Assembly: GCA_018292915.2 (NCBI GenBank)
Contig: JACVVK020000143.1
Span: 217,001 to 281,000 of the forward strand
Direction of reading: 5' to 3'
Origin: Batillaria attramentaria
Taxonomy: Eukaryota; Mollusca; Gastropoda; Batillariidae
Length of the DNA: 64,000 nucleotides
Part shown: positions 1 to 64,000 of the stretch, piece by piece
Position numbering within the stretch: position 1 is the stretch's first letter
Layout: every line of letters begins with the position of its first letter
Program-made: the position numbers and the translations under genes
Notes under the pieces: generated by a model
Told to the model about the DNA's origin: nothing
Seen by the model: only the letters and a program-made list of their open reading frames with translations
Database searches by the model: none

Positions 1-59
1 CCTCAGTCTGGCACTACCTCACTATAAGTATGCGACCAAAGTTCTTGTTTGTTCGGGTT

Positions 60-505
60 TCATCCTGTGGATGCTGGACTCGAGGCTGGCTGTCCTCACT
101 TTCTCCTAATCACACTTGAAAACATTCCACATGCTTCCACTCATGCACTTCTTACAGCAAAGAAATCAGACCACATCACGCTCCTCCACACTGTGCACCG
201 CTTGCCTGTGTCCTCTAGTATTCAATATAAGAAATTTGTCCCCTACCTACATGTACCTCTTCTTTACTTCAGCTTTATTCTCCTTCCAGACAGCTTTGTT
301 CTGCCGCTGACACTCACAAACTCCATATCCCTCATGTCAGAACAAAAACCTTTGGTCTGTGTAGATTTTCATACCAGGCTCCGATTTGTTGGAATGATCT
401 CCCATCATCAGTCAGATATGTAGACTGAAGCTGAATGTGAAAACCCACCTTTTTACTGCCCTCAGCCAGTAGCTGTTAGCACATCATCATCGTGCTGGTC
501 GTGTG
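60..505 (+). mobile_element. 5'-truncated LINE (CR1-like) 3' end, degraded
   Basis: Reading across frames gives residues typical of the end of a non-LTR reverse-transcriptase ORF: LLHTVHRLPVSSSIQYK, then PHVRTKTFGLCRFSYQAPIC, then WNDLPSSVR, then LKLNVKTHLFTALSQ and a stop near 480. The HRLPV..IQYK, VRTKTFG, WNDLPS and VKTHLF blocks follow the usual order in CR1-type elements. At least two frameshifts separate them, so the copy is dead. It lies in an intron upstream of the first SYCP2-like exon seen here. A short GT run follows at 500-522. Family assignment is from motif memory only. Confidence 0.6.
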
Positions 506-613
506 TGTGTGTGTGTGTGTGTGGAGAGAGAGCGTCCCTGAAATACCCACATTATTGTTATTATTATTACTGAACCCTGAACTGTTCAGTATGACCAGTC
601 TGTATTCTTACAG

Positions 614-670
614 AGAAAGGTGTCCAATGCTACTGGTGCCCTGCATATTATCAAGCAAACATCTCAAGAG
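614..670 (+). CDS. SYCP2: SYCP2-like exon (19 codons)
   Basis: Acceptor TATTCTTACAG at 603-613, donor GAG|GTATGG after 670, phase 0 at both ends. Reads RKVSNATGALHIIKQTSQE. It joins in frame to the next exon (RVGPKGEIEF). Any earlier exons lie outside the window. Confidence 0.6.
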
Positions 671-3600
671 GTATGGTCTTTTTTAGGGATTCCTTGAGCA
701 AACGCTTGATCAATATTTATCATTGCCATGTTCCTATGTATAAATGATCAATATTCATCATTGCCATGTTCCTCTATATATACCAGCTGATTTGTCAGTG
801 CACACCTGCCATAAAGTGATACTGGTGCTATCAGTAATAGCATTGTCTTTATTTAGAAGGATAGTGTCTATATGTAGTGTGCAACACATCAGTAATTATG
901 TTTTTGCATTCTGCCCTGGTTCACATGCAGCTCTAGAATCCAAATGTCATGTTATGGAGTAGTTTAAAATTGTATTTGATACTTTTCACCCTGTTTGTTT
1001 CCTGCTTGTTTCCACAGCGTGTTGGTCCCAAGGGAGAAATAGAATTCCTCTTGTCTAGAGATGGTAGTGTGGGAAGGGAGACAAGCGAGCGTATGAGCCA
1101 GTCCAGTCAGCCAGAAGGTGAACGTGGTGACCCCCACCTGCTGAAAGCTTCCATCCCTACAGAGGTCATGTCCACCCCAGCCAGTACTGTCTCTCTCAGG
1201 TCCCTCGTCTCCACCAGCACTGGCAGGGACGGCCCCACTCTTTCCACACTGGGAACTGGGGCTCAGAGAGAAGGTGCACAGCTGAGAGATAAAGACACTG
1301 CGCATGCTGATGGAATGTCCAGTATGACAAGTTCTTTCTCTCACTCAGATTAGTACATCTGCAGATTGTGCAGACTTTAGTTTTCCTGGAAGTTTGTTTC
1401 TCAGTGGTGTTTAGTTTGGTTTGGTTTGGTGTTAATGTTTCACGGGCTTGTTTGTTTTGTTTTGTTTTGTTGTTGTTTTTGGGTTTGTTTGTTTTTTGGT
1501 TTTGTTTTGTTTTGTTGTTGTTGTTGTTGTTGTTTTTTTGGGGGGTGGGTGTTGAGGTGACCAGTAAAAGCTTAATCTCTTGATATTGCAGTGTGTAATT
1601 ACTGTTTGCTGTCTTTGTTTAAACAAAAGAAAAAGTTGTGTCCTGCTCTACTACTGACGTTGACTTTGAAGACATTTTTAGGAAGAACCAGAGTTTGGTG
1701 TGTGATGTGATACTACATGTTTACTGTGTGTTTACAGACACCCAGCCTGCAGTAGCTTCACACACACCAGGATGTGGAACATCAGCAACACCAAAACCAT
1801 CTCACGCACCCAAGTCTGTAGCAGCTCAGTCTCTGAGCGCATCGCACACGCCAAGATGTCGCGTCACACGGTCCAGAAGCAAGGTCAAGACGCCTGTAGT
1901 AAAATTCCAAACACGGACCAGAAATACTAGAGAACTCACCGGCAGAAAGATAGGCAGGGACAGAAAGGGAGTCGTGGACAGACAGGAAGAACGCACTGAC
2001 AGAAAGGAACCTGTTGACAGAAAGAAAGTCACTGTCGATGAAGAGAAAACAGAATTGAATTGCAGGCAAGACCTTGAAGACAGGAAGTGTGGACATGAGG
2101 AAAATGCTGAACCTGTTCACTGCACTGTGCCTGGCTTGCCAGCTGATGGTGAGAGCAGCACGCAGAATGTGTTTGTTCCTCCCAGACAAGACAAGCAGCC
2201 AGCAGACCACAATCAGGGCGTGGGTAAGGGAGAATGTTTGCTACAGCAAAGTAATCACACTTGTTTTATTTCATTTTAAATGACATCCCACAAGCTCAAG
2301 GTCACAGGGTCATGGTGAAAGTTAAAAAAAGCATGTTTTCTCTATGAATTTTGTAAGCAGGTCACTCAAATGAAAAACTGTACAACTTGAGTGATCTTAG
2401 CCTCAAGGGTCAAGGTCACAGATCACGGTGAAAGTGAAATAAAATTGCAGAACACACTGTACTACTGTAATTACTAGTTTGTGACTGTGTGTTTGCAGGA
2501 TCACAGGATTCAAATCCTCCAGACCTGGTTATACCGGATTCTCTCCCCATGGAGTCGCAGCCACACAGAGAGACCAGACACACTGCACCAGACATGACAA
2601 AGTGAGACACCATGATAATACTGTCTTGTGGTGATGTCTCTTCCTTCACTTCTTCTGTCTTTAATATCAGCTTACATGTAAGCTTGTTGCCCTGACAGCC
2701 ATGGTCAGCATCATTCTGACCGGGCACAGTATACTACAGATTCCACCAGGGGAGTGACTGTGAGGACTACAAGGTACATGTATCAGGACGACTTTGACAT
2801 GATGACAGTCTGGGTCTGCCCTCTACATCATGTCAAGGCACATTGTTAGGCATAAAGAATCCAGTCATTCAAGTGCAAAAGTTAGTCAGTGTGTTACAAT
2901 GCAATACAGCACTGATGATGGCAGAATTTGTTTTTAAACTTGTCTAGGCCAAATTCAAAACAGGATCTGTGTCTGTGTATGTGTGTAGATTGGCAGACGA
3001 GCAGAGCACCAGGTCCATTATATGTTCAGGACGCCCCAAGCCATCAAGCAGACCATCTACAGGGACAGGTCACACAGTGAGCCCAGTATCTGATTGTGGA
3101 GAAGTAAGGAAGTCAACCAGGACCACTAAGGGATCAAGTTTTACACCGTCCAGAAACGTGAACCCTACAGGTGACGGCCAGCCTTGTCCTTCCAGTCTGG
3201 ACGATTTCAAACAGTCCAGGCGCAACAGGTGTCCAAGCAGCTTGCTCCAGAAACATCAGGACCACTCCAAACAGCCAGATGCCGCACGATCACACGCTGA
3301 GACAAAGGGGTCAGATAGAGAGTTGGTACGTGGAGAGAATAGAAAAATGGCAAAGGGCAAGACACCGGGCTCCAGTAGGAGTGGGAGTGGTCGCAAAACA
3401 CGAGGACAAGTCAACACAGCATCCAGGCCGGGCATCAGTAAGCAAACGCAGCAGAAAGTTACAAACAACGCAGCAAAAACAGCTGCTTACTCCTCATGCC
3501 CAACAGCAGTCACTAGTCTTTCATTCAGCAAGCACAGAGAAAAGGGGAATGCCAGTCCAAAGAGGAAAATGTCGGATCATGACAAAGATGACCTCCCGCG

Positions 3601-6600
3601 AGGCCATGTTAATGTCAGTATCCATTCATCCAATCCTTCAGCCAGCGTTGATGGTGGACAGTCAGGCAGACAAAAGTCACACTCAGCAATCTCTAGACAC
3701 TCACTCAGGAAAACAACTGAACAAGGTTTACCACCAACTTTACTACCACAAATTTCATCACTTGGAGATGACCAGACACGTGCACGTCAACAAGTAGCAC
3801 TGGGTGGTGCACACTCTGTGTCTGCCGGTAATGCGGGAAACAATGTAGATGATGATGAAGACAACACTGACTTCAGGTTTGGTGACCAGACACGTGCACG
3901 TCAACAAGTAGCACTGGGTGGTGCACACTCTGTGTCTGCCACTAATGCGGGAAACAATGTAGATGATGATGAAGACAACACTGACTTCAGGTTTGGTGAC
4001 CAGACACGTGCACGTCAACAAGTAGCACTGGGTGGTGCACACTCTGTGTCTGCCACTAATGCGGGAAACAATGTAGATGATGATGAAGACAACACTGACT
4101 TCAGGTTTGGTGAACCAGACACGTGCACGTCAACAAGTAGCACTGGGTGGTGCACACTCTGTGTCTGCCACTAATGCGGGAAACAATGTAGATGATGATG
4201 AAGACAACACTGACTTCAGGTTTGGTGACCAGACACGTGCACGTCAACAAGTAGCACTGGGTGGTGCACACTCTGTGTCTGCCGGTAATGCTGGAAACAA
4301 TGTAGATACGACGAGTGACATGGATGATGAAGACAACACTGACTTCAGGTTTGGTGCTGATGCTGACAGCCAGATTCCTGAAACACAAATGCATCAAGCA
4401 TGTGCTGAGCCCAAGCGTGAAATGAGAGGTCAGGATGGCAAAAGGCGAACAGATAATAATCCACATAAACCACCCACAGATGATGATGAGGATAATCCAG
4501 ACAATGATAAAGAAGAAAGTGGAACTGGAGATGAAGACACTGTGGACTTCCAGCTTCAAGTAGAACACACAGCTGCCCCAGGGTGTGAGGTGATCAACAT
4601 GCCTTGCCATGAGAAGGAGGATGTTCAGTGTCCCGTAGCTAGTGATGAGGACAATACAGCCGACTACAGGTTTGAAGTAGACTCCCTTACTCCCCCAAAA
4701 CATCAAACAAGGTGCAGGGTTGGTGGTGGGGAGACATCCAGGAATGATCTGTCTCTATGTACTGGTGGTGGTCATTATGCAAAACCCTCCTCCACTGAAG
4801 GGACAAAGCCTGGCAAGATGACGAGGAACAAGAAATTAACAGAGAGACAGTTGGGCAAACCACTCGTAGGTGACGCTACGAGTCCGAGAACCAAACCAGA
4901 TGCAACCAGTCCCGTAACTCACATCATGAAGTCCAACACGCTAGAGGTGAAGAAAGGACGGAACGCTGACACATCATCCAGTAAAGTCCCCTCGGGAACA
5001 TCCCACGGTCGACCAGCAGAATGTAGCAACACAGGCAGGGCACTCAGAAAGCGAGAACCCAAATGTTACAGGGAAGATTTAGATGATGATCTGCTAGAAG
5101 CACCTGCACAGGAAACAAAACACCACAGCCAGTCGCAGGCATCAGGGGCAGTGTGCTTCTCCAACAAGAAAATGGTTTTGGCCGGAAAAAATCAGAAGCG
5201 ACTGCTACAGAGAACATTCGCCATGTCCGTATCCAGCACGAGAGAAGAGAAGAGGGCATGTGACAGGTCATGGAAAAACCACACTAAGGATCCCTATGAC
5301 TTTGATTGTGAGTCCATCAGTTCCTGTGGGCTAAAGTCCGTAAGCAACCAACAGCAACAATCAGCTTCAAAGTCAAGGTCACAGCCTGCAGCATCCAGCA
5401 AGCAGCCAAAGGGGAGACGACTGGGTGAAAATGTCAAGTTTTTGTGGGAGTGTTCACCAGCAGATGGTGGAAAGTCACTGGGTGGTGAGAGTAAATCATG
5501 GTGCAACCCTTCACGTGACATTGACTGTGGTGGTGACGCTGGCACACAATCGGCAAACACCTCCTGCCTTGCTCCTCCTGCATCACAAGGTGACAGTGCA
5601 GACATTGCAACTCCATCCCCTGACAGTCAGGACCAGACCGCCTCATTCATGCTTTTCTGTAGCCAGGTAAGTATAGCACAAGTCTTATAAGTTATATTTC
5701 ATGGTAGTAATCGCACATTTCACTTCTTCATTAAGACTGGAAGTTGGGAAAAAGTCAGAACATATATTTGTGAAGGAAAAGTTAAAGTAAATCTGTCTTT
5801 GTTTTATCCAGTCAAAGCACATGTAATACATGCAATAGCTAGATGAACTTTCATCTTCTTACAACAGAATACTGGCAAGTATAGTTAATCTTCTTATAAG
5901 AGAAAACTGACAAGTGCTGAAAAATACCCACATTATTTGTTTAAAATAGAACTGACTGGAGGTCAGAATCAGGTTGCGTTTAAACATTTACTTGCAGACC
6001 AAGCGATCCATGTCAAAGTCACATCAACCAGACAGCGGCTACACAGGGACATCGTCTCATTTCTCCCCTGAAGCACAACAGACAGAATCTGTGAAGTATG
6101 TGACACACTTTTGTCTCTCTTGTTACCACATTTTTTTTTTTCTAATTGTAACTGTAGATTTCACTCTTGTTAATGTTATAGCTTTCCTCAAAATAGCCTG
6201 GATTTTGAATTTTCACAGCTTATTCATGGCTCAAACTTTTTTAATGACGGCGATGTTTTCTGTTTGTGCAGACTGGGAAAGAAGTCAGCCGTCCAGACTT
6301 CAGGACAGCAACAGACTACACACAGCAAGCAACGTGCACATGTAAGTACTGAGCTAGTACTATACAAACATTATTTTTGTCTGGAACTACAGTATCTAGG
6401 TGACTGGCTCCAGCAGACATTTTTCAGCTCTCCTCTCTCTGGTCATCGTGTTCAAACTTTCATTTCTTGTCTGATCTGACCTGAGTGAAACACTTCACTG
6501 TGTTTAGAGGATGGAGACTTTCTCTGTGTGTGAAACACTTCACTGTGTTTAGAGGATCGAGACTTTCTCTGTGTGTCACCTGGATTGTGCAGCCTTGCCA

Positions 6601-9036
6601 CACTTCATGTGAAACAGAATGGACTAGTGTATATGTGATGAGCTGTTTCTACCCACTTTGTGCCTGCCTCTTTCTCTGTGCCACTGTCAACATTGGCTCT
6701 GTGTTGAAATGTTCATACATGTACGTAGGCTAGAAAGAGCAGTGGGGGTAGTGTTGATACTTCTTAGAGGACAGTGTTGACTTGTCCATGTTACTGTACC
6801 ATTGTCATATGTAGGCTACAGACAGCAGTGAGGGTAGTGGTGACACTACTGGGGTAGAGGACAGTGTAATGGGGGTACTTGTACAGCTGTGTGTTGACTT
6901 GTCCATGTTACTGTACCATTGTCATATGTAGGCTACAGACAGCAGTGAGGGTAGTGGTGACACTACTGGGGTAGAGGACAGAGTAATGGGGGTACTTGTA
7001 CAGCGGTGTGTTGACTTGTCCCATGTTACTGTACCATTGTCATATGTAGGCTACAGACAGCAGTGAGGGTAGTGGTGACACTACTGGGGTAGAGGACAGT
7101 GTAATGGGGGTACTTGTAGTTGTACAGCGGTGTGTTGACTTGTCCCATGTTACTGTACCATTGTCATATGTAGGCTACAGACAGCAGTGAGGGTAGTGGT
7201 GACACTACTGGGGTAGAGGACAGTGTAATGGGGGTACTTGTACAGCTGTGTGTTGACTTGTCCATGTTACTGTACCATTGTCATATGTAGGCTACAGACA
7301 GCAGTGAGGGTAGTGGTGACACTACTGGGGTAGAGGACAGTGTAATGGGGTACTTGTAGTTGTACAGGCGTGTGTTGACTTGTCCCATGTTACTGTACCA
7401 TTGTCATATGTAGGCTACAGACAGCAGTGAGGGTAGTTGGTGACACCTACTGGGGTAGAGGACAGTGTAATGGGGGTACTTGTAGTTGTACAGCGGTGTG
7501 TTGACTTGTCCCATGTTACTGTACCATTGTCATATGTAGGCTACAGACAGCAGTGAGGCTAGTGGTGACACTACTGGGGTAGAGGACAGTGTAATGGGGG
7601 TACTTGTAGTTGTACAGCGGTGTGTTGACTTGTCCCATGTTACTGTACCATTGTCATATGTAGGCTACAGACAGCAGTGAGGTAGTGGTGACACTACTGG
7701 GGTAGAGGACAGTGTAATGGGGGTACTTGTACAGCGGTGTGTTGACTTGTCCCATGTTACTGTACTATTGTCATATGTAGGCTACAGACAGCAGTGAGGG
7801 TAGTGGTGACACTACTGGGGTAGAGGACAGTGTAATGGGGGTACTTGTACAGCTGTGTGTTGACTTGTCCCATGTTACTGTACCATTGTCATATGTAGGC
7901 TACAGACAGCAGTGAGGGTAGTGGTGACACTACTGGGGTAGAGGACAGTGTCAGTGTAGAGAAGTGAGTATGACTGTCAATCTGCCACTTGATCCTTGTT
8001 GTCACTTGCCTTTACAAACTTTGCCTTGTTCTTTCTCCTGCTTTTGTTGGCTGCATTTCTTGTTTTTATTTTTTCACATTTTCCATGTTGGTTTGTCTTT
8101 TTTGGAGGGGTTGAGGGGGCTGTTTTGACTTCAGTTTGGTTCAGTTTTTATTTTGCATACAAATTTCAAACCTTGTTTTTCCTGTTAACTTTGATTGCAT
8201 TAGTGCAAGTACTACAAGTATCAGTAGGACAGTACACACTGTGCTCCAGACAGTCACACTTGGCTGTAGTGAAGTACCCAGCACTCACTATTAACTGGGG
8301 CCACCAGAAGTGTCAGCTGGGTGAAAGATTCAGGCCTGGGGAAGGGGAAGCAACTGCTGACTCGGTGATAAAAGCATGAATCAACTGTTCCCTCCAGCGT
8401 CCAGACTGTTTTGGTAGTGAAAGTGTAGGATGTGATGTTAGAAACTTGCCGTTCCCTTGCAGTGGTTATGTACATGTAATATATTACTGTCAATTGTAAA
8501 CCCGTGAAGTGTAGATAGGTCCATCCTGCCAGCAAACCTGGTGAATTTGTGAAAACCTCTTATGATGTTACTTGTACTTATGCTGTAATGATGGTTGTAA
8601 TCAAGTGTTGGTTTGTGTGTTGATGTGTTGATGTATGTAACAGAAGCGAGGTTAGCTGGATAGCCAAACACCATAGTGTGAAGACGAGAGACAAACAGCA
8701 GACAGTGAAGACATACAAGAGGACTCAGGTAACCGGTGCTGTATCCCCACAAAGTTCACTCAGTCTCGCCTTCAGCTGGCACAGAGTAGTAAGTCGATCC
8801 TTTCCATTGACATTTGTCTTTTTGCTTTCCAAGTATTTCACTCTGTCACTAAGACACAGAAGCTTGTTCTGTGCCCACACTTTCACAGTCTCAACTCAGT
8901 ACCCGCACTACACTGGCCACCAAACATTTTCCAGCTCTTGTGTCACTGTGAGTGATATATATTGTAGAATTTGGCTAGTGAATTTGAGTCCAACATTGTA
9001 CCGTATGTCTTCCACTTTCTCCATTATTATAATCCT

Positions 9037-9096
<60 letters not shown>

Positions 9097-12000
9097 GTGT
9101 AGCCCGTGTCCCCAGATATTGATTCTGTCAACATGAGTCCCAAGCGTGCAGCTGTCAGTGTCACACCAAGAAACAAAAAGAAGATGTACAGCCCTCTTGA
9201 TGTGACTCTGGCTACACCTAAAACTCTCCGTGTTGACGTCACAGGTTTGTTAACACAAGTTTGGTGACACAAGTTGCTGTATAGTGTTTGAGTTGCAGGC
9301 AATGGCTGACTTTTGTTTTGGTTTTTTAACTTTAACTATCCCAGAAATTCTTCATTTGTTTGCTTGCTTGCTTGAAGATGTTTAGTCTTTGAGTGACCTT
9401 GCACGAAGGTCCATAAAGTTCTGGTGAACGTTCCAAAAAATTGTTTTGCATTGTTCATGTTACGGGGGTGAGTCCTTGGGTACGTATTAGCGACCACTCA
9501 GCCACACCACCAGGGGTTCTCAGTCAGTTTACTAGTGAAGACGATAGGTTGTAAATAGGTTCTTTATTCAGGTTATGTATGTGCATGCGTATTTATTTGT
9601 GTGTGCACCCTGAAACAGTGATGAAACTGACATAAGTATCATAAGGAAAATAGAAACTGCACATTTCAATTCAGACACAAAAGATTTCCTCACAGTAGTG
9701 ACTCACAACTACATCCCTTACAGTAGTGACTCACAACTACATCCCTTACAGTAGTGACTCACAGCTACACCCCTTACAGTAGTGACTCACAACTACATCC
9801 CCTACAGTAGTGACTCACAGCTACACCCCTTACAGTAGTGACTCACAGCTACATCCCTTACAGTATTGACTCACAACTACATCCCTTAAGCCCGGTGCAC
9901 ACTAGCGTCGGTGCTACATCGCGCGCGCCACGCGTGTCGCCCCTTGCGTGCTTCACGCACAGTGAAGGCTCTCACACGTGGAGTCTTGCGCGCCGCGTGC
10001 AGTCAGTGATCTCGCCACGAGTCAGTGCTTCTGAGTGTGCGATGGAATGCGAAATATTAGGGATCTGAAACGAATCATAAACTTCAGGCTGCTTGTTCGC
10101 AGTCTGAATAGAGACTGGTGATCGAGGCCACGATAACTTGATAGAATTAAGCTACAACAAACCCGGCTTTGCTGTATCGTATGATATGATATCGTAGACT
10201 GGGACGATGAGAGACTGATCAGTGACAACCCGGCGGTTCGGTTGTGTCTAGTTTTATTTACTCCATTTATGTAGCATTTACCGTAGTGTGAGTCAGCGGA
10301 GAGTGACACAACAAAACGGCATACCCGTCGACTGTGATATGAATCGATCTGAAAATTGTAGAGGTTTCCTGTTCACGATACCGGTCGATGAGGCGAAACA
10401 TTTCGTCTTCTCGCAATTCCGCCATCTTGGAAGAGAAGAGGATGGCGAGTGGGCCCTTGCTGGCTGGCTCTTCTGATTGGCTGAAACCACGCTACACGCG
10501 CGCGTCAAGCGCGCCGAATAGAACAGGTCCTATCGCCGCGCGACAGAATTTTTCAATCGTGCTACGCCTGTCGCTTCACGCTTCAAGGGGTTGCATACGT
10601 AGACGCGCGACAAAATTTGCTGCACGCGTGGCGCGACAATGTCGCATGACGCCAGTGTGCAAGGGCCCTTACAGTAGTGACTCGATCACAACTACATCCC
10701 TTACAGTAGTGACTCACAACTACACCCCTTACAGTAGTGACTCACAACTACATCCCTTACAGTAGTGACTCACAACTACATCCGTTACAGTAGTGACTCA
10801 CAACTACATCCCTTACAGTAGTGACTCACAACTACATCCCTTACAGTAGTGACTCACAACTACATCCCTTACAGTAGTGACTCGATCACAACTACATCCC
10901 TTACAGTATTGACTCACAACTACATCCCTTACAGTAGTGACTCACAACTACATCCCTTACAGTAGTGACTCACAACTACACCCCTTACTGTAGTGACTCG
11001 ATCACAACTACATCCCTTACAGTATTGACTCACAACTACATCCCTTACAGTAGTGACTCACAACTACATCCCTTACAGTAGTGACTCGATCACAACTACA
11101 TCCCTTACAGTATTGACTCACAACTACATCCCTTACAGTAGTGACTCACAACTACATCCCTTACAGTAGTGACTTGATCACAACTACATCCCTTACAGTA
11201 GTGACTCACAGCTACATCCCGTACAGTAGTGACTCACAACTACATCCCTTACAGTAGTGACTCACAACTACATCCCGTACAGTAGTGACTCACAGCTACA
11301 TCCCTTACAGTAGTGACTCACAACTACACCCCTTACAGTAGTGACTCACAGCTACATCCCTTACAGTAGTGACTCACAACTACATCCCGTACAGTAGTGA
11401 CTCACAACTACATCCCTTACAGTAGTGACTCACAACTACATCCCTTACAGTAGTGACTCACAGCTACATCCCTTACAGTAGTGACTCACAGCTACATCCC
11501 TTACAGTAGTGACTCACAGCTACATCCCTTACAGTAGTGACTCACAGCTATATCCCTTACAGTAGTGACTCACAACTACATCCCTTACAGTAGTGACTCA
11601 CAGCTACATCCCTTACAGTAGTGACTCACAGCTACATCCCTTACAGTAGTGACTCACAACTACATCCCTTACAGTAGTGACTCACAACTACATCCCTTAC
11701 AGTAGTGACTCACAACTACACCCCTTACAGTAGTGACTCGATCACAACTACATCCCTTACAGTATTGACTCACAACTACATCCCTTACAGTAGTGACTCA
11801 CAACTACATCCCTTACAGTAGTGACTCGATCACAACTACATCCCTTACAGTAGTGACTCACAACTACATCCCTTACAGTAGTGACTCACAACTACATCCC
11901 TTACAGTAGTGACTCACAACTACATCCCTTACAGTAGTGACTCACAACTACATCCCTTACAGTAGTGACTCACAGCTACATCCCTTACAGTAGTGACTCA

Positions 12001-13612
12001 CAATTGCATCCACAATAAGCACATACAATTGACCGCTGAGTACAATTCACAAGAAACAAATACATATACATGTACCATCTTGCAGTTGTGGGAAACAATG
12101 TTTTGTGTCGAAAAATATGCTACGCAATGAGACAGTGCAAATAATTGTCACAACATCCACGTAATTGCAATAAAGAGACAAAAATATTCTGTACCCTATC
12201 AGTGTGGTAAAGGTGTTTCATTCCCAACCAAAATGGCAAATATTCAACAGGGCTGACAGGTGAAATGCTTGCTGTAGTGTAGGCCGGCCTTACAGAGGTA
12301 AAAGTGAGACACGTGAAATGCTTGCTGTAGTGTAGGCCGGCCTTACAGAGGTAAAAGTGAGACAGGTGAAATGCTTGCTGTAGTGTAGGCCGGCCTTACA
12401 GAGGTAAAAGTGAGCTGTGGGTAACAACTGACAAACAAAGCTATACATATACATGTCCAGTGTGAACTCGGCATCAAACTTGTCCATGAAACCACCCGCT
12501 ACATGCTTTTTTCACGGTTGAACAATTTCAGCTACCTTGCCTGAACCAAGAGCAGACACACCAGGTCAAGCTACACTATAAGTACAGACTAATAGTTACG
12601 TGTATTAACTCTTTGACGAAGGAGCACAATTTCTGACACACAATTTCCTACAGGAAATCGTGTGTCAGAAATTGTTCTCCGTCGTCAAAGAGTTAAGTAA
12701 TTACTGTCAAATCATAAATGAAAGCTAATTAGAAATTATGCCACAGTTATGTACTACATCTCCTGTACTTATAAATAGCAAGGTACAGCAAAGTCTCTAC
12801 ATTGTACATGTACAGTTATGTACTACATCTCCTGTACTTATAAATAGCAAGGTACAGCAAAGTCTCTACATTGTACATGTACAGTTATGTACTACATCTC
12901 CTGTACTTATAAATAGCAAGGTACAGCAAAGTCTCTACATTGTACATGTACAGTTATGTACTACATCTCCTGTACTTATAAATAGCAAGGTACAGCAAAG
13001 TCTCTACATTGTACATGTACAGTTATGTACTACATCTCCTGTACTTATAAATAGCAAGGTACAGCAAAGTCTCTACATTGTACATGTACAGTTATGTACT
13101 ACATCTCCTGTACTTATAAATAGCAAGGTACAGCAAAGTCTCTACATTGTACATGTACAGTTATGTACTACATCTCCTGTACTTATAAATAGCAAGGTAC
13201 AGCAAAGTCTCTACATTGTACATGTACAGTTATGTACTACATCTCCTGTACTTATAAATAGCAAGGTACAGCAAAGTCTCTACATTGTACATGTACAGTT
13301 ATGTACTACATCTCCTGTACTTATAAATAGCAAGGTACAGCAAAGTCTCTACATTGTACATGTACAGTTATGTACTACATCTCCTGTACTTATAAATAGC
13401 AAGGTACAGCAAAGTCTCTACATTGTACATGTAATGGTTTGAATAAAAGACAAAGTGCAATAACCAGTATACCTGCTTTAGCATAACTTGATTGGATTCT
13501 GAGTTAGTCCCAGTGCAGGCTGTACTACCAGTCAATTCCTTATAAAGCAGTACAGAGTATCAACATGTCTACAAGCTGACTGGACCTCATCAACCCGCAC
13601 ACGACTATTACA

Positions 13613-13676
<64 letters not shown>

Positions 13677-13877
13677 CATGTAGAATAGCGGGACAGCCAG
13701 TAAGATAGGCAGCAATGCCTAAATGTTCTATCCTGAATAAAAACGATACATCATCATCATCTCTGTCTCTCATTGATGTAATGCTTTTCTTGTTTATGTG
13801 TATCTATGCTAATTGTGTGTTTGTGTATGTGTGTGTTTGTGTGTGTGTGTGTGTGTGTGTTTGTTTGTGTGTGTGTC

Positions 13878-13914
<37 letters not shown>

Positions 13915-14034
13915 CTGTGTGTGTGTGTGTGCAGTTTTCTAAGTTTCGTGTTTGTAGTTTAACAAGGACAAGATCTAAAAAAGGTCTGCACACCTAATCT
14001 TTTATCCTTGTAAAATAAAGTTTCGTTCGTTCGT

Positions 14035-14091
<57 letters not shown>

Positions 14092-16352
14092 TAATTATGC
14101 TGCTACACTGAAACAAACTGATGTCTTGTTTTGCAGAGAAAAGATCAAGTGCAGGGAGCAAGGTAAGCGAGTGTTTGGTCAATGTGCTGAAAGTAATCAC
14201 TCAGTGTACCACTACCAGCCTGTCAAATAGATAGGGACTGTGGGAAAGCCCACACACTAATGTATACATACGCTGTGCATGAAATGTAATCACCTTCACC
14301 ATCCACAATGTTGTTGCAGGCGGTAACTGATGGTGTGTTGAAGCACAAACCCAGACCACCTTTGACAGAAAGTTCATACACATATAGGTCTCTCCTGTCT
14401 AGTATTGGTGGCTGTCTCTGGGACACTTCACCTCCTAATGTAAGTATAGGCAGTGATAGAATCTTAGTCCATCTTAACACTTATCAGTCTTTTCCGTGGA
14501 CACGTGTTTAGAAGGAACTCCAGTTGACAAAACAGGAAAATTTCTTGTACTGAACTCCTCTAGATAGTTTGTTTTGTTTTCTGCCTTTATCACTATGTTG
14601 AATGGAAGACATCTATGTCTGCATACTTTGATTGACACATTGTTGTCAACAGTTGACTAGTGTGGAATCAGCTGACTGGTTGGAGAGCGGACAACAGGAG
14701 TTAATGCAGCAAGCAGCGGAAGTGTCACCTTCACACACACGCAGCTTCCAGCAGCAACAGTCACCGCCCGCCAAACGTCCAAAGAAAACTGTTTCATCAC
14801 GCAAGATTCCACTTACAACGGAGCATGATACTCGTGCTGAATTCTCATCTAAAACACAGGGACTTCTCTCAGGTAATCAGATAGTGTTCTTGCAGTTTGA
14901 TCTGCCAAGGGTTTTGTGCAAGGAAACAAATGCTCTCCAGTCAACCACTAGGAGGGGCGATTGTACTCGCTGCGCAGGAGGGGTGCAAATGAATTCTGAC
15001 ATTCGACCGGTCAACTATCACGATATTTCAAGGCTATGGCCAGCAAACGGCATCTTTCCAGTAAATCAAAGACAAAGCAGATGAATCAGATTTTGGCATA
15101 GCCGAGGACTAAACAAGGAGGTGAAACACTGCCCTCCCCCCCCCTCCCACCCCCCTCCTCCACAAGAGATTGAATGTTTATCATGTACTGAGCTACATAC
15201 CTGGGTGTCCCTCACTCCGTGGCTGTGTGCCTCAGATCACAGTATACCAGGTGTCCAATCTCCCACGTTCCTGTCCATGCTGTGTATTAACTATGGAGAA
15301 GTAAGGTCACAGTATTTTGTGTTCTTGTGATCCTTAAACATACACTTTGGTTGCTTTGTTCACAGCGTTTTTTTACCAGCATGCACTGTAATACAGCACA
15401 CTACACAGTACACAGCACTCACCACCTGAAGTATCTGCTGACAGTTTCACATTGACATCACACAGGTGGTCTTCTTACAGCATGCACTGTAATACAGCAC
15501 ACTACACAGTACACAGCACTCACCACCTGAAGTATCTGCTGACAGTTTCACATTGACATCACACAGGTGGTCTCCTTACAGCATGCACTGTAATACAGCA
15601 CACTACACAGTACACACCACTCACCACCTGAAGTATCTGCTGACAGTTTCACATTGACATCACACAGGTGGTCTCCTTACAGCATGCACTGTAATACAGC
15701 ACACTACACAGTACACACCACTCACCACCTGAAGTATCTGCTGACAGTTTCACATTGACATCACACAGGTGGTCTCCTTACAGCATGCACTGTAATACAG
15801 CACACTACACAGTACACACCACTCACCACCTGAAGTATCTGCTGACAGTTCCACATTGACATCACACAGGTGGTCTCCTTACAGCATGCACTGTAATACA
15901 GCACACTACACAGTACACACCACTCACCACCTGAAGTATCTGCTGACAGTTCCACATTGACATCACACAGGTGGTCTCCTTACAATTGACAGTTGTCCCC
16001 ATGCTTTTGTCTTCTGTCTTCAGGTCCATCATCAATTGTTCGACCAAGTACACTGGAACTCAAAAGAAAATATGTATCCTTAGTACTGGTACTTATCCAC
16101 TGCCAATCTTTTCTCAAGACGGACAAAGTCTCTTGAAAGTTAGATAATTTAGCAATCTCCTCCTCTTTCTCTCTTTCTCTCTCATGTGGAATACACTCCC
16201 AAAATACATCACATCAGCGCCATCAGTTAAAACTTTCAAAGCCAGACTGTTGAAGTATTTAGTAAATACCTTATAATGGTCACGTTCGTTCTTTATTTAG
16301 CATTTGACACATTCATTGATGTCATGCTTTTTGTTTATGTATATCTACGCTA

Positions 16353-16407
<55 letters not shown>

Positions 16408-16417
16408 TTTGTGTGTG

Positions 16418-16465
<48 letters not shown>

Positions 16466-17686
16466 AAGAAATAGTTGCAGTTTTTCTAGTATTTATAGTT
16501 TAACAAGGACAAGATCGAAAAAAGGTCTGCACACCTAATCTTTTATCCTTGTAAAATAAAGTTTCATTCGTTCGTTCTCTCTCTCTCTCTCACACACACA
16601 CACAGACACACACACACACACACATGCATACATACATTGACAGACACACATGCCACTGTGGGTGGGGTTTGGGATACATATATCATTGTACTCCTGTCCT
16701 TGACCTACGTCAGGGTGTGTTGGAAGACTCAGGCTCTGAGCAAGATGAAGACAGACCCAGCAGCAAGAGAAGCTGCCTTGTGCCGAGAAACCTCTTCCCA
16801 TCTGAACATCCAAATGACTCGGGAGATTTTTCAGGTACGTATATATATATATATATAAGCTGCACACACACGTCCAGTACCACATCAACCTAGTGTCCCC
16901 TTTCACAAATAAGACACAAGTTCTTTAACTTGGTGACATTTTAAGCGGTGGAACTCGGCTTTGGAATATCTCAGGAGAACAGTTTTACACCTCTCGTGAG
17001 TTGTTCTCAAAATTGTTATGCTAAAATTCCATAATGACAACAATATGCTGATTCTGTGAATGCTGTACACATACCACCTACTTTCCCTGTGAATGCTGTA
17101 CACATACCACCTACTTTCCCTGTGAATGCTGTACACATACCACCTACTTTCCCTGTGAATGCTGTACACATACCACCTACTTTCCCTGTGAATGATGTAC
17201 ACATACCACCTACTTTCCCATGCTGTCATTCCACATAGTCACGTCTGTTTTCATGGTTCAGCAATGAATGTTGCCGGAGGAAAGGGTCAGAGTCCCGATG
17301 GTGACCATAGCCCCTCTCATCGCGCCTCCAGCTCAACCAGGAACAAGGTGGGAGCAGTGGAGCGTGATGCATGTGGGAAGATCACGAACAATACAACATG
17401 GGAGACAATGAAAGGGATTGGTGACGGTGGTGATCTAACCATGGGGATGATGATGGGAACGGAACACTCAGGCAGCACGCTGGGGTCACAGTCACCAACA
17501 GATGTTGACCTGTGTGAGGCTGGTGAAGGAGACGAGACGCTGGGTGATGTTCCGTCTCTCTTGAGAGGCTTTAGTGCTGATCTCCTCAAACAACTGAAGG
17601 CATGTCAGTTTTGTATTTTGTGTGATGAATTGAGTGACACATTGGTGTTTTATCATAGCTTCATTCTTATTACAATACATTTACCA

Positions 17687-17738
<52 letters not shown>

Positions 17739-19984
17739 TCTGATGTTGGTCATTGGTTGTGTCCCATCTCACCACCTTATTGCATGTGACAATGTTTTCA
17801 GACAAAAGAATGTTACGTTTTCAGTTACAAGGAACGTTACAATGTTTTCAGACAAAGGAACGTTACAATGTTTTCAGACAAAGGAACATTGCAGTGTTTT
17901 CAGACAAAGGAACGTTACAATGTTTTCAGACAGGAACATTACAATGTTTTCAGACAGGAACGTTACAGTGTTTTCAGACGAACGTTACAATGTTTTCAGA
18001 CAGGAACATTACAATGTTTTCAGACAAAAGAATGTTAAAATGTTTTCAGACAAAGGAACGTTACAATGTTTTCAGACAAAGGAACGTTACGATGTTTTCA
18101 GACAAAGGAACATTACAGTGTGTACTATGTTTTCAGACAAAGGAACGTCAAATTCAGGAACTGTCAAGAGACGCTTTGAAGCTTTCCAACAGACACATTC
18201 ATCAGCTGTGGTTGGCAGAGAAACAGGAACGGTATTAGTGTGTCTTTCACTTGGTCTTTTACATGACCATTCCATCAGCAGTCCTAAAGACTTAGAGTCA
18301 TACAGAATGGTCAAATCAGTTGATGTAAAGAGTTAATGTGGTAGAGGGAGTAACTGTTGTCATCCATCAGGTTCATGTGACAATATCAGGGTCTACATGG
18401 ATCACTTCAGCACCTGTGTGTATCTCATGTCTGTACATTTCCCAGAGCACAAACACTAGGGGAGTTTCGAGAGAACCTGCTGGGGGAGCTGTCTGCACTA
18501 GACAATGATGTGTCGGCACTGATGGAACTGGAAAAGAGGACAGAGGTTAGCAGATGCACTTTCTGTATAAGCCAGTGTCTTTCTGTGCTGCATGCCTTAC
18601 CTTGAGTCTTGTTATGCTTCAGTTGTGGACATAGTGAGTGAAAGTTGGTATGGAGGTCTTTCAGGCGTATGTTGTTTAGTGACCTCCCACAAAGGTTCTT
18701 TTTGCAAGATCAGTGTTTAGGTTCAAGGTGTAGAAACCAGTGTTTTCACTTTAAGTCTTGTGTGTGTCTTGTCCTAGGCCATCTATTTCCAACAAGTCAG
18801 AGCATTTAAGGAGTACAGAGAGAAACTGGAGAAAAGGTATGAACTGTATAGATCTGCATTGATCTCTTCTGTCCACCGTGGTTATTGGTAATCCACATAC
18901 AGAGTATGAAGAATCTTCACTGTGGGGTGCGCCTGATTATGTTAAGTACACCACCCTCGTGTGTTGATTTTTAAAAAGTGCATGTTGAACCTTGTGTTTC
19001 TGGGTTTAAATCATTCAACAAAGTTGTTGGTATATTTTACATAACCGGGGGCACCTCATTGTGAAAACTTTTTCTCAAAACATGACTGTTTTATTGCACT
19101 TTGTTTTTAGTACAAGTAGTATATGTCAGGCATCTGGTATGCTCTTATTTGTTCTAAGAATCACATTAATAGACTTTGAAACTTCTTACTTATAAAATGA
19201 TTGTAAATGAAGCTGATAGTGAAATAGTCAGCTGTGAGAGGTAACATGCTTATAACGTGTGAAACTGATGATGTGCGTAAGATAGTGAAATAAATGAAAG
19301 TGAGACGTACAGTAACATGCACCTGATAATGTGTGAAGGGTGAGAACAGTGAAGGGTCAGCATGAAGATTTCCACATGAAAAGTCAGCAGGCAGCGACAC
19401 ACAGTCTTCACACACAGGTAGGTGCCGGCTTCACATCATTGTCTGCACACGTGTCGGTCAGGAGTTCAGGTCTTTAGTCTTCACACGCAGGTCATTTCTC
19501 GCTTCTCGTCACAATCTTTATACTGCCACAGATCAGTCTTCACATTATCGGCTCACGTGTGTAACAATGGGAGTCTATGAACTAAAGCTCCGTTGTCTTT
19601 GTGTGTGTGTCTGTCTGTCTGTCTGTCTGTCCACAGTAAATGTATAGAAAACCTTAACATTGGCATTTTCTCAGGAACTACAAACACCAGAGGCACCAAA
19701 TCGTACAAAATGATAGACAACCACAAGACCTATACAGGGATTTCACTTTTAGTGACCTCTGCTGGAGGCCAAGGTCACAGGAATAGACTGCAAAATTTTA
19801 ATCTATTTACGTTTACTCTGGTGTAGCAAAGGTCAGGGTCACGAAATCCGGCATGATGATAGGCAGTGGTACCAGTGTCACCCACACCTAAGCATTGAAG
19901 GCTTTGCCTCTTGTATGTATGTGCTTCCCTCCTGTTGGTCCTCACATACAGTAACATGTACTTTTAAATTGTTAACTGTGCGTG

Positions 19985-20043
<59 letters not shown>

Positions 20044-20562
20044 AGAAGGCTATGGAAGCCAACCTGAGGAAAGACATGAAGAACCTGGAGACAAGGTTTC
20101 TGCTGGACTTGGTGAGTCAACACACATCCATCCTTCATACAGCAGTGACTGCATCCTATGTGCAGCAAACTCCCAGTTTAAGGCATTATTGATACGACGT
20201 TTCCTACCAAAGCAAGACACTTACAATTTACATGTGACCCAAATGGCTGAAGATAGAAAAATTATCGTCTTGTATGAAGTCCAATTACTGGTGTGAATTG
20301 TTCTGCTGCTGGTCACCGGGCAACTACATGTACTACAGTATAATGCTGGTCAACAGATTTCAGCAGACCTCATCAGTGTATTTAGGAAGATCAAACAAGA
20401 AAACAAAACAAACAACAGAAAATGGGGAAATTTGTGTTTTAGAGACTAATTATTACAACAGTTCCAACTTTGCAAAGTGAAATGTGCTTGTTGCATCTTT
20501 TTTTGCAGCAAGAGCAGCAGCTACGAAGCGTCAAACAGTCCCTGCAGAAACTCTTCTACTGA
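614..20562 (+). CDS. SYCP2: SYCP2-like synaptonemal complex protein (3' part of gene, 23 exons)
   Basis: Structural protein expected in the axial/lateral elements of meiotic chromosomes, where SYCP2 pairs with SYCP3 through C-terminal coiled coils. The 5' end lies outside the window. Exons chain with compatible phases from 614 to the stop at 20560-20562. The middle is disordered, rich in Ser/Thr/Lys and acidic repeats, with PDSLPM (exon 2499-2601) and a PRNLF block (exon 16714-16834). The last exons read like the SYCP3/Cor1 coiled coil: GFSADLLKQLK, then TKERQIQELSRDALKLSNRH, and the final residues LRSVKQSLQKLFY, which follow the SYCP3 ending VRKSLQSMLF. The large disordered body argues for SYCP2 rather than the small SYCP3; that paralogue choice is inference. 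One 1-bp insertion (4113-4114) interrupts the frame. The gene converges on RB1CC1, with about 6.4 kb between the two stop codons. Confidence 0.62.
1018..1273 (+). CDS. SYCP2: SYCP2-like exon, donor uncertain
   Basis: Acceptor TTTCCACAG at 1009-1017; begins RVGPKGEIEFLLSRDG. Two donors give the phase 1 needed by the next exon: GAAG|GTGAAC after 1117 and GAAG|GTGCAC after 1273. The frame stays open to 1353 and is Ser/Thr-rich, which favours the longer form. Confidence 0.55.
1738..2223 (+). CDS. SYCP2: SYCP2-like exon, Lys/Asp-rich disordered segment
   Basis: Acceptor TTTACAG ends at 1737; donor GTGG|GTAAGG after 2223; enters with two bases of a codon and leaves with one. About 162 residues, starting DTQPAVASHTPGCGTS, with a DRK/DRQE-rich stretch (near 1950-2070) suggesting a charged helix or linker. 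Confidence 0.75.
2499..2601 (+). CDS. SYCP2: SYCP2-like exon with PDSLPM motif
   Basis: Acceptor TTTGCAG ends at 2498; donor ACAAA|GTGAGA after 2601. Reads GSQDSNPPDLVIPDSLPMES, then QPHRETRHTAPDMTK. Phase 1 in, phase 2 out. Confidence 0.75.
2740..2773 (+). CDS. SYCP2: SYCP2-like 34-nt microexon
   Basis: Acceptor TACTACAG ends at 2739; donor AAG|GTACAT after 2773. Completes a Lys codon and reads FHQGSDCEDYK. Its short length and perfect phase fit argue it is real. In the same frame the intron reaches a stop soon after the donor. Confidence 0.65.
2997..5666 (+). CDS. SYCP2: SYCP2-like giant exon with 38-residue repeats; frameshifted
   Basis: About 890 codons of disordered Ser/Thr/Lys/Asp-rich sequence. 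The exact acceptor is unclear: AG dinucleotides at 2988, 2996, 3001 and 3004 are candidates, and only starts at 3002 or 3005 keep the phase of the preceding microexon. The donor CCAG|GTAAGT after 5666 is strong, phase 0. Five tandem 114-bp units lie at 3770-4360, with acidic DEDNT repeats continuing to 4670. A one-base insertion in the fourth unit shifts the frame, so the reading is one frame before 4113 and another after. Both parts are open for more than a kilobase, so this is one exon with an error or a recent mutation. Confidence 0.75.
3770..4360 (+). repeat. Coding tandem repeat, 114 bp (38 aa) x 5
   Basis: Units start at 3770, 3884, 3998, 4112 and 4227. The unit runs from DQTRARQQVALGGAHSVSA to DDDEDNTDFRFG. 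Copies are nearly identical at DNA level, so the expansion is recent. The last copy carries a TTSDM insertion. Degenerate relatives of the acidic end follow at about 4530 (DEDTVDFQLQ) and 4645 (DEDNTADYRFEV). Confidence 0.92.
5998..6095 (+). CDS. SYCP2: SYCP2-like exon
   Basis: Acceptor ACTTGCAG ends at 5997; donor GTGAA|GTATGT after 6095. Reads TKRSMSKSHQPDSGYTGTSS and on to QQTESVK; phase 0 in, phase 2 out. Confidence 0.7.
6272..6341 (+). CDS. SYCP2: SYCP2-like exon
   Basis: Acceptor TTTGTGCAG ends at 6271; donor ACAT|GTAAGT after 6341. Reads KLGKKSAVQTSGQQQTTHSK then QRAH; phase 2 in, phase 0 out. Confidence 0.7.
6484..6572 (+). repeat. Intronic direct repeat, two copies
   Basis: The sequence starting GTGAAACACTTCACTGTG recurs after about 45 bp, with one G/C difference in GAGGATGGAG versus GAGGATCGAG. 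Confidence 0.7.
6727..7963 (+). repeat. Tandem array carrying acceptor plus exon (117-127 bp x ~10)
   Basis: Each unit contains CATATGTAG followed by GCTACAGACAGCAGTGAG and about 54 bp matching the exon at 7899-7963. Copies begin near 6814, 6931, 7049, 7173, 7290, 7413, 7538, 7663, 7779 and 7899, with a diverged one at 6727. Only the last has the strong donor GAGAA|GTGAGT. The others read GACAGTGTAATGGGG at that place, then run to TAG at the next unit's acceptor. Confidence 0.9.
7899..7963 (+). CDS. SYCP2: SYCP2-like exon (terminal unit of exon-bearing array)
   Basis: Acceptor CATATGTAG ends at 7898; donor GAGAA|GTGAGT after 7963. Reads ATDSSEGSGDTTGVEDSV then SVEK; phase 0 in, phase 2 out. 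It is chosen over the upstream copies because it alone ends in a good donor. Confidence 0.65.
7965..8643 (+). other. Intron, no further feature seen
   Basis: T-rich intron between the exons ending at 7963 and starting at 8644. No array, RNA gene or transposon end was recognised. Confidence 0.5.
8644..8728 (+). CDS. SYCP2: SYCP2-like exon, basic
   Basis: Acceptor GTAACAG ends at 8643; donor ACTCAG|GTAACC after 8728. Reads KSEVSWIAKHHSVKTRDKQQ then TVKTYKRTQ; phase 2 in, phase 0 out. Lys/Arg-rich. Confidence 0.72.
9103..9244 (+). CDS. SYCP2: SYCP2-like exon
   Basis: Acceptor TTACGTGTAG ends at 9102, directly after a GT microsatellite (9040-9092). Starting at 9103 keeps phase 0; the nearby AG at 9115 would not. 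Reads PVSPDIDSVNMSPKRAAVSV and on to ATPKTLRVDVT; donor ACAG|GTTTGT. Confidence 0.72.
9676..12003 (+). repeat. 28-bp minisatellite, about 50 copies, split by a MITE
   Basis: The unit is built from CAGTAGTGACTCACAACTAC plus ATCCCTTA. Variants include CACAGCTACA and a four-base expansion in ACTCGATCACAAC. The array lies in the intron between exons 9103-9244 and 14137-14162 and is interrupted by the element at 9889-10668. Confidence 0.93.
9889..10668. mobile_element. MITE-like DNA element nested in the minisatellite
   Basis: Imperfect terminal inverted repeats: the left end reads AGCCCGGTGCACACTAGCGTC, while the reverse complement of the right end reads GGGCCCTTGCACACTGGCGTC; both continue into CGCGCCACGCGTG-like sequence. 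The flanks show TTA on both sides (9886-9888 and 10669-10671), as expected for a PIF/Harbinger-type 3-bp duplication. Interior CpG-rich; no transposase seen. Superfamily is inference. Confidence 0.75.
12257..12415 (+). repeat. 53-bp tandem repeat x 3
   Basis: Three near-identical units containing GTGAAATGCTTGCTGTAGTG and GGCCGGCCTTACAGAGG, starting near 12261, 12314 and 12367. Confidence 0.85.
12605..12696. mobile_element. Near-perfect palindrome with TTAA ends (foldback MITE)
   Basis: Arms TTAACTCTTTGACG and CGTCAAAGAGTTAA enclose inverted ATTTCTGACACAC and GTGTGTCAGAAAT segments, meeting around TCCTACAGGA. TTAA at both ends fits piggyBac/Kolobok-type insertion. Confidence 0.75.
12744..13433 (+). 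repeat. 69-bp minisatellite x 10
   Basis: Units are almost identical, each containing CAGTTATGTACTACATCTCC and ACATTGTACATGTA. The period is a multiple of 3, which is the only reason a long ORF is open here. Confidence 0.93.
13616..13674 (+). repeat. (CT)n microsatellite
   Basis: Uninterrupted CT dinucleotide run of about 29 units. Confidence 0.95.
13770..14035 (+). mobile_element. LINE 3'-end fragment, copy 1
   Basis: Shares with 16315-16580 the blocks CATTGATGTAATGCTTTT, a GT run, GTTTAACAAGGACAAGATC, AAAAAAGGTCTGCACACC, TAATCTTTTATCCTTG and TAAAATAAAGTTTC. The second copy preserves the end of an RT-type ORF, so this is its 3' tail. A CT and CA run follows (14036-14090). Confidence 0.65.
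14137..14162 (+). CDS. SYCP2: SYCP2-like 26-nt microexon
   Basis: Acceptor GTTTTGCAG ends at 14136; donor CAAG|GTAAGC after 14162. Completes a Glu codon then reads KRSSAGSK; phase 1 in, phase 0 out. It lies nearly 5 kb from the preceding exon, across the minisatellite-filled intron. Confidence 0.65.
14320..14439 (+). CDS. SYCP2: SYCP2-like exon
   Basis: Acceptor TTGTTGCAG ends at 14319; donor CTAAT|GTAAGT after 14439. Forty codons: AVTDGVLKHKPRPPLTESSY and on to CLWDTSPPN, phase 0 both ends. Confidence 0.72.
14653..14872 (+). CDS. SYCP2: SYCP2-like exon with KRPKK basic motif
   Basis: Acceptor TTGTCAACAG ends at 14652; donor CTCAG|GTAATC after 14872. Reads LTSVESADWLESGQQELMQQ, then AKRPKKTVSSRK, a likely nuclear-localisation sequence. 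Phase 0 in, phase 1 out. Confidence 0.75.
15366..15984 (+). repeat. 101-bp intronic tandem repeat x 6
   Basis: Units contain GCATGCACTGTAATACAGCA and CACCTGAAGTATCTGCTGAC. The array ends about 40 bp before the exon at 16024 and does not include its acceptor. Confidence 0.92.
16024..16073 (+). CDS. SYCP2: SYCP2-like exon upstream of a U12 intron
   Basis: Acceptor TCTGTCTTCAG ends at 16023. Reads GPSSIVRPSTLELKRKY and ends phase 0 at TAT|GTATCCTT, a minor-spliceosome donor. Confidence 0.72.
16074..16713 (+). other. U12-type (minor) GT-AG intron
   Basis: The donor GTATCCTTA matches the U12 consensus RTATCCTT. The branch-site consensus TCCTTRAC is met exactly by TCCTTGAC at 16697-16704, with the branch A ten bases before the terminal AG (16712-16713). 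There is almost no pyrimidine tract between branch site and AG, as is usual for U12 introns. A LINE 3' end and microsatellites fill the body. Confidence 0.85.
16170..16580 (+). mobile_element. LINE 3'-end fragment, copy 2, with RT C-terminus
   Basis: The frame from 16184 reads MWNTLPKYITSAPSVKTFKA, then RLLKYLVNTL and a stop, the familiar WNxLPxxI..APSVxTFK ending of non-LTR retrotransposon ORF2. It is followed by CATTGATGTCATGC, a long GT run (16357-16461), ACAAGGACAAGATC and TAAAATAAAGTTTC, as in copy 1. A CA run follows (16590-16623). Confidence 0.75.
16714..16834 (+). CDS. SYCP2: SYCP2-like exon
   Basis: Starts after the U12 acceptor CTACGTCAG. Reads GVLEDSGSEQDEDRPSSKRS, then CLVPRNLFPSEH; acidic then basic, with a PRNLF block. 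Donor TTCAG|GTACGT after 16834, phase 1. A short TA run follows (16839-16857). Confidence 0.75.
17059..17218 (+). repeat. 33-bp tandem repeat x 5
   Basis: The unit contains GTGAATGCTGTACACATACC and ACCTACTTTCCCT. It ends about 45 bp before the exon at 17262. Confidence 0.92.
17262..17599 (+). CDS. SYCP2: SYCP2-like exon, start of coiled coil, GC donor
   Basis: Acceptor ATGGTTCAG ends at 17261. A disordered part (AMNVAGGKGQSPDGDHSPSH onward) leads to LLRGFSADLLKQLK, aligning with the start of the SYCP3 coiled coil. Ending at CTGAAG|GCATGT keeps phase 0 into TKERQIQ. The GT four bases later would break the frame, so a GC-AG intron is inferred. Confidence 0.72.
17791..18140 (+). repeat. 26-bp array containing the 3' splice site
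   Basis: About 13 units of TGTTTTCAGACAAAGGAACG plus TTACAA. TTTTCAG|ACAAAGGAACGT is also the true acceptor and first bases of the exon at 18137, so the array is a row of decoy acceptors. A GT run precedes it (17691-17738). Confidence 0.9.
18137..18231 (+). CDS. SYCP2: SYCP2-like exon, Cor1/SYCP3-type coiled coil
   Basis: Reads TKERQIQELSRDALKLSNRH then IHQLWLAEKQE, matching the pattern of SYCP3 KRKRLEMYTKASLK and the following W..Q region. Phase 0 in, phase 2 out; donor GAACG|GTATTA. Confidence 0.78.
18446..18545 (+). CDS. SYCP2: SYCP2-like coiled-coil exon
   Basis: Acceptor ATTTCCCAG ends at 18445; donor ACAGAG|GTTAGC after 18545. Reads RAQTLGEFRENLLGELSALD then NDVSALMELEKRTE, heptad-like. 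Confidence 0.78.
18778..18836 (+). CDS. SYCP2: SYCP2-like coiled-coil exon
   Basis: Acceptor TTGTCCTAG ends at 18777; donor AAAAG|GTATGA after 18836. Reads AIYFQQVRAFKEYREKLEK; phase 2 out. Confidence 0.75.
19345..19417 (+). CDS. SYCP2: SYCP2-like coiled-coil exon, weak acceptor
   Basis: Acceptor GGGTGAG ends at 19344 and has a poor pyrimidine tract. It is chosen because it keeps phase and gives TVKGQHEDFHMKSQQAATHS, which aligns with SYCP3 LKTIKQLYEQF. Donor ACACAG|GTAGGT after 19417. Confidence 0.6.
20046..20111 (+). CDS. SYCP2: SYCP2-like coiled-coil exon
   Basis: Acceptor TGTACAG ends at 20045, directly after a GT run (19988-20040). Reads KAMEANLRKDMKNLETRF then LLDL; donor CTTG|GTGAGT. 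Aligns with SYCP3 FKKEMAMLQKKIMME. Confidence 0.8.
20509..20562 (+). CDS. SYCP2: SYCP2-like last exon and stop
   Basis: Acceptor TTTTTTGCAG ends at 20508. Reads QEQQLRSVKQSLQKLFY then TGA. The ending matches the SYCP3 terminus (QQEIASVRKSLQSMLF) closely, which anchors the family call. Confidence 0.85.
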   Translation, partial: QEQQLRSVKQSLQKLFY

Positions 20563-22100
20563 GTCAAGTCACTTCTTTCTCATACACAGGCTGCACCCTT
20601 GCATGTGTGTGTGCATGCACATTTGCATTGTGTGTGTGTGTGAGTGTGTGCATGTGCGTGCGCACTCTGGATGCTGGAAAGGTTTGCACAGTCAGTGTCA
20701 TTGCCCTTCAAATGCTGCTCAGGTGCTGCTTCCCATGACTGCTACAACAAACATTTCCAAGCTTGCATGTGCAGTGTGCATACTGTTTTCTGCAGCTGTG
20801 TATTGTGTGTATGGCATCTACATGTGTCAGATTCATCATTTACACGTTTACTGAACCATACTCCATGTTGGTTATATTGTGTATGGCATCTACATGTGTC
20901 AGATTCATCATTTACACGTTTACTGAACCATACTCCATGTTGGTTATATTTATTTGTTTTGTATATTTGATTCAGGATATTCTGGCCATTTCGTGAATTG
21001 ATGTTTGCAAAACGTGTTTGTTTTCTACATTTTACTGTAATTGCAGAGTCAACGTTGTTACTTTGTTTGACCTGTTGGGCAATTTTAATTATTATTGGCA
21101 TTTTCTTTGCACCTTTGTGTAATTAAGTGATTTTATGTTGTAGCCCTCCAGTGCCCATCTGTCCTTTATTATCTGTGACTGTGTTCACTCTGGCTTGTGT
21201 TCAGGAAAGTACATGTGCAGTGTTGCATGTGAATCAAAAATACATGTACGACAGTCCTTGTGACCACATCTCCATAGTTTTGAGCGTCCTTTTGTAAATT
21301 TTGAGGGTCCCGGGTCTTTGGGTATAAAAAGTCTGAAAGTCAAAACCATTTGTTGTTGTTGTTTACAACTGTATTCAAGTAAGAGAGGTGTGTGAATTGT
21401 AGCCTGTCAGCCACAGCGAATCGGTAAGGCGAGGAACCTGCACGCTTACCAGTTAGAGCATTATGATTGGACAGAAAGTGTCCCAGAGTTCTTAAGCCAG
21501 TCACATTGTTATGCACAATGGCTGGGCGAAAATGTAATTCTGCAAGTATCCGATGCAAGTTACAGATCGCTTTTTGTTTATCGAGTTTCCCAGAGAGTGC
21601 TGTAAAAATACTGTTTGTCATCGCACAACCAAAAACACGCTGTTCTCAAATTTGTGCGTCAATCTAAGACTTTAGTTCGTACAAATACGCACACCTGTGC
21701 GCAATGGGGAACACTGCATTAGTAGAAACACCAAATTTGGTACATTGGTACTGGTTTAAACAAAAGCTAAGCACCAAAGCATCAATATGCTAGTTCAAAA
21801 ATTTCATATTTTCACTGTAACCGCAAACAGTATGCAAGCCAGACTTGGCAATTTATCAGGTGGTGTTGGTAAGAAAGGCTCTGGTGTGTACATTTTGTGT
21901 GACCTCACCGAACCATTGTTGTGTGAGGTGTAAACAGTTTTGCCTTTTACTTACATTCATTCACTACGTTTTTGATGTTCACTGTATTTTGTGGGTAAAA
22001 TACCACCAACACTTGTATGTTTCTGCTAAATACTCTTGGTTAACTTCTAAAATGCTTTTTTGCGTTTGTTGAAGATCTTGTACTTCGCACGACAATAAAA
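20563..22100 (+). other. 3' flank/UTR of SYCP2-like gene
   Basis: No coding sequence recognised. Two copies of a 69-bp direct repeat (GTATGGCATCTACATGTG onward) lie at 20808-20949. An AATAAA at 22094-22099 is the first good plus-strand polyadenylation hexamer noticed downstream, about 1.5 kb after the stop; whether it is used is unknown. Confidence 0.35.
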
Positions 22101-22199
22101 GCGGCTCAAACTTGTTTTCTTGGATTGGATGTATGTTTTCTCAATTAGCATCAGAAAAAGTACAATACATGCAAGCAGCCTTCATGGTTAAGCTGCCTG

Positions 22200-22620
22200 T
22201 ACATCATGGGTGCAAAAACTGGAAAAAAATCATTGATAACCCTCCCTGCATGTCGTGGGTGCAAAACCACCCACAATTTTTAAAGAAGGAATTTCGGGGG
22301 TAGAGTTGGGTAAACATAAGTACCTTCGCCGTACGCCGTGGGTAAAAAATACCCACACCTTCATTCAAAGTTACACAACTCTGTCAATTTTCAATGCACA
22401 TCCACGAAATTTCATGACTTTGTTCATAAGGTATGCGGCTATTTGCCCAGCAAAAATTGTGTTGATTTGTTGGTAAACAAAATAGTTATTTAAAAACAAA
22501 CAACGTTGTATATCCCTCACCATACGTCGTGTGGTAAAAAACTACCCATACTAACAAAGAAGACACCTTGCGCGCCGTACGTCGTGGGTAGTTTTTTACC
22601 CACACATCATGCGTGTGGAA
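22200..22620. repeat. Cluster of TGGGTA/TACCCA hairpin motifs
   Basis: Four hairpin copies in 420 bp, such as CGTGGGTAAAAAATACCCAC (22338-22357) and GTGGGTAGTTTTTTACCCAC (22585-22604), each next to a CGTACGTCG-type flank. Confidence 0.75.
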
Positions 22621-22643
22621 ACAAATGCCCCGGCACCGGCTGA

Positions 22644-23960
22644 GAAATTCCAGACACGTCAGCCATTTCCTCTGCTCTCCAAGAAGACCGTTCTTTGACT
22701 GATATCGCCGACAACTCTGCGTAAGTATTCTTTTTTACGCTAAGTGACCGCTTCCGTTTCCTAAGATATGATGAAAATGTATAAAAAAAATCTTTCTTTA
22801 GAACTATCATTTCAATCAAAGAAATAGATGACGACGTTCGAAAAGTGTACAATACATGCGAACTGGTCAATACTGTTTCACGTGGGCCGATACCAGTGAC
22901 GTCGTGTGATTATCAAAATGTACTTTTTCCATCGTTATATTTGTAAATACAGTAAAACCTGTTTGTCTACGTTTATAATTTGTCAGTCTAATGCCTATTA
23001 CGGCACTTCCCGCTATCTGGCCAGGGCTTATCAGATCCCTCGTATTTTATGTCGCCGCTGTAGTCGTATGGTGTCACTGGTTGAGTGGCTCCCCTGAAAA
23101 TCGTCCCAGTCTGTTCTGTTACTGTGTTAGTTGTTGTAACTGCTGTTTCTCTTGAACGGCCGTGAATGTCATTTCCTATCAGTGGGGCAAGATTCGAATG
23201 TGAAAGATGGGCCGGGGTAGCTGCAAGATATGTTTATACCCTTACTTTCCGAAGCACAATATAGAAACATGGTCAGTGAAACCATAACACACCTGCCCAT
23301 CCTCCTCCCTCCCGCCGACCCTAAGCCCTCCTTCCTCCCGCACCCCTTCATCTCCGCCCCCCCCCCCCCTCACACACCTTTTATCCCCTGATTTCGTGTA
23401 GTTGTTATTTCCAAAAAAACACTTGATCGATTGCCCCCTCCCCCCCCCCCTTTTTCTTTATCCTACCTAAACCGAGTCACTGGTCATAATAGTCTTAGAC
23501 TGATCAATCGATGTCTTCTTGTCTGTTCAGTTATGCTTGTCAGCAAACATGGAGGACAGGCCAAATATTTTTGAAGCTCTAACAGTTGCTTCACAAGCGC
23601 CATAACATTGCCTCCATTTGGAGAAGGTCTCTCTCTCTCTCTCTCGCCGCGAATTAGCTTGCGCGGTGTTAAGCCCTAAATAACTAACTCTCTCTCTCTC
23701 TCTGTCTCTTGTGTGAGTGTGTGGTTGGGGGAGGGGGGGGATCAGGTGTGAAATCGATTAATTTTGTAATTGATGCGCTGTTGCAGGTGAAGGTGTTCTT
23801 GATTTTCTGGCACCAACGCCGTTACTGATCCAGGCAGATAATGGTGAAGAGGGTGAGGAATCGGGTGGTGCCGTCCTGAGAGAATTAGACGATTTTACGG
23901 ATGATGACGAGCCCGATGGGCTTGGAAGTTGTTTGTATGGTAGACCTAACATAGGCACAT
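22644..23960 (+). other. Possible unassigned exons or transposon ORF remnants
   Basis: 22644-22720 reads EIPDTSAISSALQEDRSLTD then IADNSA and ends at a strong GTAAGT. Another open stretch after TTGCAG near 23786 reads EGVLDFLAPTPLLIQADNGE and on through LRELDDFTDDDEPDGLG to a stop near 24012. The two phases do not join, and no start codon was found. They sit between hairpin-motif clusters (22.2-22.6 and 24.57-24.77 kb), so a transposon origin is as likely as a host gene. Confidence 0.25.
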
Positions 23961-24095
23961 TTGGCTGCAACTTGTTGAACCTGGTAACCATCACTCTAAA
24001 AATAAAGTGCTGAAGTTCATTCAAGGTGGCTAGATTTGCGAAATATTCTGTCACCGAATAGCTTTGGCGTGCCGCTGGTATTTCCTAAAGTTTCC

Positions 24096-24131
<36 letters not shown>

Positions 24132-24570
24132 CTCTCTGTCTGAGACCAAGAGAGACAGAGAACTGATTTGTCCAGAACCCAGAATTCTTATTTTATTATT
24201 TTGCAGAACAAAGTCAGGACAATGCTTATGTGTTGAACTTACTTACACAGTTACGTAACTTCCACAAATTCAGCTCCCAGAAATGAAATCAAACATCTGT
24301 GTCATCATGTCTGTCCGCGTATGGAGCGCGCGCGCGTGTGTGTGTGTGTGTGTGGCGCAAGGACAGACAGTAACAGACCTGTGCGTAAAGTGTCACTCTC
24401 TCTCTCTCTCAACTTGACATACGCTTGGAGTATTGACTCCAGCTGCAGGTGATATCACGGCATCAATAGACTGCTTCGCTTGAACGGTGGAAGGTATAGG
24501 TACTGCGAGTCATTTTATTCACAGAACTGTTGTTTTCTACGTATCATCAGTGAATCGTTCATATGAAAAA

Positions 24571-24930
24571 GCATGGGTAGTTATTTACCCACGACGTACG
24601 GCCAGGAATAGTCGAGGAATCTGCTATATGAAAAGCATGGGTAGTTTTTTACCCACGATGTACGGCCAGGAATAGTAGGTGAATCGCCTATTTAGAAAGC
24701 ATGGGTAGTTTTTCACCCACGACGTACGCCGTGTAAGTTTTTAGGCGACGTACGGCGAAGGTTAACCATAGAGCAATTACACAAGAAAAGTGAAACAGGA
24801 ATATCAACAGATATCTCTGTATAGTAACAACAATATCTCTGTATAGTAACAACAATATCTCTGTATAGTAACAACAATATCTCTGTATAGTAACAACAAT
24901 ATCTCTGTATAGTAACAACAATATCTCTGG
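24571..24930. repeat. Three hairpin motifs plus 22-bp array
   Basis: CATGGGTAGTTATTTACCCA and two relatives recur at about 60-bp spacing in 24571-24725, followed by GGCGACGTACGGCGAAGGTTAACC. Then comes AGTAACAACAATATCTCTGTAT repeated about five times (24816-24930). Confidence 0.8.
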
Positions 24931-25123
24931 GACCAAATGAATGTTGCTGCATATTAAAATGCATATTATCGGAATGGCGGGCTGCTACAATGAGATTCAG
25001 TCCCAACAAAATAAGTGAAAAACGCTTTATCTGACAAAAGTTTGACTTGTATCGCGATTCTTGCCCACCTATACAGACCACCTCAGTAGTATGCTTGAAA
25101 GCAATTCAGTTTAGTTCCTTCAC

Positions 25124-25305
25124 TTAACGTGGATGAGTTTGTACCCACGACATTCAATGAGGAAATACATTTTTGTTTTCTTTAAAAGCATGGGTGCATT
25201 TGCACCCACAATGTATGGCACAAGATTTCTTCTTTAATGTGTGTGTGTGTTTGCACCCATGATGTATGGCACGCAATTTTTCAGGCGATGTATGGCAAAG
25301 GTTAA
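25124..25305. mobile_element. TTAA-flanked hairpin MITE
   Basis: TTAA at 25124-25127 and at 25302-25305 bounds sequence carrying three TGGGTGCATTTGCACCCA-type hairpins and ending GGCGATGTATGGCAAAGG. It is related to 29734-29863. Confidence 0.55.
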
Positions 25306-26926
25306 TTAGCATCCATCTCGCTAAGAAAACATCAACAAAATACATGTACACACAAAGGAAAAAAAGCCTTTAGTATTTTCATATGTTTAATTCCTTGTAC
25401 AAGGACCCAGCATCAAGAACCATCACACAAAAAAAAAAAAAAAAAAACCAGAAAAATCAACCACACAGACACACTAATCACAGAATGATGGACTAAATAT
25501 TAAATGGCAACTGAACCAGGCCAACTTGTTGCCTCACTGCCTCTCGTCTCGCCACAACACGCAGTACAATACAATACAATACAGTACGGGAACACGGGCA
25601 GCACACATCCACTTCACGCCATACAGCAGTCTGAACTCTGTACATCATACACATGCTTTTACATCACAATTTGCTATTATTTGTGCATAAACTGTACACA
25701 TAGTAAGAAAGACCCAATGTGCTTTGTATGGAAATCCATGTGTCTATCCTCTTCTACACTTGAACAGAGCAAACACAAACGTAGCAAGATGCATAAACCT
25801 GTAAAACATTATCTTGCAATGCATATGCCAGTTGCTACAAATGTGTATCAGCGATGCATGTCATCAACATCCTGTTTTGTAATTTTCTGCAAAACAATTT
25901 ATCCCTCACATAATGATGTGAATGAAACACGATTAAATAGAAATCACAACTTAGAAATACGGAAAAAAAAACCTACGAGTTACATTTGGGAACAGAACAG
26001 GTGCAACTAGCTTTTACCCCAAGACGGTGAAAGCCTGAATTCAACACTCATTGCCAATAAACAACTGGACTGCCTGTGCAACCTTCACACGCTCCTGTTG
26101 TAGTGAAAGTGATTGTGAGAGAGTAACACAGCAATATTGCCATGGGAACAGTTGCATCGAGAGGGAAAACAGAACATCTAGTGATCCACAGTGAACAGTC
26201 AGTATGATTGTGACAGTCATAATTTAATCACCCATGCTGCAAGATCTGACAATAATTTCTACACAGTAAACCATTATCAGCTTGTACTCTGAACGACTCA
26301 AGATGTAAAGTCCATCTCCACTGCATGAAAAACGATGCTGATAAAAATTTCAAGGAAAAAGATGTGAGGGTTACAACTGCCAAGTGATGACTAAAAACAA
26401 CCATCTTCATTGCATGATTTTCTACATGTGGGAGTAGTGAATGTTGTCTACAAGCTGAAAGCAGACAAGCTACACAATAACCAACCTCTTCCAAAACCTT
26501 ATTCTGTCTCGTCATTATTTTCCTTGCTTTTTACACTACACACACAAAATCAACTACATTGTGACACTAAAAGTTTTTTGTATTTTTCATGATAAAAAAA
26601 ACAAATACTTCACTCAGCCAAAGGCACAGTCCAACAACATTACACATGCAATGACCATACATGCATTCATAATGTACTTCATTATGTTTTCATTGGAAAG
26701 CAATCCATTGCTTTTATTCCACTGACAGATGACACTTGACTTCCATTTTCATATAATTGCGCATTTCATTGGTGTGGCTACTTAGCTGGATGACAATACA
26801 TGTAATAAAGAACACTGGGGGGGAGAAAAAGCCCGGACACTGGGACACAGCGGAAAGATGTAATGAAGGAATGAAGGCAAGGCAAGGAGCGTGAAGACTT
26901 GGTGCAGTCAATCAGTGGAAGACCAT
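25306..26926 (-). other. 3' flank/UTR of RB1CC1
   Basis: No coding sequence recognised; AT-rich with an A-run at 25429-25447. Minus-strand AATAAA at 26713-26718, about 210 nt past the RB1CC1 stop, is a plausible poly(A) signal. Confidence 0.4.
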
Positions 26927-27013
26927 TCATCCCGATGAGCCACCAGGGTTCCAAGGTTTGGCTTTCACGCGGTAGAACTTGGTTCCAACAGGAACCTTAA
27001 ACCTGTTCTGAGG
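26927..27013 (-). CDS. RB1CC1: RB1CC1 exon 28 (Claw end and stop)
   Basis: Acceptor GGTTTCAG. Reads PQNRFKVPVGTKFYRVKAKP then WNPGGSSG and TGA (26929-26927). Arg 1461, the Claw FIR-binding residue, is the fourth codon. Confidence 0.92.
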   Translation of the reverse strand, partial: PQNRFKVPVGTKFYRVKAKPWNPGGSSG

Positions 27014-30000
27014 CTGAAACCAAAGCCACAAAGAACGCGATAAAAACTTAAATGTCTAATGGACAACACAACACTAAGACACAGTCAATGAAGTAATGCA
27101 GACCCCAGCCCTTCCACTTCCACTTCCACCCTCCTTCTCCTAACTAGTCTCCGCCAACACTGATAGCAATTACATGAGACTGACAAACACTGACAACTGT
27201 GAGTTTTTCATTAAAACAATTAGTATACAACTCTCACTCAATAAAAAATAAACCAACAGTGGTAAGTGCCTGTAGTAAGTGCCTGTAATTTTGTTAAAGA
27301 AAAGATCAATGAAAAAGTTGATTTCACTTTCCGTTGAACACTGCTGGTATTTGCCCTGCAACCCAACTGCTATGAAAGTAGGAGACATCACAGTGGATAC
27401 CGACCTTCCTGGCCTGACAGTATTCCCGCTCCGTGATCTCCGCCAGCACCCAGTTCTTCCGCGGTTCCCCCTCCACTGGAACAACACACACACATACTTC
27501 TGCCATCACCTTGGTCTAACTTTGCACATAGCAAAGTACAACAGCCACTCAAGGCAAAACAAAATAAACAAGAAGATAACAATATCCCTCTAACAACAGG
27601 TTATACACAAGCTCAAGGCAAACTAGTCAAAGCGTTATCTGCAGTAAATGAATAGCGGTTGAGCAACTCTGATGGCTGCTAAACGCGGCTGCTCAAGAGT
27701 TTGCTGAAGTGGGCAAGTGGCAGCAGCAACGGACCAAGCATTAGTACAAACGGTGGTGAGAGAGTTGAGCTATCTATAGGAGACTGGGTATAAGGAAGAC
27801 TTACCAGAGTGAGAGAGTTGAGCTATCTATAGGAGACTGGGTATAAGGAAGACTTACCAGAGTGAGAGAGTTGAGCTATCTATAGGAGACTGGGTATAAG
27901 GAAGACTTACCAGAGTAAGAGAGTTGAGCTATCTATAGGAGACAGGGTATAAGGAAGACTTACCAGAGTGAGAGAGTTGAGCTATCTATAGGAGACTGGG
28001 TATAAGGAAGACTTACCAGGGTGAGAGAGTTGAGCTATCTGTAGGAGACTGGGTATAAGGAAGACTTACCAGAGTGAGAGAGTTGAGCTATCTGTAGGAG
28101 ACTGGGTATAAGGAAGACTTACCAGAGTGAGAGAGTTGAGCTATCTGTAGGAGACTGGGTATAAGGAAGACTTACCAGAGTGAGAGAGTTGAGCTATCTA
28201 TAGGAGACTGGGTATAAGGAAGACTTACCAGAGTGAGAGAGTTGAGCTATCTATAGGAGACTGGGTATAAGGAAGACTTACCAGAGTGAGAGAGTTGAGC
28301 TATCTATAGGAGACTGGGTATAAGGAAGACTTACCAGAGTGAGAGAGTTGAGCTATCTATAGGAGACTGGGTATAAGGAAGACTTACCAGAGTGAGAGAG
28401 TTGAGCTATCTATAGGAGACTGGGTATAAGGAAGACTTACCAGAGTGAGAGAGTTGAACTATCTATAGGAGACTGGGTATAAGGAAGACTTACCAGAGTG
28501 AGAGAGTTGAGCTATCTATAGGAGACTGGGTATAAGGAAGACTTACCAGAGTGAGAGAGTTGAGCTATCTATAGGAGACTGGGTATAAGGAAGACTTACC
28601 AGAGTGAGAGAGTTGAGCTATCTATAGGAGACTGGGTATAAGGAAGACTTACCAGAGTGAGAGAGTTGAGCTATCTATAGGAGACTGGGTATAAGGAAGA
28701 CTTACCAGAGTGAGAGAGTTAAGCTATCTATAGGAGACTGGGTATAAGGAAGACTTACCAGAGTGAGAGAGTTGAGCTATCTATAGGAGACTGGGTATAA
28801 AGGAAGACTTACCAGAGTGAGAGAGTTGAGCTATCTATAGGAGACTGGGTATAAGGAAGACTTACCAGAGTGAGAGAGTTGAGCTATCTATAGGAGACTG
28901 GGTATAAGGAAGACTTACCAGAGTGAGAGAGTTGAGCTATCTACAGGAGACTGGGTATAAGGAAGACTTACCAGAGTGAGAGAGTTGAGCTATCTATAGG
29001 AGACTGGGTATAAGGAAGACTTACCAGGCTTCAGTCCAAGAGAGTCCACAGAGTCGCTGTGTAAGAAGTGAAGAGTATTGCCCACAGTAAACACAACGTA
29101 CTGGTCGTGACGATCATCCAGACACAACAACACAAGGTCACCCACATAGCAGCTGCAACATCATTACACAGATTATGCTTCATGTACATATAACTAACCA
29201 TGTGTTCTTCAGCTGCGTACAGCTAATCCTGGTTTTCAATGGATTACGCATCGTATCACAACAAACATAAACTCATAATTGTTTGGAAGAGGGGAAACAT
29301 GCGAAACTAGAACTATACAGCCTGAGTTTGGAAGAGGGGAAACATGCGAAACTAGAACTATACAGCTTGGGTTTGGAAGAGGGGAAACATGCGAAACTAG
29401 AACTAACAGCTTGGTTTGGTTTTTTTTCAGAAGTGTGATTTCTCATTTAACAGGTTGTGTAAACAGGACAGGCGCCTCTGTGATGATCAAGAGGGAATCA
29501 CTAGCATGGACAATTGCAAAATTAGTCTCTAAACACACACACACACACAGATGATACAGACAACTCAACAAAAGATGAAAGTCACCTCAGTATTGAAACC
29601 TTGTCACGTGCTTCCCTGCGAGTACTGGCCGTCATGGACATGGTCATCTAGTAGACAGACAGCTTGGGATCAGTGTCAGTAGCTAACTACCTACCCTACA
29701 TTGCCAATGTAAAAAAACTTTCACCGTCAAAAGTTAAACCAACCTTCGCTGTACATCGCCTAAAAACTTGCGTGCCATAAATCGTGGGTGCAAACGCACC
29801 CACACTTAAGCAAGAAAACTTGCACGCTGTGAAAGTGTAGGCGCAACATACGGTGAAGATTAACTATTTGTTGTTTATACTGATCAGCAATAACTCAGGC
29901 GACTGAATTGCTAATATTTACAAGGTGACGGTTCGACTTCCTGGGTAAAGGTCCCCCAAACAAAAACATCAAACTCAAACTGATCATACAAAATCAATGT

Positions 30001-33000
30001 TGAATACTGTACAACTTACAAGTTTGGTTTCCAGCTCTGAAATTCTTTGTTCCCGCATGTTTGCAATCTGTACAAAAAGTAATGTCATAGGACAGTCTGT
30101 CTGCTATCACAGAAATAACCACTTTGGGGGGGAAGCTAACTGTATGTTTGTACGCACAACTCCTAGTCTCCGTATTTTCAATGTTTCGGTAAAAAGACAA
30201 GGAAGGTGCTGAGCATGGTCACCTCACATTGCAGTGGCTTTTCTATGTTCACTCAATCAGCTGATCCCCCATGTTTTGACCAGCGTCTGAACAGCAAGTT
30301 ACTACAAAATCAATCTCCTGATGGATTGTTTTCATCTTCTGGGCTGTTACAGAGAAATGAACTGTAACAATACAGGTCTTGCCTGATGAGGTAAAATCTT
30401 CGCTATACTACATGAACCACGTACCTACACTACATGAACCACGTACCTACACTACATGAACCACATACCTACAGGCAATACACTACTACATGTACATACC
30501 TGTTCCCAGTCACTGGTCCTTGAGATGCTCTCCTCCATTTGACCCCTGTCGCATCAAACATTATCAACCAATAAGAACGTGTTACACAACTCTAAATATA
30601 GCCTATACAAACATTATCAACCAATAAGAAGTTAGAACGTGTCACACATGAACTCTAAATGTAGCCTACACAAAATATGTTCACTTCGGTGTTCACTGAT
30701 GCTAAAACGCTTCAGGTCAACAAACACCCAAACTTGGATGTAGGGATATTACCCAAACAAGTTAGCTCGTTTCATCTGGAACAAGTGACAAACTATTTTT
30801 AAGCCCACAAATCCTGATCTTACACTGGAAAGAAGCACAAGCATGAACACGTTGTTCCCCTCTATTTCCACTACTTTCTATTTCCACTACTTTCTATTTC
30901 CACTACTTTCATCATTTCTGGTTGTATGAGTTCCCTCAGCCCCCCCCCCCCCCCTTCCACAGTACATGTATCATGGTGTTTTTGTGTTTAAGTCCAAATC
31001 CCACACCACACTCACCAACCCCGCACCCCCCCCCCTTTCCACAGTACATGTAGCATGGTGTTTTTGTGTTTAAGTCCAAATCCCACACTCACCCCCCCCC
31101 CCTTTCCACAGTACATGTATCATGGTGTTTTTGTGTTTAAGTCCAAATCCCCCACTCACCACCCCCCACCCCCCCTTTCCACAGTACATGTATCATGGTG
31201 TTTTTGTGTTAAGTCCAAATCCCATACTCACCCCCCCCCCCCCTTTCCACAGTACATGTATCATGGTGTTTTTGTGTTTAAGTCCAAATCCCACACTCAC
31301 CACCCCCCCCCCCCCCCCCCTTTCCACAGTACATGTATCATGGTGTTTTTGTGTTTAAGTCCAAATCCCCCACTCACCACCCCCCACCCCCCCTTTCCAC
31401 AGTACATGTATCATGGTGTTTTTGTGTTTAAGTCCAAATCCCACACTCCCCCCCCCAACCCCCCCCCCCCCCCCAGTACATGTATCATGGTGTTTTTGTG
31501 TTTAAGTCCAAATCCCCCACTCACCACCCCCCACCCCCCCTTTCCACAGTACATGTATCATGGTGTTTTTGTGTTTAAGTCCAAATCCCCACTCCCCCCC
31601 CCCCCTTCCACAGTACATGTATCATAGTGTTTTTGTGTTTAAGTCCAAATCCCACACTCACCACCCCCACCCCCTTCCACAGTACATGTATCATGGTGTT
31701 TTTGTGTTTAAGTCCAAATCCCACACTCACCCCCCCCCCCCTTCCACAGTACATGTATCATGGTGTTTTTGTGTTTAAGTCCAAATCCCACACTCACCAC
31801 CCCCACCCCCCCACCCCTTTCCACAGTACATGTATCATGGTGTTTTTTGTGTTTAAGTCCAAATCCCACACTCACCCCCCCCACCCCCCCCCCCTTCCAC
31901 AGTACATGTATCATGGTGTTTTGTATTTAAGTCCACTCAATCCCGCACTCACCCCCCCCCCACCCCCCCCCCCTTCCACAGTACATGTATCATGGTGTTT
32001 TTGTGTTTAAGTCCAAATCCCACACTCACCACCCCCACCCACCCTTTCCACAGTACATGTATCATGGTGTTTTTGTGTTTAAGTCCAAATCCCACACTCA
32101 CCACCCCCCCCCCCCCCCCTTTCCACAGTACATGTATCATGGTGTTTTTGTGTTTAAGTCCAAATCCCACACTCACCACCACCCCCCCCCCCTTCCACAG
32201 TACATGTATCATGGTGTTTTTGTGTTTAAGTCCAAATCCCACACTCACCCCCCCCCCACCCCCCCCCCCCCTTCCACAGTACATGTATCATGGTGTTTTG
32301 TATTTAAGTCCACTCAATCCCGCACTCACCCCCCCCCCACCCCCCCCCCCTTCCACAGTACATGTATCATGGTGTTTTTGTGTTTAAGTCCAAATCCCAC
32401 ACTCACCACCCCCACCCACCCTTTCCACAGTACATGTATCATGGTGTTTTTGTGTTTAAGTCCAAATCCCACACTCACCCCCCCCCCCCCTTTCCACAGT
32501 ACATGTATCATGGTGTTTTTGTGTTTAAGTCCAAATCCCACACTCACCACCACCACCCCCCCCCCCCTTCCACAGTACATGTATCATGGTGTTTTTGTGT
32601 TTAAGTCCAAATCCCACACTCACCACCCCCTACCCCCTTCCACAGTACATGTATCATGGTGTTTTTGTGTTTAAGTCCAAATCCCACACTCACCACCCCC
32701 TCCCCCCCTTTCCACAGTACATGTATCATGGTGTTTTTGTGTTTAAGTCCAAATCCCATACTCACCACCCCCCCCTACCCCTTCCACAGTACATGTATCA
32801 TGGTGTTTTTGTGTTTAAGTCCAAATCCCACACTCACCACCCCCACCCACCCTTTCCACAGTACATGTATCATGGTGTTTTTGTGTTTAAGTCCAAATCC
32901 CCCACTCACCACCCCCCCCCCCCCTTTCCACAGTACATGTATCATAGTGTTTTTGTGTTTAAGTCCAAATCCCCCACTCACCACCCCCCACCCCCCCTTT

Positions 33001-36000
33001 CCACAGTACATGTATCATGGTGTTTTTGTGTTTAGTCCAAATCCCACACTCACCCCCCCCCCACCCCCCCCCCCACCCCCCTTCCACAGTACATGTATCA
33101 TGGTGTTTTGTATTTAAGTCCACTCAATCCCGCACTCACCCCCACCCCCCCCCCCACCCCCTTCCACAGTACATGTATCATGGTGTTTTTGTGTTTAAGT
33201 CCAAATCCCACACTCACCCCCCCCCCCCCCCCCCTTCCACAGTACATGTATCATGGTGTTTTTGTGTTTAAGTCCAAATCCCCCACTCCCCCCCCCCCCC
33301 CCCCCCCTTCCACAGTACATGTATCATGGTGTTTTTGTGTTTAAGTCCAAATCCCACACTCACCCAGAAGCTGTGCGAGCGGGAGTGAGGCTGAATGGGG
33401 CGGCATCCGTGACAACAGTGGGCGAGAGAGGCGCTGTGGAGGTTGCCATGGAGTGAAGTTGATTGCTGTACTGGCTGAGTTGCTGCTGCATTAAGGCCAC
33501 CTCATCCTCCAGACGACGATTCTCACGTCTGATGAATAAACAAATCTCATTCACAAACTGTTTGGTAGCGAGCGAGCATGTGCTGTACAAACTGTTTGGT
33601 AGCGAGCGAGCATGTGCTGTACAAACTGGTAGCGAGTGAGCATGTGCTGTACAAACTGTTTGGTAGCCAGTCAGCACGTCATGTAAAACCTGTCTGGCAG
33701 CGAGTCAGAATGTGCTGTACAAACTGTTTGGTAGCCAGTCAGCACGTCATGTAAAACCTGTCTGGCAGCGAGTCAGCACGTCATGTAAAACCTGTCTGGC
33801 AGCGAGTCAGCACGTCATGTAAAACCTGTCTGGCAGCCAGTCAGCACGTCATGTAAAACCTGTCTGGCAGCGAGTCAGCACGTCATGTAAAACCTGTCTG
33901 GCAGCCAGTCAGCATGTGCTGTACAAACTAAAATGTCACCTCACACTCACCAAGGAACACTATGTTTCCCCAGACACCTGGACGTATGTACATACAGGCG
34001 ATCAGGGTGAAACAACAGAAAAGGTGTGTAGCTGTTATGGAAAGAACGTACATTTAGTGATTTACAGGCAGGCAGACGGTCACTTACATTAACTGTAACT
34101 CCCTCTCTTTGACATCTGTCAGTCTCTTCCTGATGCTGTCAGTATTACCGTCTCCAGCGTTCAGCTCATCTCCCGACACTAGAAAACATACGGATCATTG
34201 TTTACAGTAACATCATCAGGTAAACAATATTTTAACAGCCTGGTGTCAAATCAACTGGCCAGTTAAGTGGGATGTTGAATATGATGGGAATAACACATGA
34301 CACTGGAAGAACATTTAGCTGAGCGAGAAAAGTGGAACCCTTACCTTGCGACTCCAACTCCTTCACTTTGTTGCGGAGTTCCTCAATAGTGCGATCTTTG
34401 TCTTGTACCGCTCGACTCACTGCCTCATTAAACTGGACCTGATAACACCAGTACACACAACCCTGTCACAATGGTGTCAACTATGTGCATCCACAGTGTT
34501 CATATGAGAGGCGTCAACCAGTGTTCATATGAGAGGCATCAACCACAGTGTTCATATGAGAGGCATCAACCAGTGTTCATATGAGAGGCATCAACCACAG
34601 TGTTCATATGAGAGGCATCAACCAGTGTTCATATGAGAGGCATCAACCACAGTGTTCATATGAGAGGCATCAACCAGTGTTCATATGAGAGGCATCAACC
34701 AGTGTTCAAATGAGAGGCATCAACCACAGTGTTCATATGAGAGGCATCAACCAGTGTTCATATGAGAGGCATCAACCAGTGTTCATATGAGAGGCATCAA
34801 CCACAGTGTTCATATGAGAGGCATCAACCAGTGTTCATATGAGAGGCATCAACCAGTGTTCATATGAGAGGCATCAACCAGTGTTCATATGAGAGGCATC
34901 AACCACAGTGTTCATGTTAGAGGCATCAACCAGTGTTCATATGAGAGGCATTAACCACAGTGTTCATGTTAGAGGCATCAACCACAGTGTTCATGTTAGA
35001 GGCATCAACCACAGTGTTCATGTTAGAGGCATCAACCAGTGTTCATATGAGAGGCATCAACCACAGTGTTCATGTTAGAGGCATCAACCACAGTGTTCAT
35101 GTTAGAGGCATCAACCACAGTGTTCATGTTAGAGGCATCAACCACAGTGTTCATGTTAGAGGCATCAACCACAGTGTTCATATTAGACTTAGAGGCATCA
35201 ACCACAGTGTTCATATTAGCAGCATCAAAACCAGGTAAAGCCTCAAACTACAGCAGGCACACAAGTATTACTCTGTATCGTATGTGGAAAAGCCTTCGTA
35301 AGCAACTCTCACACTGCAACTACTTCACTGATATACCTACCACAAAGTGACTAACACCTTACCTGTCTCTCTACCACCCAACCATACATCTACACAAGAC
35401 AGAAGTGACCAACACCTTACCTGTCTCTACACAACACAGAAGTGACCAACACCTTACCTGTCTCTACACAAGACAGAAGTGACCAACACCTTACCTGTCG
35501 CTACACAAGACAGAAGTGACCAACACCTTACCTGTCTCTCTACCACCCAACCATACATCTACACAAGACAGAAGTGACCAACACCTTACCTGTCTCTACA
35601 CAAGACAGAAGTGACCAACACCTTACCTGTCTCTACACAAGACAGAAGTGACCAACACCTTACCTGTCTCTACACAAGACAGAAGTGACCAACACCTTAC
35701 CTGTCTCTACACAACACAGAAGTGGCCAACACCTTACCTGTCTCTACACAACACAGAAGTGACCAACACCTTACCTGTCTCTACACAACACAGAAGTGAC
35801 CAACACCTTACCTGTCTCTCTACCACCCAACCATACATCTACACAAGACAGAAGCGACCAACACCTTACCTGTCTCTACACAACACAGAAGTGACCAACA
35901 CCTTACCTGTCTCTACACAACACAGAAGTGACCAACACCTTACCTGTCTCTACACAACACAGAAGTGACCAACACCTTACCTGTCTCTACACAAGACAGA

Positions 36001-39000
36001 AGTGACCAACACCTTACCTGTCTCTACACAAGACAGAAGTGACCAACACCTTACCTGTCTCTACACAACACAGAAGTGACCAACACCTTACCTGTCTCTA
36101 CACAACACAGAAGTGACCAACACCTTACCTGTCTCTACACAACACAGAAGTGACCAACACCTTACCTGTCTCTACTCAAGACAGAAGTGACCAACACCTT
36201 ACCTGTCTCTACACAACACAGAAGTGACCAACACCTTACCTGTCTCTCTACCATCCAACCATACATCTACACAACACAGAAGTGACCAACACCTTACCTG
36301 TCTCTACACAACACAGAAGTGACCAACACCTTACCTGTCTCTACACAACACAGAAGTGACCAACACCTTACCTGTCTCTACACAAGACAGAAGTGACCAA
36401 CACCTTACCTGTCTCTACACAAGACAGAAGTGACCAACACCTTACCTGCCTCTACACAAGACAGAAGTGACCAACACCTTACCTGTCTCTACACAACACA
36501 GAAGTGACCAACACCTTACCTGTCTCTACACAACACAGAAGTGACCAACACCTTACCTGTCTCTCTACCACCCAACCATACATCTACACAACACAGAAGT
36601 GACCAACACCTTACCTGTCTCTACACAAGACAGAAGTGACCAACACCTTACCTGTCTCTACACAAGACAGAAGTGACCAACACCTTACCTGTCTCTCTAC
36701 CACCCAACCATACATCTACACAAGACAGAAGTGACCAACACCTTACCTGTCTCTACACAAGATAGAAGTGACCAACACCTTACCTGTCTCTCTACCACCC
36801 AACCATACATCTACACAAGACAGAAGCGACCAACACCTTACCTGTCTCTACACAACACAGAAGTGACCAACACCTTACCTGTCTCTCGGCCATGACGCTG
36901 GTTTTCATGGAGGCCATGGACTCGTCTTTATCCTTCTGGTGTTGACGAATCATCTCCTCCATCTTTCTCTCCAGGTCACTACGCTGATCCTCCAGTGCCT
37001 GTAGTACAGTAACATACCGTTACACCAACATCACCAACCTGTGTTACAGTAACATACAGTTACACCATCATCACATCATCACCAAACTGTTACAGTAACA
37101 TACTGTTACACCAACATCACCAACCTGTGTTATAGTAACATACAGTAACAACATCTCCAACCTGTGTTACAGTAACATCATCACATCATCACCAAACTGT
37201 TACAGTAACATACCGTCATACCAACATCACCAACCTGTGTTACAGCAACATTCAGTACACCAACATCACCAACCTGTTACAGTAACACCAACATATGTTA
37301 CAGTAACAGTAGATCAACATCACCAACCTGTGTTACAGTAACATACAGTAACACCAACATCACCAACCTGTTACAGTAACACCAACATATGTTACAGTAA
37401 CAGTAGATCAACATCACCAACCTGTGTTACAGAAACATACAGTAACACCAACATCACCAACCTGTTACAGTAACACCAACATATACAGTAACAGTAGATC
37501 AACATCACCAACCTGTGTTACAGTAACATACAGTAACACCAACATCACCAACCTGTTACAGTAACACCAACATCACCAACCTGTTACAGTAACACCAACA
37601 TATGTTACAGTAACAGTAGATCAACATCACCAACCTGTGTTACAGTAACATACAGTAACACCAACATATGTTACAGTAACAGTAGATCAACATCACCAAC
37701 CTGTGTTACAGTAACATACAGTAACACCAACATCACCAACCTATGTTACAGTAACACCAACATATGTTACAGTAACAGTAGATCAACATCACCAACCTGT
37801 GTTACAGTAACATACAGTAACACCAACATCACCAACCTATGTTACAGTAACACCAACATATGTTACAGTAACAGTAGATCAACATCACCAACCTGTGTTA
37901 CAGTAACATACAGTAACACCAACATCACCAACCTGTTACAGTAACACCAACATATGTTACAGTAACAGTAGATCAACATCACCAACCTGTGTTACAGTAA
38001 CATACAGTAACACCAACATCACCAACCTGTTACAGTAACACCAACATATGTTACAGTAACAGTAGATCAACATCACCAACCTGTGTTACAGAAACATACA
38101 GTAACACCAACATCACCAACCTGTTACAGTAACACCAACATATGTTACAGTAACAGTAGATCAACATCACCAACCTGTGTTACAGAAACATACAGTAACA
38201 CCAACATCACCAACCTGTTACAGTAACACCAACATATGTTACAGTAACAGTAGATCAACATCACCAACCTGTGTTACAGTAACATACAGTAACACCAACA
38301 TCACCAACCTGTTACAGTAACACCAACATATGTTACAGTAACAGTAGATCAACATCACCAACCTGTGTTACAGAAACATACAGTAACACCAACATCACCA
38401 ACCTGTTACAGTAACACCAACATATGTTACAGTAACAGTAGATCAACATCACCAACCTGTGTTACAGAAACATACAGTAACACCAACATCACCAACCTGT
38501 TACAGTAACACCAACATATGTTACAGTAACAGTAGATCAACATCACCAACCTGTGTTACAGTAACATACAGTAACACCAACATCACCAACCTGTGTTACA
38601 GTAACCTACAGTAACATCATCGCCAACCTACATCACCATCATCTCAACACACCACACAGCCCACTCCCCATTCTAAAGTTAGTGTGTTTGTGTTACATTA
38701 CAGCAGTGTAACATTAACTCAACTGTGAGGTTTCTCACCTGTTGATACTGCAAGGTGACCTGAAGTTTCACCGCCCTCTCTGCCTCAGTCACCAGCTCCT
38801 GGTGACGTTCCATCACCGCCCTCTCCACCTCCGCCACTAACTCCTGGTGACGCTCCAACGTCATCACCTCCCCGCCCTCACTCTGAGTTGCCTGCTCCAT
38901 TGTTAGAGGGCGCTGCTGCAAGGACCGTAACTCTGCTTGTGTCCTGTCCCTTTCAGCATCAAACTCTGCTCTCAGCTGACCGAGCGTTTCTGCGGCTTTG

Positions 39001-39389
39001 GACCGTGACTGTTCCAGCAGTTGCTCCAGTTCCATCTTGTGTTCTTGTGCCAACTTCTCTCTCACCTCCTCCACCTGCCTCACTTGAACAGCCTGCATTT
39101 CTGCACGCAGTTTTTCCATCTCTGCAATTTTTTCTTCACCGGCTTGGCGCCGCTCCTGCTCCATTTTTTGCTGCATGTCTGTACGCGCGGCCTCCAGCTC
39201 CTGTTTGTGTTGCGTGCCCAGTCTCTCCAACAGCTGGTTAATCTCGCGCTGCTTGCTGGACGCAAACTCCTCCTCCAATGTAGCGCTCATCTTCTCCTTC
39301 TCGGCTACAAACCCTCGCACCAGCTCCTCCGACCGCACCTCTCTCTCCTGCTGCACCTGAATACACACACGCACGCACACACACACACA

Positions 39390-39441
<52 letters not shown>

Positions 39442-41020
39442 GCATTGTGCGAAAGGAATCTGTATTAAAATTAGTTTTAAGACTATTATAATAAGAGGGT
39501 AAGAACTGGTTTACAGGGAGTTCATAAAACAATCCTGTTACGTTACACTGGTATTTCACACACACACAGGGTGCTGAAAAGTTGATGAACAGACCTACCT
39601 CACCTGTTAAAGTAATACAGATCATCTATTTTACATGCATATTCATGTACGCGCCACACAGGAAGCAGACAGTAGTACATGTGCACCCGTAACTAGCGTT
39701 GTCAATTCCAGCACTATACCTGTCAACTCTAAGAAGGGAGAATGTTATATACTAATCCATAAAAATCAGAACACACTCACTTGTAGATTACAATGTGTAA
39801 GCTTGTCATCTCTACATGTTCTACATTACGACAAATTATCATATTTACATACATGTACAGACACACACATGCTATTTCTAGCTCTAATCATTTACCAGTC
39901 CCTAATAGTGTACATTTACCAGTCCTTATCAGTGTACATTTACCAGTCCCTATTAGTTCTACAGTTACCAGTCCCTCATTTAGTGTACATTTACCACGTC
40001 CCTAACAGTGTACATTTACCAGTCCCTAACAGTTGTACATTTACCCAGTCCCTAATAGTGTAACATTACCATTCCCTAACAGTGTACATTTTACCAGTCC
40101 CCCTAACAGTGTACATCTTACCAGTCCCCCCCTTCCTAACAGTGTACATTTACCAGTCCCTAACCAGAGTACATTTACCTAGTCCCTAACAGTGTACATT
40201 TACCAGTCCCTAACAGTGTATCATTTACAGTCCCTAACAGATGTACATTTACCAGTCCCCTAAGGTACATTACCAGTCCCTAACGTGTTACATTTACCAG
40301 TCCCTAACAGTGTACATACCAGAGTACATTTACCAGTCCCTAACAGTGTACATTTACCAGTCCCTAACAGTGTACATTTACCAGTCCCTAACAGTGTACA
40401 TTTACCAGTCCCTAACAGTGTACATTTACCAGTCCCTAACAGTGTACATTACCAGTTCCCTAACAGTGTACATTTACCAGTCCCTAACAGTGTACATTTA
40501 CCAGTCCTAATAGTGTACATTTACCAGTCCCTAACAGTGTACATTTACCAGTCCCTAACAGTGTACATTTACCAGTCCCTAACAGTGTACATTTACCAGT
40601 CCCTAATAGTGTACATTTACCAGTCCCTAATAGTGTACATTTACCAGTCCCTAACAGTGTACATTTACCAGTCCCTAACAGTGTACATTTACCAGTCCCT
40701 AACAGTGTACATTTACCAGTCCCTAATAGTAATAGTGTACATTTACCAGTTAACCCTACCTGGTGCAGTCTTTTTTCTGCCTGGTGCAGCTGCTCCTCCA
40801 GACGAGCGATCTCGGCTTCCTGTTTATCCATGGCGGCCTGCATCTCCGTGCGAATATGATCAGCCTCCAGCTCCGTCTCCAGAATACTCTTACTCTTTAT
40901 CTCCACCAGTTCCGCCTCGTGCTTCTCCTGCATGGCCAACAGTTCCTTCTGACTCGACTCACGTACCTGCTGCAGCTCCTTGTTGAGGTCGGCAATGCCA
41001 TGTGACACTTTCAGCATGCC

Positions 41021-41060
<40 letters not shown>

Positions 41061-44000
41061 GTTGATGCAGCAAACACACAACAGCTGATGTAGCAAACAC
41101 ACACACAAATATCACATGACAATTTATAGAAAATGGCCAATGTGATGTAACAGTTTCACTCTGTATGTCTAGGATCAGGAATACATTAGAAACAACAGCA
41201 ACTGATGCGCCGCACCTACAGTATCCTCAACAGCCAAAATCAACAAATCAATCAATCAATCAATTATTTGGATGTTTTCATCCACACCATGTGATAAGCA
41301 ATGCCTACTGTCACTGTGTCTTGGAAATGTGCTAAACAATAAAATAAAAACCACAAAAATGTCAATGGAAACTATATCAGTGATATACTGACAGCATTAA
41401 TGTGCCCCCCCCCCCCCCCCCCCCCAACACCAATCGCAAAACAAACATCACAACCAAAACACCAGAACTAAATGGATAAAAAAGGTTGTGAGTGCACGCA
41501 TCATCATCACCACCATCCTCCTCATCATCACCACCACCATCACGTTACCTGTTGAAGTTCCTCGATGTGTCGATTCTTGGTGTCCAGCTGAGACTCAAGC
41601 CCGCTGACGGTCACCTGACTGCTGTCCCTCTCTTGGTTCAACATGTCACCATGACAACGCTCCATCTCCTCCACAAATGATGTGCACACACTGAGAACCG
41701 AACCCTCCACCTCCGACACTGCACGAGTCACCATACTGCGACTATCCATGACTGCGCCCCTGATACTCGCCAAACTATCCTTCAGCACACGTACATCCTT
41801 ATTTAACATGGTCTGTAGCTGTGCTGTTTTGTCCACTGAGGCGGCCAGTTTGTTTTGCAAGGCACTGACTTCCGCTTCCAGCTGAGTGACACGTTGTGTC
41901 TTTTCCACCAGCATACTGTCCACCTCACTCTCTTCCTTGTCGGACGCTGACGGTTTGGGCGGCGAGTCCGTCATGGAGGAAGGCATGGAATCCTCGATGT
42001 AAAAGTCGGCTGTGGTGAACTCTTGCGAAGTTTCCACATCTGGCGAAGTATCGGAAGTAGCTTTACCGCGCCGCTTGCTGCGAGGTTTGCGATCGGTGAG
42101 ACTCTCGTGACTAACAGCATCGCTGTCGGACGACTTGGTAGGCTCTTGATCACCGGATGAGAGGAGCTGACCGTCACCGCTACCCTCCTGTTGTTGATGT
42201 CGCTCCTGCCTTACACCACCACCCTCCGCCCCAACAACTTCTCCTGTCTGAGGCGACGACGACATCACACTGACAGTAATTGTGCTCATGGCTGCTGAAT
42301 TGACCTGTCATACACAGGACAGATTTCTTTCAGTACATCCTCAACAGCATCAGAAACAAGTATTTTAAAGACTGTATCTAAAGAAAAAGATCTGAAAACT
42401 GCAAGCAGAAGTAACAAGACAAACATCAATGAAAGGAACAAGAGAACTGGTCAAGGAAGAAGAGAACTGCGTGTACAAGGCAAGTCAAAACCTACCTCAG
42501 CAGTGAGGGTCTCTGACAAGCACTCTGGCACGGTGAACTGTTCCTGAAGAGACAACGCCAGACGGTCATCAACCGACATGCGCCTCTCTCCCTGTCTCTC
42601 CTCTTGGTAGCTTAGCGACAACCGGTCACGCTCCGCTGGCTCAAACAACAACACACCAAGCGCGTCATGGCCTTCGAGTGAGCCGCTGACGGAGCGCGTG
42701 GTGGACATGACTGACTGAGCCACAGAGATCATGGACTGGGTGACAGCAGTGGTGCGAGGTTCGGATCCGCCATCAGCAGCTAGTGGAGTTTGGAAAGAGG
42801 ACGCCATGCCAGGCGAGCCAGTTTCACTTGGAATTCTGACAGAAAGCACAGCCAGGTAAAAGTTACAAAACCCAACGGACGATGGATACAGCAATAATAA
42901 CAAACGAACACTATGACCAACAGGCCCAACGGATGATGGATACAGCAATAATAACAAACGAACACTATGACCAACAGGCCCAACGGATGATGGATACAGC
43001 AATACACTGTAATGACAAACGAACACTATGACCCAGGGCCCGTATGTAGAACTCGAGGTTAATTTAACCCATGGCTACGGGCCTAACCCAGACTAGGACA
43101 AAAGAAACCCCAAAACAACATTAAATAAAAAAAGGAAGTGAAGAAAGAAAGACAAAAATCCTTCTATAACGGCATAGGCATCTTGCTGGAATGGACCTGC
43201 TTCCTCATTTAAAACAAAAAACAACAGAAAATTTAACCCTAGAGCTAGTTTAGTTCGAGGTTAGACTCTAACCCGGGGCTAAACTCCCTAACCCTGACTT
43301 TTACATGCGGGCCCAGGTTTGTATCTCCTCACAGGATCACTTGTTCACCTGTTCCCTAGCAAACATCTCAACCTGCCAAACTTCCAGGCACCAAACTCCA
43401 GACTTGGATAGCGCAAAGAGGAAAGTGTGTGGGAATGTGTGGGAACGGGAACATAATTGTATTGCAGATCTAGGTTCATTAAGTCCATCTTCAACAGTGC
43501 TGCCCCCTTTACATGTGTCGGTGGTGCCAGAGAAGGAAATAACTTTGTCAGCCACAATGGTAATGAGAAAGGCAAGTCATGTAAAGTGACTATAGGTAAC
43601 TGACTCAACATGTGACTACCCTACCTCAACATGTGACAACATTATATCCACATCTGACTACCGTACTTCAACATGTAACTACCATATCTCTGTATCGGAC
43701 CACCGTACCTCAACACATGACTACTGTACCTCAACATGTGACCACCATACCTTTACAGATGACTACTATGCCCCAGTGCCTGAATACTGTACCTCAACGC
43801 GCAATTACTGTATCCCAACATATGACTACCATACCTCAAATACCTGACTACCGTATCTCAACACCTGACTACCACACCTCAACATCTGACTCAAGTACCT
43901 TACCACATTCGTGAGTTTGAATCCTGGATGGGGCCAAATATATGTGCTGGCCTTTTCTCAATGCCCCGGTTTTTTTATATCACCTATATGTGGTGGAAAA

Positions 44001-45516
44001 TGACATTCAACTCCCAAACACCCACCCACCCATGACTAGCGTACCTCAACAGATGGCGTAGTTCCGGCACAGCCTGTCCAACAGCACCAACATCAGCCTG
44101 TGATATACATGGCAGCGACCCGTCAAATTCCTTCGGAGGCTCCGTCTGAAGCAGAAACACAAGCCTGTAGTTATAAAAGGTCCTGATGTTGATACATGTA
44201 TGTTGAAATAGTTACAATTTGATCGGCCGACCACCGATCCCTGAATCCCTGAAAGTGATCCGTCATTTCTTACAGACAGTACCGGTAGCCATTTTCTTTT
44301 CTGTCACTACGGCTGCTGGCAGATTACATCTTTAACCCTGGTAGTGCTGCGATCAGGGATATTCCGGGCTACCTCTTGTGTTTTTTTTTTCTGCATAAGA
44401 CAAATTAATTCAGCAAGGCCAGAGCTAAGAAACATCCTACAGTCCATACATCCTGGACCGGGCAAACAGTCCACACATCCTGGACCGGGCAAACAGTCCA
44501 CACATCCGGGACCGGGCAAACAGTCCACACATCCGGGACCGGGCAAACAGTCCACACACCCGGGACCGGGCAAACAGTCCACACATCCGGGACCGGGCAA
44601 ACAGTCCACACATCCGGGACCGGGCAAACAGTCCACATCCGGGACCGGGCAAACAGTCCACACATCCGGGACCGGGCAAACAGTCCACACATCCGGGACC
44701 GGGCAAACACTCCACACATTCGGGACCGGGCAAACACTCCACACATCCTGGACCAGACAAACACTCCACACATCCTGGACCAGACAAACACTCCACACAT
44801 CCTGGACCAGACAAACACTCCACACATCCTGGACCAGACACTCCACACATCCTGGACCAGACAAACACTCCACACATCCTGGACCAGACAAACACTCCAC
44901 ACATCCTGGACCAAACACTCCACACATCCTGGACCAGACAAACACTCCACACATCCTGGACCAGACAAACAGTCCACACATCCTGGACCAGACAAACAGT
45001 CCACACATCCTGGACCAGACAAACAGTCCACACATCCTGGACCAGACAAACACTTCACACATCCGTTCTTTCCAAGACAGCTTCTTTCACAAGTTACAGC
45101 ATGCATATCGCAATCTTTCTCATTTTTTTTGGCATGAAAATTCCCCCCATTTTTTCAGCATCCGGCCCCTCCACCCCCTATCCAGCCCCTCCACCCCAAT
45201 CCGGCCCCTCCACCCCAATCCGGCCCCTCCACCCCAATCCAGCCCCTCCACCCCAATCCAGCCCCTCCACCCCAATCCGGCCCCTCCACCCCAACCCTCT
45301 CAAGTATTCAGCGTTCATAATTTCAGTACTGGTGGATCTTGAATGTTGAATTTTTTTGGAATGATCCATTTATTCATCCTTGGGCAAAATTCCTGATGTT
45401 CTCTGGCACATTTATACTGAAAAATGAGAAGGATTACAGTAAATATTGGCACCTGCACTAGCTCTTTCTCTTGTTTACTTGCACACACACCCACATACAC
45501 CCCCCCCCCCCCACCC

Positions 45517-45575
<59 letters not shown>

Positions 45576-48500
45576 ACGCAGATCTTGTGTACTGTGTACA
45601 ACATGATAACTCACTGCAAACTTTGGCACATTGTCCCTGAATCCTGTGAACATTTTTTGCAGGAAGTGGGATCCTGGAAAAGAAATGTTATGATCATTAT
45701 TAACACTGTGTCATCACATCTAGCAATATGAAGAGAAATGTTAGGATCATTACTAACACTGTCATCACATCTAGCAATATGAAGAGAAATGTTAGGATCA
45801 TTATTAACACTGTGTCATCACATCTAGCAATATGAAGAGAAATGTTAGGATCATTATTAACACTGTGTCATCACATCTAGCAATATGAAGAGAAATGTTA
45901 GGATCATTACTAACACTGTGTCATCACATCTAGCAATATGAAGAGAAATGTTAGGATCATTATTAACACTGTGTCATCACATCTAGCAATATGAAGAGAA
46001 ATGTTAGGATCATTACTAACACTGTGTCATCACATCTAGCAATATGAAGAGAAATGTTAGGATCATTACTAACACTGTGTCATCACATCTAGCAATATGA
46101 AGAGAAATGTTAGGATCATTACTAACACTGTGTCATCACATCTAGCAATATGAAGAGAAATGTTAGGATCATTACTAACACTGTGTCATCACATCTAGCA
46201 ATATGAAGAGAAATGTTAGGATCATTACTAACACTGTGTCATCACATCTAGCAATATGAAGAGAAATGTTAGGATCATTATTAACACTGTGTCATCACAT
46301 CTAGCAATATGAAGAGAAATGTTAGGATCATTATTAACACTGTCATCACATCTAGCAATATGAAGAGAAAATACAGAAAGAGCAACAAGAAATAAAGTCA
46401 TTACACTTACCAAGCAACTCCCCCCTCCCCCCCCCCCCCCAACACCTTTACAACTAAAGAGAGGAATGTTGCCAAACACACAGTAGTGAAGGGAGGGAAG
46501 CAATGTCTGACCGTATTGACGAGTGAAAGACTTGCGGCGCTGCATTTCCTTTTTGTGTTGACGACGGGATTCTTGAGATACCTCCACCACCCACTGCAGC
46601 AAAACAACAACACATACACAATGACTGGCAGCAAAATAACAACACATACACAATGACTGGCAGCAAAACAGCAACACATACACAATGACTGGCAGCAAAA
46701 CAGCACCACATACACAATGACTGGCAGCAAAATAACAACACATACACAATGACTGGCAGCAAAACAGCAACACATACACAATGACTGGCAGCATAACAGC
46801 AACACATACACAATGACTGGCAGCAAAATAACAACACATACACAATGACTGGCAGCAAAACAGCAACACATACACAATGACTGGCAGCAAAACAGCAACA
46901 CATACACAATGACTGGCAGCAAAACAGCAACACATACACAATGACTGGCAGCATAACAGCAACACATACACAATGACTGGCAGCATAACAGCAACACATA
47001 CACAATGACTGGCAGCATAACAGCAACACATACACAATGACTGGCAGCATAACAGCAACACATACACAATGACTGGCAGCATAACAGCAACACATACACA
47101 ATGACTGGCAGCATAACAGCAACACATACACAATGACTGGCAGCATAACAGCAACACATACACAATGACTGGCAGCAAAATCAATACTCTAGACCAGATT
47201 AACACCTAATAAACAAATGAACAATGACTGGTACAAATAATGTAAGATAAACATCAGATAAACAAAGAAATGGAGATGTAGATCTGATAAGCACCAGCTA
47301 AAGGACGATGTACATCAGACAACAACAGCAACCAACCATCCACACCTAGTTACCTGCTGATTTCATCGCACGCACATACACACAATCGGAACTAACATGT
47401 ACATGTACTAATAACCCTGATAACTAAGTAATATGTAGAACAAGACGTGCCCAGCTGGATATAGTGGGATGCCCCTCTTCAACACAGCAATATGAAAAGA
47501 TGCGAGCCAAAAACCTGACCACACGAGACAGGAGAATCCTCAGAGAGTACCGACAACATTAGTTCATACAGAAACGTCTGAGTGACAGTGTGGCATTGGG
47601 CGGTGAGTGACTACTCACCTTCATGTAGTGCTGGGAAAACAGCCTGGCGGTGAGTGACTACTCACCTTCATGTAGTGCTGGGAAAACAGCCTGGCGGTGA
47701 GTGACTACTCACCTTCATGTAGTGCTGGGAAAACAGCCTGGCGGTGAGTGACTACTCACCTTCATGTAGTGCTGGGAAAACAGCCTGGCGGTGAGTGACT
47801 ACTCACCTTCATGTAGTGCTGGGAAAACAGCCTGGCGGTGAGTGACTACTCACCTTCATGTAGTGCTGGGAAAACAGCCTGCGACGCACGACTTCCACTA
47901 TCATTGAGGCGTACGCCATGGGCGCAGTCTCCACCTGATGCAGTAAACCAGCGCGTGTTTTGATACGATCCACGTTGTCATGGTACAGCCACAGTTTGTT
48001 GTCCATTGAGTTGACCGTGCGCTGGACGTACATCACCCACCTACACAACCAAAAGCAACGTGCATGTCTACACTCTCTACTTCTACTGTAGTTGTATTTC
48101 CACATCACAAGCAGTCAATGAGTCATGAATAACATCACCTCCCAAAAAAAAAAACAATCAGAGCAAAACATGCATCTTTCAGTGTCACATCTCATTCGTA
48201 CTCATCACAAGAGAATGTCAGCAGAAAAACAGCCTAAACGGGCACCAGATGAACTTAAAGGAGCGCTAGATTAACCCAGATAATCATCATAGTTTAAAGA
48301 AGCGCTAGATTAAGCAAGAAACTCATCATAGTATAAAGAAGCGCTAGATTAAGCAAGAAACTCATCATAGTTTAAAGAGGCGCTAGATTAAGCAAGAAAC
48401 TCATCACAGTCAGGCGCTAGATTAACCCAGAAACTCATCATAGTTTAAAGAGGCGCTAGATTAAGCAAGAAACTCCTCATAGTCTAAAGAAGCGCTAGAT

Positions 48501-51500
48501 TAACCCAGAAACTCATCATAGTCTAAAGAAGCGCTACATTAACCCAGATAATCATCATAGTCTAAAGAAGCGCTAGATTAACCCAGATAATCATCACAGT
48601 CTAAAGAAGCGCTAGATTAAGCAAGAAACTCATCATAGTTTAAAGACGCGCTAGATTAACCCAGATAATCATCATAGTCTAAAGAAGCACTAGATTAACA
48701 TGATAGTCTACCTGAGACGCGTGTGCAGGTTGGCTGACAGCTCCTCTTTGGCCGCAGTACATTTACGTTTGATATCCCGCAGCTTCTTGTGATTGGACAA
48801 CATCTGTGTCAGCTGACGCTTGTGGGAGGAGCAGAGGTCAGGCAGAATACTGTTATCCTTCAGGTCGGAGAGTCGAGTCTGGTTCTGCACGAATCCCTGT
48901 GGGTGAGAAAAACACTGCACGTCAGGCATTAGCAACAGTTGTGTGTGTCTGTGATAATGTACTTACAACTAGGAGCTCCGTCTTGCACAAAGCATAATAA
49001 CGGTGCATCAGTATAAATAACATATGGTCAATGTTTAGAACATAATCATGAATTACACAGATTCAACGTCAGTTCAGACAAACAAGACAGACCACAGCAA
49101 GGACTCACCTTGTTACTTGCCAGACAAAAGAAATCAAACTCTCATAGTCGAAATTCATCGTCTGATCCTTCCACCCAGCAGTAGCTATTAGTTTATGTGA
49201 CATAGTTACTACTTCAGTTTGAGAGAGCGACAAGTGCAGTAGTCACCTGTGTTTACTAACTTCAGTTTGAGAGAGCGACAAGTGCAGTAGTCACCTGTGT
49301 TTACTAACTTCAGTTTGAGAGAGGGACAAGTGCAGTAGTCACCTGTGTTTACTAACTTCAGTTTGAGAGAGCGACAAGTGCAGTAGTCACCTGTGTTTAC
49401 TAACTTCAGTTTGAGAGAGCGACAAGTGCAGTAGTCACCTGTGTTTACTAACTTCAGTTTGAGAGAGGGACAAGTGCAGTAGTCACCTGTGTTTACTAAC
49501 TTCAGTTTGAGAGAGGGACAAGTGCAGTAGTCACCTGTGTTTACTAACTTCAGTTTGAGAGAGCGACAAGTGCATAGTCACCTGTGCCATGTGGTGTTGC
49601 TCCTCCAGCAGTTTGCGAGCGGTGGACATGAGCTGATCAAGGCCGTACAGACGATCCTCCAATCCCTTCACTTCTTTCATCTCTGGCGCCTGTGTGTAGT
49701 TAGTTGCGTCCGTGATCTCCCCGACAACTTTCTCTTCCAGCGCCTCGTTCATCTGTCAACCACCACACTTGAACTGGTCAGGCATCACAGTAAAATACCA
49801 TGATGCTTTCTTTAAAACGATGGTTCCCTGATTGATATTGCTGCCGAAACACTAAAACAGCGTCCAAGTGAAAAAAATCCACCAACCACCAACTGAAGTA
49901 GTGTGTGGTGTCACGGTTCACTGTGTAGCGTGACAGTTCAGTGTGCAGAGTCATATTTCAGTGTGTAGTGTCATGGTTCAGTGTGTGGTCTTACAGTTCA
50001 GTGTGCAGTCACATTTCAGTGTGCAGCGTCACAGTTCAATGTGTAGGTGCATTGTCAAGGTTCAGTGTGAAGTGTCACAGTTCAGTATGTATTGTCACGG
50101 TTCAGCGTGCAGTGTCACGGTTCAGCGTGCAGTGTCACGGTTCAGCATGTAGTGTCACTGTTCAGCGTGTAGTGTCACGGTTCAGTGTGAAGTGTCACTG
50201 TTCAGCGTGTAATGTCACTGTTCAGCGTGTAATGTCACTGTTCAGTATGTAGTGTCACTGTTCAGTGTGTAGTGTCACTGTTCAGTGTGTAGTGTCACTG
50301 TTCAGTGTGTAGTGTCACGATTCAGTGTGTAGTGTCACTGTTCAGCGTGTAGTGTCACGATTCAGTGCCCCTCACCTGCATGGTGCCAGTGTGTAGATTG
50401 TTGATCACATCCTCCATACGGTTCTTTGGATCCTGAACACAGTAAACAATCATCATGACGCATCACACTAACAACACTTGACACAGCACAAACACATTTC
50501 ATCACACGACATAAAAAGCTTGCAACATCAAAGATGTTACACAGAGCGCTCCAATCAGTCCACACACAATGTACGAAAAGATAAATGTGGAGATTTAATG
50601 AACTAAAAACCAAAACAAACAAAGAAAGCATTTGTGGATAGAGAAGAAGAAGTGTGTTCACCTGTGTGTTTATCCAGGAGTAGAGCGTCACCTGACCTTT
50701 GCGCTGCGTGTGTGACTGAGCATCAACTGAAGTTTGTGACTGAGTCACCGACCCCTGGTCCTGTGCTCCCTCCAGACATGTCAACACCGGGATCTTCTCC
50801 AGCAACACCAGCGTCTCCGGGATCCTGCAGTATATGAGTGGTCATGTCAACATCAACAACAACTAACCCTGACCGACAGTGGGATCTTCTCCAGCAACAC
50901 CAGCGTCTCCGGGATCCTGCAGTATATGAGTGGTCATGTCAACATCAACAACAACTAACCCTGACCGACAGTGGGATCTTCTCCACCAACACCAGCGTCT
51001 CCGGGATCCTGCAGTATATGAGTGGTCATGTCAACATCAACAACAACTAACCCTGACCGACAGTGGGATCTTCTCCACCAACACCAGCGTCTCCGGGATC
51101 CTGCAGTATATGAGTGGTCATGTCAACATCAACAACAACTAACCCTGACCGACAGTGGGATCTTCTCCACCAACACCAGCGTCTCCGGGATCCTGCAGTA
51201 TACGAGTGGTCAAGTCAACATCAACAACAACTAACCCTGACCAACACCGGCATGTTCTCCACCAACACCAGCGTCTCCAGATCCTGCAGTACCAAGTCCA
51301 CATCATGCGAGCAACACACAGCAAACACTGATGATGATATTTCTCATATCCCAATCATGACAGAGCTACAACAGATCTATACAGCAACATAAACATTCGG
51401 ATGGCAAACGTCTTACTTCTGTACTTTCCTCATAATTAATGTGTCGGTAGTCTGATAGAAAATTTCGCTGTATGAATTTAGGCCAACTAAGAAATATACA

Positions 51501-53642
51501 CAACAGGATTTCCCACCTTCGCAGAAGAGCCAGGATGTCCTCTCTGGTGGCGATGTACTGACAAAACTCTTTCTGGAACAACTTGGCGCGTTGACTGAAT
51601 GCACTGCACACAACACAAGTACGAACGGTCACATGCAGTGATCATAACACTTGGACTTAATATAATGAACATAACTAATCCAACATACACATGCAAGGCT
51701 TGCATTTTCTCACACGCAACAATACACTCACTTTGCAGAATCTTCCCCCATGCAACCATACACTCACTTTCCGGCATCCTCCCACACACAACAATACACT
51801 CACTTTCCGGTATGTTCCCACACACAAGAAGACACTCACTTTCCAGCATGTTCCCCCAAACAACAATACACTCAATTTCCGGCATCTTCCCACACACAAT
51901 ACACTCACCTTCCGGCATCTCTCGCAAACAACACTGTATGTAAACCAACAACTCACCTGACCAGGTCCTCTAGGTTGGCGACGACAGCGGCCCACCCCTG
52001 TTGCTGTAGATGCTGGTCTAACACCAGTCGCTCGCACGCCTTCAGTTCCTCCGTGTCAATCTCATGGATTTGCTATCACACACACAATGGGGGTTAACCT
52101 CAACGCATGTCAACATGGATTTGCTATCACACACACAATGGGGGTTAACCTCAACGCATGTCAACATCAGCTGATCAATCACAAGCTGTTAGGGTTTTTT
52201 GGCACAAGCCTCATGGATTTGCTGACAGTATCACACAAGCCTCATGGATTTGCTGACAGTATCACACAAGCCTCATGGATTTGCTGACAGTATCACACAT
52301 GCCTCATGGATTTGCTGACAGTATCACACATGCCTCATGGATTTGCTGACAGTATCACACATGCCTCATGGATTTGCTGACAGTATCACACATGCCTCAT
52401 GGATTTGCTGACAGTATCACACATGCCTCATGGATTTGCTGACAGTATCACACATGCCTCATGGATTTGCTGACAGTATCACACATGCCTCATGGATTTG
52501 CTGACAGTATCACACATGCCTGATTTCTAAACTGCTAATCACTTCATACACACTCTACATTATAGCTTTGTAAATGGCGTTTTCCTGAGGGTCGGACAAT
52601 AGCATTTAATACCACAAGCACTACTACTAGGTATATGTAAATGGCGTTTTCCTGAGGCAGGCATGAAAACAGATTTTTTAAAAAAAGAGGAGATTTGGTG
52701 GGGGTCTGGGGCTGAAGCTTTTTTACAAGTTAAACAGGCACAAAACGCATTAAAAATCACCAAATCTTCCCTTAAACACTCTCCTTCCACAGAACTCATA
52801 ACCATTCATATCATGCACACAGAACAACAGGAAAATAGAACTCATCAGAAAGGTTTTTAATTTTAGCAGAAAGGTACATCACCACTACCACTCAACCAGC
52901 CTGCGTTGACTGTTCACTGAACACAGAAAGAGGGACAGTAATTCACTTCACTTTCAAAAGTTAATATAACCTGACGTTGCCCCGTCTTTGATATCAGTAT
53001 CACCCGTACGTGTCAGTTTCCTGAGTTTCTGTCTACTGTTTTAGTTTCTTGCTGAAAAAGGCTCTGATATCAGGACCAAACCGTTTCCGCTTCCTTGATG
53101 TGGATGAGGAGGGCATGGATGGCAGCTGCGGACCGGATGACTGACAATGAACACCGAGACTAGTGAGAGTCCCTGGAAGGCACGCCACAAAGTGGTTGGG
53201 ACGCCAGTTATCTGCGTTTCCTTTCAAAGCTGCGACTCGCTGCTGATGAGAAGGGCGCTCGATGTGGTCTCGAATCGCAACAAAGCCACGACTCCCAAAA
53301 TGAACGTGTTTCTGGCACAGATTGCAGAAAACTTCCAGCTGATCGTCTTTATCGCGTTTTCGGATGGCATCTCCAACCCTCTGGTCGCACACCTTTCTCT
53401 CCAACCACTCACTCTTCCAACGGTTTGCATATTTCTTCTTTTTAAGTTGTTTCTCTATAGAGAAACAACTTTATGAGACGGGGCAGATTTTGCTACGCGC
53501 AGCAGCAAGTTTCAGTGATACAAAACAAAACTGTGACGTTTCTCCAAACAATACTTACTTTCACGCACACAGTGACGTAACGAAACCTGCGTCATAGACA
53601 CCTTACGTGCACACTTTGCTGCTGCGTTCTTTTTGGCGGGAA

Positions 53643-53675
<33 letters not shown>

Positions 53676-56600
53676 GATGGATGTAATGATGGCTATCTCC
53701 TAAACCACCTCGATGGAGGCCTTTTTACTTTGAGATAAAATGGGAAATCACCTTCTCCAGAGCTACCTTTCACGATTTTTAGCCTGCCGCATTTTCAGAA
53801 GAGTTATCGCCAATTTAAAAAAATCGGTCATGTTACGAATTTTTTCGAAAAAGTTGTTCAAATTCCTTCATTTTCTAGACTTTGGAAGTTCACCCAATCA
53901 CACTGCCTTGATTCGTGCTACAGCTCTGTAGCTCTGACTGGTTTTGTGTAAAAAAAATATTTCCGAGGTAGGGGTGGTTTGCACATAAGATCAAATATCT
54001 ATGAAAAGACTACTGCAAATTACTTATCATCCCGGCGTTTTTGTCTAGTGTGACAACTGCACATATGACAGGAACTACTGCACTATTATATCTTTAGCAT
54101 TTAGAATAACTGAACTTTTAGATAAACATAACTTTTTCAAGTTTCTGCGAGAAGCACCGGTCAAAAGAGTTCCAAATTTTCGATTTCATAAGTACAATCC
54201 AAGGTATTCTAGTCCATGTTTCACCAGCCCTCTAGATCTTCCAGATTTTATGTAAAAATTAGTTCAGCCAGGGAAGTCACAAAAGCAACAGGGAAATCAC
54301 AAGACATGCACAAGCATCATCTGTCATACCACCAGTGTGAAGCTGACGTCAAACGCTTAGTTCACAGACAAAATAAGCAAGTATCGTCACTGCCTCCGAC
54401 ATTTCACCAGCCCTCTAGATCTTCCAGATTTCATGTGAAAAATAATTCAATCGGGGAAGCCACAAAGCCAACAGGGAAATCACAAGACATAAACAAGCTT
54501 CCTCAGACGATGGCAGTGCTAGAGGCTGACGTGAAAATGTTTAGTTCGCGGAATTGACGTCATCTCTCTGTCTGTGTATGACGACCTGCCTGAGGCTGAC
54601 GTCAAATGTTTAGTTCACGGAACTGACCTCTCTCTCTCTCTCTCTCTCTGGGGAGCCAGGGTGGCCGAATGGTAGAGCGTTGGACTTTCAATGCTCGGGT
54701 CGAGAGTTCGAATCCCGGCTGGGGCCAAATGTTTGTGCTGGCCTTTCTCTCGTTGCCCCGTCTTAGAAAGCACCCTTAAGTGGTGGAAAAGGACGTTAAA
54801 CTCCTAAACACCCACCCACCCACTCTCTCTCTCTCTCTCTGTCTGTCTCTCTCTCTCTCCCCCCACCCGGCCCCACCCCCAGTCACGTGACTAATCGGTC
54901 GAGGTCGTAGAGGATCTAGTGTCATTGGTAGAACTTGGAGAGGGGAGAACCGGCAACAATAACAACAAAACAGACAAAATAAAATGAAATTTGGAGAAAC
55001 AACTTTGTAGGACGGGGCCGTTCCTCCTTGTTTTCTTTTGGCGGCAGACTCTCACCCGACGCCATGTTGCGAAACAAAGGAATGCGTGTGCAGTAAACGG
55101 TATGAGAATTAGCCGTTTGTGAATACTACCGACAGAGGATCGAGTTCGCGATGCAGTTCATGACCGTTTGGGGAGACCGAGTTCTTGGATTTTTTGGGGG
55201 GCGGACAATTTTTACTCGGCGGAGATTTTTTTTTACGGCGCAGATTTGAAAAATATCGAAAAATTTCGGCGGAGAAGGCGGAAACGGCTGAAAAGTTTTC
55301 ATGCCTGTGAGGGTCGGACAATAGCATTTAATACCACAAGCACTACTACTAGGTATATGTACTCACCATAGCAAGGTGTGTGCGCTGTACAACTGTGTCA
55401 AACGCGGGCGGCATGATCAGTGAACCCTCCACTTGACTGCTCAGGTCCACATCTGTACAGTGAGTCCAACACCAGTACAATACAGGGACAGTAATACTTC
55501 ATACAGTTCAAAACATTACAAAGCGCTTTCTCCCTCTTTTTGTTCTTGTTCACACACAAAGTATAACTAGAAATTCAGCAAAAGCTCCCTGTCCCTCAAT
55601 TCCTCTTGTAAGTTGTGAGATAGAGTGTGAAAAAGAGTGTGAAAGAAAGTGTAAAAGGAAAAAGGGTGAGAGAGAGTGTGAGAGACAGTGTAGGAGTGAG
55701 TGTGAGAGTGAGTGTGGAAATGTGTGTAAGAGAGAGAGAGCGTGTGAGAGAGAGTGTGAGAGACAGTGTAGGAGTGAGTGTGAGAGCGAGTGTGGAAATG
55801 TGTGTAAGAGAGAGAGAGCGTGTGAGAGAGAGTGTGAGAGACAGTGTAGGAGTGAGTGTGAGAGTGAGAGTGGAAATGTGTGTAAGAGAGAGAGAGCGTG
55901 TGAGAGAGAGTGTGAGAGACAGTGTAGGAGTGAGTGTGAGAGTGAGTGTGGAAATGTGTGTAAGAGAGAGAGAGCGTGTGAGAGAGAGTGTGAGAGACAG
56001 TGTAGGAGTGAGTGTGAGAGTGAGTGTGGAAATGTGTGTAAGAGAGAGAGAGCGTGTGAGAGAGAGTGTGAGAGACAGTGTAGGAGTGAGTGTGAGAGTG
56101 AGTGTGGAAATGTGTGTAAGAGAGAGAGAGTGTGTGAGTGAGTGTGGAAATGTGTGTAAGAGAGAGAGAGTGTGAGAGTGAGAGTGGAAATGTGTGTAAG
56201 AGAGAGAGAGTGTGAGAGTGAGAGTGGAAATGTGTGTAAGAGAGAGAGAGTGTGAGAGTGGAAATGTGTGTAAGAGAGAGAGAGTGTGAGAGTGAGAGTG
56301 GAAATGTGTGTAAGAGAGAGAGAGTGTGAGAGTGAGAGTGGAAAATGTGTGTAAGAGAGAGAGAGTGTGAGAGTGGAAATGTGTGTAAGAGAGAGAGAGT
56401 GTGAGAGTGAGAGTGGAAATGTGTGTAAGAGAGAGAGAGTGTGAGAGTGAGAGTGGAAATGTGTGTAAGAGAGAGAGAGTGTGAGAGTGGAAATGTGTGT
56501 AAGAGAGAGAGAGCGTGTGAGAGAGAGTGTGAGAGACAGTGTAGGAGTGAGTGTGAGAGTGAGAGTGGAAATGTGTGTAAGAGAGAGAGAGCGTGTGAGA

Positions 56601-59082
56601 GAGAGTGTGAGAGACAGTGTAGGAGTGAGTGTGAGAGTGAGTGTGGAAATGTGTGTAAGAGAGAGCGTGTGAGAGAGAGTGTGAGAGACAGTGTAGGAGT
56701 GAGTGTGGAAATGTGTGTAAGAGAGAGAGAGCGTGTGAGTGAGTGTGGAAATGTGTGTAAGAGAGAGAGAGTGTGTGAGTGAGTGTGGAAATGTGTGTAA
56801 GAGAGAGAGAGTGTGAGAGTGAGAGTGGAAATGTGTGTAAGAGAGAGAGAGTGTGAGAGTGAGAGTGGAAATGTGTGTAAGAGAGAGAGAGTGTGTGAGT
56901 GAGTGTGGAAATGTGTGTAAGAGAGAGAGAGTGTGAGAGTGAGAGTGGAAATGTGTGTAAGAGAGAGAGAGTGTGAGAGTGAGAGTGGAAATGTGTGTAA
57001 GAGAGAGAGAGTGTGAGAGTGGAAATGTGTGTAAGAGAGAGAGAGTGTGAGAGTGAGAGTGGAAATGTGTGTAAGAGAGAGAGAGTGTGAGAGTGAGAGT
57101 GGAAATGTGTGTAAGAGAGAGAGAGTGTGAGAGTGGAAATGTGTGTAAGAGAGAGAGAGTGTGAGTGTGGAAATGTGTGTAAGAGAGAGAGAGAGTGAGA
57201 GTGGAAATGTGTGTAAGAGAGAGAGAGTGTGAGAGTGAGAGTGGAAATGTGTGTAAGAGAGAGAGAGTGTGAGAGTGAGAGTGGAAATGTGTGTAAGAGA
57301 GAGAGAGTGTGAGAGTGAGAGTGGAAATGTGTGTAAGAGAGAGAGAGTGTAAGAGTGAGAGTGGAAATGTGTGTAAGAGAGGAGAGAGTGTGAGAGTGAG
57401 AGTGGAAATGTGTGTAAGAGAGAGAGAGTGTGAGAGTGAGAGTGGAAATGTGTGTAAGAGAGAGAGAGTGTGAGAGTGAGAGTGGAAATGTGTGTAAGAG
57501 AGAGAGAGTGTGAGAGTGAGAGTGGAAATGTGTGTAAGAGAGAGAGAGTGTGAGAGTGGAAATGTGTGTAAGAGAGAGAGAGTGTGAGAGTGAGAGTGGA
57601 AATGTGTGTAAGAGAGAGAGAGCGTGTGAGAGAGAGTGTGAGAGACAGTGTAGGAGTGAGTGTGAGAGTGAGTGTGGAAATGTGTGTAAGAGAGAGAGAG
57701 CGTGTGAGAGAGAGTGTGAGCATGTAAAGCAATGCTACCTTACCTGAGCCATGGTAGACACTGGGTGAGGGGGGTGCTGCACCTTCTATAGCACTCTTAC
57801 AAAACAGAAAGATGGGGTTTGTATCCTGCAACACACACACACACACACAGAGTGACACACACACACACACACACACAGAGTGACACACACGCACACACAC
57901 ACACTCTGAAGTTCTCCATCTGATGAACTGTGATAAATTCTCATGGATGTTTAAGGGTTTAACGTCCTTTTCCACCACATATATGGGTGATATCAAAGAC
58001 GGGGCAACAGATGTATTTAAAATATCTGACATACATTTAGAAATATTCAACAAAATAGCAGTATCTGTTACTTTTGTTTTCAACTTCTTCCCAGCAAATA
58101 CTACATGTATTTTCAGTATCAAATAGACTGAAGTTGTTATTTTCATATTCAAACTTCCTTATTGTGAATCCCACTTTCTATGTCTTATTGTGAATCCCAC
58201 TTTCTATGTCTTATTGTGAATCCCACTTTCTATGTCTTATTGTGAATCCCACTTTCTATGTCTTATTGTGAATCCCACTTTCTATATGTCTTATTGTGAA
58301 TCCCACTTTCTATGTCTTATTGTGAATCCCACTTTCTATGTCTTATTGTGAATCCCACTTTCTATGTCTTATTGTGAATCCCACTTTCTATGTCTTATTG
58401 TGAATCCCACTTTCTATGTCGTATTGTGAATCCCACTTTCTATGTCAAGCAGGCAACATTAGTTACTTGTATTTGTCATGTTTGTTGTTTATAATCCAGC
58501 TTACCGTGCCAGCGCTGTAGGTGCACACCAGTTTGTCACGAGCGAGAGGTTCACCTCCACTGATCAGCAACACTTGTTTGTCCACGGGCACACGGCACAT
58601 CTTGGCAATGGTTTCCTTCAGACGTGTCACACTGAAAACCATCCCGTCATTAAAACAGCAGAAGATTTTGACAGGCAAAAGGTGCGAGCAGTGACAAAGA
58701 CTGGAAACTAAAACACAACAGCTGTATAGTGTTGTCCCTTAAATGTTGGAGAAATTTGAAATCTCATTTAGTGCAAAGAAACACCAAGGATAATAACAAG
58801 AAGAAGAATATTAATTTCCATGTAAACAATAAGGCACAGTTCAGTGACTATACAAGTACATATCAATTTAACACTTTCTAACAGTGATGCCGTGATGTTC
58901 TCCCAAACCCTGACATTGGATGACAAGACTTAGTCAATATATTGTAACCTGACCAGGTCACATGGTAATAGATATTTTCCCAAACCCTAGCAGTACCACT
59001 AGCTGTCTACTCACGGCTGCATGCTAAGCTCCATGTTGAACTTATACATGGTGCCCGTGTCCACACAGAAAACGAACAACAT
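26927..59082 (-). CDS. RB1CC1: RB1-inducible coiled-coil protein 1 (FIP200), 28 exons, complete
   Basis: Scaffold of the ULK1-ATG13-ATG101 complex that starts autophagosome formation; it also binds cargo receptors. The 28 exons sum to 4458 nt and encode 1485 residues (human: 1594). Order: ubiquitin-like fold (1-75; start MLFVFCVDTGTMYKFN, then LVCTYSAGT); ATG17-like helical domain (about 110-530; GLEDRLYGLDQLM, LPDLCSSHKRQL, EVVRRRLFSQHYMK); disordered linker (530-760) with basic KPRSKRRGK near 710 and an FFAT-like ADFYIEDSMP near 736; coiled coil (760-1370); Claw (about 1380-1485; GDLVLLCLDDRHDQYVVFTV, EYCQARK, FKVPVGTKFYRV). The Claw basic pair that binds receptor FIR motifs (human K1569 and R1573) is kept as K1457 and R1461. 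All phases agree and no stop or frameshift was seen, so the gene looks functional. Introns are full of tandem arrays. Confidence 0.93.
27405..27475 (-). CDS. RB1CC1: RB1CC1 exon 27 (Claw)
   Basis: Reads VEGEPRKNWVLAEITEREYC then QARK. Lys 1457 is the last codon. The donor AAG|GTCGGT is weaker than most here. Confidence 0.9.
27745..29026 (-). repeat. 53-bp array x ~24 containing the exon 26 donor
   Basis: On the minus strand each unit carries TCTGGTAAGTCTTCCTTATA, matching the exon 26 donor CCTG|GTAAGTCTTCC. The array fills most of intron 26 and abuts the exon, giving about 24 near-consensus decoy donors. Confidence 0.93.
29025..29152 (-). CDS. RB1CC1: RB1CC1 exon 26 (Claw beta-strand core)
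   Basis: Acceptor GATGTTGCAG. Reads CYVGDLVLLCLDDRHDQYVV and on to LHFLHSDSVDSLGLKPG, matching human VGDLVLIILDERHDNYVLFT. Confidence 0.93.
29270..29410 (+). repeat. About 47-bp repeat x 3 in intron 25
   Basis: GGAAGAGGGGAAACATGCGA occurs three times in tandem. Confidence 0.8.
29586..29647 (-). CDS. RB1CC1: RB1CC1 exon 25
   Basis: Reads MTMSMTASTRREARDKVSIL, aligned with human SMSSVSSRHSEKIAIRDF just before the Claw. Phase 0 in, phase 2 out; donor TGAG|GTGACT. Confidence 0.85.
29734..29863. mobile_element. Short TTAA-flanked MITE
   Basis: TTAA at 29734-29737 and 29860-29863. Inverted ends ACCTTCGCTGTACATCGCC and GGCGCAACATACGGTGAAG enclose the hairpin GTGGGTGCAAACGCACCCAC. Same family as 24.57-24.77 and 25.1-25.3 kb. 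Confidence 0.7.
30020..30067 (-). CDS. RB1CC1: RB1CC1 exon 24 (coiled coil)
   Basis: Acceptor TTTTGTACAG, donor CTT|GTAAGT. Sixteen codons IANMREQRISELETKL with heptad pattern; phase 0 both ends. Confidence 0.82.
30400..30670 (+). repeat. Short direct repeats flanking exon 23
   Basis: A 25-bp unit CTACATGAACCACGTACCTA occurs about three times (30408-30475). A second repeat, ACAAACATTATCAACCAATA, occurs twice (30555-30670). Confidence 0.75.
30500..30545 (-). CDS. RB1CC1: RB1CC1 exon 23 (46 nt)
   Basis: Acceptor TGCGACAG, donor CAG|GTATGT. Reads GQMEESISRTSDWEQ. Needed to restore phase between exons 22 and 24. Confidence 0.78.
30950..33363 (-). repeat. About 70-80-bp array x ~32 with poly-C (G on transcript) and exon 22 donor
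   Basis: The plus-strand unit is AGTACATGTATCATGGTG, TTTTTGTGTTTAAGTCC, AAATCCCACACTCACC and then a C run of 6-20 bases. Read on the minus strand, GGTGAGTGTGGG is the exon 22 donor, so each unit carries a decoy 5' splice site and a long G run in the RB1CC1 pre-mRNA. Confidence 0.93.
33364..33528 (-). CDS. RB1CC1: RB1CC1 exon 22 (coiled coil)
   Basis: Reads RENRRLEDEVALMQQQLSQY then SNQLHSMATSTAPLSP and on to TPARTAS. Donor CTGG|GTGAGT is shared with the array. Confidence 0.88.
33570..33925 (+). repeat. 37-bp array in intron 21
   Basis: Units of GTCTGGCAGCGAGTCAGCAC plus GTCATGTAAAACCT, with variant TTTGGTAGCGAGCGAGC copies at the left; about ten copies. Confidence 0.9.
34088..34178 (-). CDS. 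RB1CC1: RB1CC1 exon 21
   Basis: Acceptor TTTTCTAG, donor TTAAT|GTAAGT. Reads VSGDELNAGDGNTDSIRKRL then TDVKERELQL. Confidence 0.85.
34345..34438 (-). CDS. RB1CC1: RB1CC1 exon 20 (coiled coil)
   Basis: Acceptor GTGTTATCAG, donor CAAG|GTAAGG. Reads VQFNEAVSRAVQDKDRTIEE then LRNKVKELESQ. Confidence 0.9.
34495..35228 (+). repeat. 26-29-bp array x ~27 in intron 19
   Basis: Unit CAGTGTTCATATGAGAGGCA plus TCAACCA, with a CATGTTAGAGG subtype at the right end. It does not include a splice site. Confidence 0.92.
35352..36882 (-). repeat. 37-bp array x ~40 containing the exon 19 donor
   Basis: The minus-strand unit begins AGAGACAGGTAAGGTGTTGG, the same as the last exon 19 bases and its donor (AGAGACAG|GTAAGG). 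Occasional longer units add CTACCACCCAACCATACATC on the plus strand. This is the largest row of decoy donors in the window. Confidence 0.93.
36879..36998 (-). CDS. RB1CC1: RB1CC1 exon 19 (coiled coil)
   Basis: Acceptor TGTACTACAG, donor GACAG|GTAAGG. Forty codons: ALEDQRSDLERKMEEMIRQH then QKDKDESMASMKTSVMAERQ. Confidence 0.92.
37005..38615 (-). repeat. Composite array (TGTTACAGTAACA units) in intron 18
   Basis: About 100-bp higher-order units built from ACCTGTGTTACAGTAACATA, CAGTAACACCAACATCACC and ACAGTAGATCAACATC. TGTTACTGTAACA is itself palindromic, so the array can form many small hairpins. It starts a few bases upstream of the exon 19 acceptor. Confidence 0.92.
38739..39356 (-). CDS. 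RB1CC1: RB1CC1 exon 18 (coiled coil, 206 codons)
   Basis: Acceptor GTGTATTCAG lies directly after a GT run on the minus strand (CA at 39365-39440). Reads VQQEREVRSEELVRGFVAEK and ends LQVTLQYQQ. Dense heptads; an internal near-repeat LERHQELVAEVERAV / MERHQELVTEAERAV. Confidence 0.93.
39897..40748 (+). repeat. 24-bp array x ~33 in intron 17
   Basis: Unit ACATTTACCAGTCCCTAACA plus GTGT. It is clean at 40310-40740 and increasingly indel-ridden toward 39900. The minus-strand unit has ACTGGTAAATGT, a weak GGTAAAT donor, close to the exon 17 donor at 40759. Confidence 0.92.
40760..41020 (-). CDS. RB1CC1: RB1CC1 exon 17 (coiled coil)
   Basis: Acceptor TGTGTGCAG after a GT run (CA at 41024-41060), donor ACCAG|GTAGGG. 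87 codons: GMLKVSHGIADLNKELQQVR and ends EKRLHQ. Confidence 0.92.
41549..42304 (-). CDS. RB1CC1: RB1CC1 exon 16 (linker plus coiled coil, 252 codons)
   Basis: Begins VNSAAMSTITVSV and is disordered, then KPRSKRRGK near residue 710 (nuclear-localisation-like). An acidic tract with ADFYIEDSMP at 736 aligns in place with the human FFAT region HTFDFETIPHP. The coiled coil starts at VEKTQRVTQLEAEVSALQNK. Ends EELQQ|GTAACG. Confidence 0.92.
42496..42835 (-). CDS. RB1CC1: RB1CC1 exon 15 (disordered linker)
   Basis: Acceptor TTTCTGTCAG, donor TGAG|GTAGGT. Starts IPSETGSPGMASSFQTPL and ends EQFTVPECLSETLTAE. Ser/Thr-rich, poorly conserved in the family. Confidence 0.88.
42866..43029 (+). repeat. 58-bp repeat x 3
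   Basis: Unit CAACGGATGATGGATACAGC plus AATAATAACAAACGAACAC, in intron 14 just upstream of exon 15. Confidence 0.88.
43036..43314. mobile_element. MITE with GGGCCCG inverted ends
   Basis: The left end GGGCCCGTATGTAGAACTCG and the reverse complement of the right end GGGCCCGCATGTAAAAGTCA match in 15 of 20 positions and continue into a GGTTA block. Inner inverted AGGTTA/TAACC tracts. No ORF. A target duplication is not clear. Confidence 0.75.
43612..43905 (+). repeat. Degenerate ~21-bp array in intron 14
   Basis: Repeated CTACCGTACCTCAACATGTG-like units with many substitutions, older than most arrays here. Confidence 0.75.
43911..44033 (+). mobile_element. tRNA-derived SINE fragment
   Basis: B-box-like GAGTTTGAATCC, then GGGGCCAAATATATGTGCTG, GGTGGAAAATGACATTCAAC and ACACCCACCCACCC; same body and tail as the SINE at 54650. 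Confidence 0.75.
44045..44145 (-). CDS. RB1CC1: RB1CC1 exon 14
   Basis: Acceptor TTCTGCTTCAG, donor TTGAG|GTACGC. Reads TEPPKEFDGSLPCISQADVG then AVGQAVPELRHLL, matching human KPRKFDCELPDISLKDLQFL. Confidence 0.92.
44437..45298 (+). repeat. 27-bp array x ~23 followed by 19-bp array x 7 (intron 13)
   Basis: 44437-45062: CAGTCCACACATCCGGGACC plus GGGCAAA, changing to a TCCTGGACCAGACAAACA subtype at the right. 45160-45298: CCCCTCCACCCCAATCCGG. G-rich on the RB1CC1 transcript strand. A C run and CA run follow at 45500-45572. Confidence 0.92.
45615..45673 (-). CDS. RB1CC1: RB1CC1 exon 13
   Basis: Acceptor CTTTTCCAG, donor TTTGCA|GTGAGT. Reads SHFLQKMFTGFRDNVPKFA, matching human SFLRNRLFRGLDSWPPSFC. 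Confidence 0.9.
45680..46368 (-). repeat. 53-bp array x ~13 in intron 12
   Basis: Unit AATATGAAGAGAAATGTTAG, GATCATTACTAACACTGTG and TCATCACATCTAGC. On the minus strand CTAACATTTCTCTTC resembles the exon 13 polypyrimidine tract, so it nearly reaches the acceptor. Confidence 0.92.
46512..46593 (-). CDS. RB1CC1: RB1CC1 exon 12
   Basis: Acceptor TTGCTGCAG, donor ATACG|GTCAGA (weak). Reads WVVEVSQESRRQHKKEMQRR then KSFTRQY. Confidence 0.9.
46599..47175 (-). repeat. 32-bp array x 18 with exon 12 acceptor-like end
   Basis: The minus-strand unit ends TGTGTTGTTTTGCTGCCAG, against the real acceptor GTTGTTTTGCTGCAG|TGG. The real site looks like the terminal unit, less one C. Period 32 leaves all three minus frames open for long stretches (Cys-rich ORFs are artefacts). 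Confidence 0.92.
47602..47880 (-). repeat. 47-bp array x 6 containing the exon 11 donor
   Basis: The plus-strand unit GGTGAGTGACTACTCACC then TTCATGTAGTGCTGGGAAAA duplicates the last ~23 bases of exon 11 (TTTTCCCAGCACTACATGAAG) and its donor GTGAGT. Arms GGTGAGT and ACTCACC make each donor part of a hairpin. Confidence 0.94.
47854..48040 (-). CDS. RB1CC1: RB1CC1 exon 11
   Basis: Acceptor TTGTGTAG, donor ATGAAG|GTGAGT. Reads WVMYVQRTVNSMDNKLWLYH and ends VEVVRRRLFSQHYMK, matching human AVVEVVRRKMFIKHYREW. Confidence 0.95.
48250..48705 (+). repeat. About 39-bp array x 11 in intron 10
   Basis: Unit AAAGAAGCGCTAGATTAACC plus CAGATAATCATCATAGTCT with an AGCAAGAAACTC subtype. AGCGCT is palindromic. 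Adjacent to the exon 10 donor (48712) but the unit does not include it. Confidence 0.9.
48712..48896 (-). CDS. RB1CC1: RB1CC1 exon 10
   Basis: Acceptor CACCCACAG, donor CTCAG|GTAGAC. Reads GFVQNQTRLSDLKDNSILPD then LCSSHKRQLTQMLSNHKKLR, very close to human NLKDASVLPDLCLSHANQL. Confidence 0.95.
49207..49580 (-). repeat. 48-bp array x 8 containing the exon 9 donor
   Basis: Plus-strand unit TTTGAGAGAGCGACAAGTGC, AGTAGTCACCTGTGTTTACT. On the minus strand CAGGTGACTACTGCACTTG matches exon 9 donor CAG|GTGACTA, so each unit has a decoy donor. Confidence 0.93.
49582..49752 (-). CDS. RB1CC1: RB1CC1 exon 9
   Basis: Acceptor GGTTGACAG, donor GCACAG|GTGACT. 57 codons, MNEALEEKVVGEITDATNYT then EVKGLEDRLYGLDQLMSTAR, matching human IKGLEDRLYALDQMIAS. 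Confidence 0.95.
49915..50370 (+). repeat. 20-bp array x ~23 in intron 8
   Basis: Unit GTTCAGTGTGTAGTGTCACG with C/T variants, ending six bases before the exon 8 donor. Confidence 0.92.
50376..50432 (-). CDS. RB1CC1: RB1CC1 exon 8
   Basis: Acceptor TGTGTTCAG, donor ATGCAG|GTGAGG. Nineteen codons DPKNRMEDVINNLHTGTMQ; phase 0 both ends. Confidence 0.9.
50662..50824 (-). CDS. RB1CC1: RB1CC1 exon 7
   Basis: Acceptor ATACTGCAG, donor CACAG|GTGAAC. Reads IPETLVLLEKIPVLTCLEGA and ends QVTLYSWINTQ, matching human VMAKIPLLECLT and SLLDWINVQ. Confidence 0.93.
50825..51290 (-). repeat. 92-bp array x 5 duplicating the exon 7 start
   Basis: Each unit carries, on the minus strand, CATATACTGCAG|GATCCCGG and about 40 further exon 7 bases (GAGACGCTGGTGTTGGTGGA, GAAGATCCCAC), then intron-like sequence with TTGTTGTTGATGTTGAC. 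Confidence 0.94.
51517..51603 (-). CDS. RB1CC1: RB1CC1 exon 6
   Basis: Acceptor GTGTGCAG, donor GCGAAG|GTGGGA. Reads SAFSQRAKLFQKEFCQYIAT then REDILALLR. Confidence 0.9.
51705..51925 (+). repeat. Degenerate ~35-bp array x 6 in intron 5
   Basis: CAACAATACACTCACTTTCC plus GGCATCTTCCCACACA with indels. The reverse strand carries GTGAGTGT-type donor-like strings. Confidence 0.85.
51957..52072 (-). CDS. RB1CC1: RB1CC1 exon 5
   Basis: Acceptor GTGATAG, donor GTCAG|GTGAGT. Reads QIHEIDTEELKACERLVLDQ then HLQQQGWAAVVANLEDLV, matching human DEHLQHQGWAAIMANLEDC. Confidence 0.95.
52073..52520 (-). repeat. 31-bp array x ~10 (plus 53 bp x 2) containing the exon 5 acceptor
   Basis: Minus-strand unit ATACTGTCAGCAAATCCATG repeats the 3' splice site and the first bases of exon 5 (AG|CAAATCCATGAG). 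The copies have CTGTCAG, a better acceptor than the real GTGATAG. Confidence 0.93.
52560..52657 (+). repeat. Direct duplication at the insertion site
   Basis: GTAAATGGCGTTTTCCTGAG occurs twice here (from 52569 and 52637). AGCATTTAATACCACAAGCA occurs here and again at 55323. The element at 52658 inserted into the second copy. Confidence 0.85.
53033..53404 (-). CDS. BED-like zinc-finger protein of the transposon
   Basis: 123 codons from MERKVCDQRVGDAIRKRDKD. The segment FCNLCQKHVHFGSRGFVAIR followed by DHIERPSHQQR has the C-x2-C...H-x5-H spacing of BED/hAT-type DNA-binding fingers. The tail SRKRKRFGPDIRAFFSKKLK has a nuclear-localisation signal. An open frame continues upstream of the Met (KSEWLERKV), so the true start may be earlier. 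It lies within a TIR element and probably binds its ends or is a transposase N-terminal remnant; that is inference. Confidence 0.55.
   Translation of the reverse strand: MERKVCDQRVGDAIRKRDKDDQLEVFCNLCQKHVHFGSRGFVAIRDHIERPSHQQRVAALKGNADNWRPNHFVACLPGTLTSLGVHCQSSGPQLPSMPSSSTSRKRKRFGPDIRAFFSKKLKQ
54215..54620 (+). repeat. Internal direct repeats in the transposon
   Basis: TTTCACCAGCCCTCTAGATC, TTCCAGATTT and GGGAAATCACAAGACAT recur after about 185 bp. GCTGACGTCAAA(C/T)G plus TTAGTTC occurs three times. Confidence 0.8.
54650..54823 (+). mobile_element. tRNA-derived SINE, full head and tail
   Basis: A tRNA-like head with A box TGGCCGAATGG (54662-54672) and B box GAGTTCGAATCC (54704-54715). The body has GGGGCCAAATGTTTGTGCTG, GTGGTGGAAAAGGACG and TTAAACTCCTAAACACCC. 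The acceptor stem does not pair well, so it is not a functional tRNA gene. CT runs lie on both sides. Fragments of the same SINE are at 43911-44033 and 57951-58009. Confidence 0.85.
55367..55452 (-). CDS. RB1CC1: RB1CC1 exon 4
   Basis: Acceptor CTGTACAG, donor GCTATG|GTGAGT. Reads DVDLSSQVEGSLIMPPAFDT then VVQRTHLAM, matching human EESLMMPAVFHTVASRTQLA. Confidence 0.93.
55630..57730 (-). repeat. About 40-bp purine-rich array (2.1 kb) filling intron 3
   Basis: Plus-strand units of GGAAATGTGTGTAAGAGAGA and GAGAGTGTGAGAGTGAGAGT, with longer GAGACAGTGTAGGAGTGAG variants at both ends. The strand is almost pure purine plus T, so the RB1CC1 pre-mRNA has a 2-kb pyrimidine-rich tract. Confidence 0.93.
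57744..57825 (-). CDS. RB1CC1: RB1CC1 exon 3
   Basis: Acceptor GTGTTGCAG after GT runs (CA at 57830-57905), donor GCTCAG|GTAAGG. Reads DTNPIFLFCKSAIEGAAPPS then PSVYHGS, matching human DTNPIFLFNKEMI. Confidence 0.95.
57951..58009 (-). mobile_element. SINE tail fragment
   Basis: On the minus strand GTTGCCCCGTCTTTGATATC, GGTGGAAAAGGACGTTAAAC; same tail as 54740-54810. Confidence 0.75.
58148..58446 (+). repeat. 26-bp array x 11 in intron 2
   Basis: Near-perfect TTATTGTGAATCCCACTTTC plus TATGTC, not overlapping a splice site. Confidence 0.94.
58505..58631 (-). CDS. RB1CC1: RB1CC1 exon 2 (ubiquitin-like domain)
   Basis: Acceptor GGTTTTCAG, donor GGCACG|GTAAGC. Reads VTRLKETIAKMCRVPVDKQV then LLISGGEPLARDKLVCTYSA, matching human HQVLVVNGGECMAADRRVCT. 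Confidence 0.96.
59015..59082 (-). CDS. RB1CC1: RB1CC1 exon 1 (start codon)
   Basis: ATG at 59082-59080 gives MLFVFCVDTGTMYKFNMELS then MQP, in register with human MKLYVFLVNTGTTLTFDTEL, so no upstream start is needed. Donor GCAGCC|GTGAGT, phase 2. Confidence 0.92.
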
Positions 59083-59345
59083 GTTGACAGGTAGAGCGCT
59101 GTACGTCAGGCCTGCCCGCCAAACACAAGCAACTTGTGGCTGTAGACGTTGAACTGCACGCGGTGTACGACACAGACCCTGACTGTAACGCCGCACATTG
59201 ACAGGGTGTGGTGAGGGAACTCGGGGCTGCCACCAACAGCTCAGGGGGCAAAACTCTGTTTACACCCAACTCTCTTCCGCAACCCCTGACACCACCTCAC
59301 ACCGACAGTCTTGTCTGAAGGGAACGTCTTACGCCTGGCACAGTG
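59083..59345 (-). other. RB1CC1 5' flank or UTR
   Basis: GC-richer than the surroundings. No TATA box was identified. The plus strand shows an ORF-like stretch interrupted by one TGA. Confidence 0.3.
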
Positions 59346-59369
59346 AGGGAGGGAGATGAATCATCAAAT

Positions 59370-60192
59370 GATCAGTAATGATCACTCTATCAGATCTATA
59401 CTGCTTCAGTATACTATACCTCACAACATTCCTTATGTCCATACAGTCATATCAGCATTGATAACGCAGTGTACTGTGTCAGTAATGATCACTCTATCAG
59501 ATCTATACTGCTTCAGTATACTATACCTCACAACATTCCTTATGTCCATACAGTCATATCAGCATTGATAACGCAGTGTACTGTGTCAGTAATGATCACT
59601 CTATCAGATCTATACTGCTTCAGTATACTATACCTCACAACATTCCTTATGTCCATACAGTCATATCAGCATTGATAACGCAGTGTGTACTGTGTCAGTA
59701 ATGATCACTCTATCAGATCTATACTGCTTCAGTATACTATACCTCACAACATTCCTTATGTCCATACACTATAATGTTCAGAAAGGGTCAGCTACCCACA
59801 CACCAAGCAAGCCGCATGTTTCCATACACTATACAGTCATATCAGCATTGATAACGCAGTGTACTGTGTCAGTAATGACCACTCTATCAGATCTACACTG
59901 CTTCAGTATACTATACCTCACAACATTCCTTATGTCCATACAGTCATATTAGCATTGATAACGCAGTGTACTGTGTCAGTAATGATCACTCTATCAGATC
60001 TATACTGCTTCAGTATACTATACCTCACAACATTCCTTACGTCCATACAGTCATATTAGCATTGATAACGCAGTGTACTGTGTCAGTAATGATCACTCTA
60101 TCAGATCTACACTGCTTCAGTATACTATACCTCACAACATTCCTTATGTCCATACAGTCATATTAGCATTGATAACGCAGTGTACTGTGTCA
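59370..60192 (+). repeat. 107-bp array x ~7.7 upstream of RB1CC1
   Basis: Units contain GTCAGTAATGATCACTCTAT, CAGATCTATACTGCTTCAG and CATTCCTTATGTCCATACAG. The fourth is interrupted by about 69 bp of unrelated sequence (59770-59835). A GT run lies at 60303-60380. Confidence 0.94.
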
Positions 60193-60301
60193 TGACTATA
60201 CACATCTCATTGTGAAAGTACAACTGAGCAGAAGAGTAAATTCATCTTCTCTCGTTGCTGTGAAATAGTAAGTTGGATGTTAGAGTGGGTGCAGATAGCC
60301 A

Positions 60302-60338
<37 letters not shown>

Positions 60339-60396
60339 ACGGTGTGTGTGTGTGAGACGGTGTGTGTGCGTGTGTGTGCATTAAGCACAGCAAGTC

Positions 60397-61941
60397 CATG
60401 GGTGAAAGATGGCAATTTGAAAATAAGGAAACCTTCTTTTCCCAGGCTGGGGTCCAGGGGGCCGCCTTAGGCCCCGGCGGGGTGCAGGGGAAGAGCCCTG
60501 CTGGGGGGACCAGGGGGGGCAACGCCCCCCCGGAAAAAAACACGAATTTTGCCAAATTTAAGAGCCAATTCTAGGCCTCTCGTGGCACCTGAGAGCATTT
60601 GATAGCTATTCTTATCTACCACATTTTCCCTTCAAATTTCAAACCCTTAGACTCAAGCTATTACAGACCTCTTGTTGCTGTACACAAGTTTATCCAAATA
60701 ATCATTGTGGAGAATCAAACTCTAAAATCCACACATAGAAGACCTGTCAGTTTACTCTCAGAAACTGAGAAAGGTTCAGCATGGTTTAGGAGGGTGCCAA
60801 AGTGTAGTTTTGAATAGACAAAGTGTATCTGTTATACAGTCGGACCCACTGACTTAACAGGATGACACTTTATACAATTTACAGTTTGCAGGTACATATT
60901 TTGATTTCCAAGCACAGGCGTTTCGATATCTGTGTAAAACTACACAGTGTGTTTACCACAAACTGCCTAACACTTACTATGGTGATGAAGTGTCAAAGCC
61001 AGGAGTGCACGCCTGCTTAATTGTTAAGCTAGGGGTGTGCAGGGGAATGCTCCCCAAGATTTGTTTTTACATACACTGAAATCTGTGTGAGTGATTCAGT
61101 TTAAGTGCTTCAGAGGAGGACTGACTGAAACACTTTTTGAGAGGCCAGAAAATTTATAGCCAAAGGTGGAAATCCGACAAAGGCACGGTGGAAGATCCTA
61201 AGCCCTGACTGTTAACTATATGGTTATCTTGATTAGTCCCTCCCCCAAATGAGATCACTAGTATTGATTTTTCGTATTGATTTTCGTCTTAAAATAGACT
61301 TCGGGAAAATCCGGTACTCGCAAGTCAGGTGTGCCACAGCCCGCGCACGATCATCCTAGGCAAATTTTTGGTAACTTAATCGTCGTGTCTGGCCCTAACC
61401 AACGATCCGTAATGCATTTTTCTTTCTGCTGTTTTAGTTTTGCGTAAGAAAACACAACCGGTCAATGCTTTATCGACGCCAGCAAAAAACGAATAGCGAG
61501 AGCCTCTGGGAAAATCCGGTACGCGTACACCCAAGTCGGACGATCATCATACGTGTATTTTTGTAGCTAAAACGTCGCGTCTGCCCCTCAGAAACGATCC
61601 GTATTGTATTTTTCTTTCTGTTGGTTTGATTATTCGATTTTTAAAAATCCAGATGAATGCTTCATCGGCGCGAAGATCGCATGGATGCTAACATTCGTGA
61701 GCTGCAAAACGGCGACCGCGCGCTGGTCGTTGACGCTTCTGATTGGCTGACTGACGAGATCGGACGACAGCCATTGGCCAAACAACCACACGATAATGCC
61801 GAACGGAATTTACCGGGGCGCGGGAAAAGTTGGATCGGAAAAGAAAGGAATTTTTTTTTTTTTTTTGAAAATAAGGATTTCCTTATTTGATGACTTTCAA
61901 AATAAGGAATTCCGCCATGAGGCGGAAAACTTTCACCCATG
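60397..61941. mobile_element. 1.5-kb TIR element with CAAGTC target duplication
   Basis: The left end CATGGGTGAAAG and right end CTTTCACCCATG are perfect inverted repeats. CAAGTC flanks both (60391-60396 and 61942-61947). The inner ends both carry GAAAATAAGGA/TCCTTATTT-type sequence. A GC-rich block lies at 60440-60530. Two diverged ~200-bp direct repeats (about 61303-61490 and 61507-61680) share GGGAAAATCCGGTAC, CGATCATC and AACGATCCGTA. No transposase recognised. Confidence 0.8.
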
Positions 61942-61949
61942 CAAGTCCT

Positions 61950-63540
61950 TGGCAGTTGGCGAGCAGTGCTCTATAAAAACCATGGGGGTTTTTTGGTTTA
62001 AAGTCACTCAGGTGGAGCGGATCATTATACTATAGCTACATGTTCAACCCTCTTAACATCCGTACATCAGTAGAAGACAGTAAGTACTATCACTGGCCAA
62101 AAGTCAGAGCAGACAGATCAAAAGACAAATCAAAATAAAACACCACCAAAATTAACTACTGTACATGTCACTGGATATATATATATATAGTGCTGTTTAG
62201 TTTTACAACCACAAGAGGATGTATACATCATGTAATGTATACACGTGACTGATGCCTGTAGTGTTTGCCCTGCTAATATTTTTAAGCTCATTGAAGAAGA
62301 CACAGAAGCTACCTGACTTACAGTGACTGTGTACAAGGTTGTGATTTACTTTGAATGGCAACAGGCTTCTGTTACATAGATCTGCATCAGTGACTACCAG
62401 TACCACATGTACCATGTAACGAGGATGTGTTTGTCCAGTAACACCTGTAATATTGGTGACAGTAACACCTGTAATATTGGTGACTCAAACCTTGGCTCTT
62501 ACTTGGCATACATGGCTGTGTATCCATGTAAAACAATCCTGACTTGTTTAAGTTCATGACAGGCAATCATAATCACACATGTTTAAACCTGCCTCACAGG
62601 CACACAATGGGGTTTAGCTGCTTCCGAATCTGGCCGGTTTGTCACTCACATAAATTTACTTTTTTGAAACCTTTCCACGGTCATGAAAGGCTGCCATTAT
62701 GAAACTGTACTGGATGCACAGTAACAGTGTGCTTCTGCCCGCTGAAGTCTACACGTGCAATTAATTATTGGCTTACTCAGTTATCGAAAGTAACCGTCAC
62801 TTTCAAACCTTCACTTTCACAAGAAAGATCCACCAATCCAGACCTCAAACAAGAATCGAGTGATTTGGTACGTGAAAACTGTTTGTACATACGACAGGTC
62901 CTTCCATCTCTATTAGGAGATACAAGCAGTAACAAACGTGCGACAGATGGTGACTGCACAGGCCAAGTCATCGTGGCAGAATTTCAGTTCTTCTCAAGCG
63001 GAACGTACTTACGTCAGATTCTAAACAAAGCCTTTGTTCTCAGACGAGAAACAAATCTAAAAAACACGCTACACCCGCTTTCGGAACGTTCAAATCTGCA
63101 TAATCATGATACACAAAATCGGATATTTATAACTTTCAAACTGTAAACAATGTCTACCCGAACAGCTGAGCGTATGTCATAAGAAATGCTGACACACTTT
63201 CTCGGTTACGCCATTCCGTAGTTGAGTGACTTATTTCCACCCATTACAGCATAATGAAGTGAAGGTCTCCTACCTGCGTCATTCTGTGGTCTTTCTTGTT
63301 TTCAGGAATAGATGCGTTCCTTCCAAGAAACGCAGCATATTCAAATATACGTATCTGAAATCACTACCCTTGCGTCTGTTTTCGTCCCGAAATAATGGAC
63401 TGTGTTTACGAGCCTACCTTCACTTCCTGAAGAGCCTTTGAGGGGAAACAACTTCAAAGTATCCCCAATAGCTCAGTGGATCCGCTGACGGGAGATCTTT
63501 GCGGTGCGGTCTGCTTACGTACTTAGTGTAGTTTTAAAGG
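61950..63540 (+). other. Unassigned intergenic sequence
   Basis: TA run at 62177-62189. A 139-codon plus-strand ORF (62727-63146) has no recognisable domain and no splice context, so it is not called as a gene. Confidence 0.4.
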
Positions 63541-63600
63541 TCTGCAATCTCAGCAAAAAACCGCAAACATTGCGACTCTTTCGACTGTGTATAATCCGGG

Positions 63601-63840
63601 CAACTCTGTCACAGTTGCAGAGTTTTCAGTGCTTCGGGGACCCTTATAAAACCAGAGCATGAGTTTGCGGTGACATTATTTGGCTTTTGGTCAGTGAGTG
63701 AGATTTGTCTAGCGGATGTTGAGTGCTGCATGATCTTTCTCGCTCAGTGTCAAAACGCAAACTGAGCTGTGAATCAGGCTGCCCTGGGCTTTTATTGGGG
63801 TTTCAGGGACGCTGCAAACTCTGCAACTGTGACAGAGTTG
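63601..63840. repeat. Foldback inverted repeat, 25-bp perfect arms
   Basis: 63601-63625 (CAACTCTGTCACAGTTGCAG plus AGTTT) is the exact reverse complement of 63816-63840. Each arm contains its own short AACTCTG/CAGAGTT inversion, and similarity extends imperfectly inward (GGACC/GGGTTTC, ATAAAA) on both sides. Confidence 0.85.
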
Positions 63841-64000
63841 ACTGTGTTTGCACGGTCGACGCTGTAATATTTTTTCACACTTTGGAAAGCTTTTTGTTGG
63901 GAGCTTAGATCTTTAACGCCGAATCGTTTGCATGAGACGTTAACATGTAAAACTGTATCTGCTGTGTTCTCCTTCATATGTCATGTGACCAACACATCTC

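Follow-up and report, generated by a model that had tools for sequence, protein, structure and literature searches.

The stretch of 64,000 nucleotides from Batillaria attramentaria that we analyzed (the window) contains minisatellites that run up to, and in places across, the splice junctions of their host genes, and it raises the question whether exon-intron junctions attract tandem duplication or whether repeats seeded blindly in introns would produce the same picture. The initial annotation took the former view and listed ten cases in which the tandem unit next to an exon was said to contain that exon's own splice site and some of its exon bases.

Gene models and arrays in the window

Most arrays sit in RB1CC1, a gene of 28 exons on the minus strand (26927..59082). 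When the array copies adjoining the exons are used, its model has 4458 coding bases in a single frame, with the last codon as the sole stop. The first ab initio models were rejected because decoy sites produced rows of micro-exons; a stricter ab initio run gave the draft from which the protein-backed model was built. In the PDB, the chain translated from this draft hits RB1-inducible coiled-coil protein 1 (8soi, E 1.3e-70), and most of the exons in the window match the deposited B. attramentaria RB1CC1 protein (P0001, BaRGS_00019674) at or near 100%. On reading, the model also agrees with a related protein of other source (P0002), which carries no array-encoded insert at the RB1CC1 array junctions. 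Exons 3 and 4 are missing from BaRGS_00019674, which takes in array-encoded residues near 133-146, 448-581 and 1259-1279, and annotators should be warned that this deposited snail model treats array copies as protein.

Arrays were defined as Tandem Repeats Finder (TRF) calls with a period of at least 10, and calls were merged. They make up 36.9% of the window, a share that rises to 60.2% in the RB1CC1 intron sequence, and since TRF coverage in nine fetched myosin regions is 1.5-22.7%, RB1CC1 is unusually array-dense. TRF found near-identical tandem copies at all of the places named in the initial annotation, with unit lengths of 26-117 bp in the ten listed cases that vary between loci, and the consensus units of the affected introns appear unrelated when compared by eye. 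The longest array in the window is ~2.4 kb. A pyrimidine-rich array of 2.1 kb in RB1CC1 intron 3 (55614-57720) has a sense-strand GC skew of -0.95.

Seven of the 30 merged intronic arrays of RB1CC1 extend into an exon, by 1-36 bases, at the donors of E9, E11, E19, E22 and E26 and the acceptors of E5 and E7. A search for copies of each junction found shared exon bases at 8 of the 54 RB1CC1 junctions and nothing at the other 46. The sharing is longest at the E7 acceptor, where 36 exon bases recur in an array of 92 bp x 5.5 (50789..51291, minus strand, as are all RB1CC1 arrays given here), and at the E11 donor, where 28 exon bases recur in an array of 47 bp x 6.0 (47599..47881); the exon part of the latter unit, the E11 tail, aligns to RB1CC1 in the PDB. 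Ten bases are shared at the E5 acceptor (52063..52167, 51 bp x 2.1), 8-9 at the E19 donor (35389..36887, 37 bp unit, 37 copies with an intact GT), five at the E9 donor (49206..49586, 48 bp x 8), three at the E26 donor (27756..29027, 53 bp x 24, 23 donor copies) and 1-2 at the E22 donor (30940..33364, 72 bp x 33). On reading, the unit of a further array 130 bp upstream of E5 (52203..52521, 31 bp x 10.3) also copies the first E5 bases.

The eighth junction is the E14 donor, absent from the initial list, which shares seven exon bases with a decayed array of 21 bp x 13.7 (43604..43891). This array lies ~150 bp from the donor, and between them is a dispersed SINE-like repeat (43909..44032, minus strand) that starts 12 bp into the intron and is identical to 54822-54700 at 102 of 125 aligned positions, suggesting that the repeat may have split an older junction array. 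The dispersed repeat has three copies in all (54640-54832, 43909-44032 and 57944-58008), which are 82-85% alike; a tRNA scan of 54500-55000 found no tRNA gene, and we call the element SINE-like as a guess from its dispersed copies.

Other arrays stop just short of an exon. The array before E12 (46596..47180, 32 bp x 18.3) ends 2 bp away and that before E13 (45677..46370, 53 bp x 13.2) 3 bp away, each with zero exon bases, and the distances at E3, E8 and E10 are 5, 8 and 12 bp; the near-stops at E13, E3, E8 and E10 are likewise additions to the initial list. Overlapping arrays and those within 12 bp comprise seven on the donor side and five on the acceptor side of RB1CC1 exons. At the E12 acceptor, which the initial annotation had included, the junction-copy search found no junction copy in the adjoining array.

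The remaining two of the ten listed cases belong to a second gene on the plus strand, whose exons and both junctions are predictions. An array of 117 bp x 9.8 (6774..7951) spans the predicted acceptor at 7899 and shares 53 exon bases, and an array with a 26 bp unit (17789..18148; TRF 17789-18121) shares 12 exon bases at the predicted acceptor 18137. The gene had been named SYCP2-like, and while RB1CC1 as one host is confirmed, this second identification is not: a homologue search kept 0 of 7986 scored candidates, Pfam gave no match, and in the PDB the sole match, to SYCP3, was weak (E 0.085). An array in the open frame of this gene (3769-4307) has a unit of 114 bp, a multiple of three; we excluded it from the count of exonic arrays, as TRF also reports a period of 229 bp, two units plus one base, and the frame is only putatively coding. 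Taken over the ten cases, nine units hold the exon's own splice site, those at 7899 and 18137 being predicted, and the one at E12 does not; the "some exon bases" amount to 8 or more in six, 1-5 in three and none in one.

The rows of decoy splice sites described by the initial annotation do exist. Scored with a generic splice matrix, the decoys reach or surpass the score of the real site in 5 of 5 copies at E11 (all five scoring equally), 23 of 23 at E26, 36 of the 41 candidate donor copies at E19, 29 of 65 at E22 and 3 of 5 at E7; at E9 the scoring hit GT sites other than the true copies and is uninformative. None of the units at E7 (92), E11 (47), E19 (37) and E26 (53) is divisible by three, and splicing at the next copy of E11 runs into a stop, so that regular splicing at inner copies would disrupt the reading frame.

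Array placement under blind seeding

In our null model, each array was collapsed to one unit and placed blindly in its own intron, with exon overlap permitted. Seven RB1CC1 arrays overlap an exon where 5.5 are expected (P 0.30), a match that makes a junction preference unnecessary for this count, and ten touch or overlap a junction against 6.4 expected (P 0.075). A null that forbids overlap lets none occur, and the large apparent excess that follows is a product of that assumption. If junction-spanning duplications are less tolerated than purely intronic ones, on the other hand, the counts would mask some preference. Array edges give a different result: at distance thresholds that were picked after inspection of the data, 10 of the 30 arrays have an edge within 12 bp of a junction (3.6 expected, P 0.0016) and 20 overlap or come within 36 bp where the null gives 10.9 (P 0.0001). 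Restricting the set to the 22 arrays with units of at least 20 and about three copies gives P 0.005 and 0.0015 for the two distances, and setting the RB1CC1 introns 25% shorter gives P 0.012 and 0.008. Array edges are thus nearer to RB1CC1 junctions than blind seeding predicts, and this residual is unexplained.

Within exons, arrays are depleted. Only 1 of 31 RB1CC1 arrays is exonic, against 8.4 expected (P 0.0007), and this one, at 38768-38857 in E18, is a verified duplication with a 45 bp unit, a multiple of three. Among the intronic arrays, 11 of 30 units are multiples of three, which equals chance.

For independent genes we located exon places of the myosin head (81) and kinesin (134) and used 129 of the 215. 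The 295.4 kb fetched around some of these places contain 129 exon hits, 96 arrays and 200 junctions that were called; four further places within the fetched sequence, C7:2895242, C24:3040675 and C190:377926, which contain stops, and C7:2896154, a weak match, were left out before counting. The final count used paired splice-site calls, an acceptor on C173 corrected by hand and five more stretches. Contact or overlap with a junction is seen in seven of the 96 arrays, where 2.8 are expected (P 0.016, a value that includes two doubtful cases, kC179 with a probable mis-called donor and kC90 in AT-rich simple sequence; five arrays are left without them). Exon overlap again agrees with blind seeding (3 against 2.3, P 0.41), four arrays have an edge within 12 bp (1.8 expected, P 0.10), and nine come within 36 bp (5.0 expected, P 0.058). 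An earlier, smaller count of 91 arrays had given seven touching against 2.8 (P 0.022) and four overlapping against 2.4 (P 0.21). Two of the touching arrays are clear cases, both in kinesin genes: one of 84 bp x 3 at a donor (L025) reaches 27 bases into an exon ending SSRSHAVFQ, and one of 67 bp x 10.9 at an acceptor (L027) reaches 44 bases into an exon starting GSERQAKTGATGQRL, both translated by eye. We take this exon end and this exon start to be conserved kinesin motifs.

That real splice junctions lie within several arrays that look unrelated is therefore borne out, in RB1CC1 and in the kinesins. The further claim of the initial annotation, that junctions are preferred start points of duplication, divides: the counts of exon overlap (7 against 5.5 and 3 against 2.3) fit blind seeding, and the proximity of array edges to RB1CC1 junctions goes beyond it, as does, weakly, the number of touching arrays in the other genes.

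Relation to amphioxus mirages

The initial annotation was aware of no earlier description of such arrays. In amphioxus, however, minisatellite-like tandem repeats across exon-intron boundaries have already been published as "mirages" (PMC3087553, PMC3902484), and the two papers name them in Adh3, the globins BflGb6 and BflGb9, PGBD5 and TnC and cite a 2002 paper for the original Adh3 mirage. The snail arrays resemble mirages in that donors or acceptors are hit, the units look unrelated and vary in length, and splice signals recur in many copies. The unit holds exon as well as intron bases at E5, E7, E11 and E19 (8-36 exon bases) and, by array overlap, at the two kinesin junctions (27 and 44 bases); at E9, E22 and E26 the exon bases number 1-5, and at E12 there are none. 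Both boundary types and differing unit lengths are found in the snail as well. The snail arrays differ in their gastropod host and in that seven occur in one gene, some sharing just 1-5 exon bases. For the amphioxus mirages, RT-PCR is reported to back normal splicing, and somatic instability is reported as well; for the snail RB1CC1, the observation that bears on splicing is the intact frame read from the exon-adjoining copies.

Two other known systems share some features. Short units, high identity and growth next to unique sequence are shared with ordinary intronic minisatellites, such as the 27 bp minisatellite of variable copy number in an intron of the abalone TSSK1-like gene, for which the accessible part of the report (PMC6905558) describes no overlap with a splice junction, unlike the snail arrays. 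Intron gain by tandem genomic duplication also carries AG/GT signals (PMC3087553; see also PMC4974935); unlike it, the snail arrays multiply existing junctions in existing introns. A search of the open-access literature, with most subscription journals outside its scope, gave no mollusc mirage among the matches listed. By their structure we class the snail arrays as mirages, known in kind and new in host phylum as far as the search reached. Amphioxus is the only source of mirages among the papers seen, while the snail RB1CC1 carries seven and the kinesins more, and the snail cases suggest that mirages may typify any minisatellite-rich genome. If they are general, they would offer natural tests of how a splice site is chosen among identical neighbors, and of intron growth or gain.

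Origin of the junction arrays

Probably, in our judgment, the snail mirages come from the same blind birth and growth of repeats as the rest of the intronic arrays, with selection sorting the survivors. Copies would arise through replication slippage or break repair and then enlarge by unequal exchange. A duplication within an exon would usually be eliminated by selection, while one that spans a junction would be tolerated because the splice site still attached to the exon (the first in a donor row, the last in an acceptor row) would be the one used, and the surplus copies would depart with the intron. The exon-derived part of the intronic copies could then drift, as the real exon cannot, and this drift would bring array ends near the junction. 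Against this explanation stand the edge clustering in RB1CC1, the excess of touching arrays elsewhere (7 of 96 against 2.8) and the deposited RB1CC1 model, which reads array copies as coding.

Both the excess of edges near RB1CC1 junctions and that of touching arrays in the other genes would be expected if splice junctions were true hot spots of tandem duplication, owing to R-loops, U1/U2-bound nascent RNA or polymerase pausing, and the same pattern reported in amphioxus (PMC3087553, PMC3902484) points the same way. We nevertheless consider hot spots unlikely, given that exon-overlapping arrays are not in excess and that donors and acceptors are both hit (seven donor-side and five acceptor-side arrays). 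R-loops, proposed as a cause by the initial annotation, find no support, because 19 of the 30 arrays are sense-strand G-rich but this bias is no greater than that of the remaining intron, which is equally skewed. If hot spots did operate in snails and lancelets, distant animal lineages would keep copying their own exon edges, and junction chromatin or co-transcriptional splicing would trigger tandem duplications.

The proximity excess in RB1CC1 could also reflect arrays that function in splicing or expression and are kept beside exons by selection; with seemingly unrelated units, widely different copy numbers and few arrays in most of the nine sampled myosin regions, we judge this very improbable. 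Equally little weight falls on the reverse order of events, in which the arrays are older and exon edges were recruited inside them: E22 and E26 share almost no exon sequence, which leaves the order there unfixed, but the bases that the unit shares with the exon code for conserved residues at E11 and in both kinesins. An artefact of long-read assembly would be suggested by the copy numbers, which are those of the assembly, and by the data behind it (PacBio Sequel subreads, FALCON-Unzip and Pilon on a highly heterozygous genome; PMC10382545). It is extremely improbable all the same, since the longest array of ~2.4 kb compares with library fragments of ~20 kb (PMC10382545) and the pattern is seen again in unlinked genes. 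The preferred reading remains blind seeding followed by selection.

The myosin and kinesin matches yielded two minor observations. Three consecutive myosin-head matches (L012-L013; G000:C31:2208866, 2209878 and 2211663) cover the same profile stretch of ~118-152 and may be exons used alternatively in a muscle myosin gene. Equal or near-equal match scores in the contig pairs C102/C259, C24/C225, C138/C311, C343/C70 and C244/C359 suggest haplotigs left in the assembly, and these putative pairs would be useful for comparing array length between haplotypes.
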